Below, piece after piece: positions 1 to 64,000 of a stretch of 64,000 nucleotides of DNA. A program made the translations under genes and the position numbers. Below the pieces are notes generated by a model. The model saw only the letters and a program-made list of their open reading frames with translations, was not told where the DNA came from and made no database searches. Each line of letters starts with the position of its first letter. Position 1 is the first letter of the stretch. Origin of the DNA: Fischerella sp. CENA71 (GTDB taxonomy: Bacteria; Cyanobacteriota; Cyanobacteriia; Cyanobacteriales; Nostocaceae); contig JANBVI010000044.1 in the NCBI GenBank assembly GCA_024239075.1, forward strand, positions 62,001 through 126,000. The letters are read 5' to 3'.

Positions 1-1558
1 CTTGACCGAAAATCATCATTGTTCGGGTGAGAATATTTGCTCCTTCAACGGTAATCGAAATTGGCGTAGCTGTATAAATATTTGCCAATAAATTTCTTGG
101 ACCACGACAAATTCCTGCACCACCCATGATGTCCATGCCATCATTGATAATTTTTCTTGAGAGTTCTGTGAGGTTGTATTTGGCGATCGCCGAAATAACT
201 GCTGGTTGTTCACCTTTATCCACCGCACCACAGGTATAAACGCGAGCAGCTTCCATTAAATAAGTAAAACCGCCAATCCGGGCTAGAGGTTCTTCAATAC
301 CTTCAAAACGACCGATAGATAAACCAAACTGCTGCCGGACAATACTATGAGCGCCTGTAACTCTTGCTACCAGTTTAGCGACTCCGGTACAGGTAGCCGG
401 GAAGCTGATACCCCGACCTGCTGCTAGGCACTGCATCAGCATTTTCCAACCTTGACCCGCCTGTTCCACACCACCAATAATCTGGTCAACAGAGATAATC
501 ACATCATGCCCTTCCGTAGGTGAATTGTAGAAAGGAACACCCATCGGATCATGTCGTCTCCCCATAATCACACCAGGAATGTTAGTTGGAATGAGAGCGC
601 AAGTTATACCAACATCATCGCCTTTACCTAAGTAATTATTTGGGTCGCGTAGTCTAAAAGCTAGTCCGAGTAAAGTAGCGATCGCTGCTAATGTAATATA
701 ACGTTTCTGCCAATTCAAGCGCAGATATAGTTTTCCATTTTCGCCCTTAAATACTACTCCTTCCGACTTAATACTGGCTGCATCAGAACCAGCAGTTGGT
801 TCAGTGAGTGCAAAACAAGGAATTTCCTCTCCTTTTGCTAGGCGTGGTAAATAATAATTTTTCTGTTCTGGTGTCCCATAACGTAGCAAAAGCTTGGCAG
901 GGCCAAGAGAATTAGTCACCCCAACAGTAGCAACATGGGTAAAAGAACGAGATGCTAACTTTGTCATCACTGTACTGTAGTCAAAGTTAGAAAAGCCCAA
1001 ACCGCCGTATTCTTGGGGAATCATCATCCCAAAGAAGCGTTCTTTTTTGAGATATTCCCAAGCTTCGAGAGGTAAATCCTTACGACGGTAAATTTCCCAA
1101 TCACTCACCATCTGACAAACCTGTTCAACTTGTTCATCTAGAAACTTTTGCAGTTCGCTGCTTACTTGTGGATAAGGTTCACTGTTAGTTCTTTGAAAAT
1201 CAGGTTTACCAGAGAAGAATTCACCGTCTACCCAAACTGTTCCCGCTTCAATAGCAGCGCGTTCTGTGTCAGAAATTTTTGGTAAAAGCTTAAGCTTTTT
1301 TATACCTTGCATTAGCGAAGCTGTGACGATGTTACGTCGCAACATGGGGATATTTAATACCACAGCGATCGCGCCAAAAATTACCCCTATCCAGATTGGT
1401 GCATGAAAAAATACCAATAATCCCGCGAAATAAACTGACCATACCCACAACGGCACACCGATGTAACCTAGTAACAAGAGTAGAAGAGACGCAGTGACGC
1501 GCAGATATAGAGACGCGGGGAAGATTTGTAAATCTTGGAAGGAGAACGGACTAATCAT
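1..1558 (-). CDS. fadE: FadE-type acyl-CoA dehydrogenase (C-terminus cut by window edge)
   Basis: This catalyses the first, FAD-dependent step of fatty-acid beta-oxidation, acyl-CoA to trans-2-enoyl-CoA. The reading frame is open from the ATG at 1558 to the left edge (519 codons visible). Residues ~20-75 form two hydrophobic segments, as in the membrane-associated E. coli FadE. The acyl-CoA dehydrogenase core then shows the motifs FALTEPTAGSDA (FAD/substrate loop) and, near the edge, MDIMGGAGICRGPRNLLAN. The larger FadE family is about 800 residues, so a good part of the C-terminus lies outside. It is the last visible gene of a same-strand ligase, HAD-hydratase, thiolase, dehydrogenase series. 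The N-terminal codons 10-25 read through sequence resembling the GACGCGG-type repeat found in the adjacent spacer, so the exact start is slightly uncertain. Confidence 0.9.
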   Translation of the reverse strand, partial: MISPFSFQDLQIFPASLYLRVTASLLLLLLGYIGVPLWVWSVYFAGLLVFFHAPIWIGVIFGAIAVVLNIPMLRRNIVTASLMQGIKKLKLLPKISDTERAAIEAGTVWVDGEFFSGKPDFQRTNSEPYPQVSSELQKFLDEQVEQVCQMVSDWEIYRRKDLPLEAWEYLKKERFFGMMIPQEYGGLGFSNFDYSTVMTKLASRSFTHVATVGVTNSLGPAKLLLRYGTPEQKNYYLPRLAKGEEIPCFALTEPTAGSDAASIKSEGVVFKGENGKLYLRLNWQKRYITLAAIATLLGLAFRLRDPNNYLGKGDDVGITCALIPTNIPGVIMGRRHDPMGVPFYNSPTEGHDVIISVDQIIGGVEQAGQGWKMLMQCLAAGRGISFPATCTGVAKLVARVTGAHSIVRQQFGLSIGRFEGIEEPLARIGGFTYLMEAARVYTCGAVDKGEQPAVISAIAKYNLTELSRKIINDGMDIMGGAGICRGPRNLLANIYTATPISITVEGANILTRTMMIFGQ

Positions 1559-1589
1559 AGTTTTATCTCAACTTTTTTTAGAACTGAAG

Positions 1590-1835
1590 CGGGGATTGAA
1601 GAGGACGTGAGGATTAGAGAAGACACGGGGACGCGGAGATGGTAGGACACAGGGGAGAAGGAGAACAAGAGGGAGAAGGGGAACAAGGAGAATGTATTTG
1701 ATAAATTCTCCGCGTCACCACGTCTTTGCGTCCCCGCGTCCCCCGGTCACCACGTCATCGTGTCACTACGTCCCCGCGTTTCATACTCTCCGTGTCTCCC
1801 CTTCTTTGCGTCTCCTCCTCTCCCCCTCTTCGGAT
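1590..1835. repeat. C/G-rich short tandem repeat block between fadE and fadA
   Basis: The spacer is built of degenerate 7-9 base units of the form GCGTCNCC. They run purine-rich (GGACGCGGAGA) in the left half and pyrimidine-rich (CCGCGTCCCC) in the right half, so the block can fold back on itself around TTTGATAAATTCTCC. Related units recur in spacers and inside coding regions of this operon. Short tandemly repeated repetitive (STRR) sequences are known from heterocystous cyanobacteria; assignment to that class is by appearance only. A short plus-strand frame in this block (from 1726) is compositional and not a gene. Confidence 0.75.
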
Positions 1836-1840
1836 ATGGG

Positions 1841-3022
1841 CTAAACCATTAAATTCTCAAACACCGCCGCAGCACCCATTCCACCGCCAACGCACATTGT
1901 TACTAAACCGTAGCGAACGTCACGTCGTTTCATTTCGTGTAAAATAGTTGCTGTCAGCTTCGCACCTGTACAACCCAAAGGATGACCGAGTGCGATCGCA
2001 CCTCCGTTGACATTTACAATTTCCTCATTCAAGCCGAGTTTGTGAATTACAGCTAGGCTTTGAGCAGCAAAAGCTTCATTGAGTTCAATTAAACCAATAT
2101 CTTCTAAATTTAAACCCACCTGTTTTAAAACTTTGGGTACAGCTTCCACAGGCCCAATACCCATAATTTCTGCTGGAACACCTGCTACCGCAAACCCTAA
2201 CATTTTTCCCAAAGGTTTGACATTGAGTTCGCGCATCATCTGTCCGCTCATGAGTATTGTCGCCGCTGCACCATCGGACATTTGTGATGAGTTACCCGCC
2301 GTCACCGAACCACCAACACAAAATACAGGTTGCAATTTAGCTAGAGCTTCCATACTGGTGTCAGGACGAGGCCCTTCATCCACTTGGAAGATTGTCTCTA
2401 CAGTTTCCGGTTTGCCATCTATATATAATGTTTCCCGTAGGGTAATCGGAACAATTTCCTCAGTAAAACGACCTTGACGAATTGCGACTAGGGCTTTTTG
2501 GTGCGATCGCAAAGCAAAAGCATCCTGTTCGTGTCGGCTAATGTAGAACTGCTGTGCTAAATTTTCTGCCGTAATTCCCATCGTCGAGTAATACTTGGGC
2601 ATTTCTGTCATCATCTCTGGGTTAGGAGCCAAATAATGTCCTCCCATCGGTATCAAACTCATGGACTCAGCTCCACCAGCAATGATGATTTCAGCAGTTC
2701 CAGTGGCGATCGCTTGATGTCCCATAGCGATGCTTTGCAGACTGGAAGCACAGAAGCGGTTAACAGTCACACCTGCAACCAAATCAGGTAATCCCGCCCG
2801 TTGAGCAATTACCCGTCCCAAATTAAACCCCTGTTCTGCTTCCGGAAATGCACAACCAAAGATTACATCATCAATAAATCCTGGCTCCAAATTCTTGACT
2901 TTGGCGATCGCTCCTTTGACTGCAACTGCTCCCATATCATCTGGGCGCATATTACGTAGAGTACCGCGAGGAGCTTTTCCCACAGCAGTTCTGACACTGC
3001 TGACAATATAAACTTCTTTCAT
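1841..3022 (-). CDS. fadA: Acetyl-CoA acyltransferase (3-ketoacyl-CoA thiolase)
   Basis: This 393-residue thiolase cleaves 3-ketoacyl-CoA with CoA to give acetyl-CoA and a shortened acyl-CoA, the last step of each beta-oxidation round. The length is normal for the family. The nucleophilic cysteine is C91 in NRFCASSLQ. The second active-site elements are H347 in GGAIALGHPLGCTGA and C377 in MCVGGGMGAA, so the enzyme looks intact. The start is the ATG at 3022. It lies between the HAD-hydratase gene upstream and the acyl-CoA dehydrogenase gene downstream, the order seen in the Bacillus fadN-fadA-fadE operon. A biosynthetic acetoacetyl-CoA thiolase cannot be separated by motif alone, but the neighbours favour degradation. 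Confidence 0.92.
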   Translation of the reverse strand: MKEVYIVSSVRTAVGKAPRGTLRNMRPDDMGAVAVKGAIAKVKNLEPGFIDDVIFGCAFPEAEQGFNLGRVIAQRAGLPDLVAGVTVNRFCASSLQSIAMGHQAIATGTAEIIIAGGAESMSLIPMGGHYLAPNPEMMTEMPKYYSTMGITAENLAQQFYISRHEQDAFALRSHQKALVAIRQGRFTEEIVPITLRETLYIDGKPETVETIFQVDEGPRPDTSMEALAKLQPVFCVGGSVTAGNSSQMSDGAAATILMSGQMMRELNVKPLGKMLGFAVAGVPAEIMGIGPVEAVPKVLKQVGLNLEDIGLIELNEAFAAQSLAVIHKLGLNEEIVNVNGGAIALGHPLGCTGAKLTATILHEMKRRDVRYGLVTMCVGGGMGAAAVFENLMV

Positions 3023-3251
3023 AGTTTTTTACCAAATTGAATTTTTCTTGGTGTCTTAGTACAACATTTCATTAATTCGTAGCGAATTCTCCGCGTTCCT
3101 TTGCGTTTACCTCCGCGTCCCTACCCTACGGGAAGGCAAAACGCCTAATGCGTTTAAATCTCAATCCTCAATTCGCCACGATTTTACGCAAAGCTGTACT
3201 TAGTGTCTTGGTGGTGAAAAAGATAATTTTTGAAACACCAAGACACAAAGG

Positions 3252-5537
3252 CTAATTCCGCAAAGGCTTTTTGGTCTTCAATATGTGTGCAATGCGTTCG
3301 TGGGTTTTTGGTTGCTGCAACAGAGGTATAAATGTTTCCCGCTCAAGTTGCAACAGGTAGTTTTCATCCACTAAAGCTGGTACTGTCAGTTCACCACCAG
3401 TCATGACATAAGCCAAACGTTGAGCTAGGTAGTGATCGTATTCTGAGATAAAACCTCCCTGGAGCATTGTATAAGCTGCATGTTCTAGCATTGCTCGCGC
3501 TGGAAGACCCAAAACCATAATGGCGTTGCGTTCTGGAGGTGGGATATAACCTTTGTGTTCTAGACATAGTATTTCTTGTTTGGCTACATCTAACCGACTA
3601 TCTGCGTCCATGACGATTGTGGTTGTTGGTGAAAGGAAACCTAATTCTTGGGCTTCGTAAGCGCTATTAGCAACCTTCGCCATTCCAATAGTTTCAAAAA
3701 TCTGACGTAGGAAAGGCTGGATATGTTGGGGTGATTCTGTTGCTGCTTTATCAGCAGCCCATGTTACCATCCGCATGATACCACCAGCTCCAGGAATCAA
3801 ACCTACACTCAGTTCCACGAGTCCGATGTAGGTTTCCGCAGCCGCTACAACGTGGGGAGAAGCTAAAACCAACTCACAACCACCTCCGAGTACACGTCCA
3901 GTAATGGCGGTTACAATTGGTTTTGGGAAATAGTGAATGCGTTGTAGTAGGGATTGAAACTGAACTATTAAATTAGCGATCGCTTGGAAATTACCAGACT
4001 GCGCCAGCATCGCCATTTCTGCGAGATTTGCGCCGCCAGAAAAATTCGCACTGTCATTACCAATTACCAATCCTCGATAATCGCTGTTTTCGATAATATC
4101 CAGCGCTTTTGCTAAACCCTCAACTACCTTCAAACTCAGGGTATTACCTTTCGAGCGAAACTCGTATAAACCAACTTTATCCCCCAAATCCAACAAAGCA
4201 GCTTCAGAGTTTTCCCACAAGGTAGGTTTGGGGAAAGAGGACACGGGAAAAGACGACACCGGGGACGCGGGAAAAGACGACACAGGGGAATTTTCCCTCA
4301 CCGCATCTTCTCCCGTCTTTGCGTCACCGCGTCTCACATTCTCCGCGTCTTCTTCTAGCTTCAAAGCATCCCAAATTTCAAACGGCCCTAATTCCCAGCC
4401 AAATCCCCAACGCATAGCTTTGTCAATCTCGGCTGGATTGTCTGCGATTTCGGGAATCCGATGGGCGCTGTATGCCAAAATTTGCAAAATGTGTTCACGG
4501 AAGAAAGCACCCGCGCGGCCGGAATCTTGATACAAAGCACGTAGACGTTCTTTTAAGTCGGGAATCTTGGCGATCGCTTCAATATTCCCTAGATTCAAAG
4601 GCTTGGCTGGCTCATAATTAAAGGTGACTGGATTAATTGAAAGAATTTCTTTACCTTGCTTCTTGTAAAATCCTTGACCAGTTTTTGCACCTAATGTCCC
4701 AGTTTCCACTAATTTCCGCAACAGTGGAGGTACTCGGAAAACTTCGCGGCTTTCATCGTCGGGAATCGCTGGATACAGGTTTTGTGCGACATACATCAAG
4801 GTATCCAACCCCACTAAATCAGCTGTGCGAAATGTTGCTGATTTTGGTCTGCCGACTATTGTACCAGTCAAAGTATCTATTTCTTCTATACTATATCCTT
4901 GCTCAGTAAAAGCACGTATAGCCAGCATGGTTGCATAGACACCTATGCGATTAGCAATAAAGTTAGGTGTATCTTTGGCGACAACAACACCTTTACCCAA
5001 GTGTAAGCTTGCAAACCACATCATTCTCTGCAATATTTGGGGATCAGTGTCTGTGGTAGGAATTAATTCCAATAACTTCAGATAGCGCGGTGGGTTAAAA
5101 AAGTGAGTGCCTAAAAAACGCTTACGAAAAGACTCAGAACGTCCTTTGGCAATCTCACCGATGGTTAAGCCACTAGTGTTAGTAGATACTACAGTATCCT
5201 CGCGAATTACATCTTCTACCCTTGCCATCAATTCTTGTTTGACTGCCAAATTTTCTACGACAGCTTCAATTACCCAATCAACATCGGCAAGATGGTGGAA
5301 ATGTTCGTCAAAATTACCCAGAATTATGCGGCGAGAGGTTTTTTCTGTAAAGAAAATTGGTGGAGATAATTTTGAGGCTTTCTTAAATAACGTTTCGACC
5401 AGTTCGTTTTTGTGGCTACCATTGGCGGGAAGATCAAGCAAATGCACGATTAAACCTGCGTTGGCAAGGTGTGCAGCAATTTGACTTCCCATTACCCCTG
5501 CACCGAGAACTGCGACTTTGCGGAACGGTTTAAACAT
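3252..5537 (-). CDS. fadN: 3-hydroxyacyl-CoA dehydrogenase / enoyl-CoA hydratase fusion (FadN-like)
   Basis: A 761-residue bifunctional beta-oxidation enzyme. The N-terminal Rossmann domain starts VAVLGAGVMGSQIAAHLANA. The hydroxyacyl-CoA dehydrogenase C-terminal region follows (residues ~190-395, with KDTPNFIANRIG), and an enoyl-CoA hydratase domain occupies ~440-650 (GRVLGGGCELVLASPHV and ELSVGLIPGAGG). The dehydrogenase-first order matches Bacillus FadN and is the reverse of E. coli FadB. Residues ~395-437, exactly in the interdomain linker, are low-complexity sequence (EDAENVRRGDAKTGEDAV then SSFPASPVSSFPVSSFP) encoded by the same GACGCGG/GACAC repeat that fills nearby spacers. The insertion stays in frame and both domains look intact. 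The start is the ATG at 5537. Confidence 0.92.
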   Translation of the reverse strand: MFKPFRKVAVLGAGVMGSQIAAHLANAGLIVHLLDLPANGSHKNELVETLFKKASKLSPPIFFTEKTSRRIILGNFDEHFHHLADVDWVIEAVVENLAVKQELMARVEDVIREDTVVSTNTSGLTIGEIAKGRSESFRKRFLGTHFFNPPRYLKLLELIPTTDTDPQILQRMMWFASLHLGKGVVVAKDTPNFIANRIGVYATMLAIRAFTEQGYSIEEIDTLTGTIVGRPKSATFRTADLVGLDTLMYVAQNLYPAIPDDESREVFRVPPLLRKLVETGTLGAKTGQGFYKKQGKEILSINPVTFNYEPAKPLNLGNIEAIAKIPDLKERLRALYQDSGRAGAFFREHILQILAYSAHRIPEIADNPAEIDKAMRWGFGWELGPFEIWDALKLEEDAENVRRGDAKTGEDAVRENSPVSSFPASPVSSFPVSSFPKPTLWENSEAALLDLGDKVGLYEFRSKGNTLSLKVVEGLAKALDIIENSDYRGLVIGNDSANFSGGANLAEMAMLAQSGNFQAIANLIVQFQSLLQRIHYFPKPIVTAITGRVLGGGCELVLASPHVVAAAETYIGLVELSVGLIPGAGGIMRMVTWAADKAATESPQHIQPFLRQIFETIGMAKVANSAYEAQELGFLSPTTTIVMDADSRLDVAKQEILCLEHKGYIPPPERNAIMVLGLPARAMLEHAAYTMLQGGFISEYDHYLAQRLAYVMTGGELTVPALVDENYLLQLERETFIPLLQQPKTHERIAHILKTKKPLRN
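4220..4355. repeat. Repeat block inserted in frame in the FadN-like linker
   Basis: About 135 bases of GGGAAAAGACGACAC / GGGGACGCG units followed by their pyrimidine-rich counterparts (GTCACCGCGTCTC) lie inside the fadN-like gene. They are related to the 1590-1835 block. The encoded peptide is low-complexity and falls between the two enzyme domains. Confidence 0.75.
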
Positions 5538-5550
5538 ATTTCACCCTTCC

Positions 5551-5593
5551 TTTTAGATTTTAGATTTTGGATTTTGGATTTTGGATTTTGAAT
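5551..5593. repeat. Heptamer tandem repeat (GATTTTG-type)
   Basis: About five to six near-perfect copies of a 7-base unit (ATTTTAG then ATTTTGG) fill almost the whole 56-base spacer between the acyl-CoA ligase stop and the fadN-like start. This is a typical STRR-like array. Copy number could vary between strains and change the spacing within the operon. Confidence 0.85.
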
Positions 5594-7930
5594 TTAGGAA
5601 TTTAAAGATTTAGCAAATGCAGGACAGGAAACTGTAGGAATTACAGGACATGAAAAAATATCTATCTCTCTATCTCCACGTCCCTGCGTCTCCCCATCCC
5701 CGTGCCTCCCCCTCCTTTCCTTGTCTTTATATATGGCCTCAATTTCTTGAGCAAACACCTGCGCCACCTTAGTACGATTTACCTGTTGATTTGGTGTCAG
5801 CATTCCATTCTCAACTGTGAGGCTGGCATTAATTAGCTGAAATCGTTTTACAGTTGACCAGTAAGGTAAATGACAATTAGCTTCATCCACCAATGCTTGA
5901 TACAAAGCAATAATGCAAGGATGTTTGAGTAATACTTCTGGCGACCATTGAGGAAGAGAAGCGGGGACATTCGGACGCGGGGACAGGGGGAACTCGGAGT
6001 CCCCTTTGGGGATTAGGGGCGAAGAGGACACAAGGAAATTTCCCGTCACCGCGTCTCCCCTTCTCCGCGTCACCGTGTCTTCTTGAGAAATTCCAATAGA
6101 TAGAGCATAACTTTGCAGAGCATCTAAATTGGGGAAGATCAGCATGGCGCAGAATTTCCTTTCTGAACCCACAGCTACAGCGTTTGCTACCAAAGAAGAT
6201 GCTTTCAGCTTACTTTCTATTGGTAGTGGTGTGACATACTTACCTGTCGAGAGTTTAAAACGGCTTTTCTTCAAACCAGTAATCTTGAGAAAACCTTCTG
6301 ATGTAAACTCTCCTAAGTCGCCTGTATGTAACCACCCATCACTATCAATCAGTTGTTGGGTAGCATCAGGGTTTTTGTAGTAACCTTGGGTGATGTAAGG
6401 ACTTCTGGTGAGAATTTCTCTATCCTGTGCGATCGCAATTTCCACTCCAGCGATCGCAACTCCCACTGTTCCCGCACGGTTGAATTTTCCCCGATTGCAC
6501 GCAAGTGCTGAACTGGTTTCAGTTAAACCGTAGCCTTGCAAAATTCTCATTCCACCTGCGGCGAATAGATTTGCTATCTCTGCTTTTAAAGCTGCACCCC
6601 CACAAATTAAATATCTCAAACGTCCACCAAATACAGCTCGCCATTGGGAAAATACCAACCTATTAGCCAGTTGCAGCATTAATGTATGTCTAAGTTGTTG
6701 TTTTTGTCCCAATTCATACTTTTGAGCAAAGTTGAAAGCCCAATTGAGGATAGAGTAGGAGAGAGGAGAAAGTAATTTTAACTTTTTAGTCTTAACTCCT
6801 TCAGAGTTTGCTAATCGCTGCTCATGGAAACTATGCCAATTAAGTTTTAATTTTTGAGTTGTCTTACTCCCTTGCTCCAAAATTTTGCTATAAATCTTTT
6901 CCAAAAATAAAGGAACAGTAGCAAATATTGTCGGTCGTATTTCTCTAAGATGCTTTGTTACTTGGTTGGGATTGCTGAAGTAAACGCTATGCCCATAGTT
7001 AATATGACCATATAGTAAGACACGAGCAAAAACATGTGTCAGTGGTAGAAATGAAAGAACTATCTCCTGCGCTCCAACTTTTAAATTGGGAATACCAGTG
7101 AACATTGCCAAGGCGTTAGCAGAAAGATTTTCATGAGTGAGCATGACACCTTGAGGTTCACCAGTAATTCCAGGAATATAGATAAGAGTTGCTAAATCAT
7201 TCGCTCCTAATAAAGAACACAGTTGTTGATTATTTTCAGAATTTAAAGTTTGTCCAATCCGACGAATTTCTTCTAAAGAAAACAATTTGATACATTGCGG
7301 AAGTTCTGAAAATAAATTATCTAATAGTTCTTGAGAGTGAAATTCGGGAATAAACAAACAGAGATTACTAGGGATTTCTTCTATCTCATTTTTGAGTGTA
7401 TTTATCTGTTCATTACTACTTTGTTGACAGGTTAATTGTTGTCGCTTGACGCACCAATCACTAGGTACATCAGCGACTATCACCATTTTTAAGTCCGGTG
7501 CTTTATGTAGATAAGGAACAACCTGGTAGAGTAATTCGAGATTGGCAATAAATAGTGCCTTTACTTCTGCATGTCGCAAAATGAAAAGAATGTGTTCGAT
7601 TGTCTGGGTTAAATCTATCGGCACATTCACCAAACCTGCTAGCAAACTACCCATGTCAGCGATACAGAAATTTATATCACTGTGCATTAGTAAGGCAACT
7701 TGTTCACCTTTATTTAGCTGCAAGCTCAACAAACCAAGTGCTACTTCTTGGGTAGCAGTGTGGAATTCCTGATTGGATAAACTTTGCCAATCTCCCTCTA
7801 TCCACTGATTCAAAGCATGAGAGTTAGGGTAACGAAGACATGCTTCATCTAACAGTGAAGGTATACTCTGCCCTAAAATTACTTTGCCAGAGTTAGGAGG
7901 CGCTCTATATGTCTTATGAGATAGTAACAT
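5594..7930 (-). CDS. fadD: Long-chain acyl-CoA synthetase / AMP-dependent ligase with repeat insertions
   Basis: A 778-residue ANL-superfamily ligase that should activate fatty acids to acyl-CoA (or acyl-AMP) and feed the downstream beta-oxidation genes. Recognisable motifs are LQGYGLTETSSA, DGWLHTGDLG and GLKKSRFKLSTGKYV. The P-loop normally reads YTSGTTGEPKG but here reads YIPGITGEPQG, so four usually conserved positions differ and activity may be altered. Two stretches derive from the local C/G-rich repeats: residues ~613-665 (TVTRRRGDAVTGNF and following) and the C-terminal tail after ~735 (RRGRHGDGETQGRGDRE), which makes the protein longer than the usual ~600-660 residues. It is the first gene of the fad series, starting at the ATG at 7930. 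Confidence 0.85.
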   Translation of the reverse strand: MLLSHKTYRAPPNSGKVILGQSIPSLLDEACLRYPNSHALNQWIEGDWQSLSNQEFHTATQEVALGLLSLQLNKGEQVALLMHSDINFCIADMGSLLAGLVNVPIDLTQTIEHILFILRHAEVKALFIANLELLYQVVPYLHKAPDLKMVIVADVPSDWCVKRQQLTCQQSSNEQINTLKNEIEEIPSNLCLFIPEFHSQELLDNLFSELPQCIKLFSLEEIRRIGQTLNSENNQQLCSLLGANDLATLIYIPGITGEPQGVMLTHENLSANALAMFTGIPNLKVGAQEIVLSFLPLTHVFARVLLYGHINYGHSVYFSNPNQVTKHLREIRPTIFATVPLFLEKIYSKILEQGSKTTQKLKLNWHSFHEQRLANSEGVKTKKLKLLSPLSYSILNWAFNFAQKYELGQKQQLRHTLMLQLANRLVFSQWRAVFGGRLRYLICGGAALKAEIANLFAAGGMRILQGYGLTETSSALACNRGKFNRAGTVGVAIAGVEIAIAQDREILTRSPYITQGYYKNPDATQQLIDSDGWLHTGDLGEFTSEGFLKITGLKKSRFKLSTGKYVTPLPIESKLKASSLVANAVAVGSERKFCAMLIFPNLDALQSYALSIGISQEDTVTRRRGDAVTGNFLVSSSPLIPKGDSEFPLSPRPNVPASLPQWSPEVLLKHPCIIALYQALVDEANCHLPYWSTVKRFQLINASLTVENGMLTPNQQVNRTKVAQVFAQEIEAIYKDKERRGRHGDGETQGRGDREIDIFSCPVIPTVSCPAFAKSLNS
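5630..5720. repeat. Repeat block encoding the ligase C-terminal tail
   Basis: Degenerate pyrimidine-rich units (CCACGTCCCTGCGTCTCCCC and similar) of the same family as the 1590-1835 block form the last ~40 codons of the acyl-CoA ligase, which suggests the original stop codon was overrun. Confidence 0.6.
5945..6085. repeat. Repeat block inserted in frame in the acyl-CoA ligase
   Basis: A purine-rich half (GCGGGGACATTCGGACGCGG) and a pyrimidine-rich half (CACCGCGTCTCCCC) of the local repeat family lie inside the ligase gene, between the swivelling C-terminal subdomain strands. The frame is kept. Confidence 0.7.
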
Positions 7931-8208
7931 TTTTTAAAAAAGAGCTTGAAGCTCTTCCCCTTACTAATAGTTTTTGCTGTAAATCAACAAAATACTGGTG
8001 TCTACAAAGCTCAGGATGTGTATCCGTTAAAATGAACGGAAATACATATTCATAAAACTGAAGCTAAAGTTTACTTTAACCGTTAGCCCAAAATTTATTT
8101 ATTGCAGACTCCAAATTAGGTATTAATTATTTTGCCTCATGAATTCCAGTTCTAACCTCTCTCTTTAAGGGGAAAAATAAGTAGAACAGCGTAAATAATT
8201 AAAGGTTT

Positions 8209-8254
8209 GTAGTAAGGACTAAAGTCCTCAAATAAGGACTTTAGTCCTTACTAC
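8209..8254. repeat. Perfect 20-bp inverted repeat in the spacer upstream of the acyl-CoA ligase
   Basis: The left arm GTAGTAAGGACTAAAGTCCT (8209-8228) and its exact reverse complement (8235-8254) flank a 6-base loop, CAAATA. Each arm also contains a smaller imperfect palindrome. It lies in the 642-base spacer (7931-8572) between two minus-strand genes. It may act as a hairpin terminator for the hydrolase or be a mobile REP-like element; there is no T-run after either arm. I see no gene in the rest of the spacer. Confidence 0.85.
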
Positions 8255-8572
8255 GAACTAGATTCAAATGATTTTACATTACTTCACATAGTTTGTTTTT
8301 TTCAAATCGTTCTACTTAGCTTTCTGAGCAATTGGAATTATCTCACTATGAGACTCAGTCTTAGTTTAATGCCAATCCCTGACAATAAACTCCCAATGGC
8401 TATCAAATATCTCCTTGAAATTAACAATTTCTTCATTAACAGAATTATTTTTTTAAGACTTTGGCTTTGCTAGGCTTAAATGTTTTTAAACTATCTACAA
8501 AGTAGATACTAACAATATAGAACATAGCAGGGATCAAAGTCTACGTTTGTATATTTTTCGCAAACATCACAG

Positions 8573-9481
8573 CTATGGAAGCAGAGTTTCTGATTGCAAA
8601 GAAGGTATTTTGATCTGACACTGTGATGTTTGATGACTAATGACTTCTCCATCTAAGTGTTTTTTCAACCATTTCTCTAAATCTGCAAGTACATTTTGAT
8701 AGTTAACATCTAGTTGGAGATCATGATAGTCTCCTGAATATTCATAGCGTTCTTTATCGGGGAAAGTCACCCGTTGAAAAAATGCCAAACTGCCCTCTGG
8801 GGGTATTACTGTGTCACTACTACCATGTAGAATTAGCAAAGGAACTTGTAAATTCGCAGCATGAGTTTCTACCCACCTCTCGGTGTTAAAAAACTCTGTG
8901 GCAAGTCGGGCGCTACCATAATAATGCCGCAAAGGATCTTGATTATTTTTAACAATAACTTTAGAGTGCAAGGACTTGGTTGGTTGTTTAACACCAACTT
9001 TGAGACTAAAATTTGGCCACACTGGTGAAAGCATTCGTCCAATAGCAATTTTATGGGCAGGAACTTTCACTTTTCCTAAAGCTGGTGCGCTCAAAATTAT
9101 TCCTTGTAAACTTTCGGGAAAGCGTAAAGCATAGTCCAAAGCAATCACCGCTCCCAAACTATGGCCCCATAAGAAACAGGCACATCCTGGTCCTCGTTCC
9201 TGAATGCGTGTTAAAAACGTATGCAAGTCTTCTCGAAATTCAGCCCAAGAATTGATGTGTCCCCGTTGTCCAGGCGAGCGCCCGTGTCCCCGCAGATCAA
9301 AAGCGTAAATGGCATAACCAGAAGGAAGCAATTGTTGTACAGCATTCTCAAATAATCCGCTATGCGCTCCTAGTCCATGTACGATCGCAATGATTGCCCG
9401 TACTTCTCCCTCTGGCTGCCAGCTTTGATAATAAAGATGTAGACCTCCTGCACCTGTAAAAGTGCCTTCGATGTGTGTCAT
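8573..9481 (-). CDS. Alpha/beta hydrolase, monoacylglycerol lipase / lysophospholipase type
   Basis: A 302-residue serine hydrolase of the Serine-aminopeptidase S33 / monoglyceride lipase group. It shows the oxyanion segment IAIVHGLGAHSG, the segment FDLRGHGRSPG, the nucleophile elbow WGHSLGA (S108), an acid loop LHGSSDTVIPP and the catalytic His in SGDYHDL. No signal peptide is visible, so it is probably cytosolic. It would release fatty acids from monoacylglycerols or lysolipids. That fits its position just upstream of, and on the same strand as, the acyl-CoA ligase and beta-oxidation genes, although a 642-base spacer with a hairpin separates them. The exact substrate cannot be told from sequence. 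The start is the ATG at 9481. Confidence 0.85.
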   Translation of the reverse strand: MTHIEGTFTGAGGLHLYYQSWQPEGEVRAIIAIVHGLGAHSGLFENAVQQLLPSGYAIYAFDLRGHGRSPGQRGHINSWAEFREDLHTFLTRIQERGPGCACFLWGHSLGAVIALDYALRFPESLQGIILSAPALGKVKVPAHKIAIGRMLSPVWPNFSLKVGVKQPTKSLHSKVIVKNNQDPLRHYYGSARLATEFFNTERWVETHAANLQVPLLILHGSSDTVIPPEGSLAFFQRVTFPDKERYEYSGDYHDLQLDVNYQNVLADLEKWLKKHLDGEVISHQTSQCQIKIPSLQSETLLP

Positions 9482-9595
9482 TTTCCAACCCTCACAGTGC
9501 GTTTAATTAATATTTTGTTTGAATCTTGAGGCTTAGTTATCAGAAATGCTTATATATCTAATTATAATCATCCGACCTGTGCTGTGGCCTGATCC

Positions 9596-12500
9596 TCAGG
9601 CAGTAAATAGTGGAAGTTCTACCCGGAATGTTGTGCCTGCTCCAATATCACTAATGACGCTAATTTGTCCTCCTTGAAGCTCCACACATTTTTTGACGAT
9701 TGTCAATCCTAGTCCTGTACCTGGTATATTACTAACGTTGCTAGCTCGGTAGAATGATTCAAATAAATTCTGCTGCTCTTGTTTTGAAATACCAATACCT
9801 TCATCTGTAATCAGAAAAACTGCACTTTTGTCTTGAATCAATAAATCAATTTGAACATTACTTCCATCTGGTGAGTATTTGACGGCGTTAGAAAGCAAAT
9901 TACTCAGCATTTGTCGCAAAAGTTTCTTATCTAGATGAGCCGTGAAATTATTACCTGCTGCTGAACTACCCAAGTATTGAGCAGAGAAGATTAGGGTATG
10001 ATTGGGAGAACTCAGCTGTAGTTCCTCTACTAAAGAGCCACAAAAATCATTGAGATCAATATCAGTTGGCTCAAATGCTAATTTTCCAGCCTCAGCCTTA
10101 TTAATTAGCAGAATGTCATCTAAAAGTCGGGTGGTATGTTGCACATAGGTTTGAATGCATTGCAGGTGTCTGTGCTGTTGCTCGTTATCTAACTTATGGC
10201 TAAAACTCTTAAGAATTCCCGCAGAGGAAGCGATCACAGCCAGAGGAGTTCGGAACTCGTGGGATGTCATAGCAACAAAGCGAGATTTCAAGTCACTAAG
10301 TTCTTTTTCTTTTTCTAGAGCTTTACGAATGTCTTCCTCTGCTTTTTTGCGATCGCTAATTTCCATCCATAAACCAATGATCTCTAAAGGATTACCATGC
10401 TGATCTCGTACAAGCTTTAACTCATCAAACATCCAGCGATATTCTCCATCGCAATGCAGCCAACGGTATTCTTGAGTATGATGTCCCGTTTCTATAAGTT
10501 GAGGTAAATTCTCCACAATTTGCGGAGCATCTTCAGGATGAATACGATTTAGCCAAAAATCAGGGTCAGATAAAAATTCTTCTGCGGAATAACCAACCAA
10601 ATTGATTACGTTTTCACTAATATAGGTGGGATAGTAATTTCTTGTTAATGGTTTAGCGGTGAAAATTACCGCTGGACTCGAAGAAATCAAAAATTCTAAC
10701 CTTTCTTTGACCTGACGTAATTCTGTTTCCGCTTGTTTGCGATCGCTTAGTTCTACTTGCAACTGTGCGTAAAGTCCTGATTGTTTTGTGGCGATCGCTA
10801 GCTGATTTGCCAGTTGTTGCAAAAGTTCAATTTCTCCTGTTTTCCACTCTCTGAGATGTGAACATTGGTGAGCAATCAATAAACCCCACAATACACCCTG
10901 TTGAACAATAGGAATAACTAGCTTGGCTTGAATCTGCATATCTTCCATAAACTGTGTCAGACAGCTTGAGTGCTGACACTCTTGGCGATCGCCAAGAGCA
11001 TAAATCTCACCTTGTGCATAACGCAGACAACTTGTAGTCGGAAAATATTCAATGGGAAAAGATTGTTCAAGTATGCTTTTGTATCCTGGTGTCAAAGCTT
11101 CAGCAACTACCTTTCCCGTTCCATCTGCGAGGATATGATAAATTAGTACCCGGTCAACTTTGAGTAATTTGTAGATTTCAGCGACTGCAACATTGAGGAT
11201 TGCTTGTAGATCAAGAGATTCTCGGATACGTTGAGTAATAAAGTTAACTGCTTCTACTGCTGCAAATTGACGTTTAAGTTCTGCTTCACTTTTTTGTAGT
11301 TCTAGAGTACGTTGTTCAACTCTGCTTTCTAACTCCCGATTAAGTTTTTGCAAAGCTTCTTGCGCTCGTTGTCGTTGCAGTTCAGCTGCTGCTCTCGCTG
11401 CAAATACTTTCAAAATTCCCTCAAATTTATCGGGGTCAGTTATGGGTTTTTCATCTACAATCCAGAGTGTACCAATCGGTTCACCAAGATTATTGCTTAA
11501 AGTCACTCCCATAAAGCTACTGGCTTGCATCACAGCTAATGCTTCAATATCAGGGAAGAGTTGCTCAACTCTGCAACAACAGTGGTAAACTCTTTGCTGT
11601 AGCAAAATATTCCAAGGTTTAGATTTTGGGTTATAAAAAACATTGGGTTTTAACTGTCCATCAGACCAAAATCCTAGAGTGTGGAGTTGCTCATTAATTA
11701 GCTCACTGACACAAGCATGGCGGATATCCAAAGCAGAGGATATATACTGTACCAAAGCTGGAAAAAAGTCTTGTCCAGTAGTGGAAACTGTGCTTTCTAT
11801 CAAGTTTTGCAAAGCGATTTCAGCTTGTTTACGCTCAGTAATATCCTCAGCAATTCCAGTAACTCTGTATACCTCTAAGTTCTGATTTTTGACGGGAAAG
11901 GCGCGACTATGAATCCAGCGTATTGCTCCATCTGGTCTGATAATTCGGTATTCTTCACTATATTCACTCTGCATTCTTTTAGGTCTATCTGCAATGAAGC
12001 GCTGGCGATCAGCAGGATAAACTGCTTGTAAGAAGATATCAGATGAAGCATAAGCTTCTTCAGTCGAACGCCCCCAAATTTCTTCAAAAGCAGGACTGAC
12101 ATAGACAATTTGGCTAGAATCTCCTCTAAGATCAGCAATCCAAAATGTACTCCTAATATTTTCTGTAAATAGGCGGAATTTCTGTTCGCTTTCTCTGAGT
12201 GCGGCTTCAGCTTGTTTGCGATCGCTAATATCATCAGTAACAATCACAGCTGCTGTTACTTGTCCATCACGCCAAATCGGGCCTGCTTGAGAATAATTAT
12301 ATGTAAAACTCCCATCTGTATTGACACCACGGGTTTCATAACTGACAACTTCTCCACACTCAAAGACACGTTCTAAAGCAGAATGTTGAATGTGACAGTC
12401 TTCTGAAAACACATAATAATCAATATTAGTCCCAATCACTTCCTCAATCGATAGATCAGGTATTGTTTGATTGACAAACAAAATTTTCCTCTCACGATTC

Positions 12501-14833
12501 ACCATCGATACAAAACTAGGGGTACTATCCAAGACGGAGCGAAGCATAGCTTCAGACTCAGCCAAGGCTATTTCTGTTTGCTTATGTTCTGTAATATCAA
12601 TTCCTATAGTTACAGCAGCAGTGTTTTTTTGGTATTTTTGAGCAACAAGTAAATAACTGCGTGTTGTATCACCAATTTGGGAATTAATCACGCTAGATGC
12701 GGCTACATCTTGATTAGCTAAAAAGTCGCGCATAAATTGTGTAAAATGCTGACTTTTTTGCATAAAGCCTAATTCTTGACCAATAAAAGCATCAGGACTC
12801 AAATTAAAACTTTGAGCGAGACGTTTGTTAACTCCTAAATAGCGCCCATCGCTACTTACCCAAGAAACAAAACCAGGTACTGCATCCAAAACAGTTTGTA
12901 ATTGCTCTTTTGCTTGTCGTAACTTTTCCTCTGCTTGTTTGCGTTCTGTAATATCTTCAGAAATACACAACAGATGTTCAGGTTGACCATACTTATCATA
13001 CAGAGGAACTTTTGTTGTATGCAAAATTCTTCTCCCCAATTTATAGCTATCTATTGATTCTTCTGGAATATCTTGAGGTAGACCATGAAAAATAGTTTCG
13101 ACATCTTTTTTTAAGAAAAACTCTGCTTGTTCTTTCGGGAAAAATTCATAATCTGTTTTACCAATTGCATGTTCTCCCTTTAAACCCAAAATATGCTCAC
13201 AAGCTTTATTTAATAGTTGAAATTTTCCAAAGTTTTCTGGTCTAGCATCTTTGACAAATACAGCTACTGGCAAATTATCAATCATAGATTGCAGAAAATT
13301 CCGAGTGTGGCGAAGTTCTTCTTCTGCTTTCCGACTTTCAGTAATATCAATACCTGTACAAACTATATATTCAACTTGCTCATCACGATTCAGCAGGACA
13401 TTGTTTGACCAAGAAATTAACCGAACCTCACCATCTTTAGTCAGCCAATAATTTTCCTGATGATTACGAATTCCTCTTTGCTTAAGATTTTTAAAAGCTG
13501 CTTTTACTGTTTCTATTTCTTCAGAGATTAGCAGAAAATCCCAGAGAAATTTACCTTGTACAAAATCATAAGTGTAACCTGTTGTTTGTTCACAAGCATG
13601 GTTAAATTTAACAATTCTACCTTGGTAGTCTAATACTAAAATTAAAGCGTCTGCGACATTTAAAACAGTAGAAATAAAGTTACGTTCCAATCGTAATTGA
13701 GCTTCGATTTTATGGCGTTCTGCTAGTTGAATTCTTGCTTGATTGTAGAGTTCTACTTGTTTAATCGCAACTGCTAGCTGAATGGCAATTTTTTCCAGCA
13801 GATTGACCTCATCTTCTTTCCATTGGCGAAAATTTGAGCATTGATGAGTAATTAATAATCCCCATAATTGGTTAGAAATAACAATGGGAACAATGAGATA
13901 AGCTTTAACTTGCAATTGCTCTAGGATTTGCAACTGACTATCTGTCAACTGTAGCTCATAAATATTGGCGATCGCCTGTTTATTACCATAAATAAATATG
14001 TCTTCTACACCACTCCATGAGATATTTTTGATTTCACTACCCAAAGCAGTAGTCCAACCATTACTGACAGATTCTGCCAGAATCTTGCCGTTCATATCTG
14101 GTGTAAATTGATATACTAGCGCTCGGTCAGCTTTTAACACATACCGCACATCTTCAGCCACTGTTATCAGTGCAGTATCAAGATCCAGAGATTCACGAAT
14201 ACGTAGAGCAATAGATGTGATTAATTGTTCTCGTTTTGCTCGCGCTTTGAGTTCTATGATCCCCTGTTGTAGTTGTTCTTCTAATTGTTTGCGATCTGCT
14301 AACACCTCAACCATTTCTGTTTGTTGTTGAGAAAGTCGGTGTTGTAATAACTCCACCAGATCATACAAATCCATAGGATCTAATACTTGCAGTATGTTGC
14401 TTTGGCTTAAGATCCCTAACAATTCTCCCTGATTACCAACTACAACTAATTGGCGCACTCGCAAACTTTGCATTCGCTCATTAGCTGACGATAGCGAATC
14501 TTCAGGATGTAGAGAAAATAACGGACTACTCATAATAGACCGTACTTGAGTTTGTGTAAAATCTAACTTTAATGCTTGAAATTGGACAAGATCATACTCA
14601 GTAATAATACCAAGAGGAATAATTTGCTCGTCTTGTGATTGCTTTGCGATCACCACACAACTGGCTTGATGTTCCGACATTAAACAAGCTACATCCATAA
14701 CTGAAGTATCTGGAGTAGCATGGACTACTTGAGTATTCATAACCTCGCGCACTCGCCTGATTTTGAGCAACTCTTTAGAGTGTAAAATACTACTCAATTT
14801 CAAGTTTTGAGAGCCAAAATAGTTAATGTTCAT
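9596..14833 (-). CDS. Giant CBS-GAF-multi-PAS sensor histidine kinase
   Basis: A 1745-residue predicted cytosolic sensor kinase with no transmembrane segment and no receiver domain. Approximate order: paired CBS domains (30-160, with VMNTQVVHATPDTSVMDV), coiled coil, GAF (205-365), five successive PAS/PAC units (~380-1015, separated by DITERKQAE-type linkers), a GAF-like domain (~1020-1165), coiled coil, a second full GAF (1190-1360), a sixth PAS (~1375-1495), HisKA with the phospho-accepting H1525 in MTSHEFRTPLAVI, and HATPase_c (~1630-1742, with N-box LLSNAVKYSPDG and G-boxes DEGIGIS and GTGLGLTIV). The two strong GAF domains resemble cyanobacteriochrome-like GAFs in architecture, but I see no convincing bilin-binding Cys-His motif. 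CBS domains suggest adenylate sensing. No cognate regulator is adjacent; the nearest is at 26706. Confidence 0.93.
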   Translation of the reverse strand: MNINYFGSQNLKLSSILHSKELLKIRRVREVMNTQVVHATPDTSVMDVACLMSEHQASCVVIAKQSQDEQIIPLGIITEYDLVQFQALKLDFTQTQVRSIMSSPLFSLHPEDSLSSANERMQSLRVRQLVVVGNQGELLGILSQSNILQVLDPMDLYDLVELLQHRLSQQQTEMVEVLADRKQLEEQLQQGIIELKARAKREQLITSIALRIRESLDLDTALITVAEDVRYVLKADRALVYQFTPDMNGKILAESVSNGWTTALGSEIKNISWSGVEDIFIYGNKQAIANIYELQLTDSQLQILEQLQVKAYLIVPIVISNQLWGLLITHQCSNFRQWKEDEVNLLEKIAIQLAVAIKQVELYNQARIQLAERHKIEAQLRLERNFISTVLNVADALILVLDYQGRIVKFNHACEQTTGYTYDFVQGKFLWDFLLISEEIETVKAAFKNLKQRGIRNHQENYWLTKDGEVRLISWSNNVLLNRDEQVEYIVCTGIDITESRKAEEELRHTRNFLQSMIDNLPVAVFVKDARPENFGKFQLLNKACEHILGLKGEHAIGKTDYEFFPKEQAEFFLKKDVETIFHGLPQDIPEESIDSYKLGRRILHTTKVPLYDKYGQPEHLLCISEDITERKQAEEKLRQAKEQLQTVLDAVPGFVSWVSSDGRYLGVNKRLAQSFNLSPDAFIGQELGFMQKSQHFTQFMRDFLANQDVAASSVINSQIGDTTRSYLLVAQKYQKNTAAVTIGIDITEHKQTEIALAESEAMLRSVLDSTPSFVSMVNRERKILFVNQTIPDLSIEEVIGTNIDYYVFSEDCHIQHSALERVFECGEVVSYETRGVNTDGSFTYNYSQAGPIWRDGQVTAAVIVTDDISDRKQAEAALRESEQKFRLFTENIRSTFWIADLRGDSSQIVYVSPAFEEIWGRSTEEAYASSDIFLQAVYPADRQRFIADRPKRMQSEYSEEYRIIRPDGAIRWIHSRAFPVKNQNLEVYRVTGIAEDITERKQAEIALQNLIESTVSTTGQDFFPALVQYISSALDIRHACVSELINEQLHTLGFWSDGQLKPNVFYNPKSKPWNILLQQRVYHCCCRVEQLFPDIEALAVMQASSFMGVTLSNNLGEPIGTLWIVDEKPITDPDKFEGILKVFAARAAAELQRQRAQEALQKLNRELESRVEQRTLELQKSEAELKRQFAAVEAVNFITQRIRESLDLQAILNVAVAEIYKLLKVDRVLIYHILADGTGKVVAEALTPGYKSILEQSFPIEYFPTTSCLRYAQGEIYALGDRQECQHSSCLTQFMEDMQIQAKLVIPIVQQGVLWGLLIAHQCSHLREWKTGEIELLQQLANQLAIATKQSGLYAQLQVELSDRKQAETELRQVKERLEFLISSSPAVIFTAKPLTRNYYPTYISENVINLVGYSAEEFLSDPDFWLNRIHPEDAPQIVENLPQLIETGHHTQEYRWLHCDGEYRWMFDELKLVRDQHGNPLEIIGLWMEISDRKKAEEDIRKALEKEKELSDLKSRFVAMTSHEFRTPLAVIASSAGILKSFSHKLDNEQQHRHLQCIQTYVQHTTRLLDDILLINKAEAGKLAFEPTDIDLNDFCGSLVEELQLSSPNHTLIFSAQYLGSSAAGNNFTAHLDKKLLRQMLSNLLSNAVKYSPDGSNVQIDLLIQDKSAVFLITDEGIGISKQEQQNLFESFYRASNVSNIPGTGLGLTIVKKCVELQGGQISVISDIGAGTTFRVELPLFTA

Positions 14834-15644
14834 TGTGTGTAAAAGCTTGGTTACAAAATCAATTAAAATATAGGTTAATAAATGCTATTTTTACTTACGC
14901 ACTTTTCAAAATGCATCAGTATTTTCCATTGTATGAGATTGGTAAAATCTATTTTATATACCAAAAATTGCTCAAAGAAATTACAGAGACAGGCTAAAGG
15001 TTAAGAGTTACAGGGATAGGGAAACACCTTTACTCTTTTCCCCTTCATTGAACTGTATTGTTATCTCAACCTTGATGTAAAATTTGAAAATGGAGATTTA
15101 GTAGTTTAAGAAAATGCTAAGTACTTTTGAGGATGCGATCGCAAGTGGCTCACAAATGATCTGGTTTATCCAAATATTTACAAAAGTTAGTAAAGTTTAT
15201 CAATGTGCGATCGCATCAAATTTTATTGCTAATCTAATCTATTCCAGAGTTTACAGGAATTACAGATCAAGAATCAGAGAGAGATTACAAACTTTTAGAA
15301 TCAAAAAAGGCCGATAGTTTGACTAGATAATACTAATTTTAGGATAACTTGAGGATGACTAAGTTTTTGTTCTAATTCTCATACATTAAAGTTAATTTTT
15401 GTGGAATTTAAAGCTACTTCGTTTAATATAAAATTGTAAAATATAGGTGTATTTTAAGAATTCCATATAAAAAATTTCACTTAAATTTTTACTCTATAAT
15501 ATTGAATAATAACTATATATTAAGCATATTTTTAAAACTCTAAATCTATAAATATAAAAATTATAAAATTCCAAAAAAGCAAGAACCTACTAATTTTGAC
15601 GTATAATATTTTAAGTTCTACACAATAACAGTGTGCTATTTACT
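14834..15644. other. AT-rich spacer between the kinase and DAHP synthase genes
   Basis: About 810 bases with no convincing gene. A 67-codon plus-strand frame at 15114-15317 contains two HIP1-type octamers and has no recognisable domain or good ribosome site. The last 300 bases are extremely AT-rich and presumably hold the promoter region for the divergently arranged kinase and DAHP synthase genes, but I cannot place a -35/-10 pair with confidence. Confidence 0.6.
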
Positions 15645-16691
15645 ATGCAAGACAAATTATTTAATACTCACATTGAAAGCTATCACCCTTTATTAACTCC
15701 AGCCGAGTTAAAATCAAGATTACCTTTAACAAACTTAGTTCAACAAAAAATTCTCAAATATAGGCAGGAAATAGAAAACATTTTAGATTTTAAAGATAGG
15801 AGAAAATTCATAGTAGTTGGTCCATGTTCTATCCATGACACAAAAGTAGCAATTGAATATTCCCATAAACTCAAAAATTTAGCTGAAAAAGTGCAAGATA
15901 AACTCTTGCTTGTGATGAGAGTATATTTTGAAAAACCAAGAACAACAGTAGGATGGAAAGGATTAATTAACGATCCTGATATGGATGATTCTTTCCATAT
16001 AGAAAAAGGGTTATTAATGGCACGCAGCTTATTACTAAAAATTGCTGAAGTGGGATTACCCGTCGGTACAGAAGCGCTCGATCCCATAGTACCTCAATAT
16101 ATTAGCGAACTGATTACATGGTCTGCAATTGGAGCACGCACAACCGAATCGCAAACTCATCGTGAAATGGCGAGTGGGCTTTCAATGCCTGTAGGCTTCA
16201 AAAACGGTGTTGATGGTAACATTAATGTGGCTTTGAATGCTCTCCAATCGGCTAAAAAACCTCACCATTTTTTAGGAATTAATCAAATGGGACAGGTGAG
16301 CATCTTCAAAACTAGAGGAAATGCCTACGGTCACGTTATTTTGCGAGGCGGTAATGGTAAACCAAATTATGATGTAGCCAGTGTCAAACAAGTAGAAGAA
16401 AAATTAAAAGGAGCAAATTTATCACCAAGAATTGTTATTGATTGTAGCCACGGCAATTCAAATAAAGATTATAAATTACAAGGTTTTGTTTTTGAAAATG
16501 TTATTCAACAAATAGTTGATGGCAATACATCAATAGTTGGTATGATGCTGGAATCTAATTTATATGAAGGTAATCAAGTTATTCCTAGTAAAGAACAGCA
16601 ATTAAAATATGGTGTTTCTGTGACAGATGGGTGTATTGGTTGGAATGAAACAGAAGAAATTATTTTAGATGCTTACAAACAACTAAAGTAG
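15645..16691 (+). CDS. aroF: 3-deoxy-7-phosphoheptulonate (DAHP) synthase, AroFGH type
   Basis: This condenses phosphoenolpyruvate and erythrose 4-phosphate to DAHP, the entry step of the shikimate pathway to tryptophan and other aromatics. It is strongly similar along its length to E. coli AroG/F/H: GPCSIHD, RVYFEKPRTTVGWKGLINDP, GARTTESQ, HRE(M)ASGLS, PVGFKNG and IDCSHGNS are all present. A GTG at 15633 would add four residues; the ATG at 15645 is preferred because it matches the family start (348 residues). A DAHP synthase gene is a known member of hapalindole-type clusters, where it supplies tryptophan precursor. Its position next to the halogenase and cyclase genes supports a pathway-dedicated rather than housekeeping role. 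A hairpin terminator follows. Confidence 0.92.
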   Translation: MQDKLFNTHIESYHPLLTPAELKSRLPLTNLVQQKILKYRQEIENILDFKDRRKFIVVGPCSIHDTKVAIEYSHKLKNLAEKVQDKLLLVMRVYFEKPRTTVGWKGLINDPDMDDSFHIEKGLLMARSLLLKIAEVGLPVGTEALDPIVPQYISELITWSAIGARTTESQTHREMASGLSMPVGFKNGVDGNINVALNALQSAKKPHHFLGINQMGQVSIFKTRGNAYGHVILRGGNGKPNYDVASVKQVEEKLKGANLSPRIVIDCSHGNSNKDYKLQGFVFENVIQQIVDGNTSIVGMMLESNLYEGNQVIPSKEQQLKYGVSVTDGCIGWNETEEIILDAYKQLK

Positions 16692-16713
16692 AACAAAATA
16701 TCTATAAAAATTA

Positions 16714-16743
16714 CCTGCTTGTTCAAATAGCAAGCAGGCTTTA
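16714..16743 (+). terminator. Probable intrinsic terminator after DAHP synthase
   Basis: The arms CCTGCTTG (16714-16721) and CAAGCAGG (16731-16738) form an 8-bp perfect stem with a 9-base loop 23 bases after the DAHP synthase stop, followed by CTTTAAT. The T-run is short, so termination strength is uncertain. Confidence 0.6.
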
Positions 16744-16802
16744 ATCAAAGGGACGGGTTTTTGTTGTTGAGAAACTCATAGGACTTACACAAAACTATAC
16801 CT

Positions 16803-16832
16803 TGTAGGGGCAATTCATGAATTGTCTCTACT
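16803..16832. repeat. Degenerate copy of a TGTAG-type palindromic repeat
   Basis: An imperfect palindrome, TGTAGGGGCAATTCA followed by TGAATTGTCTCTACT, lies between the convergent DAHP synthase and halogenase genes. It resembles the perfect palindrome at 18042-18071 in layout (TGTAG outer arms, 30 bases) and probably belongs to the same dispersed class. It may also act as a bidirectional hairpin here. Confidence 0.6.
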
Positions 16833-16996
16833 TGAAAATCAGAATTTAGGCTATTGTTTGCGTAAGTCTTGACTCAATATCAAGAAACAGCTGTTTACTT
16901 TGTTGCAACTTCACGATCGGCTGACGGAGGATAGTATTCGTAAGATAGTGGGTGCGATTTCAAAAGATGTTTGATTTTAGACAAATCTAATCAAGT

Positions 16997-17869
16997 TTAA
17001 CTCCAGTAATAAATCTTATTACGCTCTTTAGAGAAGGCTAAAAATCCACCGATGGTTCGCCGTGGAGAATTACCGATTACTTCACTAACCCGGTGGTAGT
17101 ATCGACCACCATTAAACAGTAGCATGTCTCCAGGACCAGGTGCATAAGCCACGCTCTGAGACTGGTTAGACTTGAACTTGGACTCGACCTCATCTATATA
17201 TTTGTGTAGATCAGCTGATTTGTCTACTTCTTGAGGGTTCCATTCCAAATTGTAAACTACTAGCTCACCGCCAGCTTCAGGGACACTGAGGGGGATAAAG
17301 TAACTAAGCTGATCAGATAAATCAAGCAAAGTTTTCAAATGGTTAGCTGCTGGCATTAGCAGAAAGTCATTGCCAACATGGACTGCTATTTCGCGACCTT
17401 CAGTCAACAATCGGAGAGTAGCTGGAGTGTAACTTTCTCCTTCTGGCCCTGTAGGAATTTCCACAGGCAATCCAGAAAGAGAGTGAAATATTGACTCTAC
17501 TCGTTCCTCAAAATCGGGATTTCCTTGGAACATAGTGCGACAAGCCTGCCGGAAGATTGCTGCAGAAGCAAAGTAGTTTTTCAGGTCATCCGATTGACCC
17601 ACAATAGCATGACCGTATATCTGGGCTACTTTGGTGCCAAACTCTTCATTCTTATTAAGAATTGATTTCATGCCACCCTCATCCTCATCTTCTAGGCGAC
17701 GAATAACTCGCTCAATACTATCTAAGGGTAAGACTCCACGGATGATCATCCCGTCAAAGCTACGGTTGATAATTATGTCTTGAATAGCAGTAGGATAGTT
17801 ATTTACTTCTGTTACATTGATGTCTAAAAAATTTAAAGCAGGTTTTGTAGAAACGGCATTATTGGACAT
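16997..17869 (-). CDS. welO5: WelO5/AmbO5-type Fe(II)/2-oxoglutarate aliphatic halogenase
   Basis: A 290-residue enzyme, the same length as WelO5, and from memory of that sequence very close to it end to end. WelO5 chlorinates an unactivated carbon of free-standing hapalindole/fischerindole-type alkaloids. The diagnostic site is present: H164-V-G166, where Gly replaces the Asp/Glu of hydroxylases and leaves room for chloride, plus the distal H259 in [11 protein letters not shown] and the 2-oxoglutarate-binding R270 in [10 protein letters not shown]. Numbering coincides with WelO5. A GAGGAAAA ribosome site precedes the ATG at 17869. It is the last gene of the minus-strand set starting with the prenyl diphosphate synthase. 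It appears functional, unlike the Rieske genes beside it. Confidence 0.95.
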
Positions 17870-18041
17870 TAGCTTTTCCTCTATTATTATTCAGTTGGTT
17901 ACCGTAAATTAGGTTGCCAATATTAAAATATTTTGTACTAATTAATATTTAAATTTAATTAATACAAATTATTTTAATATTTGGTTAATTTAATAATCCT
18001 TGTGTTATACCAATTTCCTTTAAAAGTGAAACATATTTTTT

Positions 18042-18071
18042 TGTAGAGACGTGCCATGGCACGTCTCTACA
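18042..18071. repeat. Perfect 30-bp palindrome (TGTAGAGACGTGCC family)
   Basis: The 30-base sequence beginning TGTAGAGACGTGCCA is its own exact reverse complement. It lies in the 315-base spacer between the Rieske gene and the halogenase. A 28/30 match occurs inside a PKS gene at 46989-47018, and weaker relatives lie at 28281 and 16803. This looks like a dispersed REP-like element. Confidence 0.9.
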
Positions 18072-18184
18072 TTATTTATGTGTATCGCGATTAACGTGAA
18101 ATGGTATTACTCATATATTAAAAATAAGCTACTACTCTAAATTTTGTTTAGTTACACAAGTACTTTATTTTTAAAAAACAGTGT

Positions 18185-19042
18185 TTATCTAGTTTCATTT
18201 ACCTTAGCAACCCAATTTTCATAAAACTGTCTAAATTTCAAAACTGTTTGGTCAGTATCAATAAATGATTGATTTAGGTATTTACTTATTAAATTACTAA
18301 TTGATTTATCTACCAATTGAGAAGCTTTAGTTTGCCAGAAAAAAATTAAGTAATAAAGTGGATCTAGTAACAAATTATTAGTTTTTTTCATGAATATCAA
18401 TACATGCCATTTTATCTCATTTTCAGAAATTGGAGTAACGCCAGAGAATAGGTTAATTTCCTGTTGTCCATTAATTTTAATTCTGCTTAAAAATCCACTT
18501 GGCCAAGCATCTATTCGGTTGGTTATATTTATAATTTTTAAGCCTAAGAAGTTAGTAATTTCACTGATGCCAAAATAACTTTTCATTCGCGTTTCGGTAA
18601 TAGTTCCAAACCAGGCTTCTTTGGGAATCGGTAACTTGCTAAGTTCTACATCCTTTTCATTAAGGCAAGTATGTTCAATTTGACCAATAATTGAAGAATT
18701 ATGTAATCTTATTATGTGATGATGGTTAAGTACAATTTCAATTATTGTTTGTACACTAGTTTTCGCTGTAAAGGAGAAATAATTATGTATATAGTTATAT
18801 TTCTTACTTTTTATAATATCAAATTGAGGTAAGTCAAATAAAGGATTTATAGGACCATACCACACCCAGATGTAACCATAGTCTTCCCTAGTAACATAGG
18901 TTAAAGAATCCTCCATGATTACTGGTTGACCAACTTTGTCTCGCCATGCCACTAAAGAGCGACCAAATAACTGAATTTCTTGTGATTTATTGCTCAGTTC
19001 CTTGGATTGCATGGCGATGTACCAACTGGCTGCTAGATTCAT
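18185..19042 (-). CDS. Rieske-type oxygenase remnant lacking its [2Fe-2S] domain
   Basis: The 285-residue frame begins like a Rieske non-heme iron oxygenase (NLAASWYIAMQSKEL, FGRSLVAWRDKVGQPVIME). It then jumps straight to the post-cluster sequence TYVTREDYGYIWVWYG. The intervening ~60-residue segment that carries the Cys-X-His and Cys-X2-His cluster ligands is absent, and no alternative CxH pair exists. The downstream catalytic domain persists, but the iron-site Asp appears to be Asn (LNHHHIIRLH, where the paralogue at 20181 has FDHQHIVVVH). Electron transfer should therefore be impossible, although the frame is uninterrupted. Rieske oxygenases are regular members of hapalindole-type clusters and oxidise the alkaloid core. 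It is best read as an in-frame deletion product on the way to a pseudogene. Confidence 0.8.
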   Translation of the reverse strand: MNLAASWYIAMQSKELSNKSQEIQLFGRSLVAWRDKVGQPVIMEDSLTYVTREDYGYIWVWYGPINPLFDLPQFDIIKSKKYNYIHNYFSFTAKTSVQTIIEIVLNHHHIIRLHNSSIIGQIEHTCLNEKDVELSKLPIPKEAWFGTITETRMKSYFGISEITNFLGLKIINITNRIDAWPSGFLSRIKINGQQEINLFSGVTPISENEIKWHVLIFMKKTNNLLLDPLYYLIFFWQTKASQLVDKSISNLISKYLNQSFIDTDQTVLKFRQFYENWVAKVNETR

Positions 19043-19190
19043 CTTGAGTTTATAATTTTGTTAATCTTGGCTAAATGCTCTTTCAAGATGACAACCATTT
19101 ATTTGTTTCCTGATTAAATCTCTCCACATAATAACATTCAAACCAAGCATATCAATTTTACATAAATTAGTATCAACTATAATAAACCAT

Positions 19191-19213
19191 GGGATGGGTA
19201 GAACTGCCATCCC
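19191..19213 (-). terminator. Hairpin after the first Stig cyclase gene
   Basis: The arms GGGATGG and CCATCCC (7 bp, 9-base loop) lie in the 367-base gap between the cyclase and the Rieske remnant. The T-run on the minus-strand side is poor, so it could instead be an RNA-processing or repeat hairpin. No gene is visible in this gap. Confidence 0.35.
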
Positions 19214-19409
19214 AAATTTTAGATGATCAGGATATCTACTTAGCTATCAGTAATACCAATTTGTAAGAAACTATTGTCATACATAGATTTAGAAAATCTA
19301 TACCTAGCTTTTACTTTCTCAATTCAAAATGGTATTAGTTAACAAAGATAAGATATCCTTAAATTCAAGAATTCAAATAGATAATACACTGCTAATACCG
19401 TAAAAAAGT

Positions 19410-20096
19410 TTAGATGTCAGCTGCTTCTGCAGTTAAGCGAACATTATCAAAATCAAGACCCGAAAATGTACCTTGTAAGAGGTTGATAAGTCGGATTCCT
19501 AGCTTTTGATCTAAATAGGGATTGTCAGGCGTAGCAGTGAATGTGACTGTTGAGGTCTTAAATTCTCCATCTTTAATGTAAAGGTTATTATGGTCGGCCG
19601 CAAGAACTGTATCTCCTGCTAGTAATTCCACACGATAGCCAGGGAAACCAGCAAAGGAAATTTTTTGGAATCCACCCCCAAAATTGCCAACATCAACTGT
19701 CAGTGTGTACTTTGTGTTTGTTGCTAAGGTTGCATCAAGTATTTGTTCAAAACCAGCAATGCCGCTTCCAGGTTTTTGAGCTAGGTAGACAAAGCCTATA
19801 TTGCGACCTTCTGGAGCTTTTTGCTGATCATAAAACTGTGTACCTAAACCAACATGTCCCACGCCGTTATTTGAAGTCAATTTTGTTCGTTTTTCAGGTA
19901 CTAGTCCATCTGGATTGTATGTCGTCCAACCAGGAGGAGTAACTATTGTATAATCGTCTACTATCTCTATGAAAGGCTCCTCAAATCCCGCATTTTTGAT
20001 AGGAATAGAAATAGCACTTGTAGCATTGGCAGGGGTATTAATTCCAAAGCAAATGTATATCAAGAAGACAACAGCAACAATCACTTTTCGTTTCAT
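19410..20096 (-). CDS. Stig cyclase (hapalindole-type terpene cyclase), copy 1
   Basis: A 228-residue member of the Stig cyclases (HpiC1, FamC1, WelU/AmbU group), calcium-dependent proteins that carry out the Cope rearrangement, prenyl cyclisation and electrophilic aromatic substitution giving hapalindole, fischerindole and related cores. It has an N-terminal signal peptide (hydrophobic VIVAVVFLIYICFGI, likely cleavage after PANA), so it is probably exported to the periplasm. Family hallmarks include GFEEPF, TPPGWTTYNPDG, KPGSGIAGFEQ, GFPGYRVELLAGDTVLAADH and the C-terminal LDFDNVRL, which holds the region of the catalytic Asp reported for HpiC1. A GGAGC ribosome site precedes the ATG at 20096. 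Core type (e.g. C10/C11 stereochemistry) cannot be read reliably by eye. Confidence 0.93.
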   Translation of the reverse strand: MKRKVIVAVVFLIYICFGINTPANATSAISIPIKNAGFEEPFIEIVDDYTIVTPPGWTTYNPDGLVPEKRTKLTSNNGVGHVGLGTQFYDQQKAPEGRNIGFVYLAQKPGSGIAGFEQILDATLATNTKYTLTVDVGNFGGGFQKISFAGFPGYRVELLAGDTVLAADHNNLYIKDGEFKTSTVTFTATPDNPYLDQKLGIRLINLLQGTFSGLDFDNVRLTAEAADI

Positions 20097-20180
20097 AAGT
20101 TTTTGCTCCTACACCAATTTAGATAACTCTTTCAATTAATCGTGTTTGCTGAGGATTTTGAAATAAGCTCAAAATCCAAA

Positions 20181-20730
20181 TTAGTTTGACTGCACCTTAG
20201 CAACCCAACTTTGATAAAACTGTCTAAACTTCAGTACTGGCTGGTCGGCCTTAATAAATGCTTTGCCTAAATTGTCGTTCAAAGTATCAAAAATTATTTT
20301 ATCGTGCAATCCACTAGCTATGTTTTGCACGCCAAAAACGATGTAATAAAGCAGATCCAGCCACAAATTACCAGTTTTTTTGATCATGAACAAAATATGC
20401 CATTTTGTTTGGTTTTCAGAAATTGGAGCAAAACTAATGAGTAGGTCAAATTTCGGCTGTCCATTGAATATAAATCTGCTTAAAGAGCCAGTTGGCCAAC
20501 AATCTGAATAGGTCAATATAGTTTCGAGATTCAACCCTACCTAAAGCTTTGATGATTAGGCCTGTACTCATGTAACTTTTAAGTTTGGCTTCCAATTTGC
20601 ATCCAAACCAGGCTTCTTTTGCAATCGGTAGTTTGTCAGGATCTACATCCCTCTTATCGAGTAAGGTTAGCCTAATTTGGTCATGTACCACAATCCCATG
20701 CACTACGACGATATGCTGGTGGTCAAATGG
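20181..20730 (-). pseudogene. Truncated, frameshifted Rieske-type oxygenase
   Basis: This is the C-terminal half of a Rieske oxygenase paralogous to the gene at 18185-19042. It begins around the iron-site motif FDHQHIVVVH, continues LPIAKEAWFG, shifts frame, and resumes as LTYSDCWPTGSLSRFIFNGQ to the end QFYQSWVAKVQ. The N-terminal Rieske domain is missing because the sequence abuts the end of the second cyclase gene. The frameshift is visible: plus-strand CCTACCTA at 20536-20543 is a tandem 4-bp duplication, and removing one copy restores the frame (LGLNLETI). Two short frames (20181-20534 and 20446-20703) are what remains. Confidence 0.88.
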
Positions 20731-20754
20731 ACACAGCTACTACTGTGAAGAAGT

Positions 20755-21447
20755 TTAGGTATCAACTGTTTCTGCAATTAAGCGAACATTATCAAAATCA
20801 AGACCTGAAAATGTACCTTGTAAAAGGTTGATAAGTCGGATTCCCAGCTTTTGACCTAGATAGGGGTTGTTAGCCGTGGAAGTGAATGTCACCGTTGATG
20901 TTTTGAATTCTCCATCTTTGATGTAGAGATTATTGTGATCAGCAGCTAAAACAGTATCGCCTGCTAGTAATTCCACACGATAGCCAGGAAAACCAGCAAA
21001 GGAAACACCTTTGAACATACCTCCGAAATTGCCAATATCAACTATCAATTTGTAACTAGTATTAGGTTCTAATACAGCATCTAGTGTTTGTTCAAAACCA
21101 GCGATACCACTTCCAGGCTTTTGAGCCAGATAAACAAACCCTATATTTTTTCCTTCTGGAAGCTGTTGATTATAGAACAATTGCCCATAGTTCGGACCTA
21201 CATGACCTACGCCATTATTTGAAGTCCATTTTGTTCGTTTTTCAGGTATCAGACCATCTGGATTATATGTTGTCCAACCAGAAGGAGTGTCAATTGTATA
21301 ATCACCTTCTACTTTCAAGACAGGCTCTTCAAATCCTGGATTTTTGATAGGAATGGAAGTAGCATTTGTGGCATTAGCAGGTGTGTTAATTCCAGAACAG
21401 ATGTATAATAGCAAAATAATAGCAGTAACAATCAAGTTTAGCTTCAT
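20755..21447 (-). CDS. Stig cyclase, copy 2
   Basis: A 230-residue paralogue of copy 1, with long near-identical stretches (GFPGYRVELLAGDTVLAADH, LGIRLINLLQGTFSGLDFDN). It has the same exported architecture, with signal peptide LNLIVTAIILLLYICSGI and cleavage likely after PANA. Differences cluster in the central loop (VGPNYGQLFYNQQLPEGKN here, VGLGTQFYDQQKAPEGRN in copy 1). Stig cyclases act as homo- or heteromers, and partner choice controls regio- and stereochemistry, so a close second copy may set product profile. It is part of a duplicated cyclase + Rieske unit. Confidence 0.93.
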   Translation of the reverse strand: MKLNLIVTAIILLLYICSGINTPANATNATSIPIKNPGFEEPVLKVEGDYTIDTPSGWTTYNPDGLIPEKRTKWTSNNGVGHVGPNYGQLFYNQQLPEGKNIGFVYLAQKPGSGIAGFEQTLDAVLEPNTSYKLIVDIGNFGGMFKGVSFAGFPGYRVELLAGDTVLAADHNNLYIKDGEFKTSTVTFTSTANNPYLGQKLGIRLINLLQGTFSGLDFDNVRLIAETVDT

Positions 21448-21653
21448 GAATTTTTCCCATCAGTTTAGATAATTGATTACATTTTGGTAGCATACGAACT
21501 TCTGATTCATAAATCAGTAGCTATGCTATTAATTATCTTCTTTTTGAGAAAATACAAAAAACTTGAGCCATAAATTTGTTATAACAATAGGCTAATTTTG
21601 GCAAAAACATAGTTACGATTATCATAAAAAATCAATTTTTACTACACATAAGT

Positions 21654-22340
21654 TTAAAGTAATGCTGGTTCCACAGTTAAGCGAACATTATCAAAATCAA
21701 TATTCCTAGACAAACTTTGTAACAGATTAATGAGTCGAATTCCTATCTTCTTCCCCAAATATGGGTTGTCAGGTTTAGCAGTAAATGTTATCGTTGAGGT
21801 TTTGAATTCTCCTTCTTTAATATAGACACTATTATGGTCAACAGCTATAACTTTGTCGCCTGCTAGCAATTCCACGCGATAGCCAGGGAAATCAGCAAAA
21901 GAAATATCTTTGTAGCCATCTGCTGAATTGCCAATATCAACCATCAACGTATAATTTTTGTTCGGTTCTAATACAGTATCAAGTATCTGTTCTAAACCAG
22001 CAATACCGCTTCCAGGCTCTTGAGTCAAATAAACAGACCCCATATTCCGACCTTCTGGAACCTTTTGGTCATAAAAAGCTGAACTTGGGGTTGCATTTGT
22101 CACGCCTACATATGAAGTCTGTGCTGTTGCTTGTTCAGGTATTAAACTATTTGGATCATATGTTTTCCAACCAGGAGGCGTATTAACAGTATAGTAATCT
22201 TTCACCTCCAAAAAAGGATCTTCAAATCCTAAATTTTTGATAGGAATAGAAACGCTTGTTGCAGCATTGGCAGGATTACTCACTCCAAGGCAAGTATATA
22301 CTAATAAAATACAAATAGCAAAAATAAAATTTCGCTTCAT
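21654..22340 (-). CDS. Stig cyclase, copy 3 (divergent)
   Basis: A 228-residue Stig cyclase with signal peptide (NFIFAICILLVYTCLGV, cleavage likely after PANA). It keeps GFEDPF, TPPGWKTYDPNSL, EPGSGIAGLEQ, VELLAGDKVIAVDHN and IDFDNVRL but is clearly more diverged than copies 1 and 2: for example, the usual TSNNGVGHVG region reads TSYVGVTNATPSSAFYD. It is the first cyclase gene downstream of ispH. The divergence suggests an older duplication and possibly a different partner or regulatory role in a cyclase heteromer. Confidence 0.92.
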   Translation of the reverse strand: MKRNFIFAICILLVYTCLGVSNPANAATSVSIPIKNLGFEDPFLEVKDYYTVNTPPGWKTYDPNSLIPEQATAQTSYVGVTNATPSSAFYDQKVPEGRNMGSVYLTQEPGSGIAGLEQILDTVLEPNKNYTLMVDIGNSADGYKDISFADFPGYRVELLAGDKVIAVDHNSVYIKEGEFKTSTITFTAKPDNPYLGKKIGIRLINLLQSLSRNIDFDNVRLTVEPALL

Positions 22341-22507
22341 AAGTTTTTAAAAACCTTGAGAGAGACTGTGTCAGGCTAATATTATTTCGTTTGGCAATCT
22401 TTAGTTTTTATAAACAAAGATTGCTAATTAAAGCGTAGAATACTACAGAGTGTTGTTTAAAAAATCACTACAATTTTTGAAAATTTGTATTAATTGTGTT
22501 TTCACTT

Positions 22508-22550
22508 CTGATCATTAGTTTCTTATCATTAGTCATGAATCATTAGCAGT
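22508..22550. repeat. ATCATTAG-type short repeat
   Basis: Three spaced copies of ATCATTAG or a close variant (GATCATTAGTTTCTTATCATTAGTC) lie in the gap between ispH and cyclase copy 3. The unit resembles the TCATTAG-like heptamers also seen inside the NRPS gene near 36510-36550. Confidence 0.6.
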
Positions 22551-22571
22551 CTTTACAAAACAATATTGTTG

Positions 22572-23774
22572 CTACATAACCGCTTTAATTTCAAAAATCT
22601 TTTCAATAACATTGGAAACGATATTATCTGGGGTTGAAGCTCCAGAGGTAATTCCTACCACAATTTGACCAGGTGGTAGCCAATCTTCAACTACTTCTAA
22701 GCTAGAATGCAATTTTTTATGCTGAATTCGATTACCTGGCCCCAAACGCTCTACACTGTCGATGTGATACGAGGGAATACCACGCTCCAAGGCGATTTCC
22801 TGCAAGTGAGTTGTATTAGAAGAATTAAACCCACCTACCACGATCATCACGTCTATCTTTTCTTGTACAAGTTTGAACATTGCATCCTGACGTTCTTGGG
22901 TTGCATCACAGATAGTGTTAAAGCTCAAGAAATGATTATTGATTTGGCTTGGGCCATACTTACGCATGAGAGTACGCTCAAATAGCTTCCCAATTTGCTC
23001 AGTTTCCCTTTTGAGCATTGTTGTTTGATTAGCAATACCTATGCGTTCTAAATCTGTGTCTGGGTCAAATCCAAAAGAATAGCTGCCAGCAAATTTACTC
23101 AAGAATTCTTCACGGTCTCCACCATTGAGAATATAATCGCAGACATAATCTGCCTGTTGTAAATTGAGGATAACTAAATATTTGTCTGCATAAGAACTAG
23201 TTGCAATTGTTTCTTCGTGCTTGTATTTACCATGGATAATTGAAGTGTAACTTTGTTTTTTGTGTTTTTCGACACTATTCCAAACTTTAGATACCCAAGG
23301 ACAAGTCGTATCTACGATTGTACAATCTGTTGTATTTAATAGTTGAATTTCCTGAATTGTAGCTCCAAAAGCAGGTAAAATTACTACATCGTCCTCAGTA
23401 ACAACTGCAAAATCCTTCTGTCCCTGCTCATCAATTGGAATAAATTCAATTTGCATTTCTTTGAGATTTTGATTCACTGTAGGGTTGTGAATAATCTCGT
23501 TGGTAATCCAAATTCGCTCAGTAGGAAATTGCTTGCGTGTTTCATAAGTTAAGGCAATCACCCGCTCGACTCCCCAGCAAAATCCAAATGCTTCTGCTAG
23601 TCGAATAGTGACATCACCTCGTTGTAATTTATAGCCATTCTCTCGGATCTGCTGAATTAAATCACTTTGATACTCTAAATGTAATCTTTCAGTTGCTTCT
23701 ACTTTGTGTCCAAACCCATTACGGTAATAGCGATTGGAATTATGAAGCGATCGCTTTAAAGCTTTTGTATCCAT
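22572..23774 (-). CDS. ispH: 4-hydroxy-3-methylbut-2-enyl diphosphate reductase
   Basis: The last enzyme of the MEP pathway; it reduces HMBPP to IPP and DMAPP with a [4Fe-4S] cluster. The 400-residue length and N-terminal extension are typical of cyanobacterial and plant IspH. The three cluster ligands are visible: C66 in [11 protein letters not shown], the Cys in [12 protein letters not shown], and the Cys in [12 protein letters not shown]. The substrate motif TSGASTPD is present. Lying between a prenyl diphosphate synthase and cyclase genes, it is probably a pathway copy supplying C5 units for the geranyl moiety; hapalindole-type clusters are known to carry MEP-pathway genes. The start is the ATG at 23774. 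Confidence 0.95.
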
Positions 23775-23839
23775 CTGTCTAGAAAGTGAGTATTAGGGTG
23801 TAAGGGTATAGGCTGTAGGAAAAAATTAGATTTTCATAT

Positions 23840-24865
23840 CTAGTAACTTCTAGTGATGATGTAGTCTGCAAGACTTATTAGAGGAATAGCCCTCTCTTCA
23901 AACGGAGCGAGTTCTTTCTTGGCTTCCTCAATTAATTTTTCTGCCTGGTATCTAGATTCATTAATTCCTAACAAACTAGGATAAGTTGCTTTCTGTGCTT
24001 TTTCGTCTTTGCCTGGTGTTTTACCTAGTTCTTCTTTGGTTGCAGTAACATCTAGTACATCATCAATAATCTGAAAGGCAAGACCAATATTGCGAGCATA
24101 ATGAGAAAGCCTTCGTAAAATCTCATCATTTGCTCCTACTAACAATGCTCCTGAAACAACACAAGCTTCTAATAACGCACCTGTTTTGTGAGAGTGAATA
24201 AAGTTGAGAGTTGCTAGATCAAGATTTTGCAATTTCTCTGATTCAAGATCAGCAACTTGACCACCCGCTAAACCCCTTGCTCCAACCGCATGGCTTAACT
24301 TAGCAATGACTTTTAACAAGCGATCGGCTGGAACTCCTTTTGTTTGAACCACCATATATTCAAAGGCATAGGGCAAAAGTGCATCACCAGCCAGTATGGC
24401 AATATTTTCGCCATATACTTTATGATTTGTTAGCTTACCCCGACGATAGTCGTCATTATCTAAAGCAGGTAAGTCGTCATGCATTAAAGACATTGTGTGA
24501 AGCATTTCCAGTGCACAAGCAGTGGGCATAGCCATTTCTAATACGCCCCCAGATAATTCACAGCTGGCAAGACATAAAATTGGGCGGAGACGTTTTCCCC
24601 CTGCCATTAAGGAATACCGCATAGACTCGTATAGCTTTTCTGGATAACCTGAAGTGATTGAGCTTTCGAGTGCTGCTTCAACTTGCTCTCGACGTTGTGC
24701 AAGATAGTCTGACAAATTAAAAGCAGCTTCTGTAAAATAGGTGTTTGTGTCTTTCAAAGTTGATGAGTGCAAAGAAGTATCTACAATTCTGGTTTCATAA
24801 CTAATTTCTTGACTTCGATATTGTTCAGAATTTAGGATTGTTTTTTCAGAAATTTTAATATTCAT
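23840..24865 (-). CDS. Geranyl/geranylgeranyl diphosphate synthase (AmbP2/WelP2-like)
   Basis: A 341-residue trans-prenyl diphosphate synthase with a first aspartate-rich motif in [13 protein letters not shown] and a second in FQIIDDVLD. It has KTGALL and the GGQVADL segment typical of CrtE/IspA-type enzymes. The N-terminal ~50 residues extend beyond the catalytic fold. In hapalindole-type clusters the P2 enzyme makes geranyl diphosphate for the indole prenyltransferase. Context makes that role likely, but chain length cannot be set from motifs and a carotenoid GGPP synthase is the alternative. An AGGAAGG ribosome site lies a few bases before the ATG at 24865. It is the first gene of the minus-strand alkaloid set. 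Confidence 0.9.
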
Positions 24866-26705
24866 TTTGCTTCCTTCCTCATGAAAAGTATGAATTTTAA
24901 TTTTTTAACTTCGATTCAATAATAAATCATTGTTTTCGGAATAATTAAAAATTGTGATCATAAAAAATAATTCTTGTCTGGCAAAACCAAATTTTTAAAA
25001 ATTTAATTTATTACTTAATTCTTCACCATTAAACTTACTCATTTTACACAAGCTAATTACATACAAAAGAACGTAGCTCAAAGTCTTTTGATTAGAAATA
25101 CATTACATCATGTACAAAGTTAGCTTTTTGCAAATAAATCTGTATAGTTACATGTGTACTTTTTTGTCAATTGTTATCTCAACCTATTAAAAATATTTTT
25201 GCTATACAAGAGAATTTTTTTTAGTGAGCGCCCCACATAGGGAAGTCAAAAGTCACACATATCTGCACGGCTGCCGCTCCACGTCTACAAAAGTATGAAA
25301 CCTCCCTCGCAACAAATTCAAGAAGCACATTTTTTTGAGAATTCTAAAACCCTTGCTGTATAACGGTTCTGAAATGTGCAAGTTAAGAAATGGATGAGGG
25401 AGAGGTATCTATAAGATGAATTTATTATTGAGACCCCTTTGATGATAATTGGAACACAATCAAAATAATACTCATGAATAACTGGGAATTGTCCTACTGT
25501 CTCTTCACAACCTTATTTTGCTCTTTAAAAACACAGGCATATGTTATCACCAGAATAATAACATCATACCTAAGCTAGATTTTAGGCAACTAATAAAATG
25601 TTTTTTGCTTGATATTTGCTGCTGAACATATTTATTACCTGAGCCAGATGCTTCTATTTGCGAAGTTTGCTTTCTCCAATATATAAAGATTTCATCATTA
25701 AATTGTCATTAAAATTTGACATAACTAGAAACTTACTGAATAAATATGTTTAAAAATCACTTAGTACTATTGAATATATATGTTTTATTTTTTATAATTA
25801 ATTAGATTAGAGTTTATATCTATATATTCAATATATGGTAATTACAAGCTAATTTTTAATAAAATTAGTAGAAAAATTTCTCAGTCTACTGGGAGGAATT
25901 AACAAAAAGAATTTTTAATTAGAAGTATAAAAAATAACTTGTATATTTTGTTGTCAATAATAATACACACTTTAGTATCATTACGGTTCTGCTTGTCACA
26001 GAAATATTGAAAAATTTATCTTGTTACATGTGCGCTGTTAAAAGCGGGGTTATAATGCTGGATATTCGTCACAGGTTAAAATAAGTTTGATTTTGTCAAT
26101 TAATATCATGCTGAAAATGTGGGAATTGCATTTGTACTATGATTTTGAGGACAAAAAATGAATGAAGCGTTTAAATGTTACGCAACAGTTCCCCAAAATA
26201 GTGTTTCCTACAACAATTTTGACTAAGTTTTGATTAAGAGTCAGTTAATTGACAAAATATTGATTATCTCAACCTGTTACCGATAGCTTTAACCTATAAG
26301 TGTTTGAGCAAAAAGAATTTTGAACAAAGTGACTTTGAGGAAAAATTTTTGCCATTTAGTCTAAACGCAATAAATCAACCGGACGTATGACTAAGTCGTA
26401 ATTTACAGCAACAAATCCACGATAGCAATTCAAGTGGCTTTGTCCATCAATTATTTATTGGTAGCCTACCAAATTCAGTAATGTTTTTTATACCAGGCAA
26501 GTATAAGTCAGTTCTACTTGCTATAAAGGTGATAAATTGCTCAAATTTGATACCAGACTCTCTAATATTTTTTGCAATATCATCCAATAAGTTTATTTCA
26601 GAATACTATAGGAGTCCAAAATTATTTGTGAGGGATGATAAAGCATGTAAATCTTACTCGCTCAAATTATTTTCTGAAAGCAAAATATCAAGAAAGGATA
26701 TACAG
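24866..26705. other. 1.8-kb gene-free divergent regulatory region
   Basis: No convincing gene is seen on either strand. The stretch separates the divergently transcribed prenyl diphosphate synthase (-) and response regulator (+). It is very AT-rich, apart from a G/C-rich patch at about 25225-25310 (GCGCCCCACATAGGGAAGTC, GGCTGCCGCTCCACGTCTAC) that looks like a degraded repeat or mobile-element remnant. It presumably carries the promoter(s) of the alkaloid genes. Confidence 0.6.
26692..26697 (+). promoter_or_regulatory. Ribosome binding site fixing the response-regulator start
   Basis: AAAGGA lies 8-9 bases upstream of the ATG at 26706. An upstream in-frame ATG at 26481 would add 75 residues with no domain similarity, so the downstream start is preferred. 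Confidence 0.7.
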
Positions 26706-27410
26706 ATGTACAATAATATTCGAGTATTACTTGCTGACGAACCTTCATTAATAGGAGTAGGTATTCGTACTATTCTACGTATCGAAAAGAAAATAATCAT
26801 AGTAGGTGAAGCAAACAATGATCATAAAATTAGAAAATTGTATCAAAAGTTTCAACCTGATTTAATAATTATGGATTTAGATTTACCTCAATTCAAATTT
26901 CCTGAATCAATAGCTTTTTTACATCAGAATTGCTCTAATTTAAAAATATTAGGGCTTATGAGCCATAACAAAGTAAATCTCTCTACATTAAAAAGAAATG
27001 GGATAGCAGGCTGTGTACTGAAATCTGAAGAACCACAAACATTAGTGAATGCTAGTCTTACAGTAGCACAAGGGAAAACATGGTTTAGTAAAACTTTTGT
27101 AGAAGATTATGTTGAATGCAATAAAGATGAATGGGATCAAGCTGAAAAAGCTAATCTGACACAGCGAGAGCAACAAATTCTTAGAATGATGGCACGAGGT
27201 TTGGATAATGCTTGTATTGCTAATGAACTAAGTTTAGGTCATCAAACAGTACGCAATTATATTAGCCAAATTTATGCCAAATTAGGGCTGAGTTCACGAA
27301 CTGAAGCAGTTCTATGGGCAATCAAAAATGAGGTTTTACAACATAACCATGATATGTTAGTCAGAATGCAATTTAACTCACGTGGTTGTCATAAATTAGC
27401 AAGTAAGTAA
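26706..27410 (+). CDS. NarL/LuxR-family response regulator
   Basis: A 234-residue two-domain regulator. The receiver domain begins IRVLLADEPSLIG (acidic pair) and has the phospho-acceptor Asp in LIIMDLDLP. The C-terminal LuxR helix-turn-helix begins LTQREQQILRMMARGL and includes HQTVRNYISQIYAKLG. The upstream frame from 26481 is rejected because homology and the ribosome site begin at 26706. It lies across a 1.8-kb spacer from the alkaloid genes and is divergent to them; response regulators are part of known hapalindole-type clusters, so cluster control is likely. No kinase is adjacent, but the large kinase at 9596-14833 is a candidate partner. Confidence 0.9.
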   Translation: MYNNIRVLLADEPSLIGVGIRTILRIEKKIIIVGEANNDHKIRKLYQKFQPDLIIMDLDLPQFKFPESIAFLHQNCSNLKILGLMSHNKVNLSTLKRNGIAGCVLKSEEPQTLVNASLTVAQGKTWFSKTFVEDYVECNKDEWDQAEKANLTQREQQILRMMARGLDNACIANELSLGHQTVRNYISQIYAKLGLSSRTEAVLWAIKNEVLQHNHDMLVRMQFNSRGCHKLASK

Positions 27411-27462
27411 AATCTAAGATGTCTGGACAACAAATCTTGTTTCCTATCAGATCATGGCAAAT

Positions 27463-28197
27463 TTAATTGACGTTGCTAAATTGGAAGGAAGAAAGCTTTG
27501 CAACCATCTCAGCACGAGATGAAACTTCGAGTTTACGGAACATACGTTTTAAAGCTTGTTTGACAGAGTTTTCCTGAATTCCAAGGGCTGCACCAATTTC
27601 AGCATTTGTAAATCCTCGTGCTACAAGTTCAGAAATTTCTACTTCACGTGGAGTTAAAGGTTTAATTTCAAAAAAATTCAGTCTCCTTTGTTCAGATGGC
27701 TTTATGGAAATGGAAGTAGTTTGTGAGCGTATTGTTGTAACCCAAGTGGATAGATGTAGACAAAGCGCACTTAAATCTGCTAGTTCTTGTGTATTAAAAG
27801 CAGGCATTCCTTGTTCACGGGTTAAGGCTACCATACCCACTAATTGTCCATTACTTACAATTGGTCCTGCCATAACGTGCCAGTGGTCAGTACGAGGACA
27901 AATCAGCCTCCATGTTTTAGGCGATACAACTAATCCTTCGTGAACAGGGGCATGACGTTCCACTAAGTAGCATAATACTGGATTGTGCTTGGTAGATAAT
28001 CCTAATTGCAGCGCTTTCTGAAAATTGCTTTTTTGAAAACTGGCATAAACAGATGGGAGCTGACTAAAAAAAAGCAATCTCCACCTTTTAGCAGTAAAAT
28101 ACTTACCCACCTCCGCAGAAACTTGCGATTTTAACTCCTGTTCATCTTTAGCTTTAGCAATTATTTGAAAAAGATATTGTAACGATATTGTCATCAT
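27463..28197 (-). CDS. LuxR-family regulator with N-terminal GAF-like domain
   Basis: A 244-residue protein. Residues ~10-155 look like a GAF-type sensing domain (WHVMAGPIVSNGQLVGMVAL). Residues ~175-240 are a LuxR helix-turn-helix (LTPREVEISELVARGFTNAE and KQALKRMFRKLEVSSRAEMV). There is no receiver domain, so it probably binds a ligand or senses redox/light through the GAF part. It is convergent with the response regulator, 52 bases apart. The position suggests a second regulator of the alkaloid locus; the alternative is an unrelated stress regulator. The signal is not identifiable. Confidence 0.85.
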   Translation of the reverse strand: MMTISLQYLFQIIAKAKDEQELKSQVSAEVGKYFTAKRWRLLFFSQLPSVYASFQKSNFQKALQLGLSTKHNPVLCYLVERHAPVHEGLVVSPKTWRLICPRTDHWHVMAGPIVSNGQLVGMVALTREQGMPAFNTQELADLSALCLHLSTWVTTIRSQTTSISIKPSEQRRLNFFEIKPLTPREVEISELVARGFTNAEIGAALGIQENSVKQALKRMFRKLEVSSRAEMVAKLSSFQFSNVN

Positions 28198-28280
28198 CGC
28201 TTCATTATGATATTATACGCGCTCAAGGATTAAGCAGAACTAAATTGTCCATTTTATTCTAGCTTTATCACTATTAGAAA

Positions 28281-28311
28281 TGTAGAGATATGGCAGTATA
28301 ACGTCTCTACA
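28281..28311. repeat. Partly degenerate copy of the TGTAGAGA palindrome
   Basis: TGTAGAGA (28281-28288) and TCTCTACA (28304-28311) form the arms, with a non-palindromic centre. It lies in the divergent spacer between the GAF-LuxR gene and the DUF364-like gene and is related to the palindrome at 18042. Confidence 0.65.
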
Positions 28312-28420
28312 GGGTTTAAATATTAATCGATTTTTATCTGAGGAATATTGTATTTTATCTTTGGTTACAAGGGCTTAATGGTAATTCTGATATTGTAACC
28401 ATAGTCATCTAACCTAAATT

Positions 28421-29173
28421 ATGAGAGTACACCCACGGAAAATCTATAATCTGCTGCAAAAATCAAGTCAGACAAATAAATTAGTACGAGAGATTATCAT
28501 CGGGCTAACCTGGACATTATGCGAAGTGGATGGAATTGGATTGTGTATGAGTCCTGGTCAGCCAACCCGCACTTTACCTTGGTCAGGAACCTTGGCGAAT
28601 AGAACTTTAGCAGATTTAGCACCTTGGTTACAATTGTGGGATAGCTACCAAGCAACCGTTGGTATGGCAGCAATTAATGCTATAATTAACCCATCTTCAC
28701 CACTAGTTTCGGAAGCAAAGCCGCTTTCAGCAAAAGGTTCCGCCAATTTGGCTGTTTTTGAGCATTTTTTACCGTTAATTCGAGGTAAGCGAGTAGTTGT
28801 AGTTGGGCGCTATCCGGGACTCTTTGAATATGAAAAAGAAATAGACCTAACTATTCTCGAACGTCAGCCGAGTCCCCAAGATTTACCCGATACAGCTTGC
28901 GAGTATCTTCTACCCGAAGCAGATTGGGTATTTCTGACAGCTACTTCTATAGTAAATAAGACATTTCCGCGTTTGGTAGAATTGTCGCAAAATGCAAAAT
29001 TAGTGTTGATGGGTCCTACTTTACCCTGGTTGGCGGATTTAGCAGATATGGGAATCGATTATTTAGCAGGCGTTGCTGTCACCGATCCAGAGGCATTACG
29101 CCAGACAATAGCTGAGGGGGGAGGTATTAGAATTTTTGATACAGGGGTGCAGTATCGGATTTTGCATTTGTAA
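28421..29173 (+). CDS. DUF364/DUF4213-like Rossmann protein
   Basis: A 250-residue protein resembling the putative heavy-metal-chelation DUF364/DUF4213 family. Its N-terminal part (residues 1-90) contains GIGLCMSP and an alpha/beta region (WDSYQATVGMAAINAIINP). The C-terminal Rossmann-like half has GKRVVVVGRYPGLFEYEKE, LLPEADWVFLTATSIVNKT and KLVLMGPTLPWLADLADMGI. The biochemical function is unknown to me. It stands alone on the plus strand between the two secondary-metabolite regions and probably marks a boundary rather than belonging to either. The start is the ATG at 28421. Confidence 0.75.
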   Translation: MRVHPRKIYNLLQKSSQTNKLVREIIIGLTWTLCEVDGIGLCMSPGQPTRTLPWSGTLANRTLADLAPWLQLWDSYQATVGMAAINAIINPSSPLVSEAKPLSAKGSANLAVFEHFLPLIRGKRVVVVGRYPGLFEYEKEIDLTILERQPSPQDLPDTACEYLLPEADWVFLTATSIVNKTFPRLVELSQNAKLVLMGPTLPWLADLADMGIDYLAGVAVTDPEALRQTIAEGGGIRIFDTGVQYRILHL

Positions 29174-29205
29174 ATTATATCATGTCTTCAAAAAAATATA
29201 GATGG

Positions 29206-30090
29206 CTATTTAGCTACTACAACCTCATCAAAGATAGTATTTACAGACACTTCTTTCCAGGTATCGAGTTCTGCTTTGACTGAATCTAGCTTGGCACTAA
29301 TAGCAGAAATTGCATCTTCTCCTAGCACTAATCTCAGCGGTGGATTATCACTATTAACTGCTTTAATCATTGCCAGAGCGGCTTTTTTTGGATCACCTGG
29401 TTCGTTAAATTCTAATTTCGTATCTAGTATATCCCGCGCATCTTTACGCATTGCACCAATCACTGTTTCATAGTCATCAATTTGGATATCACTTATGGTC
29501 AGAGAACGTGTGACAAAGTCTGTACGAAATGCGCCAGGTTCAACTATTGTGATTTTGATACCCAAGGGTGTAACTTCCTGAGCTAATGCTTCGGAAATGC
29601 CTTCTATTGCAAATTTGGTACCATTATAGATTCCTGTGCCGGCATACGACACAAAGCCACCCACTGATGAAATATTAAGAATGTGTCCACTGCGTTGTTG
29701 TCGCATATGAGGTAGTACTGTTCGTAGTACTTCTAAGACAGCGAAAAAGTTGGTTTCAAACTGACGACGAACTTCTTCATTTCTGATTTCTTCTATTGCT
29801 CCTAAAACTCCATATCCAGCATTATTAACAAGTACATCAATGCGTCCAAAATTGGTAATCGCTTGTTTTACTGCTTCCCGTACCTCTTCAGGTTTAGTGA
29901 CATCAAGTTGCACCGCTAATGTGTGATCTGGAAAGCTTGCAGCTAAATCTTTGATCTGCTCTGGATTCCTTGCGGTTAGCACCACAGTTTCGCCTCGCTC
30001 AAGTACTGTTTCTGCTAATGCTCGACCTAATCCCTTCGAGCTACCAGTAATAAACCATACCCGTTTTTGAGAAATTGAGGATGTTACCAT
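29206..30090 (-). CDS. Short-chain dehydrogenase/reductase (classical SDR)
   Basis: A 294-residue NAD(P)-dependent oxidoreductase: cofactor motif ITGSSKGLGRALAE, NNAGYG, ISSVGGFVS, and catalytic YNGTKFAIE. All expected catalytic residues are present. It is the last gene of the PKS/NRPS operon, 17 bases after mbtH, so it may reduce a ketone or oxidise an alcohol on the product. Close relatives are also general-purpose oxidoreductases, so a tailoring role is inference from position. Confidence 0.85.
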   Translation of the reverse strand: MVTSSISQKRVWFITGSSKGLGRALAETVLERGETVVLTARNPEQIKDLAASFPDHTLAVQLDVTKPEEVREAVKQAITNFGRIDVLVNNAGYGVLGAIEEIRNEEVRRQFETNFFAVLEVLRTVLPHMRQQRSGHILNISSVGGFVSYAGTGIYNGTKFAIEGISEALAQEVTPLGIKITIVEPGAFRTDFVTRSLTISDIQIDDYETVIGAMRKDARDILDTKLEFNEPGDPKKAALAMIKAVNSDNPPLRLVLGEDAISAISAKLDSVKAELDTWKEVSVNTIFDEVVVAK

Positions 30091-30107
30091 AAAAATTCTT
30101 CGTTTAC

Positions 30108-30335
30108 TTATTGGTGGTTGTCAGTTATCTCCTGCATCTTTTTGCGGAGACTAAGCGGTCTCATGTCAGTCCATACTTCTTTGATGTAATTCAAACATTC
30201 TTGCTTCAAACCATTTTTTCCCACATCCTTCCAACCAAGAGGGTTTTGGCGGTCAGATGGCCAAATAGAATATTGTTCTTCATGATTCACTACAACTTTG
30301 TAAATTGTTGTGTCTTCTTTGTCGTCTTGATACAT
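30108..30335 (-). CDS. mbtH: MbtH-like protein
   Basis: A 75-residue member of the MbtH family, small chaperone-like partners that bind and activate NRPS adenylation domains. Signature residues are present: [36 protein letters not shown]. It lies in the same operon as two NRPS genes with A domains and is expected to serve one or both. The start is the ATG at 30335. Confidence 0.95.
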
Positions 30336-30373
30336 AATTGACCTGTTGGTTTTAATTAATTAAACTTTTATCT

Positions 30374-31747
30374 TTATTTGCTGGCTTTTACTTTGAGCGA
30401 ACTTAAATATTGAAATTCCAAAGCTGTTAATACAAATACAATTAACATAAATAAAATGTCTGCAAAAAGCATTCCATAATATATACCTCTGACACCTGAA
30501 ATTTTTGAAAACAAAAATACCATTGGCATAGTTAAAATTATGCTTCTTAACAAAATTACTAATAACACAGTTTTACCTTTACCTATAGAGAGAAAAAGAG
30601 TATTGCTAAAGAATGCTAAAGGCCATATGGGCATCAATATACTAAGAATTTTAAAATTTATCATATCATCCTGCACAAATTGAATATTTGGTAGAAGTAT
30701 TCCTAAAAATGTGTTTGGTGATAATTGTAAAGGCAACCAAATGAATATTAATAAAATAGTTCCAATGATTGCAAAAGTTAAATAGGATTTTTTTATTCTT
30801 ACATAATTTTGTGCACCATAATTCATTCCAATTATAGGTTGTAATGCTTGGGCAAACCCAATAATAGGAATAAATACAATTGAAATTATTTTTCCCGTTG
30901 CTCCAAAAAAAGCAATATCAGTATTTGTTCCATAGTCAGAAATTAAATTAAAAATTACGAAATCTTGAAGCAATATTGTAAATGGATAAAAGAGTTCAGA
31001 TATTCCTACTGATAAAATTGCATGCATTATATCTATGGCGATCGCTATTTTTTTGAAATTAACATAAATCGAACTTTTGCCAAAGATAAAATAAGCTAAA
31101 TTAACAATACTATAAACGAACATTGCTATAACTGTAGCAAGAGCAATTCCTTGGATTTGTAAATTAAATATAGTAGTAAATATATAATTTAAAAAAATAT
31201 TAATACTAACAAATAACCAATCAAATATTGCAGTTAGCTTAATTTTGCCTTCTGATTTAATGAGCCGACCACAAGCTTCTGCTAGTATCAAGAATACTGA
31301 CCCTAGTATATAAATTTTAAAGTATTTTGTACCCTCTAAAGCAACTTCACTACTACTTCCCATAAGTAGAATTAATTCTTGACTAAAGGTGTAACCAATA
31401 ATTGTGATCAACAATGCGATCGCAACACTCATCACTATTAAATTACTAAATATTTTAGACTGAGTTTCAACATCTCTAGAACCAATAGATCGACTTAGAA
31501 CAGAAGCAGAACCTACTCCAATAAATAGAGCAAATCCATTTACTATACCTGTCAGTGGCAGTGCGATTGAAATACCAGCTAAAGCATTTTCACTAATAAA
31601 TCGTCCTGCAAATAAAGCATCAATAAAAGTATTTAAACTCAGCATCAATATCCCCAGAGTGCTAGGAATTGATAACTTAAACATCAACTTGATAAGATTA
31701 CCATCAAGGATTTCATTTGTGATTTGATATTGTTTTTCAGTATTCAT
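30374..31747 (-). CDS. MATE-family multidrug/metabolite exporter
   Basis: A 457-residue integral membrane protein with about 12 hydrophobic segments in two repeats. It begins LDGNLIKLMFKLSIPSTLGI and contains IDALFAGRFISENALAGI in the first half and PIIGFAQALQPIIGMNYGAQN in the second, a pattern typical of MATE cation-coupled antiporters. Within the PKS/NRPS operon it probably exports the product and gives self-protection. Substrate and coupling ion are not deducible. Confidence 0.9.
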   Translation of the reverse strand: MNTEKQYQITNEILDGNLIKLMFKLSIPSTLGILMLSLNTFIDALFAGRFISENALAGISIALPLTGIVNGFALFIGVGSASVLSRSIGSRDVETQSKIFSNLIVMSVAIALLITIIGYTFSQELILLMGSSSEVALEGTKYFKIYILGSVFLILAEACGRLIKSEGKIKLTAIFDWLFVSINIFLNYIFTTIFNLQIQGIALATVIAMFVYSIVNLAYFIFGKSSIYVNFKKIAIAIDIMHAILSVGISELFYPFTILLQDFVIFNLISDYGTNTDIAFFGATGKIISIVFIPIIGFAQALQPIIGMNYGAQNYVRIKKSYLTFAIIGTILLIFIWLPLQLSPNTFLGILLPNIQFVQDDMINFKILSILMPIWPLAFFSNTLFLSIGKGKTVLLVILLRSIILTMPMVFLFSKISGVRGIYYGMLFADILFMLIVFVLTALEFQYLSSLKVKASK

Positions 31748-31812
31748 TTTTTAGAAATCATATTTATTATTGATTCTATTGTCTTTTCCAATAAATTAAA
31801 AATTACCTATAT

Positions 31813-32700
31813 TTAATCAAATCCCATTCCTTTCCGCATATTTTGATAATAATTTTCATAAAAATATTGATGTGGTACTAATCTTTTATACAAAGCATAC
31901 AGATTAAGTCGCCACGATGATTGCACGACAAAATATTGTCTTCTAGGTTTGCGATCTGACAAAGCCTGCAAAATGGTATTTGCTACTTTTTCAGCTGGTA
32001 AACCTGCGCTACGATTATCTTCTACCGAACCTTGCATATATATTTTGTAATTCTTGCCATATATCGCTTTAATTTCTGGTGACATATTCGCTAATGTCTG
32101 CTGATAACTAGCTTCTACTTTATTAGCCTGTTCTGGGGTTATTATTCCCCCTGGTAAAATAGAAATAACCTCAATTCCACTAGAATATAATTCCATTCGT
32201 AGAGAATCTGTAATTGCTTCAATCGCAAATTTTGAAGCAGATAAAAGACTTCTATAAGGTAAAGCTAATCTACCGCAAATTGCACTAATATTAACAATAC
32301 GACCCTTGGCTTTTCGTATTAATGGTAAAAATGCTTGTGTGACTGCAATTTGTCCAATAACATTGACTTCAAAATTAAATCTAATGTCATCTATAGGAAT
32401 ACATTCTAATGGTCCATCTATTGCTACAACTGCGTTATTAATTAATGCGGATAATCCTTCTTCACCAACCGCTAGCGAGACAAATTCCAATGCAGATTTA
32501 ATTTCTTCGGCTTTTGTTATGTCCATAATTATGGGTGTTAAATCACCAGATGCAACCTGCTTTAGTGACTGTGCATCTTTTTGTGTGCGGACTCCAGCGA
32601 AAACGCGATATCCTTGCTTGGCGAGTGAAAGCGCCGTTACTCGACCTAAACCTGTGGATGTTCCTGTAATGACAACTGCACCTTTATGATTTGGATTCAT
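31813..32700 (-). CDS. SDR-family protein with Leu in place of the catalytic Tyr
   Basis: A 295-residue short-chain dehydrogenase-like protein with an intact cofactor loop (VVITGTSTGLGRVTAL). The active-site Y-x3-K is altered: the expected Tyr is L153 in SLLSASKFA, with Lys K157 kept, and the NNAG motif reads NNAV. A Tyr four residues upstream (PYRS) is out of register. It may be non-catalytic, use another acid, or act as a scaffold. The start chosen is the ATG at 32700, preceded by GGAGGA at the right distance; a TTG 15 bases upstream is the alternative. It lies between P450 and MATE genes in the PKS/NRPS operon. Confidence 0.82.
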   Translation of the reverse strand: MNPNHKGAVVITGTSTGLGRVTALSLAKQGYRVFAGVRTQKDAQSLKQVASGDLTPIIMDITKAEEIKSALEFVSLAVGEEGLSALINNAVVAIDGPLECIPIDDIRFNFEVNVIGQIAVTQAFLPLIRKAKGRIVNISAICGRLALPYRSLLSASKFAIEAITDSLRMELYSSGIEVISILPGGIITPEQANKVEASYQQTLANMSPEIKAIYGKNYKIYMQGSVEDNRSAGLPAEKVANTILQALSDRKPRRQYFVVQSSWRLNLYALYKRLVPHQYFYENYYQNMRKGMGFD

Positions 32701-32703
32701 ACT

Positions 32704-32712
32704 GATTTCCTC
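32704..32712 (-). promoter_or_regulatory. Ribosome binding site fixing the SDR start
   Basis: The minus strand reads GGAGGAAATCAGT before the ATG at 32700, a strong Shine-Dalgarno match that rules for this start over the upstream in-frame TTG at 32715. Confidence 0.75.
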
Positions 32713-32816
32713 CAAAATTAAATGTATTTTTATATCCGAAAGCTAAATTTAGAAATACAATTTCTATCAACTAAATCTCAAAACTAAACCAAGCCAGAAA
32801 CTAATGACTGCGATTG

Positions 32817-34163
32817 TCATTGATCCTGACGGTGACTACACATAACCATTTTCACACCACTAGCAGGAGAACAAATTAAACCTGCAAATTTAGGACGTTC
32901 TGGGCGCTTAATGACTAACTCTAATTGATAGCGTGAAAGAATAGTTGCTAATATAAGTTTCATTTCAAATAAGGCAAAATTCGCACCAATACATACACGA
33001 GAACCGCCACCGAATGGCAGAAATTCGTAAGGAGAAAATTGTTTTTCTAAAAAGCGTTCTGGTTGAAATTCTTTGGGATTAGGATATAAATCTTCACGCT
33101 GATGGGTTGCATAAATATTACCAATAACTATCGTACCGGGATGCAGTTCATACCCCATGATCTGAACGGTCGATTCTACCAATCTAGGAAATGTAAACAA
33201 TTGAGTTGGATAAATTCGCAGAACTTCATTACATACAGCACTCAAATAGGGTAATGTAACAATACTCATGGGGTCAGGGTTTTCACCAAGACTATCAAGT
33301 TCTTTGAGTAGTTTTTCTCTCACATCTCTTAAGCGATGAATCCAGTACAAAGACCAACTAATAGCAGTTCCAGAAGCGTCAACAGCTGCAAATATCGGTG
33401 ATAGTAAAAGATCACGTACCTCTTCATTGCTTAATTTTTCACCTATTTCATCACAAGCAAGAATTAAATCCCCAAGTATATCAGTGCGTGAAAAATCTGC
33501 TTGCTGACGACGTTCTTCAATTTCAGTAGATAGCAATTGAAACAGTTCTTGTCGTAGGTGAAGGAGGTATCCTTGTGGACTCCATCGGCCTAAATCTTTT
33601 TCTCCAAAAATTTTATTAATAATTTTAACTATCAAAGATTGTCTATCGAGTTTCAGCAAAGATGCAAATAAATGTTTGATTTTGTTATAGCGTTCTCCTT
33701 CTTGTAAACCAATTACTCGTTCTATTCCCACTTTAAAAGTAATATCTTCAATGACCGAATATGCTACAAAAGGTTTTCCAATAACTTGTTCATTCATTAT
33801 CTTTTCTGTGAGTTCGCAAATACTTCGCCCACAGGCTTGCATCCGCCCTCCATGAAAAGCTTGCATTAAGAGTTTACGCCGATTTCTGTGAATTAAACCA
33901 TCAAGTTGCAGGACTCCTTGATTTCCTGTTATAAAAGCGAAATCTTGGTTCAATTCACCTCTAGCTAAAATTTCTTTGGTATTTGTAAAAATTTCTTTGA
34001 TACCCGAAGGATTACTAATGTAAACAATTGGTGTAGAAGCAGGTATTATGGTAACAATATCACCATAACGTTGGGAAATACCATCCAAATAACTAAAGGG
34101 ATTAGTCTCGAATTGCAAACTTAGTAACCAAAGTGGTATTTTCGGTCCAGGAGGTAGTTTCAT
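32817..34163 (-). CDS. Cytochrome P450
   Basis: A 448-residue soluble bacterial P450. The heme-binding loop is FLPFGGGSRVCIGANFALFE with the Cys thiolate, the K-helix ExxR is in NEVLRIYP, and the I-helix is near FAAVDASGTAISW. The N-terminus is proline-rich (KLPPGPKIPL) with no membrane anchor. It resembles the CYP110-like group common in filamentous cyanobacteria. Its ATG overlaps the stop of the upstream NRPS gene by one base (TAATG), implying translational coupling and a tailoring role (hydroxylation, epoxidation or desaturation of the product). Redox partners are not encoded here. Confidence 0.92.
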   Translation of the reverse strand: MKLPPGPKIPLWLLSLQFETNPFSYLDGISQRYGDIVTIIPASTPIVYISNPSGIKEIFTNTKEILARGELNQDFAFITGNQGVLQLDGLIHRNRRKLLMQAFHGGRMQACGRSICELTEKIMNEQVIGKPFVAYSVIEDITFKVGIERVIGLQEGERYNKIKHLFASLLKLDRQSLIVKIINKIFGEKDLGRWSPQGYLLHLRQELFQLLSTEIEERRQQADFSRTDILGDLILACDEIGEKLSNEEVRDLLLSPIFAAVDASGTAISWSLYWIHRLRDVREKLLKELDSLGENPDPMSIVTLPYLSAVCNEVLRIYPTQLFTFPRLVESTVQIMGYELHPGTIVIGNIYATHQREDLYPNPKEFQPERFLEKQFSPYEFLPFGGGSRVCIGANFALFEMKLILATILSRYQLELVIKRPERPKFAGLICSPASGVKMVMCSHRQDQ

Positions 34164-37100
34164 TAGTTTCTTTGATTCCCATTATTCAGATTGCACACAG
34201 CATTATCGATACAAACTCTTAAATTTCTAGCTAATTCCTGAATATGAGACTCAATAAAAATTGAGAAATGATCGCCAGAAATTTCTATAACTTGAATAGG
34301 TTGGCTAGAACATTTACCCCAACCTAGTAAGGGATCATCACTATGAAATTCTGGGCTTTCAAAATCATGAATAATCTCTTCTTTCGCTCGAAATAGAGTT
34401 ATAGACTGCTCATAAATAAGTGGTGTATAATTTCGCATAGCTTGAACATGAGCTTTGAACAATTTGTAATAACGGATAAAATCTTTAATTTCCGTATTAC
34501 TAAAAATCCAATTCATTTTTTTATTAATCAAATCAAGTTGCTCATTCAATGATAAATTTCGAAGTTCCTCAAAAGAAAGTGAAAAATCTATATTACTATC
34601 TGTTTTTATCGATTCAGCCATGCGAAGTAAAAATTTTGCATCGTCATCTTTTGTTGATTCAATGCATGTTTCTGAAAGTATGGCATCGATTATAACTAAT
34701 AAATTTACTGTTTCCCCTTCTCTTTGTAATTGCTGCGCCATTTCAAAAGCAAGTACACCGCCGTAACAATGACCACCTAAAAGATAAGGTCCTTTTGGCT
34801 GTACTTTCCGAATTTCTTGTAAGTAATAATTTGCTGTTTCTTCTACTGTTAGAATTTCCGGTTCTTCTTGGTTAGGGTTATGTTCTAAGGCATAAAATGG
34901 ATAATCTTCACCAAGTCTTCTGGATAAATTAATATAATGATTAATACCTCCACCAGCACCATGCATACAAAAGAAAGGTATTTTAGAACCACAAGAATTA
35001 ATTGCTACCAAAGGAGAATTAGAACTCTCACGAAATGGCTGACTGACAATTGCAGCTAATTTCTCAATTGTGGGATTTTCAAAAAGAGTGGATAAAGTGA
35101 GATTATGCCCAAATCTATCCTGAATTTGAGCCATTAAGCGTACAGCTAAAAATGAGTGACCACCCAAATTAAAGAAGTTATCTCTTACCCCTATTGGACT
35201 AGTATTCAGAAGGTTTTCCCAAAGTTTTACTAATGATAATTCTGTAAAATTACGAGGAGCAATTAGGTTTTCAGTAGTATTTGCTCGAATAAGTTTATCT
35301 GTTGGAAGGGCACGCTTATCTATTTTACCATTGGGTGTTAGTGGGAGTGCATTTAATACCACAAAGGCAGATGGAAGCATATAATTAGGTAACTTCTGTT
35401 GCAAATATGGCAACAGTTGTGCAGCGATGTTTTGTTTTTCTGTAACGATATAAGCTATTAAAAGCTGATTTTCTTGTTCATCTTTTTCGTTAATTACAAC
35501 TGATTCTTGTACATCTGGATGTTGCGTAATGATAGTTGCAATCTCAGCTAACTCTACTCGAAAGCCTCTGATTTTTACTTGCTCATCACAACGACCCAAA
35601 TACTCAAGATTCCCATCTTTGAGATAACGGACTAAATCGCCTGTTTTATAAAGCTTGGTTTCAGGAATAAAGGGATTATCGATAAATCTTTCTTGAGTTA
35701 ATTCGGGACGATATAAATATCCCTTCGCCAATCCGTCACCACCAATATAAAGTTCGCCGATAACTCCTACAGGTGTTGGTTGTAAATTGCGATTTAACAC
35801 ATAGATTTGAGTATTATCAATCGGACGACCGATGGGGACACTGTTTGCTTGGTCTGGTAATAAACTAGTGTCGTAGTGAGTAGCGTTAGCGGAAACTTCC
35901 GATGAACCATACAGGTTAATTAATTTTGCAAATGGCATTAATTCTCGGAAAGTTTCAACTAATTTAAGAGATAGTGCTTCACCGCTAGTTATCCAAAGTT
36001 TTAGTTGTAATAATTTCTTAGTTAGATGACTATAATTATCTAAAAGCAAACGCAGAAGTAAAGGTACAAGTATAATACGAGTAACTTTGTGCTGAAATAA
36101 AGTTTCTATAAATAATTTTGGGTCTAATAAAGTTTCATTGTTGATGATTACTGTAGGAAATCCTTTGAGTAAAGGAGCAAAAATTTCCCATACCGAATCT
36201 ACAAAACTAATAGCTGTTTTCTGACAACAAACTTCTTTTGGACTAAAAGGATAAGTTTTCCATAGCCAGTGCAAGCCATTTACTGTACCGCGATGAGTAC
36301 CAAGAACACCTTTAGGAGTTCCAGTTGAGCCAGAGGTATAAATAATATAGGCGAGATGATCAGGTTTTGAAATGTTGATGGGGTTTTCTGAACTTTCTTG
36401 CTTGATAATTTTCCAGTCATTGTCTAGCAAAATGAGCGTCATTTGTCCTACTCTGCGGGTAGAGACGGAGTGGCTTCCAAAGGTAGCCGCTTGCGCGTCT
36501 ATTTTATTTGTCATGTATCCAAATTTATTAACAAATGACGAATTACTAATGACCAATGACACTTGAGAATCCGAGAGCATAAATTTTAAACGCTCAACTG
36601 GATAACTTGGATCGAGAGGAATATATGCACCGCCAGCTTTAAGGATGGCTAAAATTCCCACTACCATATTTAGGTCACGTTCTAGACAGATAGCAACCAG
36701 GGTTTCTTGAGTTACGCCTTGTTTTTGTAAAAAGTGTGCTAGCTGATTAACTTTATGATTGAGTTGACGATATGTTAGTTGTTCTAACTGGCTAATTAAT
36801 GCTAGAGAGTCAGGTGTTCGTTTAACTTGTTGTTCAAATAATTGATTTAAAGTTACATTTTGATAGTCTGCACTAGTTTGATTAAGCTTAAATAATAATT
36901 GCTCTTTTTCAGAGTAATTTAGTAGAGATAAATTACAGATACGCTGCTCTGGATTAGCAATAATATTTGCTAGCAAAGTCTGAAAGTGATTGAGAAATTG
37001 GCTAATAGTTGTAACATCAAAAATATCTGTATTGTACTCCAAACACCCTGTTAAACCTTCTTGAGATTCAAACATCGACAGAAAAATATCAAGTTGAGCT

Positions 37101-38338
37101 GTTCCGCTATCAAACTCTAAAGTACGCAAGGTTAATCCAGATACTTCTTGCACCGATGTAGGAGTATTTTGCAAGACAAACATGACTTCATAAAGAGGAT
37201 TTCTACTCAAATCTCGTTCGGGTTGCAACTCTTCTACAAGCATCTCAAAAGGTAAATCTTGATGTGCATAAGCATTGAGAGTTACCTCGCGAACTCGATG
37301 TAGAAATTCGCGAAAACTCGGATTACCACTAAGGTTATTGCGTAATACCAAAGTATTAACAAATAAACCTAGCATTCCTTCTAATTCGGCTCGGTTGCGA
37401 TTGGCAATTGGAGAACCAATTAAAATATCTTCTTGGTCTGTATAGTGATATAATAAAATATTGAATGCTGCCAGCAAAGTCATAAATAAAGTAGCATCTT
37501 CTTGCTGGCTTAATTGCCTAAGTGCATCAGTTAAAGTTGTTGATAATGTAAAATATTGCTTGGCACCATTAAAAGATATAACGCTTGGTCGTGGACGGTC
37601 TGTGGGTAATTGTAGTACAGGAAGTTCAATGCTTAGTTGTTGCTTCCAATAATTCAATTGGGTTGCGAGGAATTTACCTTGGATGCGATCGCGTTGCCAA
37701 ATGGTAAAATCTGCATATTGAATTGGAACTGGAGGTAAGGGAGAAGGCTGATTTTTAGAAAAAGCCGCATACAGCGTGGACAACTCTCGCAAAAACACAC
37801 CACAAGACCATCCATCGGTGATAATGTGATGCATGGTTACAAGCAAAACATGTTCTTGTTCATTTAATTTTAGTAAAGTTGCCCTAACTAAAAGTCCTTT
37901 AGCTAAATTAAACGGTTTTGTTGCTTCCTGGGCTGCAAGTTGTTTAACTTCTGCTTCCCAATCTTTACCAAATAAATGCTCAAGATTAATGATAGGTAGC
38001 TCCCAAGTTAAATCCGGTATAATCTCCTGTATTGGCTCTCCATTTACGAGTCTAAAATTTGTCCGCCAAATTTCGTGACGTTTGAGTATTTCATTCAGAC
38101 TCTGCTGAAGCACGGTAATATTTAGCTGTCCTTTAATGTGAAAAGCGATGGGAATATTATAGAAAGAACTCCCATGATAAAGTTGGTCAATAAACCATAG
38201 TCTTTGTTGGGAGAAAGATAAGGGGATACTCTGAGATATTTGACGTTTGGGAATAGTATCAGCCTGAAATTTTCCTCCTTTCCACTTTTCTAAAAGGGCT
38301 TTTTTTGCAGGTGATAAATTAGAGTGATGTTTATGCAT
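34163..38338 (-). CDS. Terminal NRPS module C-A-PCP-TE, beta-alanine-like A domain
   Basis: 1391 residues. Condensation domain (~25-465, HHIITDGWS), adenylation (~480-1010), PCP (FFNLGGHSF) and thioesterase (~1110-1380). Placing the ten A-domain pocket residues by eye against GrsA gives V-D-W-L-I-S-L-A-N-K. The Val-Asp start, shifting the amine-binding Asp by one position, and the overall string closely resemble the beta-alanine code VDWVISLADK. The TE nucleophile elbow reads GGHCYGG, with C1191 where Ser is usual. Residues ~594-636 (YMTNKIDAQAATFGSHSVST region) are an in-frame repeat-derived insertion between adenylation motifs. It probably adds beta-alanine and releases the chain. The PanP-like decarboxylase in the operon would supply beta-alanine. 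Confidence 0.93.
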   Translation of the reverse strand: MHKHHSNLSPAKKALLEKWKGGKFQADTIPKRQISQSIPLSFSQQRLWFIDQLYHGSSFYNIPIAFHIKGQLNITVLQQSLNEILKRHEIWRTNFRLVNGEPIQEIIPDLTWELPIINLEHLFGKDWEAEVKQLAAQEATKPFNLAKGLLVRATLLKLNEQEHVLLVTMHHIITDGWSCGVFLRELSTLYAAFSKNQPSPLPPVPIQYADFTIWQRDRIQGKFLATQLNYWKQQLSIELPVLQLPTDRPRPSVISFNGAKQYFTLSTTLTDALRQLSQQEDATLFMTLLAAFNILLYHYTDQEDILIGSPIANRNRAELEGMLGLFVNTLVLRNNLSGNPSFREFLHRVREVTLNAYAHQDLPFEMLVEELQPERDLSRNPLYEVMFVLQNTPTSVQEVSGLTLRTLEFDSGTAQLDIFLSMFESQEGLTGCLEYNTDIFDVTTISQFLNHFQTLLANIIANPEQRICNLSLLNYSEKEQLLFKLNQTSADYQNVTLNQLFEQQVKRTPDSLALISQLEQLTYRQLNHKVNQLAHFLQKQGVTQETLVAICLERDLNMVVGILAILKAGGAYIPLDPSYPVERLKFMLSDSQVSLVISNSSFVNKFGYMTNKIDAQAATFGSHSVSTRRVGQMTLILLDNDWKIIKQESSENPINISKPDHLAYIIYTSGSTGTPKGVLGTHRGTVNGLHWLWKTYPFSPKEVCCQKTAISFVDSVWEIFAPLLKGFPTVIINNETLLDPKLFIETLFQHKVTRIILVPLLLRLLLDNYSHLTKKLLQLKLWITSGEALSLKLVETFRELMPFAKLINLYGSSEVSANATHYDTSLLPDQANSVPIGRPIDNTQIYVLNRNLQPTPVGVIGELYIGGDGLAKGYLYRPELTQERFIDNPFIPETKLYKTGDLVRYLKDGNLEYLGRCDEQVKIRGFRVELAEIATIITQHPDVQESVVINEKDEQENQLLIAYIVTEKQNIAAQLLPYLQQKLPNYMLPSAFVVLNALPLTPNGKIDKRALPTDKLIRANTTENLIAPRNFTELSLVKLWENLLNTSPIGVRDNFFNLGGHSFLAVRLMAQIQDRFGHNLTLSTLFENPTIEKLAAIVSQPFRESSNSPLVAINSCGSKIPFFCMHGAGGGINHYINLSRRLGEDYPFYALEHNPNQEEPEILTVEETANYYLQEIRKVQPKGPYLLGGHCYGGVLAFEMAQQLQREGETVNLLVIIDAILSETCIESTKDDDAKFLLRMAESIKTDSNIDFSLSFEELRNLSLNEQLDLINKKMNWIFSNTEIKDFIRYYKLFKAHVQAMRNYTPLIYEQSITLFRAKEEIIHDFESPEFHSDDPLLGWGKCSSQPIQVIEISGDHFSIFIESHIQELARNLRVCIDNAVCNLNNGNQRN
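36425..36560. repeat. Repeat-derived insertion inside the NRPS A domain
   Basis: This combines a GACGCGCAAGCGGCTACC / GGAAGCCACTCCGTCTC-type element (minus strand) with TCATTAGTAATTCGTCATTT-type heptamer repeats. It sits between adenylation motifs and keeps the reading frame. Similar C/G-rich sequence occurs near 25270 in the gene-free spacer. Confidence 0.6.
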
Positions 38339-38422
38339 TGTTAATATATGATGAAAGTTTTTTGTGGCGATCGTAGTCGTATTTAATTTATATGTAAATC
38401 AAATTAAAATTCGAAAATTAGC

Positions 38423-38472
38423 TTGTAATAAGCACTAATCTGCGAGAAGCAGCGCTGAAGCGCTTACTACAA
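38423..38472. repeat. Long-loop inverted repeat between the methyltransferase and NRPS genes
   Basis: TTGTAATAAGC (38423-38433) pairs with GCTTACTACAA (38462-38472), 10 of 11 positions, and AGCGCTGAAGCGCT in between forms an inner hairpin. It lies in the 160-base gap within the operon. It may attenuate read-through or be a REP-like element. Confidence 0.6.
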
Positions 38473-38498
38473 ACATTGAACTTATACTGACTTATGTA

Positions 38499-39257
38499 TT
38501 ACTTAAGAGAGGTTTTTTGACAAACGAAGCAAGCTATATCTTCGGTTTCTCCAAATTCTCTAGTATTATAGTAATTAAAATTTGTAAAGCCGACATTTTT
38601 CAAAGCGGACTGAACTTGTTCTAAAAAGTGATCTTTTCTTAACCAAACTGTATCTGAACGCTGCCAACTTTTTTCAAAAAATTCAAATCCTGTAACTTTG
38701 ATCTCCCATATCCTCTCTTCTGGTTTGTAGTAAAATAATTCTATTAAGGAACATTCATCATTAATACTGACAATATTAAAATTGTTTTTCTGGGCATTTT
38801 CATGTAACCAATCTGTTATAGGTATATTAAACACAAATACGCCATTATCTCGAAGTGCAGCATATACATTTTGGAATGCCATTGTTAAATCTTCATTGTT
38901 TTGGATAAAATGAAAAACATCATTTGCCAAAACCGCATCAAAGATCGCTGGTAAATCAAACTGACGTATATCACTAAGAATAAATTCGCTTTCAGGCGCG
39001 TTTTTTCTAGCGTACTTTAGCAGTCCTTTAGAAGCATCGATTCCAGTAACTTTATATCCTCTAAGGTTAAGTTGTTGCGCTAAATGTCCGCAACCACAAC
39101 CAAGTTCAAGAATATACGCTCCCGCAGGAAGTTGAGATAATAATATTTGCTCTAAAGCAGGTATTATACCTTTTACCAAATCTTCTGGTGTATTCTTTAA
39201 TTCGTTCTGTAAACGAGCAATAGATTCATAGTCGGGAATATTTGTTAACAGAGACAT
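38499..39257 (-). CDS. Class I SAM-dependent methyltransferase
   Basis: A 252-residue free-standing methyltransferase with motif I ILELGCGCGHLAQQL, acidic post-I GYKVTGIDAS and motif FDAVLANDVFHFI. The C-terminal part (ERIWEIKVTGFEFFEKSWQR) resembles the small-molecule Methyltransf_11/25 group. Placed between the last PKS module and the terminal NRPS module, it probably methylates an oxygen, nitrogen or alpha-carbon of the growing chain or product. None of the PKS modules carries a built-in methyltransferase. The site cannot be predicted. Confidence 0.88.
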   Translation of the reverse strand: MSLLTNIPDYESIARLQNELKNTPEDLVKGIIPALEQILLSQLPAGAYILELGCGCGHLAQQLNLRGYKVTGIDASKGLLKYARKNAPESEFILSDIRQFDLPAIFDAVLANDVFHFIQNNEDLTMAFQNVYAALRDNGVFVFNIPITDWLHENAQKNNFNIVSINDECSLIELFYYKPEERIWEIKVTGFEFFEKSWQRSDTVWLRKDHFLEQVQSALKNVGFTNFNYYNTREFGETEDIACFVCQKTSLK

Positions 39258-39309
39258 AGACTACTTTTCCTGGTATCAAATAAATGTTTACAATCAAATA
39301 ATCCAGATA

Positions 39310-42300
39310 TTAGTTATTCGCTAAAAGAGCTTCTACTTCTTCTTCGGATAATTGTTCGATTTTTTCCAACAAAAGTTGCTCAATCATTTCTGCCTGTTTG
39401 GCTGGTATCATGGCTTTTAATAAAAGATCACGCAATGGTAAATCTATGGGAAATTTAGCTCGCAATCGAGAAACCAATTGAGTTGCGATGAGAGAGTCTC
39501 CTCCTAACTCATAAAAGTTGTCATAAATACCAACCTCTGCAATTCCAAGTACCTCTTGCCATATTTGCGTAATTTGTTTTCCCAACTCACTTATCGGAGC
39601 AACATAGGAATTAGTCAGTTGAGGTCTGGAATAGCGCGGAGATGAATATAATTGATTGGAAGATTTTGAATTTGCTGCATAATCAAGGTTAAATACATGA
39701 TTATGCCTAGCCTTGATATTTAGTGTAGAAACAACAATTTGAGTCCCTTGATCTAAAGAGAGTATTCTTTTAAATACTTCTATAATTTCTGTTGGAGTAA
39801 TAGCTAATTTTTCTCCAGATACCTGCTCAATGGTTTTTAATTTTGGAGTAAGGTTTAATTGTGTTTTATCCCAATTTATACTGTACCATGGGAAAGAATT
39901 ATTTTGATTGTGTAAGGTAATCAATGTATCTATTAAATGATTAGCTGCTGAATATAAGCCTAACCCAAATCCTCCTAAAATAGAAGATAACGAAGAAAAA
40001 ACGATACAAAAATCTAAATTAATATTTTGTAATATTTGTTCTAATACAGTAATCTGGTGGCGTTGATAATTAAATATTTTTCTCAATTCTATATTGTCAA
40101 TTTCTGGAATCGAACCAAATATTTTTTCACGTTTGATTCCTGTTGAGTAGATAACTCCGTTAATTTTTTCAATGTTATCAGATAAAAATATTTGATGAAT
40201 TTGTTGCTTATCAGTTTTATCTGTACGAATTACCAAAATATCTGCACCTAAGTTTTCTAATGCTTGCAATTGTTGAATTTTGCAACTCACTTCATCTTCT
40301 TGATCGTGAGTTTGCAACCATTGCGAAAAATCATCCTTTTTTGGAAAAGCTAAATCCTCGATAAATATAAGTCTTGCTTGAAAATTTTTGATTAAGTATT
40401 CTGCAAGCACAACTTCAATATTATCTAAGCCGCCAAAAAACAGATAAATACCGTGCTTTTTCAATGGTAGTTTTTCTTCAACTACTGACGTTAATTGAAC
40501 TGGCTCAAATGTTTTTACCCAACGGTGAGAACCACGATAAGCAACAACTAAGTCTGAGGATACAGCCATGAATTCATTTAAAAGTTGATCAATAATTCTA
40601 CTTTCATAACCTTGTTGTTTTTTATCTTCTACATTCAAGTAGTTACTTAACGCAATATCAATATTTCGACAGGTTATTTGAGGATACTCTTGAGAAATTA
40701 CCTGACATAAACCTAATACTGTTGCCTTTTCTGGGTCTATAATTTCATTACCATCGACTTCTTGAATATGATTAGAGACAACCCAGAGTTGTAAACTTTG
40801 ATCTATTTTGAGTTTACTCAGGCTTTGTGATATAAATAAGAAACTTTGGAATTCTAAATAATTCTCTGATTGGTAATTATTATAATTATTCAGATTCCAA
40901 AAGTAAGCTATATTTGGGGGAAATTTATCTAAAGCAAGTAATTCTTTGAAGAGAATATCATAGTCTTGACCTATGTATGAATTAATTGTATAACTCCATT
41001 TATTTTTTTGATCGAATTTTTCTCCAGGCTTAACTATAATTATATTATTATCTTGATTTTCTAATGCTTTAATTAATTTCTCACTTACGCCCAAATCATC
41101 TACAAAAAATAACCATTGTGTTTTATTATATTCTACTTGCTCAGAGAATGAGTTAGTAAGTAAAGAACGTTTCCAGGAAGGAACATAAAACCAGTTGCTA
41201 ATCTCTTGTTTATGATCTAATCTTCCTAATTTACTATTTAAAGAAGTCGATGGAGATTGGGCATCAATCCAATACCTTTGTCGTTCAAAGGGATAAGTCG
41301 GTAAAGGTAAACGATGACGCTGCTCATGGGTATAAAATCCTGACCAATCTATATCTACACCAGAGAGCCATAACTGACCCAATGTTTTTAATAAAAAGTT
41401 TACATCTGATTGTTGCTCTTGTATATGACGTAAGGAAGTTAATATATGTTGTTTAGCATTAATTTCTAAATGCTGTTTAGTTAATGTGCTTAAAGTTCGT
41501 CCTGGGCCTACCTCTAGAAAAACACCTGTAAACTGCTTTAAAAGTTGCGATATCCCATCAGAAAATTTCACAGTTTGTCGTAAATGTTGACTCCAATAAT
41601 TGGGAATTGTAGCTTGTGCATCTGTAATCCAACTACCAGTTACATTAGAAATGAAGGGTATGCGTGGTGGATTCAGTTTGATTTTTTTGAAACATTGCAC
41701 AAATTCTTCTAAGATTGGCGACATCATTTGCGAATGAAATGCATGAGATGTATGCAACAGGCGACATTCCACACCTTGAGAGGATAATTGATTTTTTAGT
41801 GTAGCGATCGCCTCCTTTGTTCCAGAAATCACACATGAATTCCGGTTGTTAATCGCTGCGATTTCTACAGAGTTTGAAATCAGCGATCGCACTTCTTTTT
41901 CTGGAAGCGGAATTGCTAGCATACTCCCTACCGGTAACTGTTGCATCAGTTGTCCCCTTTTTGCCACAATGAATAGCACATCTTCAAGAGAAAATACACC
42001 TGCAATAGTTGCAGCGACATATTCTCCAATACTGTGACCAATCATCGCCGCAGGTAGCACACCCCATGACATCAATAACTTAGCGAGTGCGTACTCAATT
42101 ACAAATAATGCGCTTTGAGTAAAAGCTGTTTGTTGTAGTTTTTGGTTAGCTGTTTCCATTTTTTCTGACTTTGGAAACAGTAAATCACGAATATCAAAAC
42201 CAAGGTGAGGTTGCAAAATTTCGGCACAAGTATCTACATGTTGGCGAAATGTCGGTTCAACTTCGTATAGTTCTCGACCCATGTTTGCATATTGTGATCC

Positions 42301-43929
42301 TTGTCCAGAAAACATGAAAATGACAGGCTGTTCTCTATGTTCCTGATATAGATTAAAAATCCGTTCTTGATTTTGTATCTCTAAAACATTTATAACATCT
42401 TTAACACTCTGACATACCAACATCCGGCGATAGTTAAAGGCTCTACGACCCACTTGTAAAGTATGAGCGACATTAGCTAAATTTATATCTGGATTTTGTT
42501 TAAAATGCACCAATAAATTTGTGGTAGCAGCTTCTAAAGCTGTGCTAGTTTTGGCTGATAATAATATTAATTGCCAAGGTCTAGAGTCATCAAAATATGT
42601 AAATTCAGGTGCTTCTTCCAAAATTACATGAGCATTAGTTCCACCAAAACCTAAAGAACTAATTCCTGCTCTCCGAGGAGTCTTGTTAGTTTTCCAATCG
42701 CTCAGTTCAGTATTAACATAGAACGGACTATTTACAAAATCAATCTCAGGATTGGGAACTTCAAAATTGATGCTAGGAGGTATTTTTTTATATTTTAAGG
42801 CTTGTACAGTTTTGATCAGACTTGCTATACCAGCCGCTATATCTAAATGACCAATATTTGATTTGACTGAACCGATCGCACAGAAACCATTTCTTTGTGT
42901 AAAAGCACGAAAAGCTTTAGTCAACGCTGCAATTTCTACTGGATCTCCAGCAGCAGTTCCAGTTCCATGAGTTTCGATATAAGAAATATCATCAGCATCG
43001 ATTCCTGCATTTGCCAAAGCTTCTACAATAACTTCAGCCTGACCATTGACACTAGGTGCGGTATAGCTAACTTTTAAAGAGCCATCATTATTGATTGCTG
43101 AACCTTTAATAACTGCATGAATATAATCTCGATCTGCTATTGCATCTTTTAATCTTTTTAAAACAACTATGCCAAGTCCACTACCGAAAATGGTACCTTG
43201 GGCTTTAGCGTCAAAGGCTCGACAATGACCGTCAGGAGATAAAATTCCATCCTGTTCATAGTAATAACCTGACTTTTGTGGAACTATAATTGTCACTCCG
43301 CCAGCTAAAGCAATATCACACTCTTCATCCAGTAAACTTTTGCAGGCTAAATGTAAAGCAACTAATGAAGTAGAGCAGTAAGTTTGAATTCCTATACTTG
43401 GCCCTTTTAAATTTAATTTATATGAAACATTAGTTGTCAAAAAATCTTTGTTAAAAGTATAGTTATTAGAAATATCTCTAGAATTAACGTTATTATATAT
43501 ATTGTTAAAAAAGTAAGTATTTGTACTAACACCAGCATAAACCCCTATTAAACCTTCATAGGTTTCTGGGTCATATCCAGCGTTTTCAAGAGCTTCCCAG
43601 GCACATTCTATAAAGAGGCGATGTTGGGGATCAATTAGTTCGGCTTCTTTTGGAGTGTAACCAAAGAATCTAGCATCAAAATGTTCAATATCTGGTAATA
43701 TAGGCGCTGCTTTCACATAATTAGGATCATTTAAAACGTCCTCTCCAAGATTTAAATCTGCTAAGTCATGATTGGAGAAAAATGAAATAGACTCAACCTT
43801 CTTTTGGATATTCTGCCAAAATTCATCAACATTATTTGCACCAGGGAAACGACCAGTCATCCCCACTATTGCTATATCTAGATTTGCTGTTGATTCTTGT
43901 GTTATTTCATTAATCATGACTTTCTTCAC
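39310..43929 (-). CDS. Type I PKS module KS-AT-(KR inactive)-ACP
   Basis: 1539 residues. KS (~20-440) has Cys in QTYCSTSLVALHL, His in ETHGTGT and SNIGHLDIA. AT (~535-830) has GHSIGEYVAA and HAFHSQMM, a malonyl-type signature. The KR region (~930-1380) has lost its NADPH loop: the usual TGGLGGIG reads FGGLDNIE (residues ~1165-1172, D1169), although the YSAAN active-site segment remains. It should leave a beta-ketone. ACP (~1450-1520) has YELGGDSL. The start may be GTG at 43929 or ATG at 43917, four codons later. It precedes the methyltransferase and terminal NRPS, so its beta-keto product is the likely acyl donor to beta-alanine. Confidence 0.93.
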   Translation of the reverse strand: MKKVMINEITQESTANLDIAIVGMTGRFPGANNVDEFWQNIQKKVESISFFSNHDLADLNLGEDVLNDPNYVKAAPILPDIEHFDARFFGYTPKEAELIDPQHRLFIECAWEALENAGYDPETYEGLIGVYAGVSTNTYFFNNIYNNVNSRDISNNYTFNKDFLTTNVSYKLNLKGPSIGIQTYCSTSLVALHLACKSLLDEECDIALAGGVTIIVPQKSGYYYEQDGILSPDGHCRAFDAKAQGTIFGSGLGIVVLKRLKDAIADRDYIHAVIKGSAINNDGSLKVSYTAPSVNGQAEVIVEALANAGIDADDISYIETHGTGTAAGDPVEIAALTKAFRAFTQRNGFCAIGSVKSNIGHLDIAAGIASLIKTVQALKYKKIPPSINFEVPNPEIDFVNSPFYVNTELSDWKTNKTPRRAGISSLGFGGTNAHVILEEAPEFTYFDDSRPWQLILLSAKTSTALEAATTNLLVHFKQNPDINLANVAHTLQVGRRAFNYRRMLVCQSVKDVINVLEIQNQERIFNLYQEHREQPVIFMFSGQGSQYANMGRELYEVEPTFRQHVDTCAEILQPHLGFDIRDLLFPKSEKMETANQKLQQTAFTQSALFVIEYALAKLLMSWGVLPAAMIGHSIGEYVAATIAGVFSLEDVLFIVAKRGQLMQQLPVGSMLAIPLPEKEVRSLISNSVEIAAINNRNSCVISGTKEAIATLKNQLSSQGVECRLLHTSHAFHSQMMSPILEEFVQCFKKIKLNPPRIPFISNVTGSWITDAQATIPNYWSQHLRQTVKFSDGISQLLKQFTGVFLEVGPGRTLSTLTKQHLEINAKQHILTSLRHIQEQQSDVNFLLKTLGQLWLSGVDIDWSGFYTHEQRHRLPLPTYPFERQRYWIDAQSPSTSLNSKLGRLDHKQEISNWFYVPSWKRSLLTNSFSEQVEYNKTQWLFFVDDLGVSEKLIKALENQDNNIIIVKPGEKFDQKNKWSYTINSYIGQDYDILFKELLALDKFPPNIAYFWNLNNYNNYQSENYLEFQSFLFISQSLSKLKIDQSLQLWVVSNHIQEVDGNEIIDPEKATVLGLCQVISQEYPQITCRNIDIALSNYLNVEDKKQQGYESRIIDQLLNEFMAVSSDLVVAYRGSHRWVKTFEPVQLTSVVEEKLPLKKHGIYLFFGGLDNIEVVLAEYLIKNFQARLIFIEDLAFPKKDDFSQWLQTHDQEDEVSCKIQQLQALENLGADILVIRTDKTDKQQIHQIFLSDNIEKINGVIYSTGIKREKIFGSIPEIDNIELRKIFNYQRHQITVLEQILQNINLDFCIVFSSLSSILGGFGLGLYSAANHLIDTLITLHNQNNSFPWYSINWDKTQLNLTPKLKTIEQVSGEKLAITPTEIIEVFKRILSLDQGTQIVVSTLNIKARHNHVFNLDYAANSKSSNQLYSSPRYSRPQLTNSYVAPISELGKQITQIWQEVLGIAEVGIYDNFYELGGDSLIATQLVSRLRAKFPIDLPLRDLLLKAMIPAKQAEMIEQLLLEKIEQLSEEEVEALLANN

Positions 43930-43951
43930 TAGAGTAAACTCAGTTTGTGCT

Positions 43952-46900
43952 TTAGTTAGATTGCATTTTTATCTGTCTTCTTCTTTGTCCTCGATTGAGG
44001 CGTTGTTCAAAAGTATTTTTCTGAGATTCTTCAGGATGAAAAATCTTCGTCATTGAGCCTACATTTGGACATTCATACAGCTTGGCTACAGAAAGATTTG
44101 AATCAAATTTCTTATTTAGAATAGTAATAAGTTGAATACCTATGAGAGAATCACCACCAAGTTCAAAGAAATTATCGTAAATTCCTATGCGTTCAATTCC
44201 TATTACTTCTTGCCAAATATTAACTAGCTTTTGCTCAATTTCATTGCGCGGAGCAACATAATCGTTACTTAGTTCGGGTCTAGGATATTTGAATTTGGAT
44301 GAATTGACAGTTTCTAAAAAATCTAGAGCTAATTTTTGCTTATCAGAATTGTAGTGTTTAAGTACGTCTAATAAGTCATAAGTAGATATGACAACTTGAG
44401 GTATTGTATTTGCCAGAACTCTCCGAAATACATCTACACCTTCATCAGGTAATATACCTTGTTGAAGGTTTTCTAATCGCAGTTGTTGCAGTCTTTGGGG
44501 TAATTCTGTATTCACAGCCATCCCCACTTCTTGCCAAGTATCCCAGTTAATGCTAGTAGTAAACCTACCATTTCGTGAAGTATTATAGTGAGCAAAAGCA
44601 TCAAGGAAAGCATTTGCTGCACAATAATCTACCTGTCCAAATTCCCCGACAATTGAGCTATTTGATGAGATTAAAATCAAGAAATCTAATTCAATATTTT
44701 TGAGTATTGTATCAAGAACTATTGTTCCTTTTACCTTTGGAGCAAGAATACTTTCTGCTTCTGCTGGAGTTTTTCGTTGAATTGCGCCTCCTCCAGGAAC
44801 TCCAGCAGCGTGAATAACACCATTTAGTTGACCAAATTGTTGTTGAGCTTGAGCGATCGCACTTTGCATTTGTTCTATATTGCTGACATCAGCAGCGATC
44901 GCTAAAACTTCTGCACCCAAGTCTTCAAGTTCTTGAATTTTGCGAATCTTACAGCTAGTACTATCAGTTTGATCATGACTAGACAACCACTCAAACCATT
45001 CATCTTTTTTGGGTAAAGCAGAACGTCCTACCAGTAATAGTTTTGCTTGTACAGTTCGAGCTAAGTATTCTGCTAAAACAAGTCCGATACCTCCGAGTCC
45101 ACCTGTAATTAAATACACTCCTCTTTCTCGTAGTCCAGACTTTTCAACTTTAGCTTGATTAAAACGCACTGGTTCAAAACTCTGCACCCAACGATTTAAA
45201 CCCCGATATGCAATTAATCTTTCGGAATTATCAACCGTCAATTCTGTCAATAATTTTTCTATGAGTTGTTCTTCTTGCCAACTTCCATTAGGAGGAAGAA
45301 TCACATCAATACTACAACAATTGATATTTATATATTCTTGAGAAATAACTTTAACTGGACCGAGTAAAGTAGCTTTCTCTGGACAAAGCAATTCAGTTCC
45401 AGTAACTGGTTGTAGGTTGTTAGAAATAACTATGATTTGAAAATTATTCGTAGTTTCTTGTCTACCCAAAGCTTGAACAATAAATAATAAACTATAAAAT
45501 CCTAGATTTTGAATTTGTTCTAATTTCTGTTCAATGATAGGTGTAATATTCCATAAATGAATTATATTTTTTGGTAATTGATTGTTTCTAAATAACTCTT
45601 GAAATAAAATATCGTAATCCTGATGGTTGCCCGGATTGATAGTATATTCAGACTCGCCTATCTGCTTAAATTCATCACCAATTTTTACAGTAATGACATC
45701 TCGATTTTGTTTTTCTAGTTGGTTAACCAACTTGATACCCAAGTCACACTCATTGGTAAATACTAAAATGCAAGATTGCTCAGGTAATAATTCTTTGTTA
45801 TCAAGTTGTACTGAAGGTAAGGAAGGCTTCCAAAAAGGAATGTAAAACCAGTCAGCTATATCAGGTCTCTTGATTAGTGAATATGAAGTCTGATTATTAT
45901 TTTTACCTGGCTTTTTAGCTTCAATCCAGTATCTTTGTCGTTCAAAAGGATAGGTAGGTAAAGGTAGACGGTGACGCTGTTCTTCAGTATAAAATTCTAA
46001 CCAATCTATCTCAACACCAAAAAGCCATAATTTACCCAAGATTTCTAATAACAAGCTTACATCTGATGGTTGTTCTTGAGATAAGCAAGTTAGTACATGT
46101 TGTTTAGCATTAATATCTAAATTTTGCTTGGTGATTGTACTTAAAGTTTGTCCTGGTCCCACCTCTAAAAAAACACCTTCAAACTGGTCTAATATTTGAG
46201 AAATACTCTCGGAAAAATTTCCAGTTTGTTGTAAAGTCTGGCTCCAATAGTTGGGATTTATAGCTTGTGCATCTGTAATCCAACTACCAGTTACATGAGA
46301 AATAAAGCGAATACGTGGTGGATGGAGTTGAACTTTTTTAAGCAGCTGTAGTTGTCCTTGGTTTGCTACCATTGCTAACCCATCTCCAAGAGAAAATACA
46401 CCTGCGATCGCAGCTGCAACATATTCCCCAATACCGTCACCAATCATCGCTTCTGGGCTTACTCCCCATGACATCAATAACTCAGCTAAGGCGTACTCAA
46501 CTGCAAATAATACGCTTTGGGCGATGTTTGGTTGCTTTAGTTTTTGGCTAGCTGTTTCCATTGCTTCTGCTTGTGGAAACAGTAGTTCACGGATATCAAG
46601 ACCGAGGTGAGGTTGCAAAATTTCCGTGCAACTATCTATATGTCTGCGATATGTCGCTTCGATTTCGTATAATTCCCGACCCATGTTTGCATATTCTGAC
46701 CCTTGTCCAGGAAACATGAAAATAACTGGGCAACGATTTGGCTGCCAATGGTAACTAAAAACACGTTTTGAGTCTTGATTTTTCAGTAATTTAACAGCAT
46801 CTTTCAGGTCTTTACAAACAACAATGCGCCGATGGTCAAAAGCTCGACGACCTACTTGTAGGGTATAAGCTACATCAGGCAAGTTGATATTAGGATATTG

Positions 46901-48352
46901 TTGAAGATAAGTAGCTAAATTTGCTGTAGCAGTTTCTAAGGCTGTGCTAGTTTTGGCTGATAATAATATCAATTGCCAAGGGCGCGATTGTAGAGACGCG
47001 CCATGGCACGTCTCTATAACTGGAGTTTCTTCCAGAATTATATGGGCGTTAGTCCCGCCAACACCAAAAGAACTTACACCTGCTCTGCGAGGTAAACCGT
47101 TAGTTTTCCACTCTGATAATTTAGTGTTGACGTAGAAAGGACTGTTAGCAAAATCTATCTCTGGATTAGGTTTTTCAAAATGCAAACTAGGGGGTATTTG
47201 TTTATGTTTTAATGCAAGAACTGTTTTAATTAAACCTGTTACACCTGCTGCTGTATCCAAATGCCCAATATTAGTTTTTACTGAGCCAATAGCACAAAAA
47301 CCTTTTTTATTTGTACTAGCACGAAAAGCTTGTGTAAGAGCTTTGATTTCAATTGGATCTCCCAAAGGAGTTGCAGTTCCATGAGCTTCAATATAAGAAA
47401 TTGTATCCGGTTCAACACCACTCAAAGCAAGTGCTTCTAAAATTACTTCTCTTTGACCATTAACACTAGGTGCTGTATATCCTACTTTTAAAGAGCCGTC
47501 ATTATTAATAGCAGAACCTTTAATTACAGCATGAATAAAGTCCCCATCATTAACAGCATCATCCAATCTTTTTAACACAACAATTCCTAAACCATCCCCA
47601 AACACTGTTCCTTGAGCTTGAGCATCAAAAGTACGACAATGTCCGTCAGGAGAATGCAGAACCCCTTCTTGATAGTGATAACCAGATTTCTGGGGTAGCT
47701 TGGCTATAGAAACACCACCAGCTAAAGCAAGATCACTTTCTCCATTGAGCAAACTTTGACAAGCTAAGTGTACAGCTATTAATGATGTAGAACAATTATT
47801 CTGAACATTTATACTTGGACCAGTAAGATTTAATTTATAAGAAATTTGTGTACTTAAATTATCTTTTTCATTACCAATGAAAATATTGAAAGCATCTACA
47901 GATTGTATTAAATTTTCATTTGAAATTAAATTTGTAAATAAATAATTACTATTAGTTACACCCGCAAAAACACCTATTTTACCATCGTAGAATTCAGAAT
48001 TATAACCCGCAGATTCTAAAGCTTCCCAGGCAGATTCTAAAAACAAACGATGCTGTGGGTCTGTAATTTCAGCCTCTCTAGGAGTAAATCCAAAAAATGC
48101 AGCATCAAATAGCTCAATATCTTCTATTATACTTGCTGCTTTTACATAATTTGGGTTGTTGAGCAAATCTGGATCTATACCTGTAGCTAGCAATTCCTCA
48201 TCTGTAAAATGAGAAATTGATTCTACTCCATCTCGTAAATTTTCCCAAAATTGTTCAACATTTTTTGCACCTGGGAAGCGTCCATTTATGCTAATAATGG
48301 CAATCTCATCGTTATCATCAAACTTATTAAATTCCTGATCGGTATCATTCAT
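43952..48352 (-). CDS. Type I PKS module KS-(AT destroyed)-KR-ACP
   Basis: 1466 residues. KS (~15-435) keeps Cys (QNNCSTSLIAVH), EAHGTAT and TNIGHLDTA. The AT is defective: the elbow GHSIGE is GDGIGE (D639, G640), so the nucleophilic Ser is gone. About 83 residues that include the HAFH catalytic-His motif are deleted in frame between residues 668 and 669 (GQL joined to QLLKKVQLHPPRI). KR (~1000-1340) looks intact (ITGGLGGIGLVLAE, FGQVDYCAANAFLDA). ACP (~1370-1440) has FELGGDSL. A 30-bp palindromic repeat encodes residues IETCHGASLQS in the KS-AT linker. The module can elongate only if its ACP is charged by another AT. Confidence 0.93.
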   Translation of the reverse strand: MNDTDQEFNKFDDNDEIAIISINGRFPGAKNVEQFWENLRDGVESISHFTDEELLATGIDPDLLNNPNYVKAASIIEDIELFDAAFFGFTPREAEITDPQHRLFLESAWEALESAGYNSEFYDGKIGVFAGVTNSNYLFTNLISNENLIQSVDAFNIFIGNEKDNLSTQISYKLNLTGPSINVQNNCSTSLIAVHLACQSLLNGESDLALAGGVSIAKLPQKSGYHYQEGVLHSPDGHCRTFDAQAQGTVFGDGLGIVVLKRLDDAVNDGDFIHAVIKGSAINNDGSLKVGYTAPSVNGQREVILEALALSGVEPDTISYIEAHGTATPLGDPIEIKALTQAFRASTNKKGFCAIGSVKTNIGHLDTAAGVTGLIKTVLALKHKQIPPSLHFEKPNPEIDFANSPFYVNTKLSEWKTNGLPRRAGVSSFGVGGTNAHIILEETPVIETCHGASLQSRPWQLILLSAKTSTALETATANLATYLQQYPNINLPDVAYTLQVGRRAFDHRRIVVCKDLKDAVKLLKNQDSKRVFSYHWQPNRCPVIFMFPGQGSEYANMGRELYEIEATYRRHIDSCTEILQPHLGLDIRELLFPQAEAMETASQKLKQPNIAQSVLFAVEYALAELLMSWGVSPEAMIGDGIGEYVAAAIAGVFSLGDGLAMVANQGQLQLLKKVQLHPPRIRFISHVTGSWITDAQAINPNYWSQTLQQTGNFSESISQILDQFEGVFLEVGPGQTLSTITKQNLDINAKQHVLTCLSQEQPSDVSLLLEILGKLWLFGVEIDWLEFYTEEQRHRLPLPTYPFERQRYWIEAKKPGKNNNQTSYSLIKRPDIADWFYIPFWKPSLPSVQLDNKELLPEQSCILVFTNECDLGIKLVNQLEKQNRDVITVKIGDEFKQIGESEYTINPGNHQDYDILFQELFRNNQLPKNIIHLWNITPIIEQKLEQIQNLGFYSLLFIVQALGRQETTNNFQIIVISNNLQPVTGTELLCPEKATLLGPVKVISQEYININCCSIDVILPPNGSWQEEQLIEKLLTELTVDNSERLIAYRGLNRWVQSFEPVRFNQAKVEKSGLRERGVYLITGGLGGIGLVLAEYLARTVQAKLLLVGRSALPKKDEWFEWLSSHDQTDSTSCKIRKIQELEDLGAEVLAIAADVSNIEQMQSAIAQAQQQFGQLNGVIHAAGVPGGGAIQRKTPAEAESILAPKVKGTIVLDTILKNIELDFLILISSNSSIVGEFGQVDYCAANAFLDAFAHYNTSRNGRFTTSINWDTWQEVGMAVNTELPQRLQQLRLENLQQGILPDEGVDVFRRVLANTIPQVVISTYDLLDVLKHYNSDKQKLALDFLETVNSSKFKYPRPELSNDYVAPRNEIEQKLVNIWQEVIGIERIGIYDNFFELGGDSLIGIQLITILNKKFDSNLSVAKLYECPNVGSMTKIFHPEESQKNTFEQRLNRGQRRRQIKMQSN
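46989..47018. repeat. 30-bp palindromic repeat inserted in frame in a PKS gene
   Basis: This matches the perfect palindrome at 18042-18071 at 28 of 30 positions (TGTAGAGACGCGCCATGGCA and following). It lies in the KS-AT linker of the PKS at 43952-48352. Sister modules lack the encoded IETCHGASLQS stretch and go straight from the EEAP to the SRPWQL region. Confidence 0.85.
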
Positions 48353-48403
48353 AATAAGTACCTACATACAATTTGCCATTTTTTGTTAGGCTCTGAGTTG
48401 CTT

Positions 48404-50059
48404 CTAATAAATCTGATTTGATAAATCTAAAGCAATCTGAATTTGGTCATTTAAAACTGCATCAATATCATCTTGAGTAGTAAGTGGATTAGCAATAACA
48501 GCACGTAGCGCAGTAACTGAAATTTCTTTTTCTAAACAAGCAATTGTTTTTGTTGTTCGTGAAATAAAAGTACGACCAGCTTGACGTTGAGCTTTTTGCA
48601 GACGTTCATTAAATATATTAATTTGTTGATTATCACTTTCTGATAATTCATTTTTATCTGCAACTTCTCTTAAAGACTCCGGAATGTAGCGATAAAGAAG
48701 CAAATTTATATCTGGTTGAGATAATAACTCAAATTCGGACATATTAGCAATCTGAACAGCCATATATTGTGTTTTCTCAATCCCTGCATCAATCAAAAAT
48801 TCATAACCTTTCAATCCAATTAAATGTAGACCAGCATGTAAAAATAATGCCATTCCTGGACGAGAACCTTCTAAAGCCCGTTTCCCTAAATCGAATGAAC
48901 CTTTACGCATGGTGTAACTAGCATTTTTTTCAATCGATGAAGCTAGCTTTGGCTCACGCATAAATACCATACCAAGACCCATAGGTAAATACAGTTGTTT
49001 ATGTCCATCAATTGTGACTGAATCAGCGCGTTCAATACCAACAAGCTTTTGTCGATGTTGTTCAGAAAATATGAGTGGTCCACCCCAAGCAGCATCTACA
49101 TGAAAATGCACATTTGCTGCTTGAGCAATATCTGCTATATCTGACAGTGAATCTATGTTACCAGAATCTGTAGTCCCAGCAATCCCTGCGATCGCAATAA
49201 TATGTAACTTTTGCGCCTGACAATCTGCAACAGCTTGACGTAACGCCGATAAGTCTACTTGATTATTAATATTAGTAGGAATTTTGATTAAACCATGCGT
49301 ACCTATGCCTAATAAATCTGCTGCTTTTTCAAAAGAATAATGCATCAGTTCAGAGCCAATTACTACCGCTCCTTGATAACCATAGTAATCTAAAGCTGCT
49401 GCTAAACCTGCTTTTTCTACACCTGGAAAATTATTTTTTGCACCCAAAGATTTGTTTCGAGCGCACCATAACGCAATGATGTTTGCTGCGGTTCCTCCAG
49501 AAACTAGTATCCCTAGAGTACTTTGGCTATTTTGGACATGATCGCGATAAAATTCATCAGAAAAATTATAAATTAACCTATGCATCATTGCCAAAGCCTG
49601 ACGTTCGTATGGACTAAAAGCTTTAGCTGTTTCTATTTTGACGACATTTTGATTCATTGCTGTCATCAGTTTTGCAAGAGGTCGCACAAAACAGGGCAGT
49701 GCCGAGGTCATATGACCAATGAATCGTGGTGAAGATGTATGTATCGAATGATTAATAACATTATTTGCTAAATATTCAAGATAGTTATCAAAGTTAGCAG
49801 GATTAATAGGAAATTGACTATCAGTAAATGTTTCTACTAATGTATTAAAATCAATATCAGAATTAGTGTAAATGGCGTTTACAAAATCATCAATTAAATT
49901 ATCAGTTTTAATAGCCATATTATATTCTATAGGCACTAAACTGTTAGATGGTGCAAATAATTTCATCACTTGATTGGCAACTGCATACCGTGGTGTTAGC
50001 TCATTCTCAAAAAATAAATTCTGCTGATTTTTTTCTTGTCTTTGCTGACTCAATGCCAT
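48404..50059 (-). CDS. panP: PanP-like PLP-dependent aspartate 1-decarboxylase
   Basis: A 551-residue group II PLP decarboxylase with HVDAAWGGPLIFSEQHR and the PLP lysine K354 in TIDGHKQLYLPMG. Length and sequence fit the PanP family of pyridoxal-dependent aspartate decarboxylases (beta-alanine from L-aspartate), which differ from pyruvoyl PanD. Glutamate or other amino-acid decarboxylation is the alternative. It lies between two PKS genes, and the terminal NRPS of the same operon has a beta-alanine-like code, so a dedicated building-block supply role is well supported. A GGAG ribosome site lies before the ATG at 50059. Confidence 0.88.
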   Translation of the reverse strand: MALSQQRQEKNQQNLFFENELTPRYAVANQVMKLFAPSNSLVPIEYNMAIKTDNLIDDFVNAIYTNSDIDFNTLVETFTDSQFPINPANFDNYLEYLANNVINHSIHTSSPRFIGHMTSALPCFVRPLAKLMTAMNQNVVKIETAKAFSPYERQALAMMHRLIYNFSDEFYRDHVQNSQSTLGILVSGGTAANIIALWCARNKSLGAKNNFPGVEKAGLAAALDYYGYQGAVVIGSELMHYSFEKAADLLGIGTHGLIKIPTNINNQVDLSALRQAVADCQAQKLHIIAIAGIAGTTDSGNIDSLSDIADIAQAANVHFHVDAAWGGPLIFSEQHRQKLVGIERADSVTIDGHKQLYLPMGLGMVFMREPKLASSIEKNASYTMRKGSFDLGKRALEGSRPGMALFLHAGLHLIGLKGYEFLIDAGIEKTQYMAVQIANMSEFELLSQPDINLLLYRYIPESLREVADKNELSESDNQQINIFNERLQKAQRQAGRTFISRTTKTIACLEKEISVTALRAVIANPLTTQDDIDAVLNDQIQIALDLSNQIY

Positions 50060-50093
50060 TTTCTACTCCACAAAATATTTATTTTTTTATTTT

Positions 50094-53000
50094 CTACTTT
50101 CTACTTTCTCTTCTATAATTTTGTCTAGTTTCTTTGCGACGCTTTATGGAAGCAGACCTCGCTGGAGTTCGGTAAGAGTCTTTTTGTAAAGTAGCTTGTT
50201 CCTCGCTACTTAAAAATTCAGCAAGCGAACTGATAGTTGGTCTTTCATAAATGCTGATGATCGGAATATGGACATTTAATTCTTTTTGTAATTGAGAGAT
50301 TACCTCAACACCAATGAGAGAACTACCTCCTAAATCAAAAAAGTTGTCATAAATACCAATATTTTCAATTCCTAATACTTTTTGCCACGTTGTCGCAACT
50401 ATTTGTTCTACATTGTTGCGAACTGGAACATACTCAATTTGTAAATTTGCTCTGGAATGAAGTGATAAAATATCTCTGTTTTTTTGTAAAAATTCTCGTT
50501 TAATCCATTGGTCAATTCTGGGTTGTAATTCTCCCGCAGAAACAACAATTTGAGGAATTTTATTTAGAGATAAGATACGCCTAAAAACATCTATACCTTC
50601 CTTCCATGTCATGCGTAATTTTTCTAAGGCTACTCCCACAGTTAGATCCTGTATGTCGTCTTCTTGAGATTGCCAAGTATCCCAATTCACACTTATACAA
50701 GGAAACGCATTTATCTGATTTTGTTTGTGAGCATAGGCATCCATAAAAATATTAGCAGCAGAATAGGAAGTTAACCCTAAACCACCTAAAACAGATGATG
50801 ATGATGATGTGAATAAACAAAAATCTAATTTTTGATATCGCAAAATTTTTTCTAAAATAATTAGTCCATATACTTTAGGATGAAATTGTGACTGACTTTG
50901 AATTTTAGAACTTTCTTCGATAGTGTAATATGCATCGTCGTTAATTCCCGCTGCGTGAATTACCCCATGAATTTCACCAAAGCGTTCTTTAGCTATTTCT
51001 ATAGCTTTTTGCATTTGTTCTTCATTAACTACATCAGCGCTAATTGTTAGAACTTCTGCACCTAATTCTTCAATCTGAATCAGTTTTTTAAGTTTCTGGC
51101 TGATTTCATTGGATTCATCATAGTTACTAAGCCATTCCGACCATTGATGTTTTTGAGGGATGGCTTTTCTGCCGATTAAAATTAACTTAGCTTGCACTGT
51201 TTTTGCTAAGTATTCTGACATTGCTAAACCAAGACGACCAAGCCCACCAGTGATGAGGTAAACACCTTGTTTCCTCAGTTTGGTTTTGCTGATGATACTC
51301 TCATCTAATTGTACAGCTTCGTATATTTTTATCCAACGATGATTACCACGATAAGCAATTAAGTTATCAGTTATTGGTGTTGTAAACTCTGTTAGTAGTG
51401 AGTCTATAATTGTTGGCGATAGTTTGATTTTAGAGTCTGGAAGTATAATATCAAAACAACGGCAATTTATATTGAGATACTCTTGTGGAATAACATTGCA
51501 TGGTCCTAATATAGTTACTTTGTCAGGGTATAAATTCTCGCTACCAGTAACATCACTTATATTACTGGTGACAACTATCAAATTAATTGGATCAATAATA
51601 TTCTGTTTTGCTAAGGCTTGTGCCAAAAACAGCAGACTGTAAAAACCGAGATTTTGACAATCCTCAAAAAATTGATATTGTGTCCGTGTGTCTAGCTCTT
51701 GGTTGGGTAAGGTATCGTTAGGAGTAACGCTCCAAAAATGTACGATTTGCTTTGCTTGACTAATCCAATTCTGTTCTTGTAGTGCTTGTAATAAAGTATC
51801 ATAGTCATCTCTTTGTTCAGGATTTATGGTATACGTACACTCATCAAGTTTGCTAAATTTATCTCCAACTCTGACAAAAATCACATCTTGATTTTGTTGT
51901 TTTAGTCGTTCAGCAATTTCTGCTCCCACTCCATAGTTATCAACAAAAATTAACCAACAATACTTTTGTTCTAGCAGTTTCCCCTGTTGAAAAAGCTCAA
52001 GTGGTGTTGATTCTTTCCAACGAGGAACATAGAACCAATCAGCAATATCTGGTTTCTTATCTGAAGTTTTTGGCGACATCATTGCTAAAGTCGCATTTCG
52101 ATTTATCTCAAGCCAGTAACGTTGGTGTTCAAAAGGATAAGTAGGTAAGGGTACACGATGACGCTTTTCATTTAGATAAAAACCCGACCAATCGATTTGA
52201 ATTCCTACTAGCCAAAGTCTACCCAAGGTATTAAGTATAAATCCTACATCTGATTGTTGTTCTTGCGAATGTCGTATTGAGGTTAATGCTATGATATCTG
52301 TTTGATGTTGTTTAGCCAAACTATTGAGAGTCCGTCCTGGTCCAACTTCCAAAAATATTTGATCTGGTTGTTTGAGTAATTCAGCAATTCCTAAACTAAA
52401 TTGTACTGTTTCCCTTAAGTGTCTTGCCCAATATTTAGGGTTTTTTGATTCATTTGCAGTAATCCAAGTTCCACTCACATTAGAGATAAACGGAATGTTT
52501 GGGGGATTGAGTTTTACTTTTTCTAATAACTGAGTAAAACTCTCAATTATGGGTGACATCATGTGAGAATGAAAGGCATGAGATGTATGCAAACGTCTAC
52601 ATTTGACACCGATTTGTTGTAGCTTTTGTTGCAATTTATCTATGGCTTTTTCTGAACCTGATACTACACAGGAAGAAGGGGAATTAATCGCAGCTAAAGA
52701 GATTTCTTTTTCTAAAAATTGTTGAATTTTTTGTTCTGGAAGCTGAATGGAGAGCATGGCACCACTAGGTAACTCCTGCATAAGTTTTCCTCGTGTTGCA
52801 ACTATCGCTAGAGCGTCTTCTAAACTGAAAACTCCTGCTATAGTTGCAGCTACATATTCCCCGATACTGTGACCAATCATTACTTCAGGTAGCACACCCC
52901 ACGCCATCCATAACTTAGCTAAAGCATATTCAATCACAAACAGCGCTGGTTGAGTAATTGCTGTTTGCTGTAATTTTTGTGTTGCTTCTAAAACTTTTTC

Positions 53001-54749
53001 TTCACTGGGATAAAGAACTGTACGCAAGTCTATTTGCAAGTGGGGTTTTAGCAGTTCGCAGCAATAATCAACTTGCTCTTTAAAGACCCTTTCATTTTCA
53101 TATAATTCTCGACCCATATTTACATATTGCGAACCTTGTCCAGAAAACATAAATACAACTGAACGATAACAAGGTTCTTGATAATAAGTAAAAACTCTTT
53201 GAGGATCTTGCAATGCATTAATTGCATCTTCTGGGTTTTGACAAACTACCATTCGCCGATGGTTGAAAGTCCAGCGACCAACTTGCAACGTATGAGCTAC
53301 ATCAGCAAGATTTAAATTTGAATGCTTTTGGATAGAATTAATAAGATTTTCTGTAGCAGTTTCTAACGCTGTATTTGTCTTAGCTGAAAGTAATAATAAT
53401 TGGTAATTTCGAGAAGGACTAGAGGATTGAATTCTCGGAGCTTCTTCTAAAATTACATGGGCATTTGTACCACCGAAACCAAAGGAACTAACACCTGCAC
53501 GGCGAGGAGTACCGTTGGTTTTCCACTCAGTTAATTGATTGTTGACATAAAAGGGACTATTAGCAAAATCAATTTGGGGTGATGCTTCTTCAAAGTTCAA
53601 ACTGGGAGGAATTTGTTTATATTTTAGGGCTAATACTGTTTTAATCAAACCCGCGACACCAGCAGTTGAATCTAAATGGCCAATGTTAGTTTTGACAGAA
53701 CCTATCCGACAAAATTTCTTTTGTTGAGTTTTAGTCCGAAAAGCTTGTGTTAAAGCAGCGATTTCAACAGGATCACCTAAGGAAGTTCCGGTTCCATGCG
53801 CTTCAATGTAGCTAATTGTATCAGGTTCGACCTCAGCCATCACCTGAGCGGCTCTAATTACTTTTGCTTGACCATTGACGCTGGGTGCAGTGTAGCTAAC
53901 TTTATCTGAACCGTCATTATTAATCGCAGAACCTTTGATCACTGCATGGATGCAATCTCCATCTGCGATCGCTTCTTCTAAGCGTTTTAAAACTATAAGA
54001 CCCAAACCTCTTCCTTTTACAGTTCCAGACGCTTTTGCATCAAAAGCACGACAATGTCCATCAGGAGATTCAATTCCTCCCTCTTTGTATAAATATCCAA
54101 CTGCTGTGGAGATTGAAACTCCTCCTGCTAAAGCAATATCACATTCACCACTGAGCAAACTTTGACAGGCTAAATGTACAGCGACCAATGAACTGGAACA
54201 GGTAGTTTGAACCGCATAACTTGGCCCTTGCAAATTTAATTTATAAGAAACAAGTGTAGTAACATAATCTGGAGAAGTTGCTTTCTCGATCTGCTTATCA
54301 CCTACAGAAGCTATCAGTTCGTAATTAGAATAAATATTAAGTAGATAACTGCCAAAACTTGTACCAGCGTAGACTCCAATAGGTTTTTTATAGACTTCAG
54401 AACTATAACCAGCATCCTCAAGCGCTTTCCATGAATGTTCCAAGAAAAAACGGAGTGAAGGGTCCATAATTTCAGCTTCTCTTGGGCTGATGTCGAAAAA
54501 AGAAGCATCAAACAAGTCTATATCTTCGACTAGACCTTCCGCTTTCACATAATTTGGATCGTTTAGTAAAGCCGCATCGATACCTAAATTTTTTAATTCT
54601 TGATCACTAAATCTATGTATTGACTCTACTCCATCTCGGAGATTTTGCCAAAATTGCTCAATATTTGGAGCTTCTGGAAAACAGCCGCTCATACCAATGA
54701 TAGCTATTTCCAGACCAGTTTTATGATTGAAATATTCTGCATCTTCCAT
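50094..54749 (-). CDS. Type I PKS module KS-AT-KR-ACP
   Basis: 1551 residues with all domains apparently active. KS (~15-430): QTTCSSSLVAVHL, EAHGTGTSLGDP, TNIGHLDST. AT (~530-825): GHSIGEYVAA with HAFHSHMM, malonyl-type. KR (~1130-1370): ITGGLGRLGLAMSEYL, SSSSSVLGGLGLTSYSAANIF. ACP (~1455-1530): FFDLGGSSLIGVE. The C-terminal tail is basic (SIKRRKETRQNYRRESRK), perhaps a docking element; the next PKS also ends with a basic tail (RGQRRRQIKM). It follows the diaminobutyrate-type NRPS by 21 bases and should add the first malonyl unit after that amino acid, leaving a beta-hydroxyl group. Confidence 0.94.
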   Translation of the reverse strand: MEDAEYFNHKTGLEIAIIGMSGCFPEAPNIEQFWQNLRDGVESIHRFSDQELKNLGIDAALLNDPNYVKAEGLVEDIDLFDASFFDISPREAEIMDPSLRFFLEHSWKALEDAGYSSEVYKKPIGVYAGTSFGSYLLNIYSNYELIASVGDKQIEKATSPDYVTTLVSYKLNLQGPSYAVQTTCSSSLVAVHLACQSLLSGECDIALAGGVSISTAVGYLYKEGGIESPDGHCRAFDAKASGTVKGRGLGLIVLKRLEEAIADGDCIHAVIKGSAINNDGSDKVSYTAPSVNGQAKVIRAAQVMAEVEPDTISYIEAHGTGTSLGDPVEIAALTQAFRTKTQQKKFCRIGSVKTNIGHLDSTAGVAGLIKTVLALKYKQIPPSLNFEEASPQIDFANSPFYVNNQLTEWKTNGTPRRAGVSSFGFGGTNAHVILEEAPRIQSSSPSRNYQLLLLSAKTNTALETATENLINSIQKHSNLNLADVAHTLQVGRWTFNHRRMVVCQNPEDAINALQDPQRVFTYYQEPCYRSVVFMFSGQGSQYVNMGRELYENERVFKEQVDYCCELLKPHLQIDLRTVLYPSEEKVLEATQKLQQTAITQPALFVIEYALAKLWMAWGVLPEVMIGHSIGEYVAATIAGVFSLEDALAIVATRGKLMQELPSGAMLSIQLPEQKIQQFLEKEISLAAINSPSSCVVSGSEKAIDKLQQKLQQIGVKCRRLHTSHAFHSHMMSPIIESFTQLLEKVKLNPPNIPFISNVSGTWITANESKNPKYWARHLRETVQFSLGIAELLKQPDQIFLEVGPGRTLNSLAKQHQTDIIALTSIRHSQEQQSDVGFILNTLGRLWLVGIQIDWSGFYLNEKRHRVPLPTYPFEHQRYWLEINRNATLAMMSPKTSDKKPDIADWFYVPRWKESTPLELFQQGKLLEQKYCWLIFVDNYGVGAEIAERLKQQNQDVIFVRVGDKFSKLDECTYTINPEQRDDYDTLLQALQEQNWISQAKQIVHFWSVTPNDTLPNQELDTRTQYQFFEDCQNLGFYSLLFLAQALAKQNIIDPINLIVVTSNISDVTGSENLYPDKVTILGPCNVIPQEYLNINCRCFDIILPDSKIKLSPTIIDSLLTEFTTPITDNLIAYRGNHRWIKIYEAVQLDESIISKTKLRKQGVYLITGGLGRLGLAMSEYLAKTVQAKLILIGRKAIPQKHQWSEWLSNYDESNEISQKLKKLIQIEELGAEVLTISADVVNEEQMQKAIEIAKERFGEIHGVIHAAGINDDAYYTIEESSKIQSQSQFHPKVYGLIILEKILRYQKLDFCLFTSSSSSVLGGLGLTSYSAANIFMDAYAHKQNQINAFPCISVNWDTWQSQEDDIQDLTVGVALEKLRMTWKEGIDVFRRILSLNKIPQIVVSAGELQPRIDQWIKREFLQKNRDILSLHSRANLQIEYVPVRNNVEQIVATTWQKVLGIENIGIYDNFFDLGGSSLIGVEVISQLQKELNVHIPIISIYERPTISSLAEFLSSEEQATLQKDSYRTPARSASIKRRKETRQNYRRESRK

Positions 54750-54770
54750 AATTAATTTTACTGGTTGCTA

Positions 54771-57536
54771 TTAAACATTCTGTTGTCTCTTTTGTAAAAA
54801 GCGTTGTTTTAATCTTGCTTTTCCAGTCTCTAACTTTTCATTTAATTCATTGCTCTGATTCTCAAAACTATCGTCTTCTTCTTGGTTTAAAAATCGGGCT
54901 ATAGAACTAATCGTTGGATATTTAAATAAGTCAGTTATTGCTAAATCAGGTTTAAACAGTTCCCGCAGTTTGCTATAAACCTGAAGCACATTAAGTGAAT
55001 GACCACCAAGATCAAAAAAATTATCTTGGATACCAACTTTTTCCACCTTAAGTATTTTTTGCCAAATATCAGCTATTGTATGTTCCATTTCATTTCGCGG
55101 TAACACGTAAGCTGTTTCTAGTATTGGGCGGAGATTATCTGGCTTAGGTAAAGCTTTACGATCTACCTTACCGCTTGGTGCTATGGGTAGACTTTCTAGC
55201 ATCACAAAAGTAGAAGGTAACATATGGTCAGGTAATTTTTCTTTTAAAAAATTACGCAATTCACTAATACTAGGAACTGGTTCTGTTTTTGCAACCACAT
55301 AAGCAACTAATTGCAAGTTACCTGGTTCTTCTTGATGAACTATGACTATATTTTCACGCACATTTGGGTGTTGACTTAAGAATGTTTCAACTTCCCCAAG
55401 TTCAACTCGGAAGCCCCGAATTTTTACTTGATGATCAATACGTCCCAGGAATTCTATATTGCCATCAGGAAGCCACCTTCCTAAATCTCCTGTTTTATAG
55501 ATTAAATCTCTACGATTTTCTGGTAGCTTCTTCCTAGCATCTGCAAACGGATTAGGAACAAAACTTAAATTAGTTTTTTCTTCATTTTTCCAATACCCTT
55601 CACCGACACCAATTCCCGATACACAGATTTCTCCAGGAACGCCGATGGGTAATAGCTGCATTTGCTCATCAAGAATGTAGAGATTTAAATTTGCTAATGG
55701 TTTGCCAATTGGTACTGTTCGCTGATTTTCGTCAAAAGGCTTATTAACAATAAACTGAGTAATATCATCCGCTGCTTCGGTGGGACCATAGGCGTTAACT
55801 ATTTTGATTTCAGGATATATTTGGAGCCACTTATTTACCCAACTTACAGATACTGGTTCCCCCACAACCATCATCCATTTCAAATCAGGTAATTCTCTGT
55901 CCTGAGTTTCTAGCCCTGAAGTATATTCAAGTAAGCCCCCAAATAATGCTGGTACTAATTCAACAACTGTAATTTTTTCTGATTTAAGTGCTTTAAATAA
56001 TTTATTAGCGATCGCAACAGTTTCAATATCTACTATGACTGTTTTACCACCTATTAAAAGTGGTGCTAAAAATTGCCATACAGAAATATCTGTTGAGGAA
56101 GGAGCGCTTTGTAGAAAACAAAATTCCTCAGTTAATTTTAATTCATCAAATTGGGCATAGATATGATTAATTGCACCATCATGCCTAACTATTGCTCCCT
56201 TGGGTAATCCTGTGGAACCAGAAGTATAGAGCATGTAAGCTGGATCTACAGCATTATTAATAGATTCTAAATTATCATCAGATAATTGTTCAAAATCCAA
56301 TTTATTATATATCTTTAAAGTTTCTTGACTAGCAAGCAGTATATTTTCAGTAGTTACATTATCTAAACAAATAATAGATGATAGTTGCGAACAATTTCCT
56401 ACTAAGCCTGATAAATTATCTAAGAGCGGGTAATCTGTGAGCAAAAATCTTACTTCGCTATTAGATAGCATATATTTAATTCTGCTTGGTGGGTAAGTAC
56501 TATCAATAGGTACATAGGCTCCACCTGCTTTGTATATAGCAATAATCGCAATCAGGAAATTAATATCGCGGTCTTTGAAAATACCAATAAATTCCCCTTT
56601 TCCAACTCCTAATTTACGCAACAATCTAGCTATTTGATTAGCTTTTTGATTTAGTTCTCGATAGGTTAACTTACTTTTTTTATGAATAACACTTATATTA
56701 TGTGGAGTTTGAGATACTTGCTTTTCAAATAATTGATTTATTGTCTGATTAACTGGATATTCTTGAATATTATTATTAAAATCTTTTAATAATTTATTTT
56801 GTTCCAGGTCTTTCAAAAACATAATATCTGATATTTTAATATTAGAATTATTAATAATATTCTCAATAATATTTATATAACATCTACTCATTAATTTTAT
56901 ATTGTCATAGTGAAATAAATCCTCCTTATATTCTATATTAGCGCTAATACTTTCATCATTAACGGAAAAAGAAATTGTAATATCATTTTTTAAGTGTTCT
57001 AAATTATTTTTACAATGAATATTTTCTAGTAAAATGACTATATCAAAAATGGGACAACGATTAGGAAATGTTGGTATCTCTAATAATTTAATTAATTCAT
57101 CAAAATTATAATTTTGATGAGTGTAAGCAGCGATAGTTGCATCTTTAACTTGTAACAGAAAATCTTTTAAAGAAAGCTGAGGTGTTACCTGATTACGCAA
57201 AGGGATCACCTTGCTATTTATGCTATCAATCTCAATTTTATTATATACTGGTATTCCGACAATAATATCATTATTTCTAGTATATTTTTGCAACAATATA
57301 TTTAATGCAGATACAACTATCAAATAGATAGAAAAGTAAGAACCATTAGCTAGATTGATAATCTGTTGAGATAAATCATTTGATAAATTAAAGCGAAAGG
57401 ATTTGTTTTGATGACTGGAGAATAAAGGTCTTATATAATCCAGTATCAAATTTGTTTTTGGTAACTCTCCCGATAGTTTATTGAGCCAGTAAATTTTTTG
57501 AGAGAATAAGTTTTTGGAGTGTATATGCACAGCCAT
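54771..57536 (-). CDS. NRPS with half a C domain, A domain (diaminobutyrate-like code) and PCP
   Basis: 921 residues. Residues 1-225 are only the C-terminal half of a condensation domain (starting at YWLNKLSGELPKTNLILD); the N-terminal half with HHxxxDG is missing. The adenylation domain (~265-775) has LYTSGSTGLPKG, NAYGPTEAADD and KTGDLGRW. Pocket residues by GrsA alignment are D-I-W-E-M-V-A-D-D-K. This is 8/10 to DIWELTADDK, the code I recall for 2,4-diaminobutyrate A domains such as in pyoverdine synthetase. PCP (~795-860) has NFFDLGGHSLN. The EctB-like aminotransferase directly upstream would supply diaminobutyrate. Condensation is presumably provided in trans by the stand-alone C protein at 59794. 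Confidence 0.9.
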   Translation of the reverse strand: MAVHIHSKNLFSQKIYWLNKLSGELPKTNLILDYIRPLFSSHQNKSFRFNLSNDLSQQIINLANGSYFSIYLIVVSALNILLQKYTRNNDIIVGIPVYNKIEIDSINSKVIPLRNQVTPQLSLKDFLLQVKDATIAAYTHQNYNFDELIKLLEIPTFPNRCPIFDIVILLENIHCKNNLEHLKNDITISFSVNDESISANIEYKEDLFHYDNIKLMSRCYINIIENIINNSNIKISDIMFLKDLEQNKLLKDFNNNIQEYPVNQTINQLFEKQVSQTPHNISVIHKKSKLTYRELNQKANQIARLLRKLGVGKGEFIGIFKDRDINFLIAIIAIYKAGGAYVPIDSTYPPSRIKYMLSNSEVRFLLTDYPLLDNLSGLVGNCSQLSSIICLDNVTTENILLASQETLKIYNKLDFEQLSDDNLESINNAVDPAYMLYTSGSTGLPKGAIVRHDGAINHIYAQFDELKLTEEFCFLQSAPSSTDISVWQFLAPLLIGGKTVIVDIETVAIANKLFKALKSEKITVVELVPALFGGLLEYTSGLETQDRELPDLKWMMVVGEPVSVSWVNKWLQIYPEIKIVNAYGPTEAADDITQFIVNKPFDENQRTVPIGKPLANLNLYILDEQMQLLPIGVPGEICVSGIGVGEGYWKNEEKTNLSFVPNPFADARKKLPENRRDLIYKTGDLGRWLPDGNIEFLGRIDHQVKIRGFRVELGEVETFLSQHPNVRENIVIVHQEEPGNLQLVAYVVAKTEPVPSISELRNFLKEKLPDHMLPSTFVMLESLPIAPSGKVDRKALPKPDNLRPILETAYVLPRNEMEHTIADIWQKILKVEKVGIQDNFFDLGGHSLNVLQVYSKLRELFKPDLAITDLFKYPTISSIARFLNQEEDDSFENQSNELNEKLETGKARLKQRFLQKRQQNV

Positions 57537-57584
57537 ATTTTTACTTTGTAATCGATTGCTTTGTAAATTAATTAGTATGTCAAG

Positions 57585-58865
57585 TTAGTTTGACATGGAA
57601 TCATCAAAAGCTTGTTTGATGATTAAACAACCTTTTTGTAAGGTAGGTATATCAATGATTAAAGGTGGTAAAAGTTTAATAACGGTATCATTTCTACCTG
57701 CTAGTTCAACAATTAATCCTAGTTCAAAACAACGTGATGTGATAGTTTTAGCGAAACTGCTACCACCAAAAGTTTTCACATCAATTCCCCAAATCATTCC
57801 AATTCCACGGATTGCTATATTTTCACTAATTGATGCTATTTCTTGAGTTAGAAAATTTTTCAAAAAAAGCTCTTTAGCTTTAACATCCTGTTCAAAATCA
57901 CAACTTTCTCTGTACTCTAGAGCAGCTGTAGCTCCTACAAATGCTATTTGATTACCTCTAAAAGTACCATTATGTTCGCCCGGTTCCCATATATCTAAAT
58001 CTGGTTTGATTAATAATAGCGACATGGGGAAGCCATAGCCACTAATTGATTTAGAGAGAACTACAATATCAGGAACAATATTTGCTCTTTCAAAAGAAAA
58101 GAAAGAGCCTGTTCGACCACAGCCAACTTGAATATCATCGCATATTAATAAAATATCATGTTTATCACATAAATTTCTTAATTTTTGCATCCACTCAATC
58201 GGAGCTACAATTACTCCACCTTCTGCTTGGACAGTTTCAAATATAATTGCAGCTGGCTTTTCAACTCCAGAATTAACATCGCTTAAAACTGATTCTATAT
58301 ATTCTATTGTGTCAAAACTTTCCATAAATCCATAAGGATAAGGCATGAATGTTACATTACTTGATGTCCCAATTGCGCCTGCTCGAATTCCAGTATTACC
58401 ACTTATTGATAGGCTGCCCAAAGTCATTCCGTGATATGCTCCCATAAAAGAGAATATACCTGATCTTTGTTTGACTTTTCTAGCTAATTTTAAAGCTGCT
58501 TCCACAGCATTTGTTCCTGTAGAACCGCAAAATTGAATGCGATAATCTAGCTTTTTGGAACTGAGTACTACCTCATCAAACTTAGCTAGAAACTTTTCTT
58601 TAGCCGAAGTATACATATCCAAAGCATGTGCAATTCCATCGGCATCTAAATATGATATAACCTTTTGTTTTATATAATCATGATTATGTCCATAATTTAA
58701 AGCCCCTGCTCCTGCAAAGAAATCAATGTATTCTTTACCTGAGTCAGAATAAATCATCGAGCCTTTTGCTCTATGAAATATATCTGGAAAACTACGGCAA
58801 TAGCTTCTAACATTGGATTCGCGCTTTTCAAATATATTCATAATATTCTTGTGTGGCAATGACAA
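57585..58865 (-). CDS. ectB: EctB-like diaminobutyrate-2-oxoglutarate aminotransferase
   Basis: A 426-residue class III PLP aminotransferase. It is strongly similar to EctB from the N-terminus (ESNVRSYCRSFPDIFHRAKG) onward: FAGAGALNYGHNH, GSTGTNAVEAALKLAR, LICDDIQVGCGRTGSFFSFE, PLP lysine K272 in LSKSISGYGFP, and NGTFRGNQIAF. It converts aspartate semialdehyde plus glutamate to L-2,4-diaminobutyrate. No ectA or ectC is present, so this is not an ectoine operon. It directly precedes an NRPS whose A-domain code looks like diaminobutyrate, which indicates precursor supply. Confidence 0.9.
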   Translation of the reverse strand: MSLPHKNIMNIFEKRESNVRSYCRSFPDIFHRAKGSMIYSDSGKEYIDFFAGAGALNYGHNHDYIKQKVISYLDADGIAHALDMYTSAKEKFLAKFDEVVLSSKKLDYRIQFCGSTGTNAVEAALKLARKVKQRSGIFSFMGAYHGMTLGSLSISGNTGIRAGAIGTSSNVTFMPYPYGFMESFDTIEYIESVLSDVNSGVEKPAAIIFETVQAEGGVIVAPIEWMQKLRNLCDKHDILLICDDIQVGCGRTGSFFSFERANIVPDIVVLSKSISGYGFPMSLLLIKPDLDIWEPGEHNGTFRGNQIAFVGATAALEYRESCDFEQDVKAKELFLKNFLTQEIASISENIAIRGIGMIWGIDVKTFGGSSFAKTITSRCFELGLIVELAGRNDTVIKLLPPLIIDIPTLQKGCLIIKQAFDDSMSN

Positions 58866-58900
58866 ACTGATTATCTATACTGCGTATTTTTTTAATATTC

Positions 58901-59782
58901 TTAAGAAACATAATTTAGATAAGATTTATATAATTCAAAAATAATTTGAGGGGGAACTTTAAATACTAAACCCATTGTCAATAGTAAGTTATAGTATAAA
59001 TTTTGAACTGGCATACCTTTGGTTATTGCGCCTAAAGCCGTCAGTGAACTTTTTTGAGTATGCCAATCAATATTAAAAGATATAGAAGTATCTAAACTTC
59101 TAACATGATGTAATGTTCCAGGAGGCATATATAGAATATCACCAGGATTAACAATAAACTTAATCGGTCTAGCATTTTTATAATTAGGATATTTATTAAA
59201 ATCTGGATTTTCTGGATTCACTAAAAACCATCGCCAGCCTTGACGATAACAATATTTGGCATCTTCTGGTAGTAATATCGTAAATTGTTTGCGTCCGATA
59301 ATTTGAAAAAAAATATTGTTAGTCAATAGACAATCAAAATGTAATGGTGTAATACTATTAGATGAACCTAAGAAAAACTGACAATAACGCCACCACTTGT
59401 ACCAGTACCATTTTGGTAAATAATCAAACGGAAATGGTTGAACATCTTCTATTAAAGAAGGTATTAAGCTAAATAAAGGTAAGTCATGACAATATGGCGG
59501 TAGAGGATTATTTTGAGGGTCTGTTTGATAAGTTTCTATTAGTTCTATATAACTTGTCATTGTCAAACGACATATATCAATTTTCTTATTACTAAATTTC
59601 TTGGCGTAAATATTTAGTGCGGGGGATAAATTTTTGAAAGAATTTAATGACCATTTATCAAAGCCACGCCAATTAGAAATTAATCCAGAGATTATGACTG
59701 GTTTAGCTAATTCAACATAATTTTTATGAAATTCATCACTTGATAGTTTATATCTTCTGTCTATTTCTGATGAAATGATCAT
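58901..59782 (-). CDS. Cupin-like/JmjC-type Fe(II)/2-oxoglutarate oxygenase
   Basis: A 293-residue protein of the cupin_8 (FIH-like) group. The iron facial triad is visible: H148-F-D150 in ITPLHFDCLL and a distal His (H225 or H226) in PPGTLHHVRSL. GDILYMPPGTLHH is typical, and IGRKQFTILLPED carries the 2-oxoglutarate-binding Lys candidate. Unlike the WelO5-type halogenase elsewhere in the window, the Asp is kept, so hydroxylation rather than halogenation is expected. It lies between the stand-alone C protein and the diaminobutyrate aminotransferase; it may hydroxylate diaminobutyrate or the carrier-bound residue. The C-terminal 40 residues are hydrophobic and aromatic. Confidence 0.85.
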   Translation of the reverse strand: MIISSEIDRRYKLSSDEFHKNYVELAKPVIISGLISNWRGFDKWSLNSFKNLSPALNIYAKKFSNKKIDICRLTMTSYIELIETYQTDPQNNPLPPYCHDLPLFSLIPSLIEDVQPFPFDYLPKWYWYKWWRYCQFFLGSSNSITPLHFDCLLTNNIFFQIIGRKQFTILLPEDAKYCYRQGWRWFLVNPENPDFNKYPNYKNARPIKFIVNPGDILYMPPGTLHHVRSLDTSISFNIDWHTQKSSLTALGAITKGMPVQNLYYNLLLTMGLVFKVPPQIIFELYKSYLNYVS

Positions 59783-59793
59783 ACTTTATTTCC

Positions 59794-61197
59794 TTAAAAT
59801 ATTGAAGCGAGTTGCCAGTTAAATGATGCTTCTTTTTCTAAAGTTGTTGATATTTGCTGTTGGTGTGGTGTTGAGAATGATAAGTCTTTGATTTGAAGAT
59901 TATGATTAGTTATTATTGCCTGTAGCAAGATTTCAAAATCAGTTAGGATTCCGGTAATTGTAGTAATATCAAATCTATAATTGTCATAGGAAATTGCTAC
60001 TATAATTTCTGATTCTGGATAAATAACTAAATTTAAAGGGTAGTTATTTCTGTAATAAATTCCAGTTGCTTCAAATGCTATATTACCTGTCCAATTTTCT
60101 GCAAATTCACTAACTGGAAAGTTTTCAACTACAACAATAGTTTCAAACAATGGTAAATTTCGTGGTATTTCACTCCAACCTTGAATTTGTGTCAGTGGAG
60201 TGTATTCATGCTGACGCGTTTCTACTAATTGAATCTGAAAATCTTGTAACCATGACAACAAATATTGCTCTGGATTTATTTTGACGTTGATTGGTAAAGT
60301 ATTTATAAATACACCAACCATTGATTCTACTTCTGCTAAATCTACTGGTCTTCCCGTTACAGTACATCCATAGATTATATTATGGCGACAAGTATATCGA
60401 CTCAGGAGAATAGACCAAATTCCATTAACTAATGTGGCAAGAGTAAAATGATTTTGCGTAGCAAAAGATAGTAGTGATTTTGTAATTTCTTTTGAGAGTT
60501 TAATTCTCTCTTCATCATACCTTTCTTTCTGCTTATGTGATTGGTTATTTTCTAGGTAAGTTAGAGGAGTTGATGCTTTTATTCCTTGTAGCTCTTGTCG
60601 CCAAAAGCTTTCAGTCTTAGCTATATTTTGTTGCTGTAACCAGTCGATATAATTTCTAAAAGGACGGGCTGGCAGTAATTTTATTTCTTTGGATTCACAA
60701 AGTGTAGTGTAAATTTTTAAACATTCCTCTAATATTATTGGGCCAGACCATCCATCGATGATGATATGGTGATTACTCCAAATAAATTCATAGCGATCGC
60801 CAGCAAGACGAATCAAAGTTAAACGCATTAAACATGGTTGCGAAAAATCAAAACATAATTGGCGATCGCTCTCGAGAAATGATTTTAATTGCTCTTGTTG
60901 TTTTGCTGGTTCGATATCACGCCAATCATATTGATTCAAGCTAATTTTTACTTTTTTATAGACAACTTGTAACGGGTTATCAATGTCTTCCCAATAAAAT
61001 CCTGTACGTAATATTGTATGTCTATCTACTACTTGTTGCCATGCTTGTTCAAAAGCCTCTATATTTGGATGACCATGTAAAGTTAAGGTGTGGTGAAAGA
61101 AGTATAATGCTGATTCACTCGCATACAAACAGTGAAATAGCATACCCTTTTGGACTGGTGTAAGTTCATATATATCTTCGACATTTTCTGTTTTCAT
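59794..61197 (-). CDS. Stand-alone NRPS condensation domain
   Basis: A 467-residue complete single C domain without A or PCP. It starts DIYELTPVQKGMLFH, has the active motif SNHHIIIDGWS, VGVFINTLPIN, and ends after the C7 region. The LTPVQKGMLFH opening is typical of D-C-L or dual-type C domains that follow epimerization domains, which agrees with the E-like domain ending the upstream protein. Its ATG overlaps the upstream stop by four bases (ATGA). It probably condenses the upstream acyl chain with diaminobutyrate on the NRPS at 54771, which lacks a complete C domain. Confidence 0.9.
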   Translation of the reverse strand: MKTENVEDIYELTPVQKGMLFHCLYASESALYFFHHTLTLHGHPNIEAFEQAWQQVVDRHTILRTGFYWEDIDNPLQVVYKKVKISLNQYDWRDIEPAKQQEQLKSFLESDRQLCFDFSQPCLMRLTLIRLAGDRYEFIWSNHHIIIDGWSGPIILEECLKIYTTLCESKEIKLLPARPFRNYIDWLQQQNIAKTESFWRQELQGIKASTPLTYLENNQSHKQKERYDEERIKLSKEITKSLLSFATQNHFTLATLVNGIWSILLSRYTCRHNIIYGCTVTGRPVDLAEVESMVGVFINTLPINVKINPEQYLLSWLQDFQIQLVETRQHEYTPLTQIQGWSEIPRNLPLFETIVVVENFPVSEFAENWTGNIAFEATGIYYRNNYPLNLVIYPESEIIVAISYDNYRFDITTITGILTDFEILLQAIITNHNLQIKDLSFSTPHQQQISTTLEKEASFNWQLASIF

Positions 61198-64000
61198 TGT
61201 GCTTGTTTACCACCTAGTTGGTTAATTTTTGCCAGAAATTTATCTAAGTCTTGTTGGTTCAAGTTAGCTCTAGGAAAGTCGGAAGGTGTATATTTTTCTG
61301 CTGACAAAGACTGACAATGAGCAATTATGCTTCGTATAACTTCAATATAACTTGCTGCTAAAGTTTCAATTGTTTCTCGCCGATGAACTGCTGTATTGTA
61401 AATCCAATTAAGTTGCAGTTGTTTTTGAACAATAATTCCGTTTATTTCCAGTAAGTAAAATCGATTTTTATTTGTACTTTGACTGAGTTTTATAGACTGA
61501 TCAGTGTAATTAAATAAAGATGACTGTGATATTACAGGGTCAAAATTACCTAAATAGTTAAAATTGACTTGAGGTTGAGGGCAAGATTTTAACTTTGAAT
61601 TTATTTCTGGATTATTGCTGATATAGCGCAGTATATCGTATCCAATACCTTTATTTGGAATTTTACGTAAATACTCTTTGACTGCGATTAATGCATTTCC
61701 TAGATCACAAGCTTCTGTGATATCTAAAATTACTGGAAAGCAAGTTGTAAATAAACCAACTGTACGAGAGAAAGATATGTCTTTGGAATTTTTGAAAACT
61801 ATATCTCGACCATTATCTTCAACATCTACCCATAGTTGCTGCTCTCCCGTCCACTTTGCAAAAGTTTGGATTAAAGCTGTTAGTAGAATATAGATTATTT
61901 CGGTATTATAAGCTTTGTTAACATTTTTTATTAAGGCTTGAGTTGCTGTTTTATCTAGAGAGACTGATACTATGTCACTATTCGCTACTATATTTTCATT
62001 TGCAGAATAGTCAACAGGTAGACTATGGAAAGGTATTTGGGATTTTGCTAACCAGTAGTCCTGCTCATGCACCATTTCGGAAGTTTGAGCATACTCTTGA
62101 ATAGACTGTGTCCACTGCTGGAAAGAAGCGGTTTGATCAGATAATTGTATTGCTTCAGATTGACTGAGTTGTTGGTAGACTGTTTGCAAATCTTCTAACA
62201 AAATCTGCCAGGAAACAGCATCTACTAAAAGATGGTGAATGGTAATTAGTAGGTAGTTGTTTTGCTGCGATCGCAATTCAATAAAAGCAACATTTACCAG
62301 TAAACCTTCACTGAGGTTAGACTTGCTTTGTATTCCTACAACTGTAGATTCAAAAGCATGTTGTTGTTCATTTTCTGAAAGTGCAGACAAATTCACATGC
62401 TCATATACCATTATATCATTAGTATGAACTTCTATTTGCTGCCATTTAGATTCTTTTTGAAGAAAACGCAAACGAAAAACATCATGATGTTCAATTACAT
62501 ATCTGACAGCTTCTTGTAAGATTTTGGGATTGCAGGTTTGTTGTATTTCCAGTAGTAAAGATTGGTTAAATGAATCTATGTTTGACTGATTTTGAGTTAA
62601 TAATCGATGCTGAACAGGTGTGAGGTAAACTTCTCCAAGTTTCAAACTATTTTTATTTGTTTCAATTACACCTATGGCTGTCACTAATTCAGCAATATTT
62701 GGGTGCATAAACATTTGCTGAGAAGTTAATTTCATGCCTAATGTGTTAGCCTTGGCAACAATTTGAATTGCAAGAATTGAATCTCCTGCCAATTCAAAAA
62801 AATTGTCATGAATACCAATTTTTTCAATACCTAGAAATTGTTGCCAAATGTCAGCTAGAGTCTGTTCAAATTTGTTACGAGGCGCAACATAAGCATTTGC
62901 TAAGTTTGGACGTGGATGGCTGGATTTTGAAATATTTGTTTTTGATGTCTGTGATATTAATGCTAATTCTTTTTCGAGATAATTGAAAGAATTATTATGC
63001 TCAATTACTGTTTGAAAGTCTTGCGTTGACACAATAACATGAGGTAAGCTACTGAACAAAATGCGATTAAAAGCTTCGGCACCTTCTTGAGATAATATTC
63101 CTTTTTTGAGTTCCTGTTCACGTTGGAGCTTTAATTGTTCAGGTAGCTCTGTCTCTACTGCCATTCCTACATCTTGCCAAGAACCCCAATTTATTGCCAC
63201 TGTATATTGGTCAGATTTAGAAGTACAATAATCTGCATAAACATCCAAAAATGCATTAGCGGCACAATAATCTACCTGTCCAAATTCACTCAAAATAGAA
63301 CTTTGAGATGAACAAAGTACTAAGAAATCTAAATTAATATTTTTTGATTTTAAAATTTCTTTTAATACTAATGTTCCTTGGATTTTTGGTGCAAATACAC
63401 TATTTGCTATATCCTCTGTTTTTAGTTGAATTATACCACCGCCAGCAATCCCTGCTGCATGGATAACACCATTGATTTGACCAAATTTTTCTAAAGCTTC
63501 AGTAACAACTATCTGCATTTCTTCGTAGCTGGCAACATCGGCACTTTTAACCTCAACTTCTGATCCTAACTCTGTAAATTCAAGTATTTTGTTGATTTTG
63601 CGACTAACCGAATCTTTACTATCATGTGCTTCTAACCATTGTTTCCAGTGCGATCGCTCAGGTAATCCCTTTCTACCAATTAAAATTAACTTAGCTTGTA
63701 CTGTCTTTACTAAATGTTCTGCTAGGACCAAACCTATACCACCAAGTCCACCAGTAATTAAGTAAACTCCTCCTTTTTTTAACTTAGTTTTACCTAAAAT
63801 ATCTTTATCTAAACGGATAGGTTCAAAGCTTTGAACCCAGCGATGATGTCCACGATAAGCAAGTATATTTTCAGTTTGCTGTGTTTTCAGTTCCGTAATC
63901 AGATAATCTATCAATTTCTCTGTTGATGGAATATTTGTACTAGGGATGACTACATCAATCAGACAGGAATTAACATTTGGATATTCTTTGGGAATTATTT
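61194..64000 (-). CDS. PKS module end: KR - carrier protein - epimerization-like domain (5' end outside window)
   Basis: At least 935 codons, open to the right edge. A TTG at 63914 is only an apparent start: the frame continues as the structural KR half (PKEYPNVNSCLIDVVIPS), parallel to the other PKS proteins. KR looks active (YLITGGLGGIGLVLAE, FGQVDYCAANAFLDV). The carrier has FFELAGDSILAIQ, the form usual before E domains. The final ~430 residues resemble an NRPS epimerization domain (LTPVQHRLL, HHLLVDAVSWQILLEDL, SRTVGLFTTCFPV, KGIGYDILRYI, VNFNYLGNFD). The E motif HHxxxDG has Ala for Gly. An E domain after a KR-containing PKS module is unusual and may come from recombination with an NRPS. 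Confidence 0.88.
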   Translation of the reverse strand, partial: IIPKEYPNVNSCLIDVVIPSTNIPSTEKLIDYLITELKTQQTENILAYRGHHRWVQSFEPIRLDKDILGKTKLKKGGVYLITGGLGGIGLVLAEHLVKTVQAKLILIGRKGLPERSHWKQWLEAHDSKDSVSRKINKILEFTELGSEVEVKSADVASYEEMQIVVTEALEKFGQINGVIHAAGIAGGGIIQLKTEDIANSVFAPKIQGTLVLKEILKSKNINLDFLVLCSSQSSILSEFGQVDYCAANAFLDVYADYCTSKSDQYTVAINWGSWQDVGMAVETELPEQLKLQREQELKKGILSQEGAEAFNRILFSSLPHVIVSTQDFQTVIEHNNSFNYLEKELALISQTSKTNISKSSHPRPNLANAYVAPRNKFEQTLADIWQQFLGIEKIGIHDNFFELAGDSILAIQIVAKANTLGMKLTSQQMFMHPNIAELVTAIGVIETNKNSLKLGEVYLTPVQHRLLTQNQSNIDSFNQSLLLEIQQTCNPKILQEAVRYVIEHHDVFRLRFLQKESKWQQIEVHTNDIMVYEHVNLSALSENEQQHAFESTVVGIQSKSNLSEGLLVNVAFIELRSQQNNYLLITIHHLLVDAVSWQILLEDLQTVYQQLSQSEAIQLSDQTASFQQWTQSIQEYAQTSEMVHEQDYWLAKSQIPFHSLPVDYSANENIVANSDIVSVSLDKTATQALIKNVNKAYNTEIIYILLTALIQTFAKWTGEQQLWVDVEDNGRDIVFKNSKDISFSRTVGLFTTCFPVILDITEACDLGNALIAVKEYLRKIPNKGIGYDILRYISNNPEINSKLKSCPQPQVNFNYLGNFDPVISQSSLFNYTDQSIKLSQSTNKNRFYLLEINGIIVQKQLQLNWIYNTAVHRRETIETLAASYIEVIRSIIAHCQSLSAEKYTPSDFPRANLNQQDLDKFLAKINQLGGKQAQ

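Follow-up and report, generated by a model that had tools for sequence, protein, structure and literature searches.

A hybrid PKS/NRPS operon of Fischerella sp. CENA71 that likely encodes a metallophore pathway built on diaminobutyrate and beta-alanine

The operon was found to extend over C44:91206-144942 (~54 kb), from position 29206 to window-equivalent position 82942, where the window is the whole 64,000-nucleotide stretch of DNA analyzed. ORF and domain calls on the contig revealed that the window holds only the second half of the operon, with 19 kb more located past position 64000 and encoding FAAL-Ala-E, Gly, a TauD hydroxylase, and an Asn-type module. The colinear backbone proposed in the earlier note held for the part within the window but was incomplete, as FAAL-Ala(E)-Gly-Asx(TauD)-ketide precede it; likewise, its ORF positions were correct, but what it described as upstream KR, carrier, and E domains belongs to PKS1, a fourth PKS module (KS-AT-KR-ACP plus an E domain; C44:123194-129256) that straddles position 64000, with its 3′ part at 61194..64000 and the remainder reaching window-equivalent 67256. 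All genes given below by window coordinates are, like PKS1, encoded on the minus strand. Large blocks of the operon were shared with eight loci (G295a, G295b, G363, G374, G303, G253, G321, and UHCC 0926); thus, the cluster belongs to a family and is not unique, and the named genomes that contain it span several cyanobacterial families. Pfam confirmed the C, A, PCP, TE, KS, AT, and KR domains as well as the P450, MT, Cupin_8/JmjC, two SDRs, and MATE exporter, in agreement with the thioesterase release domain and tailoring set (P450, MT, JmjC-like, and two SDRs) of the earlier note. The cytochrome P450 gene (32817..34163; PF00067, E 2e-72) follows the TE gene, as it does in G295a, G363, G374, G303, G321, and UHCC 0926. 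Beyond it are SDR1 (31813..32715; PF00106), with 54-88% homologues in G295a, G363, G374, G303, and G321; the MATE exporter (30374..31747; PF01554), with 53-80% homologues in G295a, G363, G374, and G321; and the final gene of the operon, the short-chain dehydrogenase SDR2 (29206..30090; PF00106), which has a 67-87% homologue at the matching cluster end in G295a, G363, G374, and G303.

Diaminobutyrate (Dab) and beta-alanine had been proposed as building blocks, each with a dedicated enzyme in the operon, and both proposals were borne out. The EctB-type Dab--2-oxoglutarate transaminase (57585..58865) scored 573 bits against the NCBIfam model TIGR02407 (cut-off 552.2), and the PanP aspartate 1-decarboxylase presumed to supply beta-alanine (48404..50059) scored 613.9 bits against TIGR03799 (cut-off 606.1). 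Neither enzyme has another strong copy in the genome, PanP being detected once at E 1e-20 and the next-best matches to the Dab transaminase reaching 31-32%. A 1,3-diaminopropane route combining a Dab transaminase with a Dab decarboxylase was ruled out, since the decarboxylase passes the PanP cut-off; against the Dab decarboxylase model it scored 158 bits (cut-off 900). Matching A-domain types were identified, with a Dab-type code (DIWEMVADDK) in a half-C(C-terminal lobe)-A-PCP protein (54771..57536) and a beta-Ala-type code (VDWIISLANK) in the terminal C-A-PCP-TE protein (34163..38338). Code extraction was checked on cyanochelin B and returned two Asp codes, two Gly codes, and one code each for Ser, Phe, and Cys, with residue names that follow code tables; the names Ala, Dab, and beta-Ala also follow such tables, as in part does Asn, and beta-Ala is further backed by the co-occurrence of its code with PanP. 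The cyanochelin B codes fit the structure as outlined in PMC12628792. The Asx module beyond position 64000 carries DLTKIGEVGK, read by its code as Asn type, while by the identical extraction method both cyanochelin B Asp modules carry DLTKIGHVGK. The Gly assignment is supported, and the Asn assignment partly so, by the account in PMC12283262, where the Asp-type code DLTKVGHVGK is also reported from Asn domains, so that such codes separate Asp from Asn imperfectly. When five A-domain codes were sought in the open-licence literature, just one was found, in one paper.

The PKS modules were found to differ in their state of preservation. PKS2 (50094..54749) is KS-AT-KR-ACP with a malonyl motif in its AT. 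The module regarded as AT-less in the earlier note, PKS3 (43952..48352; KS-AT-KR-ACP), has a broken AT in which GHSxG is replaced by GDGIGE and which the profile matches in two fragments, a split observed in all four PKS3 orthologues (CENA71, G295a, G363, and G374). PKS4 (39310..43929; KS-AT-KR-ACP, malonyl motif), predicted earlier to be a keto module, fits that description, as its KR is without the nucleotide motif (GGLDNIEVV); judged from this motif, the dead KR leaves a beta-ketone in the chain, and the adjoining SAM methyltransferase (38499..39257; PF13649/PF08241) could possibly O-methylate the beta-keto enol. The E domain of PKS1 has no obvious substrate and is doubtful as a working epimerase, since its motifs are altered (HHLLVDA and EDNGR vs HHLVVDG and EGHGR in the gene-1 E domain) and the domain is missing from the PKS1 homologues of G363, L077, and L105.

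The cluster end combines a beta-keto PKS, a beta-alanine module, and a cysteine thioesterase (motif GGHCYGG, Cys for Ser) in 12 of 12 cases, a count that favours similar TEs, as the profile used for TE derives solely from the CENA71 domain and counting was confined to TE matches above 60 bits in A-domain proteins. The terminal beta-Ala code was VDW[IV]ISLANK across clusters, and the PKS partner was KR-less or KR-dead; PanP itself was located at 40 places in 39 genomes, and 26 of these places were read (6 in clusters already under comparison and 20 further). In the PDB, the TE domain matched 4zxh (ABBFA_003403) best, and a Cys of that protein aligns at the same place, and thus the cysteine is not peculiar to this cluster family. 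This shared residue, together with the methyltransferase gene adjoining the keto module, is consistent with what we consider the probable outcome, namely that the Cys-TE does no more than release the chain by hydrolysis as a linear beta-alanine acid, whose beta-ketone would chelate or be O-methylated rather than act as a cyclisation partner. The constant association of the three elements argues against so simple a role, although common descent could explain it. Piperidine-2,4-dione is the six-membered homologue of tetramic acid, and a rather unlikely proposal is that the conserved terminus closes a ring by Dieckmann condensation to yield a 3-acyl-piperidine-2,4-dione and that this bidentate enol-dione, perhaps P450-oxidised towards a hydroxypyridone, forms with beta-hydroxy-Dab a new iron-binding head. 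Such a head would account for the sharing of the tail among clusters whose remaining chelators differ widely, and for the lack of Asp-type hydroxylation in the CENA71 cluster.

The JmjC/Cupin_8 oxygenase gene (58901..59782; PF13621) was followed directly downstream by the Dab transaminase in all 28 cyanobacterial loci with flank. This pair sits between a standalone condensation domain (59794..61197; PF00668), placed by tree in the clade following epimerases, and the half-C-A(Dab)-PCP protein, where the C domain ahead of the A domain is the C-terminal half alone (profile 188-456). The oxygenase matched JMJD5 structures in the PDB at E 1e-24 and has a metal triad of H148-x-D150 and distal H225/H226, with HxD and the distal His present in 29/29 aligned rows. 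The JmjC proteins formed one clade (support 100/99) separate from generic cupin_8 proteins; a generic cupin (28% identity) encoded beside an NRPS on a plasmid of Mycetohabitans was set aside, and five of the 29 plasmid records matching JmjC were examined. The JmjC gene also adjoins ectB in Rhizobium gallicum and is 11 kb from ectB in R. tropici; neither of these ~33-kb stretches has an annotated NRPS or a match to the C or C-A-PCP queries. In Methylocystis iwaonis the genes run DabAT-MbtH-JmjC-NRPS, and the A code is Dab-like (DIWELCADDK). In the stretches examined near JmjC in Aquimarina muelleri and Methylocystis bryophila, no Dab transaminase match was found. Based on its linkage in cyanobacteria, Rhizobium, and one Methylocystis, the JmjC enzyme is probably a Dab hydroxylase.

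Action of the JmjC enzyme on another residue, such as Asn or a ketide position, appears doubtful. Such a role would resemble the one suggested, as outlined in PMC7524897, for cupin_8 (JmjC-like) proteins as hydroxylases of the amino acids Leu and Asn in the NRPS pathway to laxaphycin/scytocyclamide, and would accommodate Nostoc UHCC 0926, in which the Dab transaminase and half-C-A-PCP are kept but JmjC was not found, which suggests that the Dab module can do without hydroxylation. Counter to this, the linkage to the Dab transaminase extends to Rhizobium stretches in which no NRPS was found, a Dab-like A code occurs near JmjC in M. iwaonis, and G253 and G321 have JmjC and no DLTK-type module. 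The modules partnered with laxaphycin-type cupin_8 proteins carry E domains, whereas the Dab module (half-C-A-PCP) lacks one, and the description in PMC7524897 gives no Dab or split-C link. The finding of a half-C without JmjC in UHCC 0926 also weakens the idea that the half-C is a docking domain for JmjC only. Among 25 Dab modules of named loci, five had no C match ending just before the A domain, one of which (L105) had a partial C match further upstream; the spacing ahead of the A domain was alike in all 25. A search of open-licence titles and abstract openings found no report of a JMJD5-like Dab hydroxylase.

The wider context of the operon was compared with that of known metallophores. 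A TonB siderophore receptor gene (TIGR01783, over cut-off) is divergent and 1.1 kb from the first gene, and genes for an Fe3+-siderophore-type binding protein and permease/ATPase are present within 15 kb, below equivalog cut-offs. The N-terminal 575 residues of C44:138259-144942 match FAAL models, below whole-protein cut-offs, and are followed by an ACP. The operon holds one TauD enzyme (confirmed by PF02668) and one interface-type module, the N-domain of this Asx module grouping by tree with the interface domains of cyanochelin B (100/100). We consider it somewhat unlikely that the product is a plain cyanochelin, a beta-hydroxyaspartate lipopeptide siderophore in which chelation and photolysis would proceed via hydroxyaspartate and Dab and beta-Ala would be filler. 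The FAAL start, TonB receptor, interface-type domain, and TauD enzyme point in that direction, the last being 51.5% identical to a cyanochelin B hydroxylase region and 67.8% identical to that of a Nostoc NIES-3756 cluster located close to fetB and genes of the Fur family (no TonB match was found in the 37-kb stretch of this cluster, which is cut upstream), as does the imperfect separation of Asp and Asn by code (PMC12283262, in the part cited above). However, the single hydroxylase module has an Asn-type code, such that a classic ligand of the alpha-hydroxycarboxylate kind may be lacking; the sole candidate for a chelator pathway in the cluster is the Asn-type Asx hydroxylase. In addition, G321 (Dab and beta-Ala blocks) and G253 (Dab block) start with chorismate-binding enzymes of the salicylate-synthase type and Cys-type codes, with an AMP ligase of G253 confirmed by Pfam, and neither had a TauD match.

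Direct comparison revealed that the cluster does not match that of cyanochelin B (Leptolyngbya sp. NIES-3755, AP017310.1; as described in outline in PMC12628792). Both have a FAAL start, an NRPS/PKS hybrid organization, TauD-type hydroxylases, an interface-type domain ahead of the Asx module that undergoes hydroxylation, and a divergent receptor gene. Unlike CENA71, cyanochelin B has two Asp modules with the Asp code, a thiazoline, Phe/Ser/Gly, and reductive release; neither a Dab-type nor a beta-Ala-type code was detected in its cluster, and no Dab transaminase, decarboxylase, or cupin was among the annotated genes of the stretches compared. With the lipid start and the TauD/interface pairing of the cyanochelins found, but neither an Asp-specific A domain (by code) nor two hydroxylated Asp residues, the cluster resembles cyanochelins and departs from them in Asp. 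A closer relative, unannotated in its record, is on plasmid pn1 of UHCC 0926 (NZ_CP117772.1, 353878 to at least 411050), which shares FAAL-Ala, TauD/interface modules, the Dab transaminase, half-C-A(Dab)-PCP, PanP, PKS4, beta-Ala-Cys-TE (75%), P450, and TonB, and differs in having hydroxylation modules of both the Asn and the Asp type, a Thr-type code, and extra Ala and Gly; two papers on this strain concern sunscreens. Fatuamide A (PMC11877528) and the lusichelins (PMC12210259) are likewise cyanobacterial hybrid PKS/NRPS metallophores with a TonB receptor, and fatuamide has a TauD enzyme, but by the descriptions cited both have a salicylate-type start and name no Dab, beta-Ala decarboxylase, or JmjC. 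No Dab/beta-alanine/JmjC siderophore cluster was named among the titles and abstract openings listed from the open-licence literature; a 2021 cyanochelin survey and a 2019 hydroxyaspartate paper may include this family.

It is quite improbable that the operon makes a non-siderophore bioactive lipopeptide beside incidental TonB and importer genes, a reading that draws on the antifungal laxaphycins, cyanobacterial lipopeptides with cluster cupin_8 proteins (outlined in PMC7524897), and on the Fur-box search between FAAL and TonB, in which no site rose above background (best 13/19 matches, a level attained or exceeded by about a third of random windows of 1248 bp), since the receptor adjoins all seven Dab-type clusters with flank (CENA71 included), relatives have salicylate-type/Cys starters, and only two plug-domain genes are present in the 7.47-Mb genome. 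Instead, the operon likely directs the assembly and export of a metallophore of the lipopeptide-polyketide class, probably a siderophore for iron, that would be re-imported via the adjacent TonB receptor and Fec/Fhu-like importer; this class was missed in the earlier note because the receptor, importer, and TauD hydroxylase lie beyond position 64000.

While gene content and order, domain make-up, A-domain codes, dead motifs, linkage, and conservation can be read from the sequence, the substrates, Dab hydroxylation, iron binding, release chemistry, and export role are our inference. FAAL would load a fatty acid, followed by Ala (epimerised), Gly, and an Asn-type residue hydroxylated by the TauD enzyme docked on the interface-type C domain. 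PKS1 would then add one malonyl unit reduced to OH, after which the standalone C domain would attach Dab, a product of the EctB-type enzyme, and the JmjC enzyme would beta-hydroxylate it. Next would come two malonyl units, both reduced to OH and the second supplied by a trans-acting AT, and then one kept as a beta-ketone, perhaps O-methylated. PanP would supply the beta-alanine and the cysteine thioesterase would release the chain, with P450/SDR tailoring and MATE export as the last steps.

Cyanobacterial metallophores are considered under-explored in an eLife survey (PMC12971057, in outline). The family described here appears to be built from two movable sub-cassettes that recur across many cyanobacteria. 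One predicts a JMJD5-like oxygenase that hydroxylates diaminobutyrate, paired with a C domain split between two genes, while the second predicts a conserved terminal unit of beta-ketone, beta-alanine, and cysteine thioesterase. Both may serve as sequence handles for locating further clusters of this kind.

The large open reading frames from position 29206 of the window rightwards lie on the minus strand with small gaps between them, and reading of the neighbouring stretches extended the operon to contig position 144942 (window-equivalent 82942) of the 185,250-bp contig, whose bases 62001-126000 make up the window and which forms part of a 7.47-Mb genome. In the direction of transcription the gene order was found to be: (i) FAAL-ACP-C-A-PCP-E (with FAAL a fatty acyl-AMP ligase), C-A-PCP-C, a TauD/TfdA oxygenase (PF02668), and C-like-A-PCP; (ii) KS-AT-KR-ACP-E, a standalone C, a JmjC/Cupin_8 protein, a diaminobutyrate (Dab) transaminase, half-C-A-PCP, and KS-AT-KR-ACP; and (iii) a PanP decarboxylase, KS-AT(broken)-KR-ACP, KS-AT-KR(dead)-ACP, a methyltransferase, C-A-PCP-TE, a P450, an SDR, a MATE protein, and a second SDR. 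Adjoining the operon end on the opposite strand is a DUF364/DUF4213 protein (28421-29173, plus strand; putative heavy-metal chelation according to Pfam), and two LuxR-type regulators, one with a receiver domain, flank this end (26481-27410, plus strand, and 27463-28197, minus strand) and are candidate regulators. Outside the window, further NRPS genes are truncated by both contig ends (contig positions 1-21804 and 183133-185250; fetched loci L013, L014, and L012), those at the left end carrying the A codes DLGFAGCVTK, DLFNNALTYK, DMLWLGGILK, DAFFLGVTFK, and DTEDIGTVVK.

Signature codes were taken from motif-fixed columns, whose positions we take to follow the GrsA convention, and those of the operon were DLFNNALTYK, DILQLGMIWK, DLTKIGEVGK, DIWEMVADDK, and VDWIISLANK. 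The first we assume to denote Ala, the fourth the Dab type, and the fifth the beta-Ala type; DILQLGMIWK was read as Gly and DLTKIGEVGK as Asn type, as judged by code. When the cyanochelin B cluster (Leptolyngbya sp. NIES-3755) was put through the same extraction as a control, its codes indicated two Asp, Ser, Phe, two Gly, and Cys, in agreement with the structure published for cyanochelin B (PMC12628792). According to PMC12283262, DILQLGMIWK is the Gly code, DLTKIGEVGK also fits cyano-alanine, itself derived from Asn, and DLTKVGHVGK is found in Asp and Asn domains alike, so that the split between Asp and Asn codes is imperfect. The operon decarboxylase exceeded the curated cut-off for PanP (aspartate 1-decarboxylase, which supplies beta-alanine) and the transaminase exceeded that for EctB; the latter is the sole strong copy in the genome (next transaminases 31-32% identical), and no second PanP was detected there at E 1e-20. 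Across the 388 genomes of the order, PanP was present in 39 (E 1e-100) at 40 places, 26 of which were examined. A VDW-type code was found in 12 of the 19 neighbourhoods of further PanP matches (4.8 to 20 kb each; Nostoc UHCC 0926 excluded as a duplicate) and was absent from the other seven within the stretch fetched; this co-occurrence supports the beta-Ala naming.

The Dab module was found to start with the C-terminal half of a C domain only (profile 188-456), without HHxxxDG. Six such half-C domains formed a separate clade at 100/100 in a tree of 65 rows, with a composition warning for several. A complete C domain has a gene of its own directly upstream of the JmjC gene and falls in the clade of domains found after epimerases. 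The standalone C likely makes the bond, with the half lobe serving as a docking platform. Of the 388 genomes, 84 had a JmjC match at E 1e-20; eight places (that of CENA71 included) were 66-100% identical and all others at most 34%. The seven close places besides that of CENA71 were fetched with larger flanks, and the order standalone C, JmjC, Dab transaminase, and half-C-A(DIWE..)-PCP was common to all of them. The cluster heads vary, with chorismate-binding enzymes, KAS-III-like proteins, and Cys-type codes in genomes G253 and G321 and an acyl-CoA dehydrogenase adjoining a HAD-like protein in G303, and the beta-Ala end was not seen in G253 or on the second contig of G295, which is short and truncated. 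The latter contig also carries, some 10 kb from its JmjC gene, a second and distant cupin_8 protein (L052, 16565-17467). A scan of genome contigs gave 30 JmjC loci. Among them are 28 cyanobacterial loci with flanking sequence, a cyanobacterial fragment that breaks off within the gene, and one locus from Aquimarina, in whose stretch no transaminase was matched; some of the named records duplicate assemblies among the genomes of the order (e.g., L094 and G303). Carriers of a cluster of this type include Westiellopsis prolifica, Nostoc linckia, and Calothrix sp. PCC 7716. In all 28 flanked cyanobacterial loci the Dab transaminase follows JmjC, with the standalone C before JmjC in 27 (the 28th, L101, begins inside JmjC) and half-C-A-PCP following in 26 (L089 and L093 end at or shortly past the transaminase).

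From this association we infer that the JmjC enzyme is a Dab hydroxylase. HxD and a distal His were kept in 29 of 29 rows of the JmjC tree, in which Rhizobium and Methylocystis proteins grouped with the cyanobacterial ones (100/99) and separately from generic cupin_8 proteins. The gene order in Methylocystis iwaonis was DabAT-MbtH-JmjC-NRPS (DabAT being the Dab transaminase; NRPS code DIWELCADDK); M. bryophila also has JmjC and NRPS, with no DabAT match within 33 kb. On a Rhizobium gallicum plasmid a JmjC homologue (47%) adjoins ectB in a region that also includes an aspartate-semialdehyde dehydrogenase, an ATP-grasp protein, and, 13 kb off, an IucA/IucC-type siderophore synthetase; NRPS was neither annotated nor matched in 33 kb, where the PLSDB annotation is incomplete. 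On a plasmid of R. tropici, ectB lies 11 kb from JmjC amid transposases. These JmjC-ectB regions (L107, 1238-16858, R. gallicum; L106, 15908-29151, R. tropici), near which no NRPS was found, perhaps make a small hydroxy-Dab product of their own. In Nostoc UHCC 0926 no JmjC was matched across the 71 kb read, though the Dab module is present; the oxygenase is therefore an optional modifier. The beta-OH-Dab residue is not new, since a Dab code accepting it, DVWQMIGDDK, is in print (PMC12283262) and cupin_8 hydroxylases have been proposed in the NRPS clusters of laxaphycins (PMC7524897). No report linking JmjC to Dab was found in the open-licence literature searched, mostly at the level of titles and abstract openings.

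Two of the four PKS modules (PKS1 to PKS4 in operon order) carry defects, and the earlier note was right in its AT-less and keto modules on account of them. The AT of PKS3 gave two short profile matches, with GHSxG replaced by GDGIGE, so that an AT must act in trans. It is in two pieces in all four PKS3 orthologues (CENA71, G295a, G363, and G374); GDGIGE recurs in G374, and no AT active-site motif was found in G295a or G363. In PKS4 the KR-like region is without the nucleotide-binding motif, and no KR was matched in the counterparts of G363 and G321. The ATs of PKS1, PKS2, and PKS4 have HAFH, presumably the malonyl motif. A separate oddity is the C-terminal domain of the protein encoded at contig positions 123194-129256. 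This domain is epimerase-like, with altered motifs (HHLLVDA and EDNGR), and comes after a PKS carrier, a place at which an alpha stereocentre would not be expected; it is missing in the orthologues of G363, L077, and L105.

With a profile built from the operon's TE alone, 30 stretches were examined and 13 TE-bearing NRPS proteins were found. In twelve, the terminal beta-Ala code ends in N and the TE motif is GG[HW]C[YF]GG, and the PKS preceding them is without a KR match in six and has a KR with a degenerate motif in six, that of UHCC 0926 being the least degenerate; in the thirteenth (G372), the TE has Ser and no code was readable. Internal beta-Ala codes ended in D in 12 of 12. Terminal (..SLAN) and internal (..SLAD) domains thus differ without exception among 24 codes, a difference that is a possible marker for the chain end. 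Elsewhere in the CENA71 genome, all six other TE matches with a readable motif have Ser and one further match is without the motif, three weaker matches being left out of this count. The nearest solved TE, 4zxh, has Cys aligned at the same place, so Cys alone is no proof of new chemistry. The combination of beta-ketone, beta-Ala, and Cys-TE (12 of 12), part of whose co-occurrence is explained by common descent, is compatible with two outcomes, a linear beta-keto amide or a piperidine-2,4-dione ring closed by Dieckmann condensation.

A receptor gene of the TonB-dependent siderophore type (TIGR01783; score 469 bits, cut-off 223.5) is divergent from the FAAL gene at a distance of 1.1 kb, followed by an Fe3+-dicitrate-type binding protein, a DUF1636 protein, and an ABC exporter; a FecE/FecD/FhuB-like ATPase and permeases are located at a distance of 11.8 to 14.6 kb. 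Scores for the binding protein, the ATPase, and the permeases were under their equivalog cut-offs. The whole genome has two plug-domain genes. No Fur box stood out. TonB was found beside seven of seven Dab-type clusters (CENA71, G295a, G374, G303, G253, where it is downstream of the core genes, G321, and Nostoc UHCC 0926), a count that leaves out G363 and the second G295 locus, both cut by a contig end. The cluster of Nostoc NIES-3756 has the TauD/Asx part in common with these but not the Dab part, and no TonB was matched in its 37 kb. With FAAL, TauD with an interface-type domain, and TonB, the CENA71 cluster works like a cyanochelin-type system; however, Asp was not recovered by code and there is a single hydroxylation module of that kind, and it is therefore not classed as cyanochelin. 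Overall, the cluster is one of the cyanobacterial NRPS/PKS metallophore clusters in the broad sense, and its novelty appears to lie in the Dab/JmjC/split-C cassette and the terminus.
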